DNA of 64,000 nt from Tachypleus tridentatus (Eukaryota; Arthropoda; Merostomata; Xiphosura; Limulidae), in contig NC_134829.1 in assembly GCF_004210375.1 (NCBI RefSeq), forward strand, positions 53,064,107-53,128,106, read 5' to 3'. The notes below the pieces were generated by a model. The model was given only the letters and a program-made list of their open reading frames with translations, searched no databases and was not told where the DNA came from. Positions 1 to 64,000 of this stretch are shown here, one piece after another (position 1 is the stretch's first letter; each line of letters opens with the position of its first letter). A program made the translations under genes and the position numbers.

Positions 1-143
1 CTTATTACTACCTAAATAATGTGTTCACTTAATTACAACAACTGACACATCTTGAATGTGTTCACCTAATAGACTAATGTAGATCTTATTACTACCTAAA
101 TAATGTGTTCACCTAATTACAACAACTGACACATCTTGAATGT
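1..143. repeat. 84-bp tandem repeat, cut by left window edge
   Basis: A segment beginning cttattactacctaaataat at position 1 recurs at position 85 with a one-base change in the following cac(t/c)taattac stretch. The unit is 84 bp and about 1.7 copies are visible. The array may extend to the left of the window. Confidence 0.8.
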
Positions 144-322
144 ATTTGTTTCATTATTATTTAGTTCATCTATGTCTGTTAACATCATTCATACGAAAGT
201 TTTATTATCTGAAAATTATATTGATATTACTTGATGTATTTACTATTATTATTATTCAGCGAATTATTATTTTTGAGCAACTTGTATCTAGGTTCAATTT
301 TCGAAGTTCTACTTGTGAAACA

Positions 323-1165
323 GGAAAATAAATATTTTGAAATTCAAAATTACAAGAGTAATAAATTATAAAATACCGTATATAATGAACCAACTCCACA
401 GGAGTTATGGAATATAAATGACTAGATGTTTCGTGAACAACACTGACTCAACAAGTGTGAATTGTTTATATTTTATATTATCTCGGTAACTGATCCTTTA
501 TTCGATTTGTTGTAACACAAATATCATAATTTAAAGTTTGTAGAATTAGTTGAAAGGTAGCTTTAGATAGTCCAGTTAAAGTTTGTCAACGAATACTGTT
601 GTCTTTCTCTTTTAATTTAAATCCTTTTAATATTTTCATGGATAAGAATAATAAGTTATTTGTCTAACTCTCTTAATTATTCATGGATAAGAAGAATAAG
701 TTATTTGTCTAATTCTCTTAATTGTTCATGGAAAAGAAGAATAAGTTATTTGTCTAATTCTCTTAATTGTTCATGGATAAAAAGAATAAGTTGTTTGTCT
801 ATTTCTTTTAATTTTTCATGTATAAGAAGAATAAGTTGTTTGTCTATTTATTTAGTTAAAATCCTCTCAATTTTTGCATTGATAAGAAGAATAAGTTATT
901 TTCGTTTTGGTAACACACATTATGTGCATATTAATAAACAATAAGCGTATTAAAATAAGTTAATTAGATTAATGTTAATATTAATCCTGTTTGAATACAT
1001 TGTCATTCAGTGAACATTAATCATTTTGTCTAATAACCGACTGTTTTTTTTTTAATTCTTCAATTGCATGTATATTCAATAACTCCTGTGGAGTTGGTTC
1101 ATTATCTATGGTATTTTATAATATATTACTCTTGTAATTTTGAATGTTAAAATATATATTTTCTA
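323..1165. mobile_element. Foldback / MITE-like element with ~90-bp inverted ends
   Basis: The segment around 323-420 is closely matched by the reverse complement of about 1068-1165. Both contain the core aaccaactccacaggagtta and, on the outer side, a shared attacaagagtaat block. The inverted arms are imperfect (roughly 85% by eye) and enclose about 650 bp that is mostly a 45-bp minisatellite. No transposase frame is visible. A non-autonomous DNA element or foldback element is the simplest reading; the family is not recognised and no clear target-site duplication was found. Confidence 0.65.
606..905. repeat. 45-bp minisatellite inside foldback element
   Basis: The word ataagttatttgtc recurs every 45 bp at 651, 696, 741, 786 and 831, and again at 891 after a longer interval. 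Because 45 is a multiple of 3, an open frame of 94 codons results, but its product is only the translated repeat and is not considered a gene. Confidence 0.85.
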
Positions 1166-1690
1166 ATGTTCTAGTGTTGTACATACAATTTTTCAGTACT
1201 TTACGATTTTAATTATAATAGAAATTCGAAATTATCATGCATTTATAAAGTGCATTTATATCAAATAACTGATTTTTAAACTTTCCTTCATTAATGAAAT
1301 TTTTATACGAAGTTCGGTATTCCTGTTTAAGATTCTTATCTTAAACATCCTTTGTTTGAAATATGCTTATTCTTTTTAAATGAATGTTACATGTTCAACC
1401 AGGTATTTTTAATCTATAATATACAAGTGATTCTGCTAAATTTATATAAATTATTTTTTTCTATCAATTGGTAAAATATTTTATATCTTTCATAATATTG
1501 ATGTAATTGGTTTTAATTTATTGAAACTCACAGCTATATCTTTAGACGAACTAAAATCATTATCTCTAACTAGCCCTAGTTATGTCGTAGAATTAAAATT
1601 TTCTACATGCACACATTTTCAATAATAATGCTGTTTATTGTTTACCAATAAATGTTTATATCTATTATTACATCTTTCATCATAAATCTG
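1166..1690. other. AT-rich intergenic DNA, no gene seen
   Basis: No open frame, splice-site set, tRNA-like head or tandem structure stands out. The stretch separates the foldback element from a LINE fragment. Confidence 0.5.
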
Positions 1691-1975
1691 TTAAACATAC
1701 ATGCTAATAACATTTGTATATTGCGAGTGAATGATCAGGGTTTTTATCAGTATTCCTATATATTTCATTTGTATTAAACTCTTCAAACCTATATTTACAA
1801 TATCATTAACATATAAGTTAAACAATAGTTGACCCAAAATAAAGTCTTGTGAAACAATATATTTTATAATCATTAACCAATAATTATTTCTCCAATTCTT
1901 GTTATTTCTATTATTCAAACAATTCATGAACCAGTTAAGTAGCTTTTTTCCTTATACCCATCACACGGAGCTTTT
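1691..1975 (-). mobile_element. Decayed LINE reverse-transcriptase fragment
   Basis: On the minus strand an open stretch of 78 codons contains V-S-Q-D-F-I-L-G-Q-L-L-F-N-L-Y-V-N-D-I. This matches the conserved V-P-Q-G-S-I-L-G-P-L-L-F-x-x-Y-I-N-D-L block of non-LTR retrotransposon reverse transcriptases (CR1/Jockey/RTE-type clades). The preceding residues W-F-x-N-C-L-N-N-R fit the segment that usually lies upstream of it. The glycine, serine and proline of the motif are replaced, and neither the Y-A-D-D catalytic box nor an endonuclease is present, so this is a dead scrap. It ends about 10 bp from the SINE at 1987. Confidence 0.7.
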
Positions 1976-1986
1976 ACAAAATTAAG

Positions 1987-2267
1987 GGCCCGCCATGGCC
2001 AAGCGTGTTAAGGCGTTCGACTCGTAATATGAGGGTCGCGAGTTCGAATCCCGGTCGCACCAAACATGCTCGCCCTTTCAGCCATGGGGGCGTTATAATG
2101 TGACGGTCAATCCCACTATTCGTTGGTAAAAGAGTAGCCCAACAGTTGGTGGTGGGTGGTGATGACTAGCTGTCTTCCCTCTAGTCTTACACTGCTAAAT
2201 TAGGAACGGCTAGCGCAGATAGCCCTCGAGTAGCTTTGCGCAAAATTCAGAAAACAAACAAACAAAC
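1987..2267 (+). mobile_element. tRNA-derived SINE (family 1), full length
   Basis: The head has pol III box-A-like (tggccaagcgtgttaagg) and box-B-like (gagttcgaatccc) words. A long conserved body follows, including actattcgttggtaaaag and agtcttacactgctaaatta, and the tail is a (aaac)n repeat. This is the same family as the copies at 5786, 24787, 26586, 28490, 32249 and elsewhere. A 41-bp minisatellite begins immediately downstream of the tail. Confidence 0.9.
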
Positions 2268-2276
2268 ATGTAAATT

Positions 2277-4236
2277 AAATCTGGGTGTCATGTTGCTGGT
2301 AAGACAATGAAGAATAGAGATCTGGGTGTCATGTTGCTGGTAAGACAATGAAGAATAGAGATCTGGGTGTCATGTTGCTGGTAAGACAATGAAGAATAGA
2401 GATCTGGGTGTCATGTTGCTGGTAAGACAATGAAGATAGAGATCTGGGTGTCATGTTGCTGGTAAGACAATGAAGTATAGAGATCTGGGTGTCATGTTGC
2501 TGGTAAGACAATGAAGAATAGAGATCTGGGTGTCATGTTGCTGGTAAGACAATGAAGAATAGAGATCTGGGTGTCATGTTGCTGGTAAGACAATGAAGAA
2601 TAGAGATCTGGGTGTCATGTTGCTGGTAAGACAATGAAGATAGAGATCTGGGTGTCATGTTGCTGGTAAGACAATGAAGTATAGAGATCTGGGTGTCATG
2701 TTGCTGGTAAGACAATGAAGAATAGAGATCTGGGTGTCATGTTGCTGGTAAAACGATGAAGAATAGAGAACTGGGTGTCATGTTGCTGGTAAGACAATGA
2801 AGAATAGAGATCTGGGTGTCATGTTGCTGGTAAGACAATGAAGAATAGAGATCTGGGTGTCATGTTGCTGGTAAGACAATGAAGTATAGAGATCTGGGTG
2901 TCATGTTGCTGGTAAGACAATGAAGAATAGAGATCTGGGTGTCATGTTGCTGGTAAGACAATGAAGAATAGAGATCTGGGTGTCATGTTGCTGGTAAGAC
3001 AATGAAGTATAGAGATCTGGGTGTCATGTTGCTGGTAAGACAATAAAGAATAGAGATCTGGGTGTCATGTTGCTGGTAAGACAATGAAGAATAGAGATCT
3101 GGGTGTCATGTTGCTGGTAAGACAATGAAGATAGAGATCTGGGTGTCATGTTGCTGGTAAGACAATGAAGAATAGAGATCTGGGTGTCATGTTGCTGGTA
3201 AGACAATGAAGATAGAGATCTGGGTGTCATGTTGCTGGTAAGACAATGAAGAATAGAGATCTGGGTGTCATGTTGCTGGTAAGACAATGAAGATAGAGAT
3301 CTGGGTGTCATGTTGCTGGTAAGACAATGAAGAATAGAGATCTGGGTGTCATGTTGCTGGTAAGACAATGAAGAATAGAGATCTGGGTGTCATGTTGCTG
3401 GTAAAACGATGAAGAATAGAGAACTGGGTGTCATGTTGCTGGTAAGACAATGAAGAATAGAGATCTGGGTGTCATGTTGCTGGTAAGACAATGAAGAATA
3501 GAGATCTGGGTGTCATGTTGCTGGTAAGACAATGAAGTATAGAGATCTGGGTGTCATGTTGCTGGTAAGACAATGAAGAATAGAGATCTGGGTGTCATGT
3601 TGCTGGTAAGACAATGAAGAATAGAGATCTGGGTGTCATGTTGCTGGTAAGACAATGAAGTATAGAGATCTGGGTGTCATGTTGCTGGTAAGACAATAAA
3701 GAATAGAGATCTGGGTGTCATGTTGCTGGTAAGACAATGAAGAATAGAGATCTGGGTGTCATGTTGCTGGTAAGACAATGAAGATAGAGATCTGGGTGTC
3801 ATGTTGCTGGTAAGACAATGAAGAATAGAGATCTGGGTGTCATGTTGCTGGTAAGACAATGAAGATAGAGATCTGGGTGTCATGTTGCTGGTAAGACAAT
3901 GAAGAATAGAGATCTGGGTGTCATGTTGCTGGTAAGACAATGAAGAATAGAGATCTGGGTGTCATGTTGCTGGTAAGACAATGAAGAATAGAGATCTGGG
4001 TGTCATGTTGCTGGTAAGACAATGAAGAATAGAGATCTGGGTGTCATGTTGCTGGTAAGACAATGAAGATAGAGATCTGGGTGTCATGTTGCTGGCAAGA
4101 CAATGAAGAATAGAGATCTGGGTGTCATGTTGCTGGTAAGACAATGAAGATAGAGATCTGGGTGTCATGTTGCTGGTAAGACAATGAAGATAGAGATCTG
4201 GGTGTCATGTTGCTGGTAAGACAGTGAAGAATAGAG
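2277..4236. repeat. 41-bp minisatellite with 16-unit higher-order repeat
   Basis: About 48 copies of a 41-bp unit (core ctgggtgtcatgttgctggt), with interspersed 40-bp variants lacking one A. Diagnostic variants recur at a fixed distance: the aaacgatgaa variant at 2751 and 3404, and the caataaag variant at 3041 and 3694, both 653 bp apart. That equals thirteen 41-bp plus three 40-bp units. Short minus-strand open frames here are translated repeats, not genes. Confidence 0.95.
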
Positions 4237-5785
4237 ATCGGGATGTAGAGTTTGTGGTAAAAGAATGCAGAATATTGAACTAGATTTAAATAATCAGTAA
4301 AAAGATGAAGAATATAGATTTGGATATCAAATCGTTAGCAACACGATGAAGAACAGAAAACTGGATGCCACGTACTAGGTGAAACTATGTTTTTGTCGTA
4401 TTTTAACTGTCTTAAAAATACTTTTTAAATTAACCAAAATCATACTATGATCAGATATGTTTACCTTGATCAGATACCTTTTTGGATTTGTACCTGTAAG
4501 TTATGTATACACAAAATCTAACCAAGATTTAACCAATGTTCTATCTCAACGTTCTGATCTTCTGTTAACATATATATATATATATTGTTGAAATCCATTA
4601 CAATATAATAAGTCATTGATTACATTACTATTATCATTATCTTCCTTAAATATTGAGATATATATCAACAAGATATGCAGTTTTGTAATTCATTTAGAAA
4701 TTTTTCTAAGTTTAAAATATAAAAATTAGAATTGCAATTTGGAGGTCTACAAACTGGAAGTAATGAAACTTTATACTTATTTAATTGAACAGGCTTACAA
4801 ACATTAACTGGCACCTTAAGCAATGAGAAATTAAGTTAATCTATATATAATCAGTGAACTTTGATCAGTAATCTAATCCGATTTTTTATAAAGAAGTAAT
4901 TACTGGCAACTCAGCTGTTAAGTATATTATTGTTATATTGTACTATTATAAAACGTGAAATAAAATTGTAATAGTTAATGTTGATTAAACATATTTTAAG
5001 TAAAACTTAAGACTTAAAGTTCGCTTTTCAAATATGTGACAACTCGTGTTTCCCTGAACTCTGAATGACCACGCGGATGGTTTAAAAACGTTTCAACAAT
5101 TTATCACCAAACATAAATTCCTATGTTTTTCCACTTAGATTGTTTTGATTAAAATATACACGTATAACGAATTATGTATTTGAAATAAAAATTGTATTTA
5201 TTTTTATAAGTGAAACGTAGACAAATATGGCTTATTATAGGCCATAGACATACAGAATTGGATAACAGCCCATAGAAGCGACTAATCCCTATCAATACTG
5301 CTTGGAAAATTTGTTTCAGAGATCACCATTATTTTGATGAAAGTGTCTATTACAATAAATGAGAAAAGAAAAATCGAGTAATAATAGAAGAAACTTGGTT
5401 TTAATTCACCCCGTACATTTTCAGGAAACGTTTCGTTTTACCCCGCACATCTTCAGGAAACGTTACGTTTTACCCTACACAACTTTAGGAAACGCGAGTC
5501 GAGTGCCCAAATCAACATCCCCTCAAAATGACGTAAAACAAGATTCAAACTTATGAGCTTCGATGAAAATCTAAGGCATAAAAGAAATAAAATTATGCTA
5601 TAAAAATTGCTCAATTTCTCCTGATGTTACTACCGTATTTTAAATTTTATAAACCCAAGAAAACAAAAACTAACCTAACAACATCGGAACGAACAGTGGA
5701 AATTACAATACACTTTAAAATACTGTATTTAAAACTTTATTACAAAATAACCGTTTGACAACTACCTCTGATCCCTAATGAAGTT
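4237..5785. other. AT-rich intergenic DNA, no gene seen
   Basis: The first 140 bp are diverged versions of the preceding array. A (TA)n run lies near 4571 and a short 32-bp repeat at 5403. No credible coding exon was found. Confidence 0.5.
5403..5494. repeat. 32-bp tandem repeat, about 3 copies
   Basis: The word aggaaacg recurs at 5423, 5455 and 5487 within similar flanks (taccc-g/t-acac/at). The unit is 32 bp and the copies are diverged. Confidence 0.7.
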
Positions 5786-6063
5786 GGCCCGGCATGACTA
5801 GGTGGTTAAGGCATTCGACTTGTAATCTGAGAGTGTCGGTTTCGAATCCCCGTCACACCAAATATACTCGCCCTTCCAGCCGTGAAGGCATTATAATAAG
5901 AGTGTCAATCCCACTGTTCGTTGGTAAAATAGTAGCCCAAGAGTTGGCGGTGGGTGATGATGACTAACTGCCTTCCCTCTAGTCTTACACTGCTAAATTA
6001 AGGACGGCTAGCACAGATAGCCCTCGAGTAGCTTTACGCGAAATTTAAAACAAACAAATCAAA
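5786..6063 (+). mobile_element. tRNA-derived SINE (family 1), full length
   Basis: Starts ggcccggcatgactaggtgg, then a box-B-like ttcgaatcccc, the conserved body with actgttcgttggtaaaat, and an A-rich caaacaaa tail. It differs from the copy at 1987 by scattered substitutions, indicating independent insertion. Confidence 0.9.
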
Positions 6064-6121
6064 CCCTGATAAATTTATTTAGCACATTGCTAGTTAATTA
6101 ACATTAGCCCCTAGAAATGCA

Positions 6122-6222
6122 GTCGGAAGTCTAAAAGCTTATAAAGCTAAAAACTGGACTTCAATATTCGTTGTGGATAACACAGATAGTCCATCATGTG
6201 GCTCAGGGCTTAACAACGAAGA
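6122..6222 (+). mobile_element. Degenerate SINE of a second tRNA-derived family
   Basis: The order of words fits the shorter SINE family seen at 16303, 33641, 41963 and 49789: an A-box remnant, then aaagctaaaaactgg, a degenerate box B, and a tail word cacagatagtccatcatgtg followed by taacaacgaa. It is strongly diverged. Confidence 0.55.
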
Positions 6223-7409
6223 AAATCCAAATGTGACCAACATTCTAGACCCAGTTGTGAAGAAAGTAGTGCTGTAGAGTGTTTTATTTTTATGTTTTTG
6301 AACCTTAATTGGCTTGGAAGGGTTTCAATTTGAGATTAATCTGTCGATTCAAACATATTCTATATTTAATGAAACGCTGCAGGCGGAGTTTATTTCCCAA
6401 ATTAAAATAAAGTTCTTCGTGACTTGTTTCAAACGAGTTTGTTGTCACTAATAAACTTTCCTGCATTTCATTTTCGTGGTGGAAGAGCACAAAATGTTCG
6501 TATTCCAACGAACAACAACAAAGATACACGAACTGTGAGCATAATGAACCTTTGTTTAGAAAACACACATCAATAAATTTCTTGTGCTATATTGTTTTCC
6601 TAAATGTTCTGTATTAAAAAAATGAAAACTGTATAGAGTACAGAATAACTAAAACTGATGTAAGCTGTGTGTTCCGATGGACAAAAAATGTTACAGTAAA
6701 GTTAAGAATAACAAACACTTAAGTACTGAAAACTGGATCTATTATTACTTTTCAGCTGTTTAGTTGAGAAACATGAAGTAGAAATTAGGGATGATATATT
6801 TAGTAAACATTTAAATAATCGAGTTTGTATTAACAAAGTACTTGGGTTCTCACTTCTATAAACACAACTTATTTTAAAACCTAAAAAAAACATACATTGT
6901 GATAGTTTTACCATCATAGATAACGTAGTGTTTGTCTGTTTGTTTTTACTCTCTCTAAATGATTAGTATAATTTACTTGGAAAATACTTCTTAAGGAGTA
7001 TCGAAGGAAACAGGTTATTTATGTGTACAAGACGTCAAAAATTTTTTTTCAGTATATTCTATTAACTATTTCTATTCGGTTCTTAAAAATGTGTCTTATA
7101 ACTGGGTAATGCTATTCTCTTTTTTTTTCTCAAGGTAATTTACGTCAGGTGTATTTCAGGAGTCTATCTTTAGAGCTGATGCTACGTGACATCTGAATTT
7201 TGTATATTTCGTTATTAGGTTTCACTTGCCTGACAAGAACAACAAACGTGATCGTGTTTAAATAATTCGTTTGTACGGAATATCATATCGTTCCGGATCT
7301 TTTTATGTATCTTATTCTTTGATAAAGGTCAGTTATCGTTTTAAGACGCATGCGTGGACAACTCACAAATTTGGTCTTTTGTGGAAACGCTCGACTTCCT
7401 CTAACTCAG
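6223..7409. other. Intergenic DNA upstream of gene A, no gene seen
   Basis: Several short open frames on both strands lack splice context, homology cues or compositional support. The right end is the gene A promoter region. Unlike genes B-D' it has no CACGTG box about 83 bp upstream of TATA; the nearest comparable word is a gcatgcgtgg at 7348. Confidence 0.45.
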
Positions 7410-7417
7410 TATAAATA
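7410..7417 (+). promoter_or_regulatory. TATA box of glycine-rich gene A
   Basis: TATAAATA lies 66 bp upstream of the exon-1 ATG. The spacing matches the TATA boxes of the four related genes (68-73 bp). A probable initiator region tcctcattcacttctg follows about 25-40 bp downstream. Confidence 0.8.
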
Positions 7418-7475
7418 GATCTTCTTGTGGTCCATTCCTCATTCACTTCTGATAAAACATTTCAACATCTCAGCC

Positions 7476-9211
7476 ATGGTTGCCCAAAAGGTAAATTAAA
7501 TCTATGTTATACATACTGTATCTCTGTTGTTTAACCTAAAACTTAGTAGTAAGTTAGAATAGTGTCTTAGGGAATATATAAATATTTGATCACTGTTTAA
7601 TTGCATCTTAGTTATGTTATGTAAATAAGTCAAGCATGATTATTGAAGATATAGGAGATTTAGTTTGAATACATGTAAAGTTATCATTGTTCCATTGAAT
7701 AGGAGATTTTGTTTGAATAATGTAAAGTTATCATTGTTCCATTCAATAGGAGATTTAGTTTGAATAATGTAAAGTTATCATTGTTCCATTCAATAGGAGA
7801 TTCAGTTTGAATAATGTAAAGTTATCATTGTTCCATTCGATAGGAGATTCAGTTTGAATAATGTAAAGTTATCATTGTTCCATTCAATAGGAGATTCAGT
7901 TTGAATAATGTAAAGTTATCATTGTTCCATTCGATAGGAGATTCAGTTTGAATAATGTAAAGTTATCATTGTTCCATTCAATAGGAGATTCAGTTTGAAT
8001 AATGTAAAGTTATCATTGTTCCATTCGATAGGAGATTCAGTTTGAATAATGTAAAGTTATCATTGTTCCATTCAATAGGAGATTTAGTTTGAATAATGTA
8101 AAGTTATCATTGTTCCATTCAATAGGAGATTCAGTTTGAATAATGTAAAGTTATCATTGTTCCATTCGATAGGAGAGTTAGTTTGAATAATGTAAAGTTA
8201 TCATTGTTCCATTCAATAGGAGATTCAGTTTGAATAATGTAAAGTTATCATTGTTCCATTCGATAGGAGAGTTAGTTTGAATAATGTAAAGTTATCATTG
8301 TTCCATTCAATAGGAGATTCAGTTTGAATAATGTAAAGTTATTATTGTTCCATTCAATAGGGGATTCAGTTTGAATACATGTAAAGTTATCATTGTTCCA
8401 TTCGATAGGAGAGTTAGTTTGAATAATGTAAAGTTATCATTGTTCCATTCAATAGGAGATTCAGTTTGAATAATGTAAAGTTATCATTGTTCCATTCAAT
8501 AGGAGATTCAGTTTGAATAATGTAAAGTTATCATTGTTCCATTCAACGTTAGTTTCGTACTTTTTTGGCAGGAATTCTTTTCACAGAGATATTGTGTATG
8601 TTAATGTATTATTTCTTATCGGTGTATCCTGGAATATCACTTAATACTCCGTATCTTGTCTTCAGATCTTCGCTCTATTTTCTCTCAGTCTTCTCATGTT
8701 GACAGTTTGGGCGGAAGAGAATAATCAGGCAGCAGAGACGGAAGATCTGAAAGCTGAAGCTACAGGTTATGGTGGATATGGTGGAGGTGGAATCGGATTG
8801 GGCGGATATGGAGGTGGTGGAATCGGTTTGGGCGGATATGGAGGTGGTGGAATCGGTTTGGGCGGATATGGTGGTGGTGGAATCGGTTTGGGCGGATATG
8901 GTGGAGGTTTTGGAGGAGGATATGGTGGAGGTTTTGGAGGCGGATATGGCGTTGGAACATTTCTTGCTATTCCAATTAGCGTCGCTCACGCTCGTGTAGT
9001 AGGAGTCGGTGGTTATGGTGGATTTGGCGGAGTTGGTGGAGCTGGTGGACTTGGTGGATTTGGTGGAGTTGGTGGCCTTGGTGGATTTGGCGGAGTTGGT
9101 GGACTTGGTGGATTTGGCGGAGTTGGTGGACTTGGTGGATTTGGCGGAGTTGGTGGACTTGGCGGAGTTAGAGGTTATGGTGGTAGGAAACATCATAAAG
9201 GATGGCATTAA
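7476..9211 (+). CDS. Secreted glycine-rich structural protein, gene A (two coding exons)
   Basis: Exon 1 (7476-7490) encodes M-V-A-Q-K and is followed by the donor gtaaat; exon 2 runs 8666-9211 after a ttcag acceptor. The phase-0 join gives about 186 residues. Residues 1-21 form a signal peptide ending V-W-A. Then comes an acidic segment with E-D-L-K-A-E-A-T-G-Y, Gly-Tyr/Gly-Ile-Gly-Leu repeats, a hydrophobic island F-L-A-I-P-I-S-V near residues 104-111, Gly-Phe-Gly-Gly-Val/Leu repeats, and a basic C-terminus K-H-H-K-G-W-H. The ATG was chosen because exon 2 alone would lack most of the signal peptide and because the same mini-exon layout occurs in the paralogues. Likely an exported cuticle-type or acanthoscurrin/ctenidin-like glycine-rich protein; the function is inferred from composition only. 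The C-terminus differs from the W-W-x-D type of B, C and D. Confidence 0.8.
7651..8545. repeat. 47-bp minisatellite in gene A intron 1
   Basis: About 19 copies of a 47-bp unit (core ataatgtaaagttatcattg) fill most of the 1175-bp first intron. Variants alternate between ccattcaatagg and ccattcgatagg, which suggests amplification of two- or three-unit blocks. Confidence 0.95.
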
Positions 9212-9478
9212 CCACACTGAAGTAGGGAGAGTTAGAGTGTTCTATTTCAAATTAAGACATTTTCGTTTAAAAAAATAATACTTACAGGTTATACATTCTT
9301 AACGTTCTGCAATAACTGATATACTTTGACACTTTTTGTTTAAATGTAAGATACAACATAAGTTTTAACCTCAGGTTTTCATTAGAAATATTTCAAGTAT
9401 GAATAGAAATACTTAAGATGTGTGGCTCTTGGAATCATCTATATAAGTATAACAAAAAAATGTGTTTTTGTTTTACAG

Positions 9479-9660
9479 ATGATATTTAGAAACAGATGAC
9501 GTATTCTGGTAAGAGTTATGGACAGTATGTGCACTGTCTAATTATTTCTCTTTACTTGACAAGATCGAGGCAGTGGAATCCGATTTGTTACATCTTATTT
9601 CAAACGCTCCATTTTTGTTTGCACTTAATGAATTCTAATAAACATTGGATTTGTTCATAG
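9479..9660 (+). other. Possible 3'UTR exon of gene A
   Basis: A polypyrimidine-rich acceptor (gtttttgttttacag) ends at 9478 and AATAAA lies at 9637-9642. By analogy with B, C and D this may be a spliced 3'UTR exon. A clear donor right after the stop codon is missing; cag-gttata at 9288 is a weak candidate, so the 3'UTR may be unspliced. Confidence 0.4.
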
Positions 9661-10493
9661 TTTATATTTATAGTTTATATTTCATACGAAAAACGAATTA
9701 AATAAATTGAATTTTGCTACTGGAAATAATGTTCATTATTACGACTGTCTATCTTTGAGTTCTGTTTTATAAACAGATAATCGTATAAGCAAATAACTCT
9801 AACAAAACTGACTAAATTAATTTGTGTTTCAGACCATTATCATCGTTCACTTCGAAATGATAGAAGACAGAAGGACCGGAAACAATATTCACTCACTGTT
9901 AAATCCAAACATAACTAAATACAACTTACACTGTTTTGTTGATTCCACCAGTTAATGGTGGGAAAACACGTAATATAAAACAATATATAAATTATAACCT
10001 TGTAGCAATTTTATATGTTGAAATAACAGAATTATTAGTAATAAAATGACCAGTGTATTACGAAATTATAAAATCAACAAAAGGTGTTAACCGAAACTAA
10101 AAATGCGCTTCAGTAGGTTAAAATATTTGTAAGATTGTAGTAACAAGGAAAGGAATATTCATTACACGTAGAATATGTCAAACAGCCGAGTATTTCTTAA
10201 ACCTAATAAATATGTTGAAATCCAGCAATAATATCCACCTTAAAAACAATAAAAATACGAATTTTGCAGGTGTCACTCAGACAGTAAAAAGCAACCAGTA
10301 TTTATTAACAAATAAGTATTTAGTTAAGTTCTTTAATATTAGAAAAAACAGCTCATTTTAACACTTTTGGATGTAAGCGTTAATTATACTGTTAGTCAAT
10401 GTTTATCTGTAAATACAGTGTTATATCACTCAACCGTAACAGAGATTTCGTTAGAGACATTGAAAGTAGGATCTTATCAATACAGTCGTGCAT
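9661..10493. other. Intergenic AT-rich DNA, no gene seen
   Basis: Nothing beyond short unconvincing frames. A second acceptor-like tttgtgtttcag at 9821-9832 lies downstream of gene A. Confidence 0.45.
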
Positions 10494-10893
10494 GACAGTA
10501 GTGGGTCAGTACTTTAAATCATGTCAACGTTATGTAAAACATGATTAATACTGTTAACATGACAGTAGTGAGTCAGCACTTTAAATCTTGTCAACTTTAT
10601 GTAAAACATGATTAATACTGTTAACATGACAGTAGTTGGTCAGCACTTTAAATCATGTCAACTCTATGTAAAACATGATTAATACTGTTAACATGACAGT
10701 AGTTGGTCAGCACTTTAAATCATGTCAACTCTATGTAAAACATGATTAATACTGTTAACATGAAAGTAGTGGGTCAGCACTTTAAATCATGTCAACTTTA
10801 TGTAAAACATGATTAATACTGTTAACATGACAGTAGTTGGTCAGCACTTTAAATCATGTCAACTTTATGTAAAACATGATTAATACTGTTAAC
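10494..10893. repeat. 67-bp tandem repeat, 6 copies
   Basis: The unit contains gtcagcactttaaatcatgt and aaaacatgattaatactgtt and repeats every 67 bp (for example 10501, 10568, 10635). Copies differ at few positions. Confidence 0.93.
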
Positions 10894-11404
10894 TATGTCA
10901 ATTACGTAGACAACTAGGTAATTCTGCTCCAATTATTTTATAAATTGATACTAGTTTTGTAATTTTTGTTAAGGAAGATCCAAATACATTGGTTAAATGA
11001 CATGAGAGAGGTGGTACACAAATATAAAAAACTAGGGTCTATTCTTCATCAGTAAGGCGAGTGTTCTGTACATTGGAATTTATGTTGTTCACCGACCTGT
11101 TCAACAGACACCACAAACAGTTTAATAAATAAGCTTTTCAAGTGGCTACACAGGAAGATAAAAGAAAACAAAACATTTATTTGTTATTATATGCAAAAAT
11201 TGAACGAGTAATCGTTGAACAATTATATTTAAAAACATAACCGTTTAGATACACAAGTCAAATCAGCTGAAATACCATTGGTGGTTAATTTTATGGGAAA
11301 CTAGGACATGCGTTTCTTTATTTATTACTAGGGCTCCCTTGAAGTTGTGAGAACGTAAATGTTTCTAATCGTCTCATTTCCTATCATTCATTTCAAATAA
11401 TTTA
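10894..11404. other. Intergenic DNA, no gene seen
   Basis: No coding, SINE or tandem signal was recognised between two minisatellites. Confidence 0.45.
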
Positions 11405-11830
11405 TAAGGAAATCATCTGATATTGAGTGTTTTTCATAGTTATCAGTTGATACTGAGTATTACTCATATGGTCAGTTGATACTGAGTGTTATTCATATTT
11501 ATCAGTTGATACTAAGTATTACTCATATGGTCAGTTGATACTGAGTGTTATTCATATTTATCAGTTGATACTGAGTATTGTTCATATTTATCAGTTGATA
11601 CTGAATGTTCTTTATATTTATCAGTTGATACTGAATGTTGTCCATATTTATCAGTTGATACTGAGTGTTGTTCATATTTATCAGTTGATACTGAATGTTC
11701 TTTATATTTATCAGTTGATACTGAATGTTGTCCATATTTATCAGTTGATACTGAATGTTGTCCATATTTATCAGTTGATACTGAATGTTGTTCATATTTA
11801 TCAGTTGATATTGAATGCTGTTTATATTTA
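11405..11830. repeat. 30-bp minisatellite
   Basis: About 14 copies of a 30-bp unit (catatttatcagttgatact plus a variable ga(a/g)tgtt(g/c)tt end). The left third is less regular, including catatggtcagttgatac variants. Open frames on both strands are a by-product of the 10-codon period. Confidence 0.93.
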
Positions 11831-13463
11831 TTGCCTTTATCGAAATGTTTTCCCGATTTAACAAATGTATTTAATCCTCTAATGACGCGTGATATATAAA
11901 TTAGATCACAAATCAGCTCTCCTGTGTAATCCTGAAAAACACTAATTAATTAATTACTTTTATCCGTAAAGAATAAAACTAGTTTTTATGGGATTCTTTG
12001 TTGTAATTTACATGGGCTATAGTTTTTGGAACTACAATCGTTAGTCTAATTTCAAAAAGGACTACTATTAATAAGAAGTCTTGCTAGGACCCACGTTGAT
12101 AAAAACATTGAATTGTGAGTATTTTATACATTCAGATTTCGTCTGACATATCTTAGTATTTCTGGTATTTTTATAAGGACAATGACATTTCTAAATCCCA
12201 TTTTTTTCTTTATACACTGTGCCTGGATCAGCAGTGAAGTACTTTAGGAACGACTTGTTTTTTATATACCGAGATCCGAAAAAAACAAACTTTTTAACGT
12301 TCACCCTAAATCTGTAGTTTATTTAAACCTTTTGTGAATCTCGTCTGAAAAGCCTAACAAAGCACCGTATTTTTTGAATTATCAGAACGTGGCTTGAGAA
12401 TGAGGTCAGACAAAGTAACCCGACTGGTGGCGCTGAAGTCTAATTCGTGACGACATCAAGGGTCGTCGGAAGTTTAACTGTAAGAGAGAGGAATGACATT
12501 TAGTGAGTTTCTCGGTTCTATAAATCAGTGAAGAGTGTATAAAAAATCATTACAATAATATATTAAACAGATAAATCTTCCACCATATTTATTAAACTTG
12601 ACAAGCACGTTCTAAACTGTTTGTTTTTATGAGCAGAATTATCAGTAACTTTTTATCTGACCTTTCCCGTACTATTTAACCTGCTAAAAAGAATTGAAGT
12701 TTTGCTTACGCGACACGGATGATATTTATTTTAATAATTACGAAATTTAGAATCAAAGGAAAGATCAGAATTGGGTAAAAATGGGGACAATCGTAATTGC
12801 AGATTTGATATTGGTCAGCAGAAGTAAGCTAATATATATCTATGTGACAAACACAGTACAATTTTGGTATTAATTTCTTGTAAAATAGTTGAATAAATAT
12901 GACATGATTCTTAACAAATACGATATTATACAGAATCGAAATAATTATTAGAACACAAAAGAAGTTCACATACAAGAGTCACAAACAACGATTATGGCAA
13001 CTGGATGGTACAACAGTCACAAGCAACGAGTGACTGTAACTAAATGGCTAGCTCCGTTAGCTGTTACTTAATTTTCAAGTGATAGACAAGAGAAGTTGCA
13101 CCATCCGCTTCAGCTCTTGGACTAGTTTTGTCCGGCACAATAATTAGAATTGATCGATACTTTTATAATGCATCAAATTCTCAATGGCATCTATTCGTGG
13201 GCTTATTTTTGAAGTCTATTGTGGTTGAATGTTTGTTCGAATGTACTCACTACAATTAATTGTGAACTTTCAACATCGAATCAGATTCAATCTTGTGTAT
13301 GTTTGCTCTCATTCATATAAAAGAAATGTATCATTGTATTTATGATACGATATGACAAGGCACTGTTGTAATTTTAAATGCTATAAATCTAGGAGTTGAT
13401 TGCTGTGACCACTTAAAGACAACAAAATAATATTCAACATATTAATAACAGAAATACGCAGAC
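11831..13463. other. Intergenic DNA, no gene seen
   Basis: A long unique-looking stretch with no recognisable exon, SINE or array. A duplicated cacaagcaacga-type phrase near 12980-13030 is too short to classify. Confidence 0.45.
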
Positions 13464-14280
13464 GTGAATAGTTATACTGTAAAATGTTGTTGTATCCTTA
13501 GTTATACTGTAAAATGTTGTTGTATCCTTAGTTATACTGTAAAATGTTGTTGTATCCTTAGTTATACTGTAAAATGTTGTTGTATCCTTAGTTATACTGT
13601 AAAATGTTGTTGTATCCTTAGTTATACTGTAAAGTGTTGTTGTATCTTTAGTTATACTGTAAAATGTTGTTGTATCCTTAGTTATACTGTAACATGTTTT
13701 TATATCCTTAGTTATACTGTAACATGTTGTTATATCTTTAGTTATACTGTAACATGTTGTTATATCTTTAGTTATACTGTAAAATGTTGTTGTATCCTTA
13801 GTTATACTGTAAAGTGTTGTTGTATCCTTAGTTATACTGTAAAATGTTGTTGTATCCTTAGTTATACTGTAACATGTTTTTATATCCTTAGTTATACTGT
13901 AACATGTTGTTATATCTTTAGTTATACTGTAACATGTTGTTATATCTTTAGTTATACTGTAAAATGTTGTTGTATCCTTAGTTATACTGTAAAATGTTGT
14001 TGTATCCTTAGTTATACTGTAAAATGTTGTTGTATCCTTAGTTATACTGTAAAATGTTGTTATATCTTTAGTTATACTGTAACATGTTGCTATATCTTTA
14101 GTTATACTGTAACATGTTGTTATATCTTTAGTTATACTGTAACATGTTGTTATATCCTTAGTTATACTGTAACATGTTGTTATATCTTTAGTTATACTGT
14201 AACATGTTGTCATATCCTTAGTTATACTGTAACATGTTGTTATATCTTTAGTTGTGTCCTAACATGTTGTTATATTCTTA
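13464..14280. repeat. 30-bp minisatellite with 180-bp higher-order period
   Basis: About 27 copies of a 30-bp unit (core ttagttatactgtaaaatgt). The block at 13681-13860 is repeated almost exactly at 13861-14040: the rare aacatgtttttatatcc variant recurs 180 bp apart, i.e. six units. The unit length keeps frames open on both strands (259 and 273 codons), but there is no start context, splice site or non-repetitive sequence to support a protein. Confidence 0.95.
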
Positions 14281-14413
14281 CGTGACTTTCTTTAAAAACT
14301 TGGGTCTATTTTATTTTCTACAGTTATTGTTTGTGGTACGATGGAATCTAACAATGTTATTCAAAACGTTTGGGTGGGCTGGTTCTATTGTTGTAAAACA
14401 AAATCATACACAA

Positions 14414-14502
14414 TGTCCGTGATTTGCCAACCATCAATGGTATTGAAACCTAAACTGTAGTGTCGTAAGACTGCAGACTTACCACTGAGCCACTTGGGGA
14501 GA
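14414..14502 (-). mobile_element. Degenerate tRNA-derived SINE head (family 2)
   Basis: On the minus strand, ggctcagtggtaagtctgca followed by a degenerate box B (ttcaataccattgatgg) fits the head of the shorter SINE family. The tail is not clear. Confidence 0.5.
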
Positions 14503-14529
14503 AATTCAGAAAGTTCTTGGGATGTAGAA

Positions 14530-14549
14530 TTATATATATATATATATAT
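14530..14549. repeat. (TA)n microsatellite
   Basis: An uninterrupted TA dinucleotide run. Similar short runs occur near 4571, 29860, 45720 and 51928. Confidence 0.85.
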
Positions 14550-14934
14550 CCACCCTTAACTGAATTTTTAAACCTTCGTGTCTTCATAATATCACGGAAG
14601 AGAGTTTTCAGGATACAGAGTTTCATATCTTTATCCTAAAGTGGTATTTTGAACCTATATCATTTCGTAATATCATGGAAGAAAGTCGTTAACAAACAAT
14701 AACGATGAGTCAACGCTCCTCGAAGAACGTAGTAAAACGTATTGGATTCTCTGTCAGCTCATTTCTCGCTTAAAGAAAAGGTAAAACCAGTTAGACTTGA
14801 AGACGTTGATACAAAATCAGAAACAATCTAGTTTTAGTATATTTCTGGTAAACTTTCAATGAATGTAGTGCATAGTATAAGTATAGACGTTGGTATTAAT
14901 TTCCCAGAAAAATACCGAATTACATAATTTAAAC

Positions 14935-15031
14935 TATATAAACATGGAGTGCTTTCCTCATTCGCTCTGCATTCCTTAACTACGAGATAGTAAAAACGGT
15001 AAAAGGAGGTAACTATGAACTCAAAGTGAGT
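14935..15031 (+). promoter_or_regulatory. Possible orphan promoter and first exon of a glycine-rich family gene
   Basis: TATATAAA at 14935 is followed by tcctcattcgctctg, closely matching the presumed initiator of gene A (tcctcattcacttctg at 7435). About 80 bp after TATA comes ATG-AAC-TCA-AAG (15015-15026) directly followed by tgagtaaag. This echoes the family pattern of a 3-5 codon exon 1 ending in Lys followed by a donor. The donor lacks one G compared with AAG-GTGAGT, or shifts to AAA-GTGAGT and changes phase. No signal-peptide or glycine-rich exon was found downstream before 18 kb, so this may be a stranded exon of a lost paralogue. Confidence 0.35.
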
Positions 15032-15617
15032 AAAGATGTTTCAAAAGTCATTCTAATTTAAGTAGGATTTTTCTTTCTTTGGATGCACGAAAGCCGTGAC
15101 TGTCATCAAGAAAAATAATCGTGTTTCTGAAAACCCTGGACGAGATTGGATCTAATATGCAGCCCTGAAAATCGAGAATAAGTGTTTTAACTTTAATAAA
15201 CAGCGGGTCTGTATTTGCCCTTAATTAAATTTTTTTTTTTTGCGTTTCGGACGCAATAAAATGAGTCAAAAACGCAAGCGTTACCTATTCGTAAATCTGA
15301 CAAACGTGACTTCTGATTTTAACAAAGAAAATAGACGTAACTGACGCTTGTACCGTTAATATGTTTCGAAATTACTGTATTAAAGTGGAGTAAGTTATGA
15401 TCTATTTGTTGGAATCTATAAGTGGATCACAGAGTGATAATTGTTGTTTAGATAATTAACGAAAGCGGACATATTCCTGAAATAAACAAACTAAGTCTCA
15501 GTTTATTGTTAGATCACAAAAATATTTATACTTCGGGGACAGATGACATTAAAATATCTAATAAAAAGTTTAATCGAAAAGTTTGTAAGAATTCCTTCGA
15601 ATCTTTATGAATACTGT

Positions 15618-15737
15618 TGATAAAGTTTAGTCAGCCACGTCAACTGATGACAAAGTTAAGTCAGCCACGTCAACTGATGATAAAGTTTAGTTAGCCACGT
15701 CAACTGATGATAAAGTTAAGTCAGCCACGTCAACTGA
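15618..15737. repeat. 30-bp tandem repeat, 4 copies
   Basis: The word agccacgtcaactgatga recurs every 30 bp (15631, 15661 and onward), with minor variants. Confidence 0.9.
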
Positions 15738-16084
15738 AAACCCAGCAGAAGGTTTCGTAGCCGCGGTTTCCCAGACCAAAAGTAGATTCAAGAAACTTAA
15801 AAATATTATTCTGTTGCTACTGATAGAAACAAGTTCTGAATTCATTTTCAAATGGTACAAAATTTTTAACTGTGTTATTCTATTCTGGAAGATCCTTTAA
15901 TAGGCTGTACCAGAACAAGACAGATACCATCTTGCAATTACAATGTAGAAAGTTTTCAATTTGTCACCTCATGAGGGCAGTGATATGAGCAATAGATAAA
16001 ACACTTAGTATTTACTTACAATGATGTAAATGGTATAAATATTTCTAAATATTATTTTTGAACTTTAATGGAGATGTTATTACT

Positions 16085-16262
16085 AAAATGTAACTTATAA
16101 TGTAGTGAAAGAGATGCAAGTACAGACCAAAATATAACTTATAATGTAGTGAAAGAGATGCAAGTACAAAGTAAAATATGTCTTATGATGTAGTGAATGA
16201 GATACAAGTACAAACTAAAACATGACTTAAAATGTAATGCAAGGGATACAGTTACAAACTAG
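16085..16262. repeat. ~44-bp tandem repeat, 4 diverged copies
   Basis: acttataatgtagtgaaaga recurs at 16093 and 16137, followed by two more diverged copies ending in acaaactaaaac/acaaactagaac. Confidence 0.8.
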
Positions 16263-16302
16263 AACAGATGTTTTATGACACACCTTGAACATATTAATAC
16301 CA

Positions 16303-16428
16303 CGACGTTTCTCTGTGACACAGACTTATGTCTGTGAACTTACAACGCTAGGAAATGGATTTAGATACAAGTGATGGGCAGAGCACAGATAGTCCGTTAT
16401 GTAGCTTTGTGCTAAACTTCAACCAAAT
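16303..16428 (+). mobile_element. Degenerate SINE of the second tRNA-derived family
   Basis: gtctgtgaacttacaacgct followed by a box-B remnant (ggatttagatac), then gtgatgggcagagcacagat and a tail (tagctttgtgctaaacttca) match the family also seen at 33641 and 49789. Confidence 0.65.
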
Positions 16429-16772
16429 ACCACCACCAGGAGGCTACCTGTTCCTTGCACAACAGCAGTTAAGATCGTCACAATAATCTTTGTTTCTTGT
16501 CTTCTTCTTATGCTTTTACTTGAAAAATGAAACTTTGATAAAGTTTTGAACGAAAATACTATAGGTTTGGATTTTCTTTTCAGTAGAAAACAGAACTCAA
16601 GTATCAAACAGTGACCTGTATCCATCTAATTAAAATATAAGATGTTAGTATACATTATTATGGTGATTAATGATGTTTAATAAAATCTTTCTCTATCCGA
16701 GTTCTTCAGAGCAGGGAACTGTACTTGACCTGACACGTGCTATCATGACACGACTGCTATTCAGACACGTGA

Positions 16773-16780
16773 GTATATAA
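16773..16780 (+). promoter_or_regulatory. Isolated TATA-like box
   Basis: TATATAAA sits 3' of a CACGTG word (cagacacgtgagtatataaa). No initiating ATG or exon follows before a SINE fragment at 16831, so the site has no visible gene. Confidence 0.2.
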
Positions 16781-16830
16781 AGCTGTATACCGCAACGTCT
16801 TGTGTGTGTATTTTTTATACTAAATCTATA

Positions 16831-16917
16831 TCGGGCTATCTGCTGAGTTTACCGAGGAGAATAGAACCCCCTGATTCTAACGTTGTAAATCCGTAGACTT
16901 TCTGCTGTACTAGCGGG
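16831..16917 (-). mobile_element. tRNA-derived SINE fragment (family 2)
   Basis: The minus strand reads from an A-box remnant through agtctacggatttacaacgt and a box-B-like sequence to cagcagatagcccga. This is the same order as in the + strand copy at 38774. Confidence 0.65.
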
Positions 16918-18145
16918 TGACCGCAACTTCGAAATAGAATATAAATTGTTAGTAGATGAAGTAACAACACATTGTAATAAAGTTATATTAAGGAATAGCA
17001 CAGCTTATAACGACTTTTTTTAAGATCCTACTTGTTCTCATTTTGAGAACAAACCTCATCAAGTTTAACAACTCGCTTGTTAGCATTGTTCATTATTCAT
17101 CAATCATTTGTACAAAAAAATATCCATTGATTTTAGAACAATGGTTGTAACAAAAGTACTGAATGGTATTTATCCTTATAGATTTTATGGGAAATGGTAG
17201 AGACAAATATTCACGTGTGATGCAGGAAGAACGTGAGAAAGCAAACCCACGTGCTCTGTATACCTTTCTGGGGAAAGACGCAAGCAAAGAGAAACAACAC
17301 AAAGTAATGTTTATATTCCGTTACGTGAAGTTACTAACAGTCGAATGTACCATAATTGGAAACCGATAAGTCTGGTCTTGTAAACGACAGTTAAACTGTT
17401 CCTGTCAGTGTTGAGTCCAGAATTTTCCACCGATGGTGGAGGCGGGGCGTGGGGTGAGAATGCTAAACCTGGGAGAGAAATTAAAATTCGACAGAATGTG
17501 AAATACTCTCATTCGGGGTTGATTTTCGCAAAGAGGAAATTCCCCCCTGTACATACCTGTTTTCAACACTGGTTCATGCCTTTCGTATTTTTCAAAGAAC
17601 ATGTCGCTGCACTCTCTCTTATTTAAAAAATAAACCGATTATAATTCAGTTATACTTTTAATAGTCTGCACGGTTCTGCTATATATAGAAATTTAAATTA
17701 TTTGGCGTAGAATATGTCGCAATGGTTTATGACTGGCTGACCTTCCACATCTAAATTAAGCATGGTTACGTCTGAACTATTGGGGTATCTGACCTAGTCG
17801 TTTAGTCCATGTGTCTTTCACAGTAAACGTACCAAATACTTTAAATGCCTTTGAAAACAAAGGACGTATTACTTGAATAACCTTAAGAAAATGTCATGTC
17901 AACCAATATTTTTGAGTTCTGTAAAAACAGGTTTAAAATTCTGGAACGATTATGAGGCTTAAACGTAAGTGGTTGAGGTACTCAATTAAAACGTAGTTCT
18001 TTAAGCTCAATTCATGTACAGGTCGTGTATTAGAGTTGTGCCTCCAAAACTATCATGTGACATAAAACTCTAAACGAGCTGACATCGTAATGTTTATCGA
18101 AACCATCCCGTAATTTCTCAATAAATAACGGCATATTTACAATGC
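16918..18145. other. Intergenic DNA with a GC-richer island, no gene assigned
   Basis: Most of this stretch is AT-rich and featureless. The part at about 17405-17600 is distinctly richer in G and C (ggtggaggcggggcgtgggg; attcccccctgt) and is open on both strands for about 65-72 codons, with peptides resembling no family I recognise. It could be a structured RNA, a CpG-type regulatory island or a repeat fragment. Confidence 0.35.
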
Positions 18146-20258
18146 TAACACAAAACATGTAAACGACTTCTTATTTACAACAATACTACTAAACATATAA
18201 ACGACTTCTTATTTACAACAATACTACTAAACTTATAAACGACTTTTTGTTTACAACAATACTACTAAACATATAAACGACTTCTTATTTACAACAATAC
18301 TACTAAACTTATAAACGACTTCTTATTTACAACAATACTACTAAACTTATAAACGACTTCTTATTTACAACAATACTACTGAACATATAAACGACTTGTT
18401 ATTTACAACAATACTACTAAACATATAAACGACTTCTTATTTACAACAATACTACTGAATATATAAACGACTTCTTATTTACAACAATACTACTAAACTT
18501 ATAAACGACTTTTTGTTTACAACAATACTACTAAACATATAAACGACTTCTTATTTACAACAATACTACTAAACTTATAAACGACTTCTTATTTACAACA
18601 ATACTACTAAACTTATAAACGACTTCTTATTTACAACAATACTACTGAACATATAAACGACTTCTTATTTACAACAATATTACTAAACATATAAACGACT
18701 TCTTATTTACAACAATACTACTAAACTTATAAACGACTTCTTATTTACAACAATACTACTAAACTTATAAACGACTTTTTGTTTACAACAATACTACTAA
18801 ACATATAAACGACTTCTTATTTACAACAATACTACTAAACATACAAACGACTTCTTATTTACAACAATACTACTAAACTTATAAACGACTTCTTATTTAC
18901 AACAATACTACTAAACATACAAACGACTTCTTATTTACAACAATACTACTAAACATACAAACGACTTCTTATTTACAACAATACTACTAAACATATAAAC
19001 GATTTCTTATTTACAACAATACTACTAAACATATAAACGACTTCTTATTTACAACAATACTACTAAACATATAAACGACTTCTTATTTACAACAATACTA
19101 CTAAACTTATAAACGACTTCTTATTTACAACAATACTACTAAACATATAAACGATTTCTTATTTACAACAATACTACTAAACATATAAACGACTTCTTAT
19201 TTACAACAATACTACTAAACATATAAACGACTTCTTATTTACAACAATACTACTAAACATATAAACGACTTCTTATTTACAACAATACTACTAAACATAT
19301 AAACGACTTCTTATTTACAACAATACTACTAAACTTATAAACGACTTTTTGTTTACAACAATACTACTAAACATATAAACGACTTCTTATTTACAACAAT
19401 ATTACTAAACATATAAACGACTTCTTATTTACAACAATATTACTAAACATATAAACGACTTCTTATTTACAACAATACTACTAAACATATAAACGACTTC
19501 TTATTTACAACAATACTACTAAACATATAAACGACTTCTTATTTACAACAATACTACTAAACATATAAACGACTTCTTATTTACAACAATACTACTAAAC
19601 TTATAAACGACTTTTTGTTTACAACAATACTACTAAACATATAAACGACTTCTTATTTACAACAAAACTACTAAACGTATAAACGACTTCTTATTTACAA
19701 CAATACTACTAAACATATAAACAACTTTATTTTTACAACAATACTACTAAACATATAAACGACTTCTTATTTACAACAATACTACTAAACTTATAAACGA
19801 CTTCTTATTTACAACAATACTACTAAACTTATAAACGACTTCTTATTTACAACAATACTACTAAACATATAAACGACTTCTTATTTACAACAATACTACT
19901 AAACTTATAAACGACTTCTTATTTACAACAATACTACTAAACATATAAACGACTTCTTATTTACAACAATACTACTAAACTTATAAACGACTTCTTATTT
20001 ACAACAATACTACTAAACATATAAACGACTTCTTATTTACAACAATACTACTAAACATATAAACGACTTCTTATTTACAACAATACTACTAAACATATAA
20101 ACGACTTCTTATTTACAACAATACTACTAAACTTATAAACGACTTCTTATTTACAACAATACTACTAAAGATATAAACGACTTCTTATTTACAACAATAC
20201 TACTAAAAATATAAACGACTTTTTGTTTACAACAATACTACTGAACATATAAATTATT
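18146..20258. repeat. 37-bp minisatellite, about 57 copies
   Basis: The unit is aaacatataaacgacttctt followed by atttacaacaatactact, at a strict 37-bp period. Main variants are cat/ctt in the first word and cttctt/ctttttg in the middle. Runs of the same variants recur (for example the order around 18228-18480 and 18490-18770), pointing to block amplification. Confidence 0.95.
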
Positions 20259-20282
20259 TCTTGTCTACAAAATTTTAAATGC

Positions 20283-20352
20283 CCATTTATCTGTATACCT
20301 ATTAAATTTATCTGTATACCTATTAAATTTATCTTTATACCTATTAAATTTC
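20283..20352. repeat. 23-bp tandem repeat, 3 copies
   Basis: atttatctgtatacctatta recurs three times at 23-bp spacing directly after the 37-bp array. Confidence 0.88.
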
Positions 20353-20430
20353 CATTAACTTAGGTGGATCATTAATATCTTATGATAAGGAAGTGTTATC
20401 AGAACTGTTACATTAAGTTAAATTAAAGAG

Positions 20431-20697
20431 GGTCCACTAGTCGTCACCATTCACTGCTAACTCTTGGGCTACTTTTTAACCAACGACCGTCGTATTAAAA
20501 AGCTCCCACGGCTGAAAGGGCGTGCATGTTGTAATGTGGCGGTCAATTCCACTATTCGTTGGTAAAAGAGTAGCCCAAGAGTTGGCGGGTGATGGTGATG
20601 ACTAGCTGCCTTCCTTCTAGTCTTACACTGCTAAATTATAGACGGCTAGCGCAGATAGCCCTTATGTAGTTTCAGGCGAAATTAAAAACAAAACAAA
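20431..20697. mobile_element. Inverted SINE dimer (family 1, head-to-head partial copies)
   Basis: Bases 20431-20530 are a minus-strand partial SINE (ctcttgggctactttttaac ... cacggctgaaagggcgtgca). They pass directly into a plus-strand partial SINE at 20531-20697 (gtaatgtggcggtcaattcc ... gcgcagatagccc and an A-rich tail). Both arms lack the tRNA-like head and share the ~70-bp segment around ttcgttggtaaaagagtag, so the locus can fold back on itself. It could be a nested insertion or a template-switch product. Confidence 0.75.
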
Positions 20698-20699
20698 AC

Positions 20700-22065
20700 T
20701 ATAGATACTTAAACCTTAAAAGAATTAACGCATTACAATAATGTACAACACAGCTTTGCCTTACAAGTCTAAAAGGTAGAATGGTAATATCACCTTACAA
20801 TAATTAAACTGTCATGATAATGTTTAATGATATAATTAATTACATATTGCTTCGGCTGCTACACTATAACTACTATAGCTAATGTTTCAAGGATAATGCA
20901 AGTAGTGTAGAAATGACAAAACTTGACTTTATCGACAGGACGAATCTTACAATGATGAATCTTTTGTGTTGTCGCTGAAATCCTACTCTACGTTTGTAAC
21001 AGAGATTTCTCTTGGTTGTGTAACCTATTGATAAAATTGTGTAACCAAACCGTTCGGCTTTAAAGTAAAACATTTTGAGGAAGAAAAAAGTCAAATCTTT
21101 CTGTTTGAAATATTACGGTCTCAAACATTAACTTGTTCTTATCAAGTTAAAACTAGTCTAATGATACAAAAATCCTAACGAATCTTTTAACGTGATATTT
21201 CTTATAACATTAGCTGGAACATTAGAGTCAAAACACTTCGAACTACTTAAAATATAATTTAACTATTGTGTTCACGAACTAATTTCTTTAAAAAGAAAAT
21301 ATGTTTACAATGAAAATGTGATTTTTTTCACCATAGAGAAAATTATATTTCTACGCTCTTGTTAAACAAATTATTAACTTTTCTTTGTTTTGTTCGTCAT
21401 TCTAGGCTAGTAAGACAGAGTAGTAGGTTCTGTGATACTGATGTTATGACGTGTTATGTCCGAGAATAGTAATCAGGTCTTCCAACTGACTTAAACTAAC
21501 TTCACGACTTAACGTACCTATATGAATTTGCTTACTTTTGTAACGAATGCAGTGTTTTTTATTCCTTGAAAGATTTCGAAATCACCTATCCAATAAAATG
21601 ACTTAAAAGGACGTTTACCTTTTCACAGATGGTGCCAGGCACGAGCACAGAAAGGATGAGAACAACATTCTGAATTTGACGTGTTTTGAGAGAGAGGGTG
21701 CATGTTGACTGCGGGGAATCCCTGACACAGCTCAGTTGTTGGTATTAAGTCGTGGTTGTCTAAACAATTACACCTTTATTAGAATTAGTTTTGTTCATTA
21801 CGCTACTTCTGCAGCTACTAATTAGCTCATATCAGTTTCTGTGGTACACCAAGAAAGACGTTTTATTTGAGTCCTCACCCCTCAATATTGTTCGAAAGAC
21901 CTAGATTTGAATCACTTATGTCTGTCAATCCCCTAGGTTGTTCAGCGGTGTGATGAGTGATGGTTTAACACTAAAATTGGGTTTCGATACTTGCAATAGA
22001 TATTCGTAATACAATTACTATGGCAACCACCAGGTCCAGATCCTGAATCTTGTATATAATACTAT
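20700..22065. other. Intergenic DNA, no gene seen
   Basis: A degenerate tRNA-SINE-like phrase (ttgttcagcggtgtgatgag ... ttgggtttcgatac) lies at about 21940-21990. Otherwise no exon or repeat was recognised. Confidence 0.4.
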
Positions 22066-22590
22066 CCCACACTTATTTACACCTTTCACTCTTCAGGTGT
22101 TTCTGGTGTATTACAAATAACACGATCTCACACTTATTTACACCTTTCACTCTTCAGGTGTTTCTGGTGTATTACAAATAACAATCCCACACTTATTTAC
22201 ACCTTTCACTCTTCAGGTGTTTCTGGTGTATTACAAATAACACGATCTCACACTTATTTACACCTTTCACTCTTCAGGTGTTTCTGGTGTATTACAAATA
22301 ACACGATCCCACACTTATTTACACCTTTCACTCTTCAGGTGTTTCTGGTGTATTACAAATAACACGATCCCACACTTATTTACACCCGTAGTTATTAGAA
22401 ATAATACTATTCCATTCTTATTTACACCTGTAGTTTTATACCTTTCACGTTTCAGGTTTTTTGGTGTATTATAAATAATACTATCCTATACGTTTTACAC
22501 ATTTCACTCTTCAGATGTTTCTGGTGTATTATAAATAATACTATCCTATAGGTTTTACACCTTTCACTCTTCAGGTGTTCCTGGTGTATT
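22066..22590. repeat. ~61-bp tandem repeat, about 9 copies
   Basis: Each unit contains acctttcactcttcaggtgt and ttctggtgtattacaaataa. Spacing is 59-61 bp in the first five copies and irregular in the last four. Confidence 0.9.
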
Positions 22591-23935
22591 ACAAATCACA
22601 CTATCCTATACATTTCATACTTTTAGTGTTTCTATTCTTCAATCTTCGGGTCTTTTTGGTAAATGTTTACATTTTTGATAAAAATAGCTTCGAACATGTA
22701 ATCTTCAGACAAAACAAAACGGTTCGAGTTTACTTTTGTCCAACTAACGAAAAATTTTTTTTTTTGAAAATTGCTTTTTGTTTGCTCACAGATAAATGTC
22801 CGCAACGACACCTCTACATTTTTAATACAGTCTGAAAATTAAAATTGTCATATAAGCACGTGCATATGTGTGTTTAGCTGCGTTATTCTTTTACAATATT
22901 TCAGTAAAAAAGAAAGCACTGTTTGTATCATCGCGCTGAGCGACGGCTTCAGAGAATGAATAGCACACTTAGGTGTTCTGTGTTAATCAGCACACTTAGG
23001 TGTACTGTGTTAATCATTTCACGTTATTACAGAAAAACAATTTTGGTTCGAATATGGTTATAAATATAGCTCAGAAAACGGGTTTGTTGAATTAACAAAT
23101 TATCAACAACAGCATGAAGACGACTGTTCCAAAACTAGTTAGACAGGCAGATTAAATTTATTGTCGAGAAATCACATCACATTCTTAAACTAATAAGTAT
23201 TCCTGTAGATATATTTAGTAAGAACACGCTACAGTGCATTTTGAAACTTTGTATTAAAGAAACTTTGACGAAGGAAATCCTGTTACGTACCTCTAAGAAA
23301 AACTTCAACACGCAGTAATCTAACGCGATTGTGTTTTAGCTACAATGTATTAATGCGCTTATGCTGCTACGTAACGTTGTACGTATTGAGTTCACAGCCA
23401 AATTACATTTCAATATTTGTTTGCCAACAGATTGAGAAAGCAACAATATAAGACAAAGAACCAAATGTTAGGATACGGTTTTAGCATGAACGTACTTCAA
23501 AATGTACGTCTTAGATATTTGTATCATATTCATGTACATTTAAATACATTAACAATTATAAAGGCATGTTAAAACACCTTCGTTTACACACATATCCATA
23601 CATATGAGTTAAAGCGACGACTCTCGTCTCTTTCAATGAAGTTCAACCTATAACAGATAAGTCACAAAAGCAAACTTAGATTATTTTCTACAATTTCGAT
23701 AAGTGAAAAATGTCTACATCATTAGTCGCTATATTTGAAAGTAATATTCTCATCCAGTGGAATTCCCTGTAAGTATTTGACAACTAAGCCAGGGTTTATA
23801 ACTGTCAGATAAGAATTAACCCCTGTAAGAATTTAATGAGTGAATAGGTCAAAGTCTACAACTGTTAAACAAGAAAATAAGATCCACTCCTGTAAAAAAA
23901 CACCTCTGTAAGTATTTAGCGTACGTCTTTTTTTT
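22591..23935. other. Intergenic DNA, no gene seen
   Basis: A 28-bp direct duplication (agcacacttaggtgt-t/a-ctgtgttaatca) lies at 22963-23017. An 86-codon open frame at 22575-22835 starts inside the preceding repeat and shows no family features. Confidence 0.4.
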
Positions 23936-24043
23936 TTTACAGCAAACTCACATTGGACTATTTACTGCGTCCACCGAGGGGGATCGAACTCCTGATTTTA
24001 GAGTTGTAAATCTGCAGACTTACCGCTGTATAAGCGGGGTGAA
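23936..24043 (-). mobile_element. tRNA-derived SINE (family 2)
   Basis: On the minus strand gcggtaagtctgcagattta, then a good box B (gttcgatccccc), then a gtggacgcagtaaatagtcc remnant. A poly-T run at the left end on the + strand would be the A-rich tail. Confidence 0.7.
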
Positions 24044-24780
24044 GTATTCAGAAATTGCATAAATCTAGGATTATATTCATAAACTTAGAGCATAAATTTG
24101 TGGCCAAAAAATAATTCTCTGTGAGGTTGTTATTATGTAATAGCCTTGGGTTTATTTTTCTTAGCTAAGAATGTATTTTTTTTTCCCAGTAGTAATATTA
24201 ACGAAGAAAGTCTAGTGTGGTGTTATTTTTCAGTGAGTGTAGGAAGAATATTTCTATTACAAAACCCACTCTTTGTCCCAGATAATCAACACAATCTAAA
24301 CCAGCTTTTCTCAAATTGATCTAATGACACCTTCATACACGTGTATGTATAGAGAGTGTCCTTACACTGGATAACTAGTTAAAAATTACTTTTTGATGGG
24401 AAATTAGATCGAAACTATCCGCGTGTTTCGTTTCGCTGAAAATTATTTAAATACCTTCAAATCGACAGTTCCCGCTACAAAATTACTTGAATATGTTTTG
24501 CCTTCCTTGACTTCGTCTATCTTGGTTAATCGTGCATTTCTAATAGATCTTCCACCTATTTAAACTGACACATTTAAACCCCGTTCTTATTTTATTTAAT
24601 AACTACATTTCATCCATTATAAAGTAGACCAAATGTTATAAGTTCTATTTAAAACTGTTTATCAATGTTATTTCATGGTCTCAATGACACATTCTCTGAA
24701 ACCCCTTATCTTAAGGGCACATAAAAGCGAATGTTTTGAAACACAATGTTCATTTCAGTTTCTCTATTGAAACCTTAACT
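24044..24780. other. Intergenic DNA, no gene seen
   Basis: No exon, repeat array or SINE was recognised before the SINE at 24787. Confidence 0.45.
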
Positions 24781-24786
24781 GAAGCG

Positions 24787-25060
24787 TTTGTTTGTTTTGA
24801 ATTTCGCACAAAACTACACGAGAGCGATCTCAGCTAGCCGTCCCTAATTTAGCAGTGTAAGACAAGAGGGAAAGCAGCTTGTCATCACTACCCACCGCCA
24901 ACTCTTGGGCTACTCTTTTACCAGCGAATAGTGGGATTGACCGTCACATTATAACGTTCCCACGGCTGAAAGGGCGAGCATGTTTGGTGCGACGGGGATT
25001 CGAACCCTCGACCCTCAGATTATGAGTCGAGTATCTTAACCACATGTCCATGCCGGGCCA
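24787..25060 (-). mobile_element. tRNA-derived SINE (family 1), full length with TSD
   Basis: The complete element lies in reverse orientation, from tttgttttgaatttcgcaca (tail side) to catgccgggcca (head side). The flanks gaagcgtttg (24781-24790) and gaggcgtttg (25061-25070) look like a target-site duplication with one mismatch. Confidence 0.9.
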
Positions 25061-25343
25061 GAGGCGTTTGTATTAACACAAAGAAATGACAGGACGATAA
25101 TACGTAATACCAATGTTTATTTGAAAGATCATATGTTATAATACTGCAGTCACGTTTAGTAAAAAGAACCAAAAATGAAAACGTATTCTCAATACAATTG
25201 GTGTTGGTATTAAAACTTTAATTAAAATAAAGTACAGAGCAATATTTCGATCTTCTTAGGTCATCTTCAGGTTAGCCAAATGAAACAAAATCTCATCAAC
25301 ATCAACAAATTTCCTTCAAAAACCATTGAAATAATAATAAGCA

Positions 25344-26055
25344 CACACCTAGATTCCCCTCTATATATACACCTAGATTTCCATCGGTGTACACACCTAG
25401 ATTTCCATCGGTGTACACACCTAGATTTCCCTCGGTGTACACACCTAGATTTCCCTCGGTTTACACTCCTAGATTCCCCTCGGTGTACACACCTAGATTC
25501 CCCTCGGTATACACACTTAGATTCCCCTCGGTGTACACACCAAGATTTCCCTCGGTGTACACACCTAGATTTCCCTCGGTTTACACTCCTAGATTCCCCT
25601 CGGTTTACACTCCTAGATTCCCCTCGGTATACACACTTAGATTCCCCTCGGCGTACACACCAAGATTTCCCTCGGTGTACACACCTAGATTTCCCTCGGT
25701 TTACACTCCTAGATTCCCCTCGGTGTACACACCTAGATTCCCCTCTATATATACACCTAGATTTCCATCGGTGTACACACCTAGATTCCCCTCGCTGTAC
25801 ACACCTAGATTTCCCTCGGTTTACACTCCTAGATTCCCCTCGGTGTACACACTTAGATTCCCCTCGGTGTACACACCAAGATTTCCATCGGTGTACACAC
25901 CTAGATTTCCCTCGGTGTACACACCTAGATTCCCCTCTATATACACTCCTAGATTCCCCTCGGTGTACACACCTAGATTCTCCTCGGTATACACACCTAG
26001 ATTCCCCTTGGTATACACACCTAGATTCCCCTTGGTATACACATCTAGATTCAAT
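25344..26055. repeat. 24-bp minisatellite inside the Penelope-like element
   Basis: About 30 copies of a 24-bp unit (tagatttccctcggtgtaca plus cacc). All three plus-strand frames stay largely open and would give 8-residue repeats such as F-P-S-V-Y-T-P-R. No start context or unique sequence supports a protein. The array lies between the inverted end and the endonuclease remnant. Confidence 0.93.
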
Positions 26056-26585
26056 AAAACATCTAACTATAAAATCTTACACTACTGTATATTCCCAATA
26101 TTAGCGAAAAAAATACCATCATTTCGGAAAACTTACATCAAAACATGACACTCCAGTAAACATTAAATTTATTTGCAAATCAGGAACAACAATAAAGTCT
26201 ATACTATGTAAAAACTACACTGAAAAACACAATAGTAATATTATTTAAAAAATACAATACAACAACTGCCACGACGTATATCGGAAAAAGCAGAAAAATG
26301 AAAACCAGATTCAAAGAACACAATAAGAGACTTTCGCAAGTTTTTGAACACTGCAAATCAAATGAACAACCGAACCATAGAAAAAAACAACAACAACATA
26401 ATAAATAGGAAAACAAATACAAACAAAATCAAACCAAAATTGAACGAATACAGAGGAACACTTTTATACCTATATTATTTAACAACATGACATCAAACTG
26501 CAGCGCCCCTACAATCTCGTTTCTGTTTACACTCTCATACCTTAGACATTTACCCGGCAACCGTCATTTGCAAATTCTGTTTGTT

Positions 26586-26854
26586 TGTTTCGAATTTCGC
26601 ACAAAGCTACTCGAGGGCTATCTGTGCTAGCTGTCCCTAATTTAGCAGTGTAAGACTAGAGGGAAGGCAGCTAGTCATCACCACCCTCCGCCAACTCTTG
26701 GGCTACTCTTTTTACCAACGAATAGTGGTATTGACTGTCATATTATAACGCCCCAACGTCTGAAAGGGCGAGCATGTTTGGTGCGACCGGGATTCGAACC
26801 CGCAACCCTTAGATTACGAGTCGAACGCCTTAACGCGCTTGGCCATGCCGGGCC
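26586..26854 (-). mobile_element. tRNA-derived SINE (family 1) inserted in the Penelope-like element, with TSD
   Basis: A full-length reverse-oriented copy ending gcttggccatgccgggcc. The flanks aattctgtttgtt (26573-26585 and 26855-26867) form a perfect 13-bp target-site duplication. The insertion separates the endonuclease remnant from the 3' end of the Penelope-like element, so it is younger than that element. Confidence 0.93.
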
Positions 26855-26966
26855 AATTCTGTTTGTTAACCTGAAGATGACCTAAGACGGTCGAAACGTT
26901 CTTCTGTGCTTTATTTAATTAAAGTTTTAATACCCATACCAGTTGTCTTGAGAATACGTTTATACT

Positions 26967-27492
26967 TCAAATGGGTTTATCACCATCGTGAAAAAATTTT
27001 AATTTAACAAAATCTTAAACGTAGCACTAGCACTTAAGGCCTACAGAGATAAAGTAAAATTGTGTGTAGTTATAGTTTGTACAGATTAAGCCTTAAGCCT
27101 TATTAGCTAGTAAAACAAAATACGATTGAGACGAACCTGTATCCATAGATCTTCAAGAAATACAGTTAAAACAAACCTGTAACCATAAATCTTCAACATT
27201 TATATCAAGACCAGTACATAAATATGTAGATAACGTCTTGAAACACCAAGTTAAGAAATTAAACGTTTAATTATGATATCGTTAGCTGATAAAAAAAAAA
27301 ATCAATAATAGATCCACCTTCAGTTTTATCTTATAATGTAAATAGTTATTTCTTATTGAACTTTTCGTTTTCTACTGTTTATTATGCGCTAAACTTGAAC
27401 AATGCTGAACAATTCGGGATTTTAATAACTTGCTACATGGTGCAGATGTGAAGAACCTCTGAGAAATCATTTTGTGTTTTAGTGGTATGTGA
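26967..27492. other. Intergenic DNA, no gene seen
   Basis: AT-rich, with a diverged pair of aaacctgta-ccatagatcttcaa phrases near 27130-27200. No exon recognised. Confidence 0.45.
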
Positions 27493-28436
27493 GACTAAAA
27501 CTCATCCATACTATAACATGCCAGTGGTACAACTCCATTAAACTCATCCATACCATGTCATGCCAGTGGTACAACTCCATTAAACTCATCCACAACATAT
27601 CATGCCAGTGGTACAACTCCACAAAACTCATCCACAACATATCATGCCAGTGGTACAACTCCATTAAACTCATCCACAACATATCATGCCAGTGGTACAG
27701 CTCCACAAAACTCATCCACAACATATCATGCCAGTGGTACAACTCCACAAAACTCATCCACAACATATCATGCCAGTGGTACAACTCCATTAAACTCATC
27801 CACAACATATCATGCCAGTGGTTTTGGCTCCACAAAACTCATCCACAACATATCATGCCAGTGGTACAACTCCACAAAACTCATCCACAACATATCATGC
27901 CAGTGGTACAACTCCATTAAACTCATCCACAACATATCATGCCAGTGGTACAACTCCACAAAACTCATCCACAACATATCATGCCAGTGGTACAACTCCA
28001 CAATACTCATCCACAACATATCATGTCAGTGGTACAACTCCATAAAACTCATCCACAGGTACAACTCCATAAAACTCATCCACACCAATCATGTCAGTGG
28101 TACAATTCCATTAAAACGCATCCACAACATATCATGCCAGTGGTACAATTCCATTAAAACTCATCCACAACATATCATGTCAGTGGTACAATTCCATTAA
28201 AACTCATCCACAACATATCATGTCAGTGGTACAACTCCATAAAACTCATCCACAGGTACAACTCCATAAAACTCATCCACACCAATCATGTCAGTGGTAC
28301 AATTCCATTAAAACGCATCCACAACATATCATGTCAGTGGTACAACTCCATTAAAACTCATCCACAACATATCATGTCAGTGGTACAATTCCATTAAAAC
28401 TCATCCACAACATATCATGTCCGTGGTACAATTCCA
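27493..28436. repeat. 42-bp minisatellite with ~190-bp block duplication
   Basis: About 22 units of 42 bp (core aactcatccacaacatatca plus tgccagtggtac). A compound block containing a truncated unit (actcatccacaggtacaact) and an accaatcatgtcag unit occurs at about 28041 and again at about 28231, 190 bp apart. The multiple-of-3 period explains long frames on both strands. Confidence 0.94.
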
Positions 28437-28489
28437 TAAAGATTTGTTAGCTATGAGTGTCGGAATTATTTACATTGAGTAAATGATTT

Positions 28490-28756
28490 GGTTTGTTTTG
28501 AATTTCGCGCAAAGATACTCGAAGGCTATCTGCGCTAGTCGTTCCTAATTTAGCAGTGTCAGACTAGAGGGAAAGCAGCTAGTCATCACCACCCACCGCC
28601 AACTCTTGCGCTACTCTTTTACCAACGAATAGTGGGTTTGACCATCATATTATAACACCCCACAGTTGAAAGGGCGAGCATACTTGGTGTGATGGGAAAT
28701 CGAACCCGCGACCCTCGGATTACGAGTCGAATGTCTTAAGCACCTGGTCATGTCTT
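28490..28756 (-). mobile_element. tRNA-derived SINE (family 1), full length with TSD
   Basis: Reverse-oriented copy from gtttgttttgaatttcgcgc to the head at cacctggtcatgtctt. gagtaaatgat (28477-28487) and gactaaatgat (28757-28767) are a probable 11-bp target-site duplication with one mismatch. Confidence 0.9.
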
Positions 28757-28786
28757 GACTAAATGATAAATCTTTATTGACGGACG

Positions 28787-28833
28787 TGATGGGCACAAAT
28801 AGTTCGTTGTGTAGCTTAACAACAAAGAAACGA
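28787..28833 (+). mobile_element. SINE tail fragment (family 2)
   Basis: gtgatgggcacaaatagttc followed by gttgtgtagcttaacaacaa matches only the 3' part of the second SINE family. The head is absent. Confidence 0.5.
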
Positions 28834-30155
28834 ATCTCTTGAGTAATAGATTAAAATTCGTTATTTGCTGCCACAAATATGAAATACATTTTTCCAGTAA
28901 TAAGGAGAAGGAAGTACTTACACCAAATTTATTTTGGCATAAAATTCAACAGTAGATAAACAACTTATATTTTTTGTCAGAAAACGTATCTTCACAGTTT
29001 TACCACCAAAACAGTATCCGATTGTAATTAAGAGAGGCTGTAATAACGACTCGTGGAAAAGTTAGTTCACTGTTCTGCGTGAAATATTCATACTCGTGAA
29101 ACTTCAGGATATTAAAAGAAGCCACTATGCACCAGTTTACGTGCATTTCTTCGTACAGTTAGTTTCCTCATTTTAAAATGTATCTAGCAGTACGGTGCTT
29201 TTGAAGTTAAAATGTTCTATTGAAGGATCTATAAATTTTACTCTCTCGCTGCCTATTGTCATATTTATATTGTAACAAGCTATCAGTGGTTCAATAATAA
29301 TAGTATGATATATCTAGTCTTTGAAAAACTTACAGCGTCGACAAGGTGTCTTTAAACTGTCTTGACAGGTTCGTGAGATCACTGTTCGTTTTCCTATTAA
29401 CTCTTCAAAAAACACGTGAGCGGAATAATATTCTGTTAAGTCAGTTACTCATTTGTGTTTTTACGTAGACCACGTGCGTTAATTGTGAAATGGACAAATA
29501 CTGTTTTGGTTTCATTTCAGCGCATTTCTGTTATTTCTAGACGCACCGCAATAATACGCTGACCTATTTTCTATGTAGTTTTGTTCATGATAATGCAAAA
29601 AATTTGAGCGGCAGATGTTCTGTAGTTTCATATATGTACACATATATCCATCACTTTTAGTTTACCACATCTTTTTCGTTAGGTTAGTTTTGTTGTTGTT
29701 TTTTCATCGTGAATGCCTTCTTGTTATTTTTGTCATTTCAAAACCTGATTGAATGTTATTTAGGGACCTACTTTTTCAACTGTTTACATCACGTTATACG
29801 TAAACGTAACATGAAAGAAATTATAAATGTTCTGAGTGCTTATGTTAATTGATATATAAATATATATATACATTTTTTTTCCATTTGAAGTGTAACCTTC
29901 CATGGTAAATAGGTTCATCTGTAGTAAACTTGTTAGTTGTTTTATCGCGAGGGTTATATGTTACTCACATTTTCTGCCATTGTTTGCTTGTGATAAAATC
30001 AGACACAAGATTTCGTTTTTGTTTTGTTTTTTCTATTTTTTTCCCTTCCTTGTTATTATTATGTTCATTGGCCTGTGCAATTTGGAAATGGCTTAGTTTG
30101 GGTAAATAGGCGAGAACGGTCCTAGGGAAGCGTCAAATTATGGTTCTCAATTTAT
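28834..30155. other. Intergenic DNA upstream of gene B, no gene seen
   Basis: No exon or repeat was recognised apart from short (TA)n and poly-T runs near 29855-29880. A 64-codon open frame at 29902 has hydrophobic composition but no supporting signals. Confidence 0.4.
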
Positions 30156-30247
30156 CACGTGATCATTTCGCACGCACTGTACGCCGATAGGTTGAAAGAA
30201 GAAAGGATTTAATTCTTTGGACCACCTCCCAATTTAGGGTATAAATA
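30156..30247 (+). promoter_or_regulatory. Core promoter of glycine-rich gene B: CACGTG box, TTTGGACCAC and TATA
   Basis: CACGTG at 30156-30161 is followed by atcatttcgcacgcac. TTTGGACCAC lies at 30216-30225 and TATAAATA at 30240-30247, 73 bp before the ATG. The E-box-to-TATA distance is 84 bp, against 83 in gene C and 82 in D and D'. The box plus its following ~16 bp and the TTTGGACCAC word both reappear in gene C's promoter. Confidence 0.6.
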
Positions 30248-30312
30248 GAGTCGACCAGAACACTACCACCAACTTCGTCAATCAATTCTTGAAGAGAGCT
30301 ACAAAGACAACG

Positions 30313-31318
30313 ATGAGAAAGGTATGGTAGGAGTTATGAGGACAATCGTTGTATTGTATGTTATAATGCTTTATTAGCTGCTTTGTCCGGAGAACAATCC
30401 GAAACAATATTCTGAACTAACTCTCACACGGTGAACAGAAGACGTATGTTAACTCAGTACGACTTAACGATTGAAATATCATAAATTCTGAGAGAAACAC
30501 ACTGGAATGTTTCATTTATCAAAAATTGAACCAAGATAATTTTGGACGATCTGACAATTTGACAAGTTTTATAACTTCGTAATATTTTACTAATTATCCA
30601 TAATTTGTTTACGTATATTTGTCTCTTGGTAAAATTAATGTAATGTAAGACTGAAAGAAGGCAGAGAGTGCTCGAAAAATCGAGTTTACTTTGTGTGTAA
30701 AAAGCGCTTACTATAATCCATGTCTTGGCAAATTTTTCATATGTTAAGAAGTTCACGCTTTTTAATACGCTTCAAATATTGTTGTATAATTATCTTTTTG
30801 TTTTAAATATGTTGTTTAAAATGCATAATTTCTGTTTACTTCTAATAGTTCTGTATTTTTACTGAAAGCTATTTATAGTCGTCTGTTTCACTGTGGTGGT
30901 CCTGGTGGCACGTGCAGAAGATAAAGCTGATGGCAAGACTGAAGATCTTCAAGCTGAAGCAACTGGTTACGGTGGAGGAGGGTACGGCGGAGGAGGGTAC
31001 GGTGGTGGAGGCTATGGTGGTGGAGGCTATGGTGGGGGAGGCTATGGTGGGGGAATAGGAGGAGGGATTGGAGGAATAGGAGGAGGGATTGGAGGAATAG
31101 GAGGAGGGATTGGGGGAATAGGAGGAGGGATTGGTGGATACAGTGGTGTAGCCCATATTCTTGCTGTTCCAGTAAGACTGGTTGTAGGAGGCAGCAGCTA
31201 TGGAGGCGGCAGCTATGGAGGAGGCGGCTACGGAGGAGGCGGCTTCGGAGGAGGCGGCTATGGGATCGGACTTGGTGGACGTTTAGGAGGCGGCATAGGC
31301 AAATGGTGGTGGGATTAA
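30313..31318 (+). CDS. Secreted glycine-rich structural protein, gene B (two coding exons)
   Basis: Exon 1 (30313-30321) encodes M-R-K before the donor gtatgg. Exon 2 is 30869-31318 after acceptor ctgaaag. The product is about 152 residues. The signal peptide covers residues 1-19, ending L-V-A-R-A. Then follow an acidic segment with T-E-D-L-Q-A-E-A-T-G-Y, Gly-Gly-Gly-Gly-Tyr repeats, Gly-Ile-Gly repeats, a hydrophobic island H-I-L-A-V-P-V-R-L-V-V near residues 104-114, a Gly-Ser-Tyr/Gly-Phe part, and the C-terminus K-W-W-W-D. The stop codon is followed by AG and a donor gtcagt, so the 3'UTR is probably spliced. Likely a cuticle-type extracellular protein; an antimicrobial acanthoscurrin-like role is an alternative. 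Exon 2 has long synonymous GGA/GGT runs prone to copy-number change. Confidence 0.8.
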
Positions 31319-31668
31319 AGGTCAGTGTTAAAATTCATTGTTAAATTGCCTGTGCTATTTCTATATATATTGAAAACCCAATTGATCAGTACGTTTATTC
31401 TAATTATGTGTTATTGTTTGTTACACTATATACTTATAATTAAATTGTTTTTTTAATTAATTATTTTCTTTATTAGGTTAACCCCCAGTGTTGATATATA
31501 CACAAATGCACGAAAGTTATACTAAGGTACTCCTTATAAAAAAAGGAAGAGATATATTTATTCCTGAGGTGAACTTGTGTTTATATAAAACCAGTGTCTT
31601 TTTAATACTTAAGAGATAATTTATTGACTTTGGAATTTATATGTTACAATACTTTATCGTTTTTATAG

Positions 31669-31820
31669 GTCATTCTCCACTTTCACCCTCAGAAGTGTTG
31701 AAACAACGCCCTCTGCTTCCAAGATGTTTCTATTAAAGTTAAATAGATATAAGTTCTTTTTATTGTACATGAAACTGCTGTATAAAAAAATACGTAAATA
31801 AACATATACTTCATTCAGAC
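31669..31820 (+). other. Probable 3'UTR exon of gene B
   Basis: The intron would run from 31321 (gtcagt) to the acceptor tcgtttttatag ending at 31668. AATAAA lies at 31797-31802. The layout parallels genes C and D. Confidence 0.5.
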
Positions 31821-32248
31821 ACAAATATTTTCGTAACTTTCGTGGTTCTTTTTCTCGCTGTTTATTGGGAGACAAAATACCTTCTGATTTTAACATTCCA
31901 ATTAAGAATGACAGTCCACAGTTCAATAACGTATACAACCATCCAGAACACCTTAAAAGTTCTAAGGTAACAGAACGTCAGTTTACAGTCATATTTGTGC
32001 TAACTAGGACAAAATCTTTAATATTTTACCTAAAAATGAAACTCGATAATGAAACACATTCACTTATATTTCTCTTAAAATAATTGTTTGGCGTAGCTCC
32101 AAAATATTTGGAAAAACATTAATTTTACTTAGAGCTACGAGTTAAGGAAGCTTTTGGATTCAATCCCATGTTGTTTTACTAGAGGGCGTTGGGAAAATAT
32201 ACATGTACTTGTTTAATAAATATTGAGCTTAGGTTCAATTGTTTGTGC
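31821..32248. other. Intergenic DNA, no gene seen
   Basis: Open frames of 72 and 91 codons overlap on opposite strands without family features. Nothing else was recognised. Confidence 0.4.
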
Positions 32249-32469
32249 GGGCCCAGCATGGCCGGGTGGTTAAGGCACTCGACTCGTAATTCGAGAGTCG
32301 CGGGTTCGAATTCCCGTCACACCAAACATGCTCTCCCTTTCAGCCGTGGGGGCGTTATTATGTGACGGTCAATCCAACTATTCGTTGGTAAAAAGAGTTA
32401 CCCAAGAGTTTATGATGACTAGCTGTCTTTCCTCTAGTCTTATACTGCGAAATTTAAAATAAACCAAAC
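32249..32469 (+). mobile_element. tRNA-derived SINE (family 1) with internal deletion
   Basis: Excellent head (agcatggccgggtggttaag; gggttcgaattcccgtcaca), then the body to agagttaccca. The segment normally reading ggcggtgggtggtgatg is shortened, and the part between actgc and gcgaaattt is missing. A-rich tail present. Confidence 0.88.
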
Positions 32470-32551
32470 TGGAATTCGAAAGTTAGGACTTCCAAAAAAA
32501 AAATCAAGGACTAATTGCTTCAATGTTTGGTGGAACTTGAACATCGTGACT

Positions 32552-33386
32552 GTAGCATGACAAGGGATATCTACAGCTGGTATAACATTGAAATGGTAGC
32601 ATGACAAGGGATATCTATAGCTGGTATAACATTGAAATGGTAGCATGACAAGGGATATCTATAGCTGGTATAACATTGAAATGGTAGCATGACAAGGGAT
32701 ATCTATAGCTGGTATAACATTGAAATGGTAGCATGACAAGGGATATCTATAGCTGGTATAACATTGAAATGGTAGCATGACAAGGGATATCTATAGCTGG
32801 TATAACATTGAAATGGTAGCATGACAAGGGATATCTATAGCTGGTAGAACATTGAAATGGTAGCATGACAAGGGATATCTATAGCTGGTATAACATTGAA
32901 ATGGTAGCATGACAAGGGATATCTACAGCTGGTATAACATTGAAATGGTAGCATGACAAGGGATATCTATAGCTGGTAGAACATTGAAATGGTAGCATGA
33001 CAAGGGATATCTATAGCTGGTATAACATTGAAATGGTAGCATGACAAGGGATATCTACAGCTGGTATAACATTGAAATGGTAGCATGACAAGGGATATCT
33101 ATAGCTGGTATAACATTGAAATGGTAGCATGACAAGGGATATCTATAGCTGGTATAACATTGAAATGGTAGCATGACAAGGGATATCTATAGCTGGTATA
33201 ACATTGAAATGGTAGCATGACAAGGGATATCTATAGCTGGTATAACATGAAATGGTAGCATGACAAGGGATATCTATAGCTGGTATAACATTGAAATGGT
33301 AGCATGACAAGGGATATCTATAGCTGGTATAACATGAAATGGTAGCATGACAAGGGATATCTAAAGCTGGTATAACATTGAAATGG
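32552..33386. repeat. 44-bp minisatellite, about 19 copies
   Basis: The unit comprises ggtagcatgacaagggatat and ctatagctggtataacattg at a 44-bp period. A 43-bp variant (aacatgaaatgg) occurs twice near the right end. A degenerate trailing copy continues to about 33520. Confidence 0.95.
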
Positions 33387-33640
33387 AAACTGTCTGAAAA
33401 ATTAGATGGTTTGTTTAGACGAATGAACTCTTTAGCTGTTATACAGAATTTCAAAATGGGACGTTTTAAAATTAACATGGTTTGATAGAAAACTGACTTC
33501 TACAGCTGGTACAACTTGGACAATAATTTTATAAATAATATATAAGCTTGATAAGGGTGACTCGTTGAAAGTTAACATGACTTGAAGAACAAGCGTCTTT
33601 TCTATCTGGCAGAAGTTCGAAATTGGTTTTTGTCTTAACA

Positions 33641-33762
33641 ATGCTTCCTCCGAGTGGCACAGCAGACTGAGACCGCTAAAAACCTGGTTTCAATACCGAT
33701 GATGGGTAGAGAACAGATAGCCTAAATTATTGTTTTCTTCTTAACTTCAAGCAAATAAACTT
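33641..33762 (+). mobile_element. SINE of the second tRNA-derived family, degenerate
   Basis: ctccgagtggcacagcagac, then cgctaaaaacctggtttcaa and gatgggtagagaacagatag fit the family's head, box B and body. The tail is A-rich. Confidence 0.6.
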
Positions 33763-33902
33763 AAGAAACGTCAAGATAACCAAGTACAGAGAGAACTGAA
33801 ACGTGAGACGTTTTTAAGTACGCTTTAGTAAAGTATGCATTTTGAGGATTCGTCCGTGAAAAAATGACTATAAACTCCTAGTAAAATATTAAAAAAATAT
33901 AA

Positions 33903-36076
33903 TACTCATTAATTCACAAACATTTACTTCCCAAGCAGTAATAACACTCATTACTCCACAAACGTTTATATCCCAAGCAGTAATAACACTCGTTACTTCA
34001 CAAACGTTTACATCCCAAACAGTAATAATACTCGTTACTCCACAAACGTTTACATCCCAAACAGTAATTACACTCATTACTCCAAAAACGTTTATATCCC
34101 AAGCAGTAATAACACCCGTAACTCCACAAACGTTTATATCCCAAACAGTAATAACACCCGTTACTCCACAAACGTTCATATTTCAAACAGTAATAACACT
34201 CATTACTCCACAAACGTTCATATTTCAAACAGTAATAACACCCGTTACTCCACAAACGTTTACATCCCAAACAGTAATAACACTCGTTACTTCACAAACG
34301 TTTATAACCCAAACAGTAATAACACTCGTTACTTCACAAACGTTTATAACCCAAACAGTAATAACACTCGTTACTTCACAAACGTTTATAACCCAAACAG
34401 TAATAATACTCGTTACTCCATAAACGTTTATATCCCAAACAGTAATAACACCCGTTACTCCACAAACGTTCATATTTCAAACAGTAATAACACCCGTTAC
34501 TTCACAAACGTTTATAACCCAAACAGTAATAACACTCATTACTCCATAAACGTTTATAACCCAAACATTTATAATACTCGTTACTCCACAAACGTTTATA
34601 ACCCAAACAGTAATAACACCCGTAACTCCACAAACGTTTATAACCCAAACAGTAATAACACTCGTTACTTCACAAACGTTTATAACCCAAACAGTAATAA
34701 CACCCGTTACTTCACAAACGTTTATATCCCAAGCAGTAATAACACCCGTAACTCCACAAACGTTTATAACCCAAACAGTAATAACACTCGTTACTTCACA
34801 AACGTTTATAACCCAAACAGTAATAACACTCGTTACTTCACAAACGTTTATAACCCAAACAGTAATAATACTCGTTACTCCATAAACGTTTATATCCCAA
34901 ACAGTAATAACACCCGTTACTCCACAAACGTTCATATTTCAAACAGTAATAACACTCGTTACTTCACAAACGTTTATAACCCAAACAGTAATAACACCCG
35001 TTACTTCACAAACGTTTATATCCCAAGCAGTAATAACACCCGTATCTCCACAAACGTTTATAACCCAAACAGTAATAACACTCATTACTCCATAAACGTT
35101 TATAACCCAAACAGTAATAATACTCGTTACTCCACAAACGTTTATAACCCAAGCAGTAATAACACCCGTAACTCCACAAACGTTTATAACCCAAACAGTA
35201 ATAACACTCGTTACTTCACAAACGTTTATAACCCAAACAGTAATAACACCCGTTACTTCACAAACGTTTATATCCCAAGCAGTAATAACACCCGTAACTC
35301 CACAAACGTTTATAACCCAAACAGTAATAATACTCATTACTCCACAAACGTTTACATCCCAAACAGTAATAACACCCGTTACTCCATAAACGTTTATATC
35401 CCAAGCAGTAATAACACCCGTAACTCCACAAACGTTTATAACCCAAACAGTAATAACACTCATTACTTCACAAACGTTTATAACCCAAACAGTAATAACA
35501 CTCATTACTTCACAAACGTTTATAACCCAAACAGTAATAACACTCATTACTCCATAAACGTTTATATCCCAAACAGTAATAACATTCATTACTCCATAAA
35601 CGTTCATATTTCAAACAGTAATTACACCCGTTATTCCACAAACGTTTATATCCCAAACAGTAATAACACCCGTTACTCCACAAACGTTTATATCCCAAAC
35701 AGTAATTACACTCATTACTCCATAAACGTTTATATCCCAAGCAGTAATAACACCCGTAACTTCACAAACGTTTTTTCCCAAACAGTAATAACACCCGTTA
35801 CTTCACAAACGTTTATAACCCAAACAGTAATAACACTCATTACTTCACAAACGTTTATAACCCAAACAGTAATAACACTCATTACTCCATAAACGTTTAT
35901 ATCCCAAACAGTAATAACACCCGTTATTCCACAAACGTTTATATCCCAAACAGTAATTACTTATTCCACAAACGTTTATATCCCAAACAGTAATAACACC
36001 CGTTACTCCACAAATGTTTATAACCCAAACCGTAATAACATTCGTTACTCCACAAACGTTTATAACCCAAACATTC
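33903..36076. repeat. 42-bp minisatellite with 462-bp higher-order repeat
   Basis: About 52 copies of a 42-bp unit (acgtttataacccaaacagt plus aataacactcgttacttcacaa). The cgttcatatttcaaac variant that interrupts the minus-strand frame recurs at 34471 and 34933, 462 bp (11 units) apart, within matching flanking variants. The 14-codon period keeps long frames open on the minus strand (up to 222 codons), but these are repeat translations. Confidence 0.95.
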
Positions 36077-36611
36077 TGCAAGAACCAATATATATTTACT
36101 TTTCCAAAAGGGAACATAAATGTTTAATCTCATGGCAACTCATTCAACTAACGGGCCAAGTTAGAGACCTTTGTTCTCCTATGGCTCGGACACAAATGTC
36201 CCTACAGTTGTGAACCACTGGTAAAAGTAAAGCCAGCAGTACCGTCATTGGAAGGTTTTCGTCCGGCACTTTGAATCAATCAGTAGAACAATCTGTTATT
36301 TTAATAACACGTCTACAACGGATGTGTCTTGAACCACTCATTCAGAAAAATAACTGGGTGAGATACATATTCTTGGCTATTATTAATCTATATTCGGGCG
36401 GTGCTTCTTAGAGACTGAGGTACGATACTCACCAGTTACGAAATAGATCATTAATTGAATAGCAACTTATTAAGAACATTTCCAGTAAAGATTGTTACAC
36501 GCTTAGAATTACAAATGTTTGTTCCTAAAAGTGTTTTCTGGCATAACACTAAATGTTCGCTTCTTTCCTTTTTAGTTATTATCCAATTTATAGATCGTTC
36601 GTTAACTAATA
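36077..36611. other. Intergenic DNA, no gene seen
   Basis: No exon, SINE or array was recognised between the 42-bp array and a degenerate SINE. Confidence 0.45.
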
Positions 36612-36873
36612 CTTAGCTAAGTGGCTATAGAGTGTCACTCGCACTCTGAGGGTCACAGGTTCGAATTCTCATCATATCAAACATGTTTTCTCTTTCATCC
36701 TTGGGGATGTTATTACATGCGTTTAATCTCATTATTCGTTGGTAAAAATGTAGCTTAAGAGTTGGCGGAGGGTGGTAATGACTAGCTGCCTTACATCTAA
36801 TATTTTCACTGCTGAATTAGGGATGGCTGGCATAAATAACCCTTGTGTAGCTTTGCGCGAAATTTAAACAAAA
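36612..36873 (+). mobile_element. tRNA-derived SINE (family 1), diverged
   Basis: Head remnants (ttagctaagtggctatagag; caggttcgaattctcatcat) and body words (attattcgttggtaaaaatg; tgactagctgcctta) are in order, ending gcgcgaaatttaaac. It is more diverged than most copies here. Confidence 0.8.
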
Positions 36874-36890
36874 TAATTATTTCGAACCTA

Positions 36891-36952
36891 GTACGGTGGA
36901 CTCAGCAGATAGTCCGATGTGGCTTTGTTATAAGTAAAGCACACAAACACAC
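36891..36952 (+). mobile_element. SINE tail fragment (family 2)
   Basis: acggtggactcagcagatag, tccgatgtggctttgttata and a CA-rich tail match the 3' part of the copy at 38774. Confidence 0.6.
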
Positions 36953-37016
36953 TCGAGCTACGTAACGAAAGGGTTAAGAAAGGGATAACAAGGCACTAAC
37001 AATAAATTCTCGGATT

Positions 37017-37285
37017 CACAGACATCCACAGGTTAACTAATAAATTACACACAGTCGTCCACAGGTTAACTAATAAATTATACACGGTCGTCCACAGGTT
37101 AACTAATAAATTATACACGGTCGTCCACAGGTTAACTAATAAGTTATACACAGTCGTCCACAGGTTAACTAATAAATTATACACAGTCGTCCACAGGTTA
37201 ACTAATAAGTTATACACAGTCATCCACAGGTTAACTAATAAGTTATACACAGTCGTCCACAGGCTAACTAATAAGTTATACACAC
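37017..37285. repeat. 33-bp minisatellite, 8 copies
   Basis: gtccacaggttaactaataa recurs every 33 bp. The 11-codon period opens a minus-strand frame that is not considered a gene. Confidence 0.94.
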
Positions 37286-37508
37286 GTCTAACAAAGTATT
37301 AAATTTTGTTATTCCATGACGATTTCCTACGGTCGTTATATTTTTAACAGATGATTTTATAGTCCAGCTTAACTGTACGGTAATGTTTTAGAATACGGGA
37401 ACACCATTACTAACATTTTAATTAATGAGGGTTGGAAGTATTGAACTTTAGAATAACTAAGTCTTTAACTATCAATCTCATGTGAAGTGTAAAGTAGTTT
37501 TATCAATG

Positions 37509-37762
37509 ACAAAGCTATACAAAGGTTATCTATATCAGTTGTCCCTAATTTAGTTATCTGCATCAGTTGTCCCTAATTTAGTTATCTGCATTAGTTGTCC
37601 CTAATTTAGTTAACTCTTGGCTTTCTACTTTATCAACAAACAGTGGGCTTGACCTCCACGTAATAACGCCCCGACATATAAAAGGGCAAGCTTATTCGGT
37701 GAAGGGACTCGAACCCGCAACTCTCAGGCTACTACTCGAGCACTTTTACCACCAGGCCTGTT
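37509..37762 (-). mobile_element. tRNA-derived SINE (family 1) with internal 28-bp triplication
   Basis: The minus-strand element is diverged but ordered (box B side gttgcgggttcgagtccctt; body side ctaaattaggga). Its segment gttatctgcatcagttgtcc plus ctaattta is present three times in tandem at 37525-37608, whereas other copies have it once. Confidence 0.75.
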
Positions 37763-38561
37763 TTCTAAATAAATGTTCACGTTATACGTTGTAGCGAAGT
37801 TTTGGAAAGCGCTTTTTTCCAACGTCAAATTACCTACTATCTTACCACCTATGGAATCGCCTTCAAATAAATTTACTGTTTTTCATGTAAATCACAGATT
37901 TTGTTCTGAGATTTACATGTCGAACTCGAGCTTGCTTTTCGGTTTAATCTTGTCTCAATTTGTGATTTAAATCAATGTTTTATTGACCTATTTAATGCGT
38001 GTTTCTGTCAGTCTTAAATAATAAATGAAAAAAAAAAGTTAGATGCTCTCTGACATGAGTCAGTGAGTTTTTGGTCATACGTTGTGTTTAATGGATATGA
38101 TTAATAATCCTGGAATATTGCTAGAACGTGATTTAACTTGATGTTGTTTAAAGACCTATTTTCTTGTCCAATAGCGTTTCAGAAAGACATAAAACCGACA
38201 CACCAAAAAATGTATTGTAAATATACTCATAGTAATTTAGCTTACATTTTGTTTAGTTTCTTTGAAAAGGGTAACGGTTCGCTGTAAACAAGACTTAAGG
38301 AACACGTGGTTGTTGTTGTATCCTGAGGGTAACATTTTGCTAACAGACTTTTGTTAGCATTCACTTGAATTAAGTCCGACGCGCACGCCATCTGCTATTA
38401 CCAGTTTTTGTTGCTCTCATGTTATCACTTTGCCACATAAAATAAACAGTAACAACAAATACTGGTCTAGCTCTTGGTGTCTGGATGTGTGCTGCAGGAC
38501 TGATGTGCATGGTGAACGTAAGTAAGGTCACTGTTCCAGAAAATTAAGAGAGATTCCACCT
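37763..38561. other. Intergenic DNA upstream of gene C, no gene seen
   Basis: A 65-codon open frame at 37773-37970 shows no family resemblance. No array or SINE. Confidence 0.4.
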
Positions 38562-38659
38562 TTTGGACCACGTGCTCATTTTCGTGCACCAGGGTCGCCG
38601 AGTTCAAAGAGGAAATGATTGAAATTCTCCTCATTAGCGACTTTCTCTGGCTATAAATA
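38562..38659 (+). promoter_or_regulatory. Core promoter of glycine-rich gene C: TTTGGACCACGTG and TATA
   Basis: TTTGGACCAC (38562-38571) overlaps CACGTG (38569-38574), followed by ctcattttcgtgcac. TATAAATA lies at 38652-38659, 83 bp downstream of the E-box and 68 bp upstream of the ATG. Gene B's promoter carries both words, separately. Confidence 0.6.
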
Positions 38660-38719
38660 TGGGGATCTGATAAACAGAAACTGACTCAAAAAGATCCCTT
38701 CAATTTGAATATCAAAAAT

Positions 38720-40379
38720 ATGGTGGAAAAGGTAGGCGGTTTATTAATATGCTTATTATAGCATTAATTATGTGCCGGCCCTCCGCTAGTACAGCAATAA
38801 GTCTACGGATTTACAACGCTAAAATGAGGGGTTCGATTGCCTGCGGATGTTTTAGCAGGTAGCCCGATGTGGTTTTGCTACAAAAACACAAACACGTACT
38901 AATATGTCTGCTAAACACACTTGTAAAACGCTATGCGTGACAAAATTCTCTATTTCTGACCAAGTACTCGCTTGATGAAGAGAAGCCTGTATATTTTATT
39001 ATTGTTCAGGTTTGTGGATCACAAGCGAAACTAGGATATCTAGTTTATTACCAAAAAAAAAAAGGCAACTCTAAAAATACTGAGAAACAGCACTGGAGTT
39101 TCATGTAGCACTGGAGTTTTATGTAGCACTGGAGTTTTGTGTAGCACTAGAGTTTTATATAGCACTGGAGTTTTATGTAGCACTAGAGTTTTGTGTAGCA
39201 CTAGAGTTTTATGTAGCACTGGAGTTTCATGTAACACTAGAGTTTCATGTAGCACTGGAGTTTCATGTAGCACTGGAGTTTTATGTAGCACTGGAGGTTT
39301 TTGTAGCACTAGAGTTTTATATAGCACTGGAGTTTTATGTAGCACTATAGTTTTGTGTAGCACTAGAGTTTTATGTAGCACTGGAGTTTCATGTAGCACT
39401 AGAGTTTCCTGTAGCACTAGAGTTTTATGTACCACTGGAGTTTTATGTAGCACTGGAGTTTTGTGTAGCACTAAAGTTTTATGCAGCACTGGAGTTTTAT
39501 GTAGGCTTAACTGATCTTATTTCATTTGTTATCACTTCATGAAAACCTTAATTGCGATATTAAAAGAAACCTCAAGAGAAAGAACTTAACTACAAGTTTA
39601 TCTTTGAAATTTCTAAATAAAATGGATATAGTTTTTTTCAAAACTAGACTATCTAAACATTTAGTTACGTTTTGCAAATGTATTACTATTTTATCATGGA
39701 ACATTGTCAGAACTGAGGTTAGAGTTCAGGGCACTGTTTTATTTATTATGTATATATTTGAAATAGTTCATGTAATAGAGAATCATTTTAATATGAAGTT
39801 ATATTTCTTCTTTCTCTATTCTTGTGAAAAACAAACTCTCTGTTATCATTTAATTATTTTGCTGTTTTTCTTAGAATACGAGATCTAATAATTATTGTAT
39901 ATTTTTGCTTAAAGCTCTTCACAATCGTCTGTTTCATTCTACTTGTCCTCACCGTGCGAGCAGAGGACGAAACTAAGGTGGAAGTTAAAGATCTCCAGGC
40001 TGAGGCAACTGGTTATAGTGGAGGCGGTATTGGAAAAGGGTTTGGGGGAGGTGGATTCGGTGGTTTAGGTGGATTTGGTGGCTTTGGTGGACTCGGTGGT
40101 TTTGGTGGTGGCGGATTTGGTAAGGGTGGCGGTGGGGCCCAAGTCATTGCTATTCCAATAAGTCTTGCTGGCATCACTTTAAGAGGAGGATTTGGTGGTG
40201 GAGGGTTTGGAGGCCGCGGCTTTGGTGTTGGAGGCTTTGGAAGAGGTGGTTATGGTGGTGGAGGCTTTATAGGTACAGGCGGATTTGGAGGAGGTCTAGG
40301 TGGTGGAGGCTTTATAGGTACAGGCGGATTTGGAGGAGGTCTAGGTGGTAGAAGAGGATACGGATGGTGGCGAGACTAA
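38720..40379 (+). CDS. Secreted glycine-rich structural protein, gene C (two coding exons)
   Basis: Exon 1 (38720-38731) encodes M-V-E-K before the donor gtaggc. Exon 2 is 39915-40379 after acceptor gcttaaag, giving about 158 residues. The signal peptide covers residues 1-20 (ending T-V-R-A). Then follow V-K-D-L-Q-A-E-A-T-G-Y, Gly-Phe/Gly-Leu repeats, the hydrophobic island Q-V-I-A-I-P-I-S-L-A-G near residues 80-90, Gly-Phe repeats with a duplicated F-I-G-T-G-G-F-G-G-G-L block, and the C-terminus G-Y-G-W-W-R-D. The mini-exon and phase-0 intron match genes A, B, D and D'. Intron 1 holds a SINE and an 18-bp minisatellite. The stop is followed by AG and a donor gtttgt. Function inferred as for B; arginines are more frequent after the central island than before it. 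Confidence 0.8.
38774..38895 (+). mobile_element. tRNA-derived SINE (family 2), best-preserved copy, in gene C intron
   Basis: Begins gccggccctccgctagtaca, then gtctacggatttacaacgct, a good box B (gggttcgattgcc), tagcccgatgtggttttgct and an A/C-rich tail. It lies in the sense orientation in intron 1. Confidence 0.75.
39090..39505. repeat. 18-bp minisatellite in gene C intron 1
   Basis: About 23 copies of an 18-bp unit (tagcactggagttttatg). Variants include actaga for actgga and ttttgt or tttcat for tttatg. Six-codon periodicity opens frames on both strands; these are not genes. Confidence 0.94.
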
Positions 40380-40704
40380 AGGTTTGTATGAATTTTACTT
40401 GGCAATATATAACGTGTACTTTTTTAATACAGATAACAGTATTCATAGTAACCATCATATTAACTTCATTGGCTATCGACGTACATTATTACATAAGCAA
40501 AACAAAGTTGGAACTTTTGAAAAAAAATTCAGCTTTATTGAAAGCGCTAAAAAAACCTTTTATTCCAGACACCACCACGTGATTACCTTTATTACCTTAC
40601 TACCTTTAATTTTATATCATACAAAACGTCTACTTATTAAATAATTTGGTTATTAAAATTTACTTGTGATGTTTAACTTATACGTATTTTGCTTCTCTCC
40701 ACAG

Positions 40705-40800
40705 TTCAACACCACGTTATCACACAGACATGTGATGCCATCTGCTTTCTGATTTTAACATATTTCTTTTAAACCAAAATAAAAATTGTCTTCGAGGTTT
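40705..40800 (+). other. Probable 3'UTR exon of gene C
   Basis: The intron would run from 40382 (gtttgt) to the acceptor ttgcttctctccacag ending at 40704. AATAAA lies at 40778-40783. The acceptor has a strong pyrimidine tract. Confidence 0.55.
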
Positions 40801-41962
40801 GCGGATTTTTAGATTTATTGTGTATGTGATTTCTATAGAAACTTATTGAATAAAATAGCTCTTCGTGTAATGAATTAGTTATCTTCAAGATTATCGTTTT
40901 TGTTCCATATCACACCAACGTTGAAATCTGGAGTTGAATTCGACGCGGTGGACAAAATATAAATAACCAATTATGTAACTTTGTACAACGAAGCATCAAA
41001 ATAATCATGTAATGCACACGTACGTACACACAAAGACATTTATTTCAAATACTGAATAGAAGTTTACGTATAATAACAGTTCCTTAGAGATGAGAAACAT
41101 GTTTTAGGCAGTTGGCTCTCTCCACACTTAGTGGCTTAGCCATAATTCTGACAGTTCATAACGTTAGAAACATTGAAACTTCGACAGCTTTACATTACGT
41201 GTCAGTCAACAGATTGAAAAATATCATTTGCTTCGCAACTACATAAGCAGGTTATTTGTTTTTATAGCTGTCACACTAAGTAAGCCAAAGACAGCAAAAC
41301 CTAAATTATTACTGATAGACTAAAGAAAGGTTAACTGTCCAACAGCGCCCTCTATCAACTCTTTGACTGTTTCCAACTCGTAGAATATTTGGTTCTAACT
41401 CTCATTCTTATAGTGGGTTTACTGGGTGTTACACAGCAACGGGGCGCGAATAATAAATCATAGTGTGCACATTTTGGACAAGTTAATGTATTTGACAATT
41501 TTTTTAATCATACTGTATAAGGTAGAATTTTAGTTCAGTTCCTGGTCGCAGTAAAATCAGGAACAGTTGACGAGTTCTACAATTAACGTGACAGATTTTT
41601 GGCGGATAACTGTTGCGAAGAAAAGACAAATTTGGAAGTCTACTGTTGGATATACCTGTGATAATAAATTCGAGATGGACTAATTGAAAATGATAAATAC
41701 AACAAAATACTGCACTTTAGCGTGATTTTTATCACGATCATTGGTCCTTTAAGCTTAAAGAATTTTTTCCCCTCTATATTAGAAGTCTTGGTAAAATTTT
41801 CATCAAATGTTTTATCACTTTTATGTTACGTTAAGTTCTGGTAGACATGTCATTGTTTTCATCACTTGAAATACCTTGTCTCTAAAAACCTAAACAGACT
41901 CAAATTACCAGCATTTTGAGTCTTCGCCTTCTAAATGTAAACACAGGTTCATTCTAGTGAGA
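40801..41962. other. Intergenic DNA, no gene seen
   Basis: No exon or repeat recognised between the end of gene C and a degenerate SINE. Confidence 0.45.
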
Positions 41963-42086
41963 GCCATCCGGTGACTCGGTGGTAAATCTGAAGGCTCATA
42001 AAGTTAACAAACAAGTTTCAATATTTGTGATGGACGCAGATAAGATAGCTCATCTCAAAGAACCACAAAACAAAAACAAACAAAAC
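41963..42086 (+). mobile_element. Degenerate SINE of the second tRNA-derived family
   Basis: gccatccggtgactcggtgg, then aaatctgaaggctcataaag, a poor box B (gtttcaatatttg), then gatggacgcagataagatag and a (aaac)n tail. Confidence 0.6.
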
Positions 42087-42498
42087 TCATGTAAATAAAA
42101 GATAAAACACTGTAAATTAATATATAAGCTCGCCACTTGTATTGTTGTTTCGTTTATCTGGTGTCACTGATAAGAGAGTTAATTCCACCAAGACAGGTAT
42201 AACTCAGTGACAAATTCTAAACCATTTCTTTGTTATAGCTTCATGTTTATTTTTAGTATGCCATTGTTAAACTTTTAAAAAAAGAGAGAGAAAACCAGTA
42301 TAGTGTAAAGAATAAAAAATCTACATCGTTGTATGGTTACACGTTCAGTGGCCTAGACAAGCCAAGCGAAGAAACTGAAGGAAAGACTGGTGGTAGGACT
42401 TGGCCAGAAAGAGCTCAGAGAAAAGATCCTTTTCATATTTTGATGGTTTAGTTGTACAGTAAGAATAAATGTCATTCATACAATTTCTGTTCTACCTG

Positions 42499-42768
42499 GG
42501 ACCGGTTTAGCCAGGTGAGTTGAGGCGTTCGACTCGCACTCTGAAGGTCGCATGTTCGAATCCCCGTCGCACCAATCATGCTCGCCCTTTCAGCCGTGGG
42601 GGTGTTATTACGTGCGTTCAGTCTCATTATTCATTGGTTAAAGAGTAGCCCAAGAGTTGACTGTAGGTGGGGGTAACTAGCTGCCTTCCCTCTATTCTTA
42701 CACTTCTATATTAGGGACGGTTAGCGCAGATAGCTCTCGAGTAGCTTTGCGCGAAATTCAAAAACAAA
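42499..42768 (+). mobile_element. tRNA-derived SINE (family 1), full length
   Basis: accggtttagccaggtgagt, then catgttcgaatccccgtcgc, the conserved body and a caaaaacaaac tail. A short ctgttct direct repeat at both flanks (42487 and 42771) may be the target-site duplication. Confidence 0.88.
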
Positions 42769-42814
42769 CACTGTTCTGCTTACAGTGAGTTCTCAGAAAT
42801 TTTTTTTTTTGGAA

Positions 42815-42988
42815 TTTAACATCTACATTGAGTAGATCACGTGTAAATGTAACATCTACATTGAGTAGATCACGTGTAAATGTAACATCTACATTGAGTA
42901 GATCAGGTGTAAGTACATCTACATTGAGTAGATCAGATGTAAGTACATCTACATTGAGTAGATCAGGTGTAAGTACATCTACATTGTA
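42815..42988. repeat. 30-33-bp minisatellite at left edge of unit 1
   Basis: acatctacattgagtagatc is repeated five to six times with 30-33-bp spacing. Unit 2 holds only diverged single versions (acatctgcgttgagtggatc near 48160), so the array expanded in unit 1 or collapsed in unit 2. Confidence 0.9.
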
Positions 42989-43689
42989 AAAATAATGAAA
43001 TTTATGCACTCAGTAGCTTTCAAGCTATCACGAAACGAAACTGTTTACTCAGGTTACAACCTGTAAATAATAACAAAGGGCATTTTATTTCCATACTTTA
43101 TTTCACGTCTTCAAGTATAATACGTATTAATACCTTCAACAATCAAAACAACTTAGGTGTAGACTACATACTGTTACATTGGTTCAAAATTTCCTTAACT
43201 TATTGTACGTAAAAGTTTCAATTGTTATCTCTAACACCAAAGGTGGACAGAGGTCATGTTTTCATTCATGTTTGTGTTTGTCAAAGGTTATGTTTTTACC
43301 TTCGTGCGTACCAGTAAGATTTCTCGGAAACGGCTGAATTAATTTGGACGAAAATTAATATACTTTTGGATATCGATCTAACTTACTTAGAAGTTAATAG
43401 CTTTTGAAGGGCAAAGATCACAGAAAAATTACGAAAATTTAAAAACTCCATATCTTAACGTTGATTTTTCACACTGTGTTTTCCACACAGTATTTGCTCT
43501 AAATTGGCGGTCGGAATTATTCGAATGCTGATGAAACATTATTGTCCTGTAAAAACGGCGAGTGTTAATCGATAATGACGGATATTCGGACACGTTTCTT
43601 TTTTTTTGTTTTTGAGGGCCTCAACTGATCAATGCTGCGTGGCAGAAGTATGCACTCCACTGATATGCTTTTCTTCTGTCATTACGTGT
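42989..43689. other. Non-coding duplicated DNA, possible dispersed repeat
   Basis: The phrase ttctcggaaacggctgaatt followed by aatttggacgaaa resembles wording common in dispersed arthropod repeats, so an old mobile element is possible. No gene seen. Matching sequence lies at 48200-48890. Confidence 0.35.
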
Positions 43690-43863
43690 TGTGGGGGCGT
43701 TATAAAGTGACAATAAATCCTATTTGTCATTGGTAAAAGAGTAGCTTAAGAGTTGGCCGTGGGCAGTAATGACAATCTGCCCTTCCCCTAGTCTTACACT
43801 GCTAAATTGGAGTCGGATAACGCAGATAAATTCACTATAGGTTGGCGCGAAATTCGAACACAA
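43690..43863 (+). mobile_element. Headless SINE (family 1), unit 1 copy
   Basis: Starts within the body (gtgggggcgttataaagtga) and runs to gcgcgaaattcgaacacaac. The tRNA-like head is missing. The orthologous copy is at 48890, so the insertion predates the duplication. Confidence 0.8.
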
Positions 43864-45195
43864 CGTACGACATTGGTTTTCAATGTTAGATAAAATCTCT
43901 CTATTGGCCGAATTTTGCGTCCGATTTATAGCATTAGGCTTAGAAAGAAATTTATTCATAAAGGAAAATTTAATAAAGAACAAAATATATAAAACAATAA
44001 ATTTTATTTGACCGCCACATTGATCAGTAATCATAAAATTGTCGAAAAGTACAAAGTAATAATTCACTTTGTGTGAGAGAAAGATGGTTTAAACTAACCT
44101 TTTAAGGCTTGTTTGTATAAATATATTTGTTTCTTTATTTCGAACATTCGCGAAATACAGATAAAGGTTGATCCCACCAAACGGCATTATATTATAACAG
44201 TCTGTCAAGAGAGATGGCAGCTTGTCAACGGTACACGCCGCCAACATTTGAACCTTTTGAAATATTATACATACCATAATTACACAACGCTACAGTGTAC
44301 AACGAGAGAGACAAAAGATTGTGTAGTGGGCAAAGCGTTATGTGCAACATACATAAAAATATGTAGAAAAAACGTAAGCACAGAGCTACACAATGGTGTG
44401 CTATGCTCACCGTGGATATCGAAACTCGTTTGTTAAAATCGTAAGACATTCTTTAGTTTTACAGTTGAGTTACTAGAACCAAAACAAACAAATATGACCT
44501 TTTTCTGACATCAACCACTTGTTTGTTTACTTTATTGAAGGACAAAACTTTACAGTAGGCCATCTTTACTCTGTTCACCGTGGGAAATTGAAGTTCGAAT
44601 TTTAGCTTTGTAAGCCTGTTAATTTATAGTTAACACACGAGGGTAAGTAAATAAAATTACACATTAATGAAGAAATCTTAGGTTATCTTTGTAATTTGAC
44701 GTAATATCAAACTGTGGCTATTAAATGAACAGTCGTAAACACGAAATAACATATATGTACTTATGTTACTTGTATAGATACTAAAGAAGCTACACGTTTT
44801 ACTTCTACAAATATTCCAGAAGCTACATGTTTTACTTATGTAGATGTTACAGAACCTACACGTTGCTAAAATGTCTATATTTCTAAATCGACTACCAATA
44901 TATGTATATACATTTTTACCATCGTGCAGAAGAGAAATAAATATTTTAAAAGAATTTTTTTGATTGGTCAATAAAGCTGTACTCTATGGACACTTGTTTT
45001 AAAAGGTGACTGAAAGAGATTTGAAACTTGTAACAGCAGTTATTGTTCACCAGAGACTTCCAACCAGAGTGAAGAGTCATTATCGGTCACCAATTCATTG
45101 ATAAAGAATGTAAGACATAAAGAAGAAAATTATACTTTCTTTTGGTAACCGCAAGAAGTTCAATAAACACCATGTCAGTTTCCATTCAGGTGAGG
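43864..45195. other. Non-coding duplicated DNA, no gene seen
   Basis: Contains a diverged minus-strand SINE head near 44570-44620 (ttcaccgtgggaaattgaag; tttgtaagcctg). A short tandem repeat of agaagctacatgttttactt lies near 44790-44860, with one more copy in unit 2. Open frames here are interrupted or differ between units and are not considered genes. Confidence 0.45.
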
Positions 45196-45467
45196 TCCGG
45201 CATGGTCAGTTAATTAGCGTGATCGAATCGTAATCTCAAAGTCGCGAGTTTGAATTCCCGTCCACCAGACATGTTTGCCCTTTCAGCTATAGTGGGCCTT
45301 ATAACATGACGGTAAGTCCCTCTATACGTTGGTAAAATAGTAGCCCGAAATTTAAAGTGAGTGGTAAAGACCAATTGTCATCCCTCTGGTCTTACACCAC
45401 TAAATTAGGAACAAGTAGCGAAGATAGCACTCGTGTAGTTTTGCGCGAAATTTAAAAACAAACAAAC
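45196..45467 (+). mobile_element. tRNA-derived SINE (family 1), unit 1 copy
   Basis: gtccggcatggtcagttaat ... gcgagtttgaattcccgtcc ... gcgcgaaatttaaaaacaaa, with a (aaac)n-like tail. The orthologous copy is at 51281. Confidence 0.88.
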
Positions 45468-45933
45468 CATTCCGTTGAATTTCTTTACATGTAGAAGACT
45501 AAGTACCTGTTATGGGAATATTATTTACTTTTGAGACACGTTCTTTGTTAAGTTTGCTACAATAACAATAGTATTTACTTAGAATGTCAGCAGAACGAAG
45601 AAGAAATCGTGAGCACTACATACAATTTTTGTTTTTCTGGAAAGATACGTTTGTCTGGAAACTGAATTAATTTTCTTGTAGTAATACTAGTTTTTACCTA
45701 CTCATGCGGAACTTATAAATATATATATATATTTGTTTTTGTATAAGTGTAATAAAGCTAGTTTATAAATATATTTGTTAGAATGTTCATTGGCCTATTA
45801 ATACACCCGTTTTGTTTTGTTTTTAGCTCCTGCCAAAAGTGTGACGTTTTAGCGATAAAAGGTTTCGAAAACTACTTGGAAGGTGTGGCCTTCAGCCACA
45901 ACAAGAAAATAGTAAAAAATCTCTTCACGATGA

Positions 45934-46023
45934 CACGTGGTGTTAATAAACCAATTGAAGAGCTCTATTTGAGAAAATATTATGACAACTTTACGCATCG
46001 TTTATTGACTCTGACTATAAATA
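45934..46023 (+). promoter_or_regulatory. Core promoter of glycine-rich gene D: CACGTG and TATA
   Basis: CACGTG at 45934-45939 lies 82 bp upstream of TATAAATA (46016-46023), which is 68 bp before the ATG. The spacing equals that of genes B and C. The sequence between the boxes is nearly identical in D' but not alignable with B or C. Confidence 0.6.
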
Positions 46024-46083
46024 TGACAATGAGCACAACTAGAAGCCACATCACTCACAAGTTTCGTTTAGAAACCACCAAAG

Positions 46084-46999
46084 ATGTTTCAGAAAAAGGT
46101 AAGACATTAATGATATTTGATATAAAACAATATAAATGAAAAGTTACAGAAACAAAGTAGAAATATTTAAAATAAACTAAAGTTATATGTTTAGGTGAAA
46201 CTATGTCTGGCTGTTTCTCTTCATACTTTGCATTTTTAGTTTAATTTACAAATCCAGTTCAAAGTATTAATCTTCAAGTTAACCAAATGGTACCACAAGA
46301 CTTAATCAACAATACAATTTGGTTTTACAATATGGTTTAATTTATTAATCTTCAAGTTAACCAAATGGTACCACAAGACTTAATCAACAATACAATTTGA
46401 TTTTACAATATGGTTTAATTTATTTTTTATCAAATGGACCACATGGTAACATAAGACTTGATCAACATCACGTTTTTTGTAGTTTTTTTCCTTCCGCTGT
46501 GTTTGTAAGAAGAGCTATAACGTCTCTTTACTTTTATCTATCCTTAAAGTTGTTTGTTATCATCTGGTTCACCGTTCTGGTTCTGGCTATACGAGCAGAG
46601 GAGAAAACTATTGATGAGAAAGAAGACTTACAGGCTGAGGCAACCGGGTACGGTGGCGGATATGGCGGAGGTTACGGTGGCGGATATGGCGGAGGTTACG
46701 GCGGAGGCTATGGTGGAGGTTACGGGGGAGGTATCGGCGGAATTGGTGGCATAGGTGGAATTGGTGGCATAGGTGGAATTGGAGGTTTTGGAGGAGGCGC
46801 TAGGCTTATTTCTATTCCAATAGGTCTTACTGGTGTTGTACTTGGAGGAGGCTATGGCGGTGGACTTGGTGGTTTTGGCGGTGGACTTGGTGGTTATGGT
46901 GGTGGACTTGGTGGCTATGGTGGTGGAGGTGGTGGCTATGGTGGTCGAGGTGGTCGAGGTGGAAGATATGGGGGACGATATGGCTGGTGGTGGGATTAA
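46084..46999 (+). CDS. Secreted glycine-rich structural protein, gene D (two coding exons)
   Basis: Exon 1 (46084-46098) encodes M-F-Q-K-K before a gtaag donor. Exon 2 is 46550-46999 after acceptor ccttaaag. The product is about 154 residues. The signal peptide covers residues 1-21 (ending A-I-R-A). Then follow K-E-D-L-Q-A-E-A-T-G-Y, seven G-G-Y-type repeats, Gly-Ile-Gly repeats, the island A-R-L-I-S-I-P-I-G-L-T-G near 89-100, Gly-Leu/Gly-Tyr repeats, an Arg-Gly-Gly stretch and C-terminus Y-G-W-W-W-D. An open frame upstream in the same frame as exon 2 is intron sequence; the mini-exon start is preferred because of TATA spacing, the consensus donor and the paralogues. The stop is followed by AG and gtcagt, so the 3'UTR is spliced. 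Paralogue D' lies 6.2 kb downstream in the second unit. Confidence 0.82.
46266..46421. repeat. 78-bp tandem duplication in gene D intron 1
   Basis: attaatcttcaagttaacca starts at 46266 and 46344. Gene D' has this segment once, which accounts exactly for the intron length difference (451 versus 373 bp). Confidence 0.93.
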
Positions 47000-47286
47000 A
47001 GGTCAGTATATGATCTATGTTTCAATATAAAACAACATCAAGAACAATTTGTTATCAAGTCATAATAACAGCCATTCATGTTAAACTTTAGTTACGTTTC
47101 ACCTGAGATAAGGGTTTGTTTCCATTCCAGTTATTTACATTAACCTTTATCAATTATGCAATGAAAATATGTTTTGTTAATATCTTTGTTTGTACACATG
47201 AAATAAATTATCTTTATTAAACATCAGTGGGAATGATGATCATTGTTGGCTCTACTTTCTATCTCTCATTAACATTTATTTTGCAG

Positions 47287-47450
47287 GACAAGTACCATCA
47301 TATCCACTTCAATCATTTGAAATCTTACCGTATCAGTGAGGTGTCCCTGATGTCGAAAAACTCCTGTTAGAAATGATAAAATTTTGTCTCCTGTAGTATA
47401 TGAAAAAACTGTAAAATTTCATCAAATAAAAACTGTTTAATTTTGATTAA
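47287..47450 (+). other. Probable 3'UTR exon of gene D
   Basis: The intron runs from 47002 (gtcagt) to acceptor catttattttgcag ending at 47286. AATAAA lies at 47425-47430. The exon is conserved in D' at 53400. Confidence 0.6.
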
Positions 47451-48125
47451 ATAACCAATTAGTTTTCTTTTAATAACGTTGCTTCTAAACGTTATTATAA
47501 AAACAAGAAATTATTGTACACCATTTCGCACTACTCTGTTAAAAATAAAGCACGTGATTACACGTTCTGGAAAATGTGTCAGATGGTTCGAGATTGGACA
47601 TTTGTTTGTACTGAAATACTGGTGTTCCGTTGATGAACCAATCAGGTGCAGTCTTACTTCACGAATTTATAAGTTTCAGAAGCTTTGATGATAAACTTAT
47701 AAATACTATTCCATGAAATAATATTCTTTAACTACTGTTGGTATAATTTGGTTTAAAATACTAAACCAGAGATTGTTTAAATATGTTCACAATGTTATTA
47801 ATATAATGCGAAATAAATTTCAATGCTATATCTCTGCTGTATAAGTATAGTTTAGAGGAAAACAGTGTAACTATTAATGGCTGTGGCAAAGAGAACATCT
47901 TAAATAACCAAGGGTTTTTAAAATGTTAAAATAACAAACCATACTTCAGTTAGGTAGTAATGTTTATATCATCAAGCACAAAACCATTAAAATAGTTCAA
48001 CAGTAATTATCCTGAAACATTACGATGAACAAGCATACAATTGACAGTTAACCCAAATATAGGATCGCAGTGTGTATGCAATATGATTGTTTAGTGGGCT
48101 GTTTACAAATGTCTTTTGTCATTTC
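47451..48125. other. 3' flank of gene D, no gene seen
   Basis: The sequence is highly similar to 53565-54243. A 69-codon open frame at 47479 is conserved in both units, but recent duplication alone explains that. The junction to unit 2 lies near 48125. Confidence 0.45.
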
Positions 48126-48889
48126 GTTTATTTGCATTGAGAAGATACCGTGTAAATTTCACATCTGCGTTGAGTGGATCAGGTGTAAATTTAAAATCTA
48201 TATTGTAAAGATAATGAAATATATGCAGTCAGTAAATTTCAAGCTGCTACGAAACAAAACTGTTTACTCAGGTTACAACATGTAAATAATAACAAAGGGC
48301 ATTTTATTTCTGTACTTTATTACACGTCTTCAAGTATAATTCCTACTAATAACTTTAACCACAAAACAATACAGAAATGGCTGCATATCGTTACACTGGT
48401 TCAAAATTTCTTGATCTATTGTACGTAAAAGTTTTCATTTTTGTCTTTGCCACAATGAGTGCACAGAGGTTATGGTTTCATTCCTTTGTGTGTGTTTGTC
48501 GGAGGTTACATTTTTATTTCTCTGTTTATCACCAAGATTTCTCCAAAACGGCTGAATGAATTTGGACGAAAATTGTTATACATATGGACATTGATATATG
48601 TCACAAGTTATTAGGTTTTGGAGATTCAAAGTGACAGAAAAGTTACGAAAATTCAAAAAATCTCCATGTGTTAACGTTGATTTTTCACACAGTATTTGCT
48701 ATACATTGGCGGTCGAAATCATTCGAATGCTGATAAAACATTATTTCTATTGTCCTGTAAAAACGGCGCGTGTTAATCGAAAATGACGGATATTCGGACA
48801 CGTTTCTATGTTTTTGTTTTTGAGGGCCACAACTGATCAATACTGCGTGGCAGAAGTATGCATTCCACTGATATGTTTTTCTTCTGTGA

Positions 48890-49062
48890 AGGCGTTATAA
48901 AGTGACAATCAATCCTATTTGTCACTGTTAAAAGAGTAGCTTAAGAGTTGGCCGTGGGCAGTAATGACTAGCTGCCCTTCCCCTTGTCTCACACTGCGAA
49001 ATTGGATTCGGATAACGCAGATAAACCTCATATAGGTTTGCGCGAAATTCGAACACAACGAA
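48890..49062 (+). mobile_element. Headless SINE (family 1), unit 2 copy
   Basis: Orthologous to the element at 43690: gaaggcgttataaagtgaca ... gcgcgaaattcgaacacaac, with the same missing head. Confidence 0.8.
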
Positions 49063-49556
49063 CGACATTGGTTTTCAATGTCAAATAAAATCCATCTATT
49101 GGTCGAATTTTGCGTCCGATTTATAGCATTAGGCTTAGAAAGAAATTTATTCCTAAAGGAAAATTCAATAAAGAACAAAATATATAAAACAATAAATTTT
49201 ATTTGACCGCCACATTGATCAGTAATCATAAAATTGTCGAAAAGTACAAAGTAATAATTAACTTTGTGTGAGAGAAAAATGGTTTAAACTTACCTTTTAA
49301 GGCTTGTTTGTATAAATATATTTGTTTCTTTATTTCGAACATTCGCGAAATACAGATAAAGGTTGATCCCACCAAACGGCATTATATTATAACAGTCTGT
49401 CAAGAGAGATGGCAGCTTATCAACGGTACACGCCGCCAACAATGGAACCTCTCTAATGGAATAATGAGATTTCACTGTCACTCTTATAATGCACTGGCAG
49501 TTTTCCAGGGCGGAGAAGAATCTGTAGTAACGGATCACAAAATATGGAATCTGGGA

Positions 49557-49685
49557 TTTACAGTTTGCCGCGATAATCATTAGGCCATGTCCGACACAAG
49601 AAAATAAACGCTAAAATCAGGGATTCCATTCTACTTGGTGGACTTGACACATAGCCCGATGTGGTTTTGCTACAAGAAAACACAC
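49557..49685 (+). mobile_element. Degenerate tRNA-derived SINE (family 2) in unit-2-specific segment
   Basis: cgctaaaatcagggattcca, then cttggtggacttgacacata and gcccgatgtggttttgctac, then a CA-rich tail. It is absent from unit 1. Confidence 0.6.
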
Positions 49686-49788
49686 ACAAAAGAAAATGAA
49701 AAAAGTGAAAAAGGATATTGTAACTTCGATCACCAGAGGGAGCTTGAAAAGAAAACGATTACGACATTTAACATTTCTGGTACTCATA

Positions 49789-49925
49789 ATGTCTTCCAGT
49801 GGCACAACGTTATGTTTGTGTAGTTGAAACGCTAAAATCCAGGTTTCAATACCCGTGGAGTGCAGAGAACACTTTGTCCACTGTGTAGTTTTCTGTTTAA
49901 TTTCAAATAAATAAGCAAACGAATT
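49789..49925 (+). mobile_element. SINE of the second tRNA-derived family in unit-2-specific segment
   Basis: cttccagtggcacaacgtta, gaaacgctaaaatccaggtt, tcaatacccgtggagtgcag and a tail aatttcaaataaataagcaaa. It is absent from unit 1. Confidence 0.65.
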
Positions 49926-50039
49926 GCTCACACTTATAAAACCTTTCAAAATTCCTGTTTTTGTACACACAGGTTGGATGTACCAGCATGTACAGGTTTT
50001 GGAGTATTAATGCAATTAAGATTAATTATCTATTTTTTG

Positions 50040-50305
50040 TGTGTTTTTTTTGTAATTTCGCGCAAAGCTACACGAGGGCTCTCTGCGCTAGTCGTCCTTA
50101 ATTTAACAGTGTAAAACTACAGTGAAGTCAGCTAGTCATCACCACCCACCACTAATTCTTGGGTTATTCTTTTACCATCGAATAGTGGGATTGAGCGTTA
50201 CATTATAATTCCCACACGACTGAAAGCACGAGCATATTTAACGCGACGAAAATTCGAACTCGCGATTACAAGTGAAGTGACCTAACCACCTGGTGATATC
50301 GGCCA
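50040..50305 (-). mobile_element. tRNA-derived SINE (family 1), full length, in unit-2-specific segment
   Basis: The reverse-oriented element runs from tttgtaatttcgcgcaaagc to cacctggtgatatcggcc. The head is diverged (acgcgacgaaaattcgaact). It is absent from unit 1 together with about 600 bp of neighbouring DNA. Confidence 0.85.
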
Positions 50306-51280
50306 TAAAGAGACATACAAAGGAAATATTACACACACTATAATTACACAACGTTACAGTGTACGACTAGAGAGACAAAAGATTGTGTAGTGGGCAAAGC
50401 GTTGTGTGCAACATACGTAAAATATGTAGAAAAAGGTAAGCACAGAGCTACACAATGGTGTGCTATGCTCACCGTGGATATCGAAACTCGATTGTTAAAA
50501 TTGTAAGACATTTTTTTAGTTTTACAGTTGAGTTACTAGAACCAAAACAAACAGATATGACCTTATCTACCACTTGTTTGTTTACTTTATTGAAGGACAA
50601 AACTTTACAGTAGGCCATCCTTACTCTGTTCACCGTGGGAAATTGAATTTCGAATTTTAGCTTTGTAGGCCTGTTAATTTATAGTTAACCCACGAGGGTA
50701 AGTAAATAAAATTACACATTAATGAAGAAATCTTAGGTTATCTTTGTAATTTGGCGTAATATCGAACTGTGGCTATTAAATGAACAGTCGTAAACACGAA
50801 ATAACAAATATGTACTTATGTTACTTGTATAGATACTAAAGAAGCTACACGTTTTACTTCTACAGATATTCCAGAAGCTACATGTTTTACTTCTACAAAT
50901 ATTCCAGAAGCTACACGTTTTACTTATGTAGATATTACAGAACCTACACGTTGCTAAAATGTCTATATTTCTAAATCGACTACCAATATATGTATATATA
51001 TTTTTACCATCGTGCAGAAGAGAAATAAATATTTTAAAAAAATTTTTTGATTGGTCAATAAAGCTGTACTCTATGGACACTCGTTTTAAAAGGTGACTGA
51101 AAGAGGTTTTAAACTTGTAACAGCAGTTATTGTTCACCAGAGACTTCCAACCAGAGTGAAGAGTCATTATCGGTCACCAATTCATTGATAAAGAATGTAA
51201 GACAGAAAGAAGAAAATTATACTTTCTTTTGGTAACCGCAAGAAGTTCAATAAACACCATGTCAGTTTCCATTCAGGTGA
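50306..51280. other. Non-coding duplicated DNA, no gene seen
   Basis: Corresponds to 44265-45195 of unit 1. The agaagctacatgttttactt tandem repeat here has one more copy than in unit 1. A diverged minus-strand SINE head is near 50630-50680. Confidence 0.45.
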
Positions 51281-51550
51281 GGTCCGGCATGGTTAGTTAA
51301 TTAGCGTGATCGAATCGTAATCTCAAAGTCGCGAGTTCGAATTCCCGTCCACCAAACATGCTTGCCCTATCAGCTATAGTGAGCCTTATAATGTGACGGT
51401 AAATCCCACTATACGTTGGTAAAGTAGTAGCCTGAAATTTTAAAGTGAGTGGTAAAGACTAGTTGCCATCCCTCTGGTCTTACACCACTAAATTAGGAAC
51501 AAGTAGCGAAGATAGCACTCGTGTAGTTTTGCGCGAAATTTAAAAACGAA
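51281..51550 (+). mobile_element. tRNA-derived SINE (family 1), unit 2 copy
   Basis: gtccggcatggttagttaat ... gcgagttcgaattcccgtcc ... gcgcgaaatttaaaaacgaa. Orthologous to the copy at 45196; box B is better preserved here. Confidence 0.88.
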
Positions 51551-52144
51551 CAAACCATTCCGTAGAATTTATTTAGACGTAAAAAACTAATTACCTTATT
51601 CCTTCGAAGTATATGCCCTTCGATAGTAGTGTAAAAAAGACACTTCGTAATCAGGAATCAGAATAGAAGTTTCTCATACTCCTAGAAATGAATGTTGTAG
51701 TTAATTATTAATAAGACCTGTTATGAGAATATTATTTACTTTTGAGACACGTTCTTTGTTAAGTTTGCTACAATAACAATAGTATTTACTTAGAATGTCA
51801 GCAGAACGAAGAAGAAATCGTGAGCACTACATACAATTTTTGTTTTTCTGGAAAGATACGTTTGTCTGGAAACTGAATTAATTTTCTTGTAGTAATACTA
51901 GTTTTACCTACTCATGCGGAACTTATAAATATATATATATATATTTGTTTTGTATAAGTGTAATAAAGCTAGTTTATAAATATATTTGTTAGAATGTTCA
52001 TTGGCCTATTAATACACCCGTTTTGTTTTGTTTTTAGCTCCTGCCAAAAGTGTGACGTTTTAGCGATAAAAGGTTTCTAAAACTACTTGGAAGGTGTGGC
52101 CTTCAGCCACAACAAGAAAATAGTAAAAAATCTCTTCACGATGA

Positions 52145-52234
52145 CACGTGGTGTTAATAAACCAATTGAAGAGCTCTATTTGAGAAAATATTATGACAAC
52201 TTTACGCATCGTTTATTGACTCTGACTATAAATA
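52145..52234 (+). promoter_or_regulatory. Core promoter of glycine-rich gene D': CACGTG and TATA
   Basis: CACGTG at 52145-52150 and TATAAATA at 52227-52234 keep the 82-bp spacing, with the ATG 68 bp after TATA. Nothing in the visible promoter suggests loss of activity. Confidence 0.6.
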
Positions 52235-52294
52235 TGACAATGAGCACAACTAGAAGCCACATCACTCACAAGTTTCGTTTAGAAACCACCAAAG

Positions 52295-53126
52295 ATGTTT
52301 CAGAAAAAGGTAAGACATTAATGATATTTGATATAAAACAATATAAATGAAAAGTTACAGAAACAAAGTAGAAATATTTAAAATAAACTAAAGTTATATG
52401 TTTAGGTGAAACTATGTCTGGCTGTTTCTCTTCATACTTTGCATTTTTAGTTTAATTTACAAATCCAGTTCAAAGTATTAATCTTCAAGTTAACCAAATG
52501 GTACCACAAGACTTAATCAACAATACAATTTGATTTTACAATATGGTTTAATTTATTTTTTATCAAATGGACCACATGGTAACATAAGACTTGATCAACA
52601 TCACGTTTTTTGTAGTTTTTTTCCTTCCGCTGTGTTTGTAAGAAGAGCTATAACGTCTCTTTACTTTTATCTATCCTTAAAGTTGTTTGTTATCATCTGG
52701 TTCACCGTTCTGGTTCTGGCTATACGAGCAGAGGAGAAAACTATTGATGAGAAAGAAGACTTACAGGCTGAGGCAACCGGGTACGGTGGCGGATATGGCG
52801 GAGGTTACGGCGGAGGCTATGGCGGAGGTTACGGGGGAGGTATCGGCGGAATTGGTGGCATTGGTGGAATTGGAGGTTTTGGAGGAGGCGCTAGGCTTAT
52901 TTCTATTCCAATAGGTCTTACTGGTGTTGTACTTGGAGGAGGCTATGGCGGTGGACTTGGTGGTTTCGGCGGTGGACTTGGTGGTTTTGGCGGTGGACTT
53001 GGTGGTTATGGTGGTGGACTTGGTGGCTATGGTGGTGGAGGTGGTGGCTATGGTGGTAGAGGTGGTCGAGGTGGAAGATATGGGGGGACGATATGGCTGG
53101 TGGTGGGATTAAAGGTCAGTATATGA
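52295..53126 (+). CDS. Secreted glycine-rich structural protein, gene D' with altered C-terminus
   Basis: Exon 1 (52295-52309) again encodes M-F-Q-K-K; exon 2 starts at 52683. The signal peptide, K-E-D-L-Q-A-E-A-T-G-Y segment and A-R-L-I-S-I-P-I-G-L-T-G island are identical to gene D. The first glycine block is shorter (five instead of seven G-G-Y-type repeats) and the second has one extra G-L-G-G-F-G-G unit. Near 53085 a G run is one base longer than in D, so the normal Y-G-W-W-W-D ending is replaced by T-I-W-L-V-V-G-L-K. Without 3' splicing the frame stops at 53126 (about 152 residues). If the conserved intron (53115-53399) is removed, it continues for 27 residues into the former 3'UTR exon and stops at 53483 (about 176 residues). 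A homopolymer sequencing error is an alternative explanation. Confidence 0.72.
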
Positions 53127-53399
53127 TCTATGTTTCAATATAAAACAACATTGAGAACAAATGTTATCAAGTCATAATAACAGCCATTCATGTTAAACTT
53201 TGGTTACGTTTCACCTGAGATAAGGGTTTGTTCCCCTTCCAGTTATTTACATTAACCTTTTATCAATTATGCAATGAAAATATGTTTTGTTAATATCTTT
53301 GTTTGTACACATGAAATAAATTATCTTTATTAAACATCAGTGGGAATGATGATCATTGTTGGCTCTACTTTCTATCTCTCATTAACATTTATTTTGCAG

Positions 53400-53560
53400 G
53401 ACAAGTACCATCATATCCACTTCAATCTTTTGAAATCTTACTGTATCAGTGAGGTGTCCCTGATGTCGAAAAACTCCTGTTAGAAATGATAAAATTTTGT
53501 CTCCTGTAGTATATGAAAAAACTGTAAAATTTCATCAAATAAAAACTGTTTAATTTTGAT
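53400..53560 (+). other. 3' exon of gene D' (3'UTR in gene D)
   Basis: Acceptor catttattttgcag ends at 53399 and AATAAA lies at 53538-53543. In the shifted frame of D' the exon would encode 27 residues beginning D-K-Y-H-H-I-H-F and end with TAG at 53481-53483. Confidence 0.55.
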
Positions 53561-54243
53561 TAAATAACCAATTAGTTTTCTTTTTAATAACATTGCTTCT
53601 AAACGTTATTATAAAAACAAGAAATTATTGTACACCATTTCGCACTACTCTGTTAAAAATAAAGCACGTGATTACACGTTCTGGAAAATGTGTCAGATGG
53701 TTCGAGATTGGACATTTGTTTGTACTGAAATACTGGTGTTCCGTTGATGAACCAATCAGGTGCAGTCTTACTTCACGAATTTATAAGTTTCAGAAGCTTT
53801 GATGATGAAACTTATAAATACTATTCCATGAAATGATATTCTTTAACTACTGTTGGTATAATTTGGTTTAAAATACTAAACTAGAGATTGTTTAAATATG
53901 TTCACAATGTTATTAATATAATGCGAAATAAATTTCAATGCTATATCTCTGCAGTATAAGTATAGTTTTGAGGAAAACAGCGTAACTATTAATGGCTGTG
54001 GCAAAGAGAACATCTTAAATAACCAAGGGTTTTTAAAATGTTAAAATAACAAACCATTCTTCAGTTAGGTATTAATGTTTATATCATTCAAGCACAAAAC
54101 CATTAAAATAGTTCAACAGTAATTATCCTGAAACATTACGATGAATAAAGCATACAATGGACAGTTAACCCAATTCTCTGGATCGTAGTGTGTATGCAAT
54201 ATGATTGTCTAGTGTGGTGTTTACAGATGTCTTTTATCACATC

Positions 54244-54610
54244 ATGTGAAAAATGTATCGCGTTTTTTTTTAAACAAAATAAATTGAATAGAATGCATTG
54301 TTGGCAAAAATCTTTAATGCCATGGGTGCTTTTAGGTTTGCTAACTTTTCGCTATGATTATTTTCACTGTTTCTTCTACACATCATGTCAACAGGGAAAT
54401 ATTCAATCCAATTCAAAACAATTTATTCGACATGGTAGAATAAAATCATGCATTTATATAATTCAGCACAAACAATGATAGACGTTCATGTCTATATGAA
54501 ATTTTGAAAATTGCAAAACAGAAATGAATTTTTCCATCACCCGCTCTTGAAAAAAAATATGTTAATAATATATAACGTTCTTTTTTCTACAATTAACAGT
54601 TGCCCATTTT
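54244..54610. other. Intergenic DNA, no gene seen
   Basis: Sequence beyond the duplication. A 96-codon frame (54188-54478) begins inside the duplicated flank and is not supported in unit 1. Confidence 0.4.
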
Positions 54611-54838
54611 GTTGTTTGCTTCTTTTTGAATTTCGCGCAAAGCTACTCGAGAGTTATCTGCGCTAGCTGTCCCTAATTTAGCAGTGTAAGACTAGAGGGA
54701 AGGCAGTTAGTCATCACCACCCACCTCCAACTCTTGAGCCACTCTTTTACGAACGAATAGTGGGTTGACCGTCACATTATAACGCTACCACGGCTGAAAA
54801 GGCAAGCATATTTCGTGCGACCTCTTCATGCCGAGCCT
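54611..54838 (-). mobile_element. tRNA-derived SINE (family 1), head partly deleted
   Basis: The reverse-oriented body is well preserved (tagcagtgtaagactagagg; taccacggctgaaaaggcaa). Between tttcgtgcgacc and tcttcatgccgagcc the box-B-to-box-A part is missing. Confidence 0.85.
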
Positions 54839-55645
54839 ATTTCGGTGTTAACAGATATATTTTTACTATTCGGTTTTATCATAAGCTGTGCTCAATTCTT
54901 CATGGATGTATCATTATTATTTTGTTGATGTTACTTTAATTTATTAATATTTTCTATGAATTATATTTCGAAGCATATTTCGTGCTGGGCAATTTTTAAA
55001 CTCTCAAACACTAATTAGTACTAGTGGCTGTAAAAATGTGGTGCGTTCATATTATGCTATTCGCTTCTCTGCACTTAAAGTGTTGGATTTTATTCATGAA
55101 TTTACACAAATTTTGCACCCGTTGTTCTGATAACGTTATTAAGACTCTTCAGCAAATATTCATGATTTCAGTTTGTTTGATTTTTCTATTTTTGATGGTA
55201 AACGTTTAAGAGACTCATACATTGTATAACAGGTCTGCTTCTTTCAATCACGTTGAAACTTAACAAACTAAGCTAGCTAGGCCTAACGCGCTATTATTTA
55301 ACTGGTAGTTGATAACAATTATTTAGTATTTCTTCAACAGTTAATAGATCGCGTTTGATCATTTCTTCAATGTCTTATGTTCGTTCTTATTTCTATTTTA
55401 ATTTATATAATGTTTCTTTCAAACAATAATCTTATTTATTTGTATCTTCATTTCTTTACTGTATATATTTGATTTATGTTGTCATCACTTCCTGTTTCCA
55501 CGTACAGCTTTCACATCTCTCTTTACACAAAAATTGGTGAGTTGGTTTAAACCTGACTTTCAATATTTACAGAGTGACTTATTATCTTGGATGTGTTTGA
55601 GTGAACTAGTATTTTGTAAAATACAGTTATATTTCAGTTGTATAT
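54839..55645. other. Intergenic DNA, no gene seen
   Basis: AT-rich, no exon or repeat recognised. The 61-codon frame at 55024 has no supporting features. Confidence 0.4.
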
Positions 55646-55858
55646 GGCCCGACATGGCCAGGTTGTATGCTCGCCCTTTCAGCCGTGGAGACGTTTTAAA
55701 TAAACGGTCAATCCCACTATTCATTGGTAAAGAGTAGCCCAAGAGTTGGCGGTGAGTGGTGATGACTAGCTGCCTTCCCACTAGTCTTACACTGCTAAAT
55801 TAGGGATAGCTAGCGCAGATAGCCTTCGTGTAGCTTAGCGCGAAATTAAAACAAACAA
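55646..55858 (+). mobile_element. tRNA-derived SINE (family 1) with most of its tRNA head deleted
   Basis: ggcccgacatggccaggttg joins directly to tatgctcgccctttcagccg, skipping the box-B half of the head (about 65 bp). The body and tail are intact. Opposite-strand open frames here are SINE translations. Confidence 0.88.
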
Positions 55859-56165
55859 TTATATGAATGATTAATATTTATAACTAAGCTCCTACTTATT
55901 TCTTTGAAAACGTAGACAGGAAATAAAGATTTAAAGTTGTTGGCACTGAAGTAGATTTCTTTAACTAATTACAAACATTAGATGAGTAACGGCGCCACCT
56001 AGATATCGTTTCATAGTAAAATAAAATGTCTTTTAAAGCTAAGATGTTAGTGATTTAACATGAACTTATGAGTTCGAGTTAAGATGCTAGTAATTTCAAA
56101 TGGTGATTCTTTAATTTTTTCTAGAACGTAGATATGCATAGCTGCTGTTAGGGTGATGCGTGGAA

Positions 56166-56285
56166 CTAACACTTTATTCTCAGGTTTCATACTAAACTTC
56201 ACCGTGAAATTAACACCATATTTTCAGGTTTTATAAACTTCAGCGTGAAACTAACACTTTATTCTCAGGTTTCATAATAAAATTC
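56166..56285. repeat. ~50-bp tandem repeat, 2-3 diverged copies
   Basis: caccgtgaaattaacac / cagcgtgaaactaacac and ttctcaggtttcataataaa phrases recur with 45-55-bp spacing. Confidence 0.6.
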
Positions 56286-56375
56286 ATTCGAGTAATGATG
56301 TTCCCTTTGAACAAAACAAATTGTTCTTTTAAAACAAATAAACTACGTAAAGAGCAGGACCTCCAAGAACAAATT

Positions 56376-56609
56376 ACCATTCAATCATCTTAAAACACAT
56401 GATTGGAGTACTGCTAAACCAATAGAAGAGTCTGTATCAGAACAATCAATTTGACCATTCAATCATCATAAAACACATGATTGGAGTACTGCTGAACCAA
56501 TAGAAGAGTCTGTATCAGAACAATCAATTTGACCATTCAATCATCATAAAACACATGATTGGAGTACTGCTGAACCAATAGAAGAGTCTGTATCAGAACA
56601 ATCAATTTA
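56376..56609. repeat. 78-bp tandem repeat, 3 copies
   Basis: accattcaatcatcataaaa recurs at 56376, 56454 and 56532. The units are nearly identical, the first being the most diverged. Confidence 0.95.
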
Positions 56610-56664
56610 ATAACTTGGCCGAAATCTGCAGTTCTGTCTTTAACAAAAATGGGTGCATACGGTA

Positions 56665-56672
56665 TATATAAA
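56665..56672 (+). promoter_or_regulatory. Isolated TATA-like box
   Basis: TATATAAA lies in a unique stretch, with a donor-like aaccaagtgagttc about 45 bp downstream. No ATG precedes that donor and no exon of the glycine-rich type follows before the satellite, so support is weak. Confidence 0.2.
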
Positions 56673-56769
56673 CAGTTGCAGAGACGTGACTTTGCTGTCA
56701 GAACCAAGTGAGTTCAAATAAAATCTTAAGCAGAGACAGTTATAGATGTTAGCGTACCCACAACGAGAA

Positions 56770-56950
56770 TATGACAGTTCTTTGTTCGAGTATTATTCCT
56801 ACACAAACACCCTCTGAACTTTAAGCAGACAAACACATTATAAGAATGATGGTCAACTCCAGCTATTCGTTCAGATAAGATTAGCCAAAAAGTTGATGGT
56901 GAGAGTTGTTGACTATGTCACTTCGAATTACATAGCAAATAGGAGTTACA
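56770..56950 (+). mobile_element. Strongly degenerate SINE (family 1)
   Basis: Recognisable only by ordered words: cattataagaatgatggtca, ctattcgttcagataagatt, gccaaaaagttgatggtgag and gactatgtcacttcgaatta. Confidence 0.45.
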
Positions 56951-57045
56951 GCCAGTTTAAACTAAGAAGATAAATACAATGTAATGTGGCATGGTTATAA
57001 TATTATTATAGGTCTTACCTACCTTTTTATTCTATATTATTCAGA

Positions 57046-60000
57046 TGTTACACTATTATATTATTAGAAATCTGAAATATGTCTTCTAACGTATTACAGA
57101 CAATAAAAGGGATACAAATGCAAATTGTTATATTATTAGAAATATGAATTATCTGTTCTGCCGTATCACAGACAATATAAGCTATTGAGATACAACATTA
57201 TTATATTATTAAAAATCTGAACTATCTGTTCTACCGTATCACAGACAATATAAAATATTCAGATACAACGTTGTTATATTATTAGAAATCTGAACTCTCT
57301 GTTCAACCGTATCACAGACAATATGAGATATTCAGATACAACATTGTTATATTATTAGAAATCTGAACTATCTGTTCTACCGTATCACAGACAATATGAG
57401 ATATTCAGATGCAACATTGTTATATTATTAGAAATCTGAACTATCTGTTCTACCGTATCACAGACAATATGAGATATTCAGATGCAACATTGTTATATTA
57501 TTAGAAATCTGAACTATCTGTTCTACCGTATCACAGACAATATGAGATATTCAAATACAACATTGTTATATTATTAGAAATCTGAACTATCAGTTCTACC
57601 GTATCACAGACAATATGAGATATTCAGATGCAACATTGTTATATTATTAGAAATCTGAACTATCTGTTCTACCGTATCAGAGACAATATAAGATATTGAG
57701 ATGCAACATTGTTATATTTATTAGAAATCTGAACTATCTGTCCTACCGTATCACAGACAATATGAGATATTCAGATATAACATTGTTATATTATTAGAAA
57801 TCTGAACTATCTGTTCTACCGTATCACAGACAATATGAGATATTCAGATGCAACATTGTTATATTATTAGAAATCTGAACTATCTGTTCTACCGTATCAC
57901 AGACAATATGAGATATTCAGATGCAACATTGTTATATTATTAGAAATCTGAACTATCTGTTCTACCGTATCACAGACAATATGAGATATTCAAATACAAC
58001 ATTGTTATATTATTAGAAGTCTGAACTATCAGTTCTACCGTATCACAGATAATATGAGATATTCAGATGCATCATTGTTATATTATTAGAAATCTGAACT
58101 ATCTGTTCTACCGTATCACAGACAATATAAGATATTCAGATGCAACATTGTTATATTATTAGAAATCTGAACTATCTGTCCTACCGTATCACAGACAATA
58201 TAAAATATTCAGATATAACATTGTTATATTATTAGAAATCTGAACTATCTGTTCTACCGTATCACAGACAATATAAGATATTGAGATGCAACATTGTTAT
58301 ATTATTAGAAATCTGAACTATCTGTCCTACCGTATCACAGACAATATAAGATATTCAGAGACAACATTATTATATTATTAGAAATCTGGACTATCTGTTC
58401 TACCGTATCACAGACAATATGAGATATTCAGATACAACATTGTTATATTATTAGAAATCTGAACTATCTGTTCTACCGTATCACAGACAATATGAGATAT
58501 TCAGGCACAACATTGTTATCTTATTAGAAATCTGAACTATCTGTTCTACCGTATCACAAACAATATGAGATATTCAGATACAACATTGTTATATTATTAG
58601 AAATCTGAACTCTCTGTTCTACCGTATCACAGACAATATGAGATATTCAGATGCAACATTGTTATATTATTAGAAATCTGAACTATCTGTTCTACCGTAT
58701 CACAGACAATATAAGATATTGAGATGCAACATTGTTATATTATTAGAAATCTGAACTATCTGTCCTACCGTATCACAGACAATATGAGATATTCAGATAA
58801 AACATTGTTATATTATTAGATTTCTGAACTATCTGTTCTACCGTATCACAGACAATATGAGATATTCAGATGCAACATTGTTATATTATTAGAAATCTGA
58901 ACTATCTGTTCTACCGTATCACAGACAATATGAGATATTCAAATACAACATTGTTATATTATTAGAAATCTGAACTATCAGTTCTACCGTATCACAGACA
59001 ATATGAGATATTCAGATGCAACATTGTTATATTATTAGAAATCTGAACTATCTGTTCTACCGTATCACAGACAATATAAGATATTCAGATGCAACATTGT
59101 TATATTATTAGAAATCTGAACTATCTGTTCTACCGTATCACAGACAATATAAAATATTCAGATACAACGTTGTTATATTATTAGAAATCTGAACTATCTG
59201 TTCTACCGCATCACAGACAATATAAGATATTCAGAGACAACATTGCTATATTATTAGAAATCTGGACTATCTGTTCTACCGTATCACAGACAATATGAGA
59301 TATTCAGGTACAACATTGTTATATTATTAGAAATCTGAACTATCTGTTCTACCGTATCACAGACAATATGAGATATTCAGGTACAACATTGTTATATTAT
59401 TAGAAATCTGAACTATCTGTTCTACCGTATCACAGACAATATGAGATATTCAGATACAACATTGTTATATTATTAGAAATCTGAACTATCTGTTCTACCG
59501 TATCACAGACAATATAAGATATTGAGATGCAACATTGTTATATTATTAGAAATCTGAACTATCTGTCCTACCGTATCACAGACAATATGAGATATTCAGA
59601 TGCAACATTGTTATATTATTAGAAATCTGAACTATCTGTTCTACCGTATCACAGACAATATGAGATATTCAGATGCAACATTGTTATATTATTAGAAATC
59701 TGAACTATCTGTTCTACCGTATCACAGACAATATAAGATATTCAGATGCAACATTGTTATATTATTAGAAATCTGAACTATCTGTTCTACCGTATCACAG
59801 ACAATATGAGATATTCAGATACAACATTGTTATATTATTAGAAATCTGAACTATCTGTTCTACCGTATCACAGACAATATGAGATATTCAGGCACAACAT
59901 TGTTATATTATTAGAAATCTGAACTATCTGTTCTACCGTAACACAGACAATATGAGATATTCAGATACAACATTGTTATATTATTAGAAATCTGAACTAT

Positions 60001-63000
60001 CTGTTCTACCGTATCACAGACAATATGAGATATTCAGATGCAACATTGTTATATTATTAGAAATCTGAACTATTTGTTCTACCGTATCACAGACAATATG
60101 AGATATTCAGATGCAACATTGTTATATTATTAGAAATCTGAACTCTCTGTTCTACTGTGTCACAGACAATATGAGATATTCAAATACAACATTGTTATAT
60201 TATTAGAAATCTGAACTATTTGTTCTACCGTATCACAGACAATATAAGCTATTCAAATACAACATTGTTATATTATTAGAAATCTGAACTATCTGTTCTA
60301 CCGTATCACAGACAATATGAGATATTCAGATGCAACATTGTTATATTATTAGAAATCTGAAATATGTTTTCTAACGTATTACAGACAATATAAGGGATAC
60401 AAATGCAAATTGTTATATTATTTGAAATATGAATTATCTGTTCTACCGTATCACACACAATATGAGATATTCAGGTACAACATTGTTATATTATTAGAAA
60501 TCTGAACTATCTGTTCTACCGTATCACAGACAATATGAGATATTCAGATGCAACATTGTTATATTATTAGAAATCTGAACTATCTGTTCTACCGTATCAC
60601 AGACAATATAAGATATTGAGATGCAACATTGTTATATTATTAGAAATCTGAACTATCTGTCCTACCGTATCACAGACAATATGAGATATTCAGATATAAC
60701 ATTGTTATATTATTAGAAATCTGAACTATCTGTTCTACCGTATCACAGACAATATGAGATATTCAGATGCAACATTGTTATATTATTAGAAATCTGAACT
60801 ATCTGTTCTACCGTATCACAGACAATATGAGATATTCAGATGCAACATTGTTATATTATTAGAAATCTGAACTATCTGTTCTACCGTATCACAGACAATA
60901 TGAGATATTCAAATACAACATTGTTATATTATTAGAAGTCTGAACTATCAGTTCTACCGTATCACAGACAATATGAGATATTCAGATGCAACATTGTTAT
61001 ATTATTAGAAATCTGAACTATCTGTTCTACCGTATCACAGACAATATAAGATATTCAGATGCAACATTGTTATATTATTAGAAATCTGAACTATCTGTCC
61101 TACCGTATCACAGACAATATAAAATATTCAGATATAACATTGTTATATTATTAGAAATCTGAACTATCTGTTCTACCGTATCACAGACAATATAAGATAT
61201 TCAGATGCAACATTGTTATATTATTAAAAATCTGAACTATCAGTTTTACCGTATCACAGACAATATGAGATATTCAGATGCAACATTGTTCTATTATTAG
61301 AAATCTGAACTATCTGTCCTACCGTATCACAGACAATATGAGATATTCAGATATAACATTGTTATATTATTAGAAATCTGAACTATCTGTTCTACCGTAT
61401 CACAGGCAATATGAGATATTCAGATGCAACATTGTAATATTATTAGAAATCTGAACTATCTGTTCTACCGTATCACAGACAATATGAGATATTCAGATGC
61501 AACATTGTTATATTATTAGAAATCTGAACTATCTGTTCTACCGTATCACAGACAATATGAGATATTCAGATACAACATTGTTATATCATTAGAAGTCTGA
61601 ACTATTAGTTCTACCGTATCACAGACAATATGAGATAATCAGATGCATCATTGTTATATTATTAGAAATCTGAACTATTTGTTCTACCGCATCACAGACA
61701 ATATAAGATATTCAGATACAACATTGTTATATTATTAGAAATCTGAACTATCTGTTCTACCGTATCACAGACAATATGAGATATTCAGAGACAACATTGT
61801 TATATTATTAGAAATCTGAACTCTCTGTTCTACCGTATCACAGATAATATGAGATATTCAGGCACAACATTGTTATCTTATTAGAAATCTGAACTATCTG
61901 TTCTACCGTAACACAGACAATATGAGATATTCAGATACAACATTGTTATATTATTAGAAATCTGAACTATCTGTTCTACCGTATCACAGACAATATGAGA
62001 TATTCAGATGCAACATTGTTATATTATTAGAAATCTGAGCTATTTGTTCTACCGTATCACAGACAATATGAGATATTTAGATGCAACATTGTTATATTAT
62101 TAGAAATCTGAACTCTCTGTTCTACTGTGTCACAGACAATATGAGATATTCAGATACAACATTGTTATATTATTAGAAATCTGAACTATTTGTTCTACCG
62201 TATCACAGACAATATAAGCTATTCAAATACAACATTGTTATATTATTAGAAATCTGAACTATCTGTTCTACCGTATCACAGACAATATGAGATATTCAGA
62301 TGCAACATTGTTATATTATTAGAAATCTGAAATATGTGTTCTAACGTATTACAGACAATATAAGGGATACAAATGCAAATTGTTATATTATTTGAAATAT
62401 GAATTATCTGTTCTACCGTATCACACACAATATGAGATATTCAGGTACAACATTGTTATATTATTAGAAATCTGAACTATCTGTTCTACCGTATCACAGA
62501 CAATATAAGATATTCAGGTACAACATTGTTATATTATAAAAAAATCTGAACTATCTGTTCTACCGTATCACAAACAATATAAGTTATTGAAATACAACAT
62601 TGTTATATTATTAGAAATCTGAACTATCTGTTCTACCGTATCACAGACAATATAAAATATTCAGATACAACGTTGTTATATTATTAGAAATCTGAACTAT
62701 CTGTTCTACCGTATCACAGACAATATAAGATATTCAGAGACAACATTGTTATATTATTAGAAATCTGAACTATCTGTTCTACCGTATCACAGACAATATG
62801 AGATATTCAGGTACAACATTGTTATATTATTAGAAATCTGAACTATCTGTTCTACCGTATCACAGACAATATGAGATATTCAGGCACAACATTGTTATAT
62901 TATTAGAAATCTGAACTATCTGTTCTACCGTAACACGGACAATATGAGATATTCAGATACAACATTGTTATATTATTAGAAATCGGAACTATCTGTTCTA

Positions 63001-64000
63001 CGGTATCACAGACAATATGAGATATTCAGGTACAACATTATTATATTATAAAAAATCTAACTATGTGTTCTACCGTATCACAGACAATATAAGATATTAA
63101 TATGCAACATTGTTATATTATTAGAAATTTGAACTATCTGTCCTACCGTATCACAGACAATATAAAATATTCAGATATAACATTGTTATATTATTAGAAA
63201 TCTGAACTATCTGTTCTACCGTATCACAGACAATATGAGATATTCAGATGCAACATTGTTATATTATTAGAAATCTGAACTATCTGTTCTACCGTATCAC
63301 AGACAATATAAGATATTGAGATGCAACATTGTTATATTATTAGAAATCTGAACTATCTGTTCTACCGTATCACAGACAATATGAGATATTCAGATACAAC
63401 ATTGTTATATTATTAGAAATCTGAACTATCTGTTCTACCGTATCACAGACAATATGAGATATTCAGATGCAACATTGTTATATTATTAGAAATCTGAACT
63501 ATCTGTTCTACCGTATCACAGACAATATGAGATATTCAGATGCAACATTGTTATATTATTAGAAATCTGAACTATCTGTTCTACCGTATCACAGACAATA
63601 TGAGATATTCAGATACAACATTGTTATATTATTAGAAATCTGAACTATCTGTTCTACCGTATCACAGACAATATGAGATATTCAGATGCAACATTGTTAT
63701 ATTATTAGAAATCTGAACTATCTGTTCTACCGTATCACAGACAATATGAGATATTCAGATGCAACATTGTTATATTATTAGAAATCTGAACTATCTGTTC
63801 TACCGTATCACAGACAATATGAGATATTCAAATACAACATTGTTATATTATTAGAAATCTGAACTATCAGTTCTACCGTATCACAGACAATATGAGATAT
63901 TCAGATGCAACATTGTTATATTATTAGAAATCTGAACTATCTGTTCTACCGTATCACAGACAATATAAGATATTCAGATGCAACATTGTTATATTATTAG
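57046..64000. repeat. 73-bp satellite array, at least 95 copies, continues past window
   Basis: The unit contains caacattgttatattattag, aaatctgaactatctgttct and accgtatcacagacaatatg at a 73-bp period. A rare pair of units (ctgaaatatg-t-ttctaacgta; gggatacaaatgcaaattgt) occurs at 57075, 60361 and 62331. The last two are 1970 bp (27 units) apart, and a tctactgtgtcacagac variant also recurs 1970 bp apart (60151, 62121), showing a higher-order repeat. No coding potential. Confidence 0.96.

Follow-up and report, generated by a model that had tools for sequence, protein, structure and literature searches.

A horseshoe crab family of mini-exon genes for glycine-rich secreted proteins, most likely of the cuticle

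Five genes and their shared anatomy

The window, by which we mean the whole 64,000-nucleotide stretch of Tachypleus tridentatus DNA analysed here, carries five genes (G1 to G5). Reading of the sequence together with gene models confirmed all five at the positions proposed in a first-pass annotation of this DNA, and likewise the mini-exon at the start, the splice junctions, the D-L-x-A-E-A-T-G-Y segment and the hydrophobic island of each. In each gene exon 1 ends in Lys at a phase-0 GT donor, and exon 2, which starts at 8666, 30869, 39915, 46550 or 52683 and is always preceded by AG, completes a putative signal peptide that was assigned by eye.

7410..7417 (+): G1 TATA box (TATAAATA), 66 nt before the ATG
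7476..7490 (+): G1 exon 1, MVAQK
8666..9211 (+): G1 exon 2, C-terminus HKGWH; post-stop donor match poor, 5/9
8744..8770 (+): G1 DLKAEATGY segment
8960..8983 (+): G1 island FLAIPISV
30240..30247 (+): G2 TATA box
30313..30321 (+): G2 exon 1, MRK
30869..31318 (+): G2 exon 2, C-terminus KWWWD; stop followed directly by donor-like AAG/GTCAGT
30944..30970 (+): G2 DLQAEATGY segment
31157..31180 (+): G2 island ILAVPVRL
38652..38659 (+): G3 TATA box
38720..38731 (+): G3 exon 1, MVEK
39915..40379 (+): G3 exon 2, C-terminus GWWRD; stop followed directly by donor-like AAG/GTTTGT
39990..40016 (+): G3 DLQAEATGY segment
40143..40166 (+): G3 island VIAIPISL
46016..46023 (+): G4 TATA box
46084..46098 (+): G4 exon 1, MFQKK
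46550..46999 (+): G4 exon 2, C-terminus GWWWD; stop followed directly by donor-like AAG/GTCAGT
46625..46651 (+): G4 DLQAEATGY segment
46805..46828 (+): G4 island LISIPIGL
52227..52234 (+): G5 TATA box
52295..52309 (+): G5 exon 1, MFQKK
52683..53126 (+): G5 exon 2, frame-shifted tandem copy of G4, lacking the WWWD end
52758..52784 (+): G5 DLQAEATGY segment
52896..52919 (+): G5 island LISIPIGL

The octamer TATAAATA sits 66-73 nt 5' of the ATG in every window gene (loci L039, L009, L011, L023 and L020), and the window's plus strand carries 21 copies of it in total. A degenerate codon pattern for AEATGY has five matches in the window, one in each gene, and none in 100 dinucleotide shuffles; 13 of the 37 columns in the N-terminal alignment are invariant. 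Tandem repeat outside the five genes makes up 21,385 of the 64,000 window bases, about a third.

Compared with its neighbour G4, exon 2 of G5 is shifted in frame by one base close to its end, and because of this shift the last residues of G5 (C-terminus LKVSI) and its stop at 53126 differ from those of the family. An identical altered end is found in L021, some 577 kb away, which makes a random base-call error less likely; this second copy of the cluster may be a genuine duplication or a haplotype left unmerged. Besides G5, L025 and L015 are also frame-shifted or truncated.

Extent of the family and its gene plan

Searching this 2.17 Gb genome in six frames gave 74 family places at E<=10 (75 rows, with two entries for one place merged). 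A single 1.1 Mb stretch of the window's contig holds 33 of them, and the remainder lie elsewhere on that contig (C5) and on C2, C9, C10 and C13. The initial description of a local, five-member family is therefore only partly sustained: the five genes are present and the local concentration is real, but one of the five is frame-shifted, and the family is far larger and spread over several contigs. Six of nine further stretches contained a glycine-rich frame, with none over the length cut in the other three (L088, L090 and L091), and an exact genome search restricted to one codon spelling of the motif gave no match, a result that carries no information. Counts of gene anatomy and motif refer to 50 distinct loci, among them the five window genes. 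At that stage 24 of the 74 places were without sequence, and L042, L047-L049, L051, L052, L059-L062, L068 and L070-L081 were left out as repeats of the same places. The clotting-protein genes mark the host as a horseshoe crab, and so as a chelicerate: this genome has 19 coagulin matches over the cut-off, with none in 14 control genomes, and one of its coagulogen exons shows 48/48 identity to PDB 1aoc_A.

Read across the relatives, the sequences indicate a fuller plan, consisting of a mini-exon, a signal peptide, an acidic head ending in DLxAEATGYGG, a glycine block, an LLAIPIxL island and a second glycine block, often with a C-terminal WW(W)D after it, and then a donor-like site no more than about 10 nt from the stop. 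By one fixed rule, a mini-exon with a TATA box was found at 25 of the 50 loci (a set that includes the window genes and many close copies), as against 6 of 1000 shuffles in two-base blocks and none of 50 reverse strands; the rule may also hit chance sites, such as the MK located 95-98 nt from exon 2 in L053, L055 and L064. A splice-donor-like site lies within about 10 nt of the stop in 21 of 28 genes, compared with 12 of 752 control windows, where the 28 are G1-G4 and 24 relatives, paralogues that are not independent of one another. The frame-shifted G5 and the near-identical L010, L012, L024, L034, L041 and others do not form part of that set.

The 5' part of this plan resembles what is seen in Rebers-Riddiford (RR) cuticle genes. 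In the RR gene L093 of the same genome, inspection by eye revealed a TATA box (97 nt from the ATG), an exon MLK with a GT donor, and a next exon that completes the signal peptide; the fixed rule found no such mini-exon in a second RR gene, L094, which has more than 1.2 kb of upstream sequence, and the upstream sequence of a third, L095, was too short for the rule. A study of Anopheles RR genes reports an intron in the signal-peptide region of 86% of intron-bearing genes, with first exons of 3-36 nt (mode 12), and gives 93% for TATA plus Inr (PMC2259329). The combination of mini-exon and TATA box is ordinary anatomy for a cuticle gene.

Protein properties and likely function

Protein features were scored for 25 members, the three-exon members L067 and L034 having been dropped (the pattern missed the end of their exon 2). 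Gly makes up 46-59% of the mature chain in 22 of these, and 29, 30 and 43% in the other three; Cys is absent from 24. The head is net negative in 24 of 25 and the remainder net positive in 24 of 25, and an LLAIPIxL-type island, by a pattern set after reading the sequences, is present in all. Of 28 pairs, dN/dS was computable in 14, at 0.05-0.47, and the other 14 were saturated at synonymous sites; in the N-terminal region the alignments show amino acids conserved against saturated synonymous change. The third place of the motif varies among paralogues (Q, K, R, E, T or A). A fixed glutamine for transglutaminase is thus not indicated, and the idea that the motif is built around one was rejected.

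AlphaFold2 gave the exon-2 product of G4 a mean pLDDT of 47, with one N-terminal helix and nothing else, a prediction of disorder. A Pfam scan of the five exon-2 proteins found no domain over cut-off: four were without any match, Chitin_bind_4 (PF00379) was absent, and the GRP match (PF07172) seen only in G5 scored 19.6 bits against a curated cut-off of 30. A PDB profile search with the N-terminal alignment returned no match at E<=1, and of the RR matches among the 150 scored of 299 candidates, none lay in C5:52.8-56.4 Mb.

We consider it probable, from the sequences, that these genes form a horseshoe-crab family of glycine-rich secreted structural proteins, most likely built into cuticle. Insect CPG proteins such as silkworm CPG1 are likewise described as secreted and glycine-rich, with GGXG and GGY repeats and many copies (29 in silkworm). 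Such proteins are plentiful in the epidermis of the moulting silkworm (PMC12426002, PMC2542385), and the window proteins carry the repeat by which the class is defined there, GXGX or GGXG in a glycine-rich chain (PMC12426002). In contrast, DLxAEATGYGG, the LLAIPIxL island and the C-terminal WWD do not figure in the CPG descriptions with which we compared them, the comparison being by description only. With CPR (Rebers-Riddiford) genes the likeness is one of shared anatomy (TATA box, very short first exon, intron in the signal-peptide region) and not of membership; unlike CPR products, the window proteins lack chitin_bind_4 and are glycine-rich throughout.

The same kind of animal provides a further comparison, since horseshoe crab cuticle proteins including caraxin were reportedly described by Iijima 2005 and Matsuda 2007, and these may already include some members of the family. 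A literature text search with six motif strings gave no match, and the titles and abstract openings surveyed on horseshoe crab cuticle or glycine-rich proteins do not describe the family. An earlier account, if there is one, is likeliest to be in Iijima 2005, and we make no claim to a first description. Transglutaminase cross-links proteins of the horseshoe crab cuticle (PMC2956697).

Structural glycine-rich proteins of another extracellular matrix, such as egg envelope, gut lining, gland cement or adhesive, are an unlikely but credible alternative. No sequence feature points to one tissue, tick cement and silk are similar in composition, and tick glycine-rich cement or cuticle-like proteins, compared by description only, also join a signal peptide to glycine-rich repeats, some of them GGY (PMC11772090). 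The anatomy that one RR gene here, L093, has in common with the family is of cuticle type, but it is a weak argument against another matrix, since genes other than those for cuticle can also have short first exons.

We judge it improbable that the genes encode haemocyte antimicrobial peptides of the acanthoscurrin, ctenidin and serrulin kind, with the acidic segment as a propeptide. Those peptides are also glycine-rich, secreted and chelicerate, tandem amplification is consistent with such a role, and two relatives, L050 (+8) and the frame-shifted L018 (+11), are strongly cationic; these are, however, the only ones of the 25 above +3, and the window chains are about neutral (net charge -2, -1, 0, 0 and +3) at 11.7-14.5 kDa, whereas the peptides are described as cationic, C-terminally amidated (on Lys in acanthoscurrin and serrulin) and of 3.6-10.2 kDa (PMC6784228). 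C-terminal amidation needs a following Gly in the precursor, and no window protein has an amidatable end (HKGWH, KWWWD, GWWRD, GWWWD and the shifted LKVSI of G5). Precursors of glycine-rich antimicrobial peptides are described as comprising a signal peptide, a pro-peptide and a glycine-rich region (PMC11772090), but the suggestion that the acidic segment is a cleaved propeptide is not supported for G1-G4, which have no dibasic site in or just after the head, and a furin-type propeptide was rejected on this ground for the window genes. Where the first-pass annotation offered cuticle or defence, a secreted glycine-rich family is thus supported, and cuticle is favoured because the mini-exon/TATA anatomy is of cuticle type and the cationic charge and amidated C-terminus are missing.

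That these are not genes, the coding having been misread from low-complexity repeats, is very unlikely: tandem repeat is extensive outside the genes, and G5, L025 and L015 are damaged, but distant, synonymous-saturated paralogues share the TATA box and mini-exon, the splice sites, the motif and island, and the context of the stop.

A possible route to assembly

The best reading of the products remains that of disordered, self-assembling structural cuticle proteins. The chains would leave epidermal cells by way of the signal peptide. We infer an assembly role for the acidic segment, in which the acidic head would maintain solubility; the head and the positively charged rest of the chain would jointly make chains attract one another. 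The LLAIPIxL island could act as a short hydrophobic sticking segment, while the Gly-Tyr blocks and the C-terminal Trp-Trp-Asp would supply flexible linkers and aromatic contacts. Tyr, Lys and Gln might afterwards be cross-linked, through quinone tanning or by transglutaminase, and the many tandem copies may give high output and tissue- or moult-specific variants.

A bolder and rather doubtful proposal is that of a lineage-expanded horseshoe crab superfamily of self-assembling matrix proteins written in one modular code: the acidic head ending in DLxAEATGYGG, one or two LLAIPIxL sticking segments in Gly-Tyr linkers, a Trp-Trp-Asp tail, a gene that opens with a mini-exon, and a conserved intron directly behind the stop codon, with head and tail controlling when chains condense outside the cell. 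If this were true, the superfamily would amount to a natural two-part switch, free of cysteine, for the production of a tough material.

To our knowledge, little is known of chelicerate cuticle composition apart from RR proteins. A family dozens strong with fixed, non-repetitive landmarks offers the acidic head, the island, the WWD tail and the splice junctions as handles for tracing such proteins through proteomes and genomes in which similarity searches fail on the glycine repeats; it also offers a simple cysteine-free model of protein assembly.

Gene anatomy in the window and among relatives

The first-pass annotation proposed that five genes (G1 to G5), each with a mini first exon followed by exon 2, encode glycine-rich secreted proteins, and the sequence together with the gene models bears out this anatomy for all five, on the plus strand. 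The window corresponds to C5:53064107-53128106 in the genome. The spliced products begin as follows:

G1, plus strand: MVAQK-IFALF
G2, plus strand: MRK-LFIVV
G3, plus strand: MVEK-LFTIV
G4 and G5, plus strand: MFQKK-LFVII

Each product runs from a signal-peptide-like hydrophobic stretch, judged by eye to terminate in Ala, through an acidic segment and DL(K/Q)AEATGY into two glycine blocks with a hydrophobic island between them. In degenerate codons, AEATGY matches five times in the window and never in 100 shuffles, and TATAAATA lies 66-73 nt upstream of the ATG in every gene. Lying 6.2 kb downstream of G4, G5 is its tandem copy; a one-base frameshift near the end of G5 has removed the WWWD terminus. 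Minisatellites occupy 896 of the 1175 bases of the G1 intron (window 7651-8546) and 416 of the 1183 bases of the G3 intron (39089-39504). Outside the exons of the five genes tandem repeats amount to about 21.4 kb of the 64 kb, and a 73-bp satellite of about 95 copies (57038-64000) reaches the window end. A tRNA-Thr-like match (26779-26854, minus strand; 29.2 against an Rfam cut-off of 29) is possibly a tRNA-derived repeat.

A fixed rule for the mini-exon (TATAAA, 34-90 nt, ATG, at most five codons, AAG/CAG/AGG, then GTA or GTG) was satisfied upstream of 25 of 50 family loci. Among the controls, 6 of 1000 shuffled sequences fitted it, and none of 50 reverse strands did. It found none at the other 25 loci, some of whose introns may exceed the 1.5 kb upstream covered. 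At the start of exon 2 (a little over 30 codons), 14 of the 28 pairs compared showed saturation at synonymous sites; the remaining 14 gave dN/dS values of 0.05-0.47.

In members on contigs C13, C2 and C9, exon 2 is short and mostly ends (V/I/L)x(I)Q ahead of a GT codon (for example loci L046, L054, L056, L034 and L067); comparison of paralogues identified a downstream exon in them. Nine of the 12 downstream exons printed start (A/G)(I/V)PV; nine end in WWD and one more in WWND, and in most of the 12 another island, for instance LLAVPLQL, lies between glycine blocks. The window genes' island thus appears to correspond to one that an intron splits in other members. Ends of the WWWD, WWRD or WWD type occur in G2, G3, G4 and distant classes; G1 ends in HKGWH, and other members in KWW, GYGHH, YYKRW or KGGSW.

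Spread and history of the family

Six N-terminal peptides, used to query the genome (2.17 Gb, 205 contigs), matched it at 74 distinct places with E<=10. Of these, 48 reach E<=0.1. Such totals are minimum values where a family is large, and weak places without fetched sequence may include chance matches. C5 holds 44 of the places, C13 21, C2 four and C9 two; C7, C8 and C10 have a single one each. The segment of C5 from 52.87 to 53.96 Mb contains 33, of which 28 are plus-strand. Among 50 distinct fetched loci the motif occurs in its loose form in 44 and in its strict form in 33. L092, on the minus strand of C8 (134935800-134936900), is a glycine-rich frame that stays open for about 355 residues and is truncated where the fetched stretch ends. 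Its head reads DLTAQATGY, and it contains several hydrophobic segments of the VTLVG type; it is perhaps a giant relative.

About 577 kb further on (C5, about 53.648-53.707 Mb), each of G1 to G5 has a counterpart, with 95.9-98.7% identity in the piece that aligns best. Beyond these counterparts are two extra G4-type copies, L025 and L015, whose frames are broken. The G1 counterpart is matched, at 99.55% identity, by an inverted partner across a mirror centre near C5:53.6156 Mb. Two pairs of family loci occupy mirrored positions about this centre:

C5 53582907 (minus) and 53648286 (plus): mirrored family pair, 99.55% identical
C5 53593841 (minus) and 53637340 (plus): mirrored family pair, 99.55% identical

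The two pairs reflect either an inverted repeat of large size or an artefact of assembly. The counterparts and inverted partner may have arisen by recent duplication, or may be haplotype copies left unmerged.

Elsewhere in this genome the Pfam Coagulin family, that of the horseshoe-crab clotting protein, has 19 matches over cut-off, against none in 14 control genomes. One coagulogen exon matches PDB chain 1aoc_A ('COAGULOGEN') without a difference (48 of 48 residues). We take that entry to be from Tachypleus tridentatus. The genome is accordingly that of a horseshoe crab, most likely Tachypleus. Besides the coagulogen gene, several coagulin-like exons lie on C7 (19.2-20.5 and 29.07 Mb) and C11 (9.02 and 42.9 Mb).

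A donor-like site past the stop codon

The present analysis adds a feature absent from the first-pass annotation:

Window 31319, plus strand: donor-like sequence directly after the stop of G2
Window 40380, plus strand: the same, G3
Window 47000, plus strand: the same, G4

Of 28 members scored, which as relatives are non-independent, 21 have a donor-like 9-mer (at least 7/9 to MAG|GTRAGT) no more than about 10 bases past the stop; of 752 control windows taken downstream, 12 have one. With a 6/9 cut-off the counts are 25 of 28 and 64 of 752. G1, which scores 5/9, is one of the exceptions. The natural reading suggests a putative conserved intron beginning in the 3' UTR directly past the stop codon. 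Three Rebers-Riddiford (RR) cuticle protein genes of the same genome score 6, 5 and 5 of 9, and the site therefore does not look like a general feature of cuticle genes, in what is a very small sample.

Cuticle and antimicrobial readings

For Anopheles RR genes, PMC2259329 reports a first exon of 3-36 nt, with a mode of 12, in 86% of those that have introns, and TATA plus Inr in 93%. The genome studied here contains at least 150 RR matches, with none near the window among the 150 scored of 299 candidates. In one of the three fetched (L093), a TATA is followed 97 nt on by an exon encoding MLK, and the next exon completes the signal peptide; this mini-exon was seen by eye and falls outside the fixed distance rule. 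The rule found none in the 1.2 kb upstream of the second (L094), and the third (L095) had too little upstream sequence to judge.

The mature window chains, with cleavage placed by a simple rule, are 11.7-14.5 kDa, 50-54% Gly and free of Cys. Their net charge is -2 to +3, divided between a head of -4 to -5 and a remainder of +2 to +7. AlphaFold2, applied to the exon-2 product of G4, gave no fold (mean pLDDT 47) and one helix, residues 2-31, spanning the signal peptide and head. This composition, charge and prediction suit a disordered, material-forming protein.

An antimicrobial function of the acanthoscurrin, ctenidin or serrulin type, the defence role first proposed beside cuticle, fails on two features: PMC6784228 describes cationic charge and an amidated C-terminus, and the window proteins have neither. 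The closest known kind is the glycine-rich cuticle proteins of silkworm (PMC12426002, PMC2542385).

Some family members may have been described earlier, for example in Iijima et al. 2005, reportedly on horseshoe crab cuticle proteins. A cuticle role is favoured because the gene anatomy matches that of RR cuticle genes. We suggest that the charge-paired heads, the hydrophobic island and the aromatic tail may each form part of an assembly mechanism, in which cross-linking would follow at a later stage.
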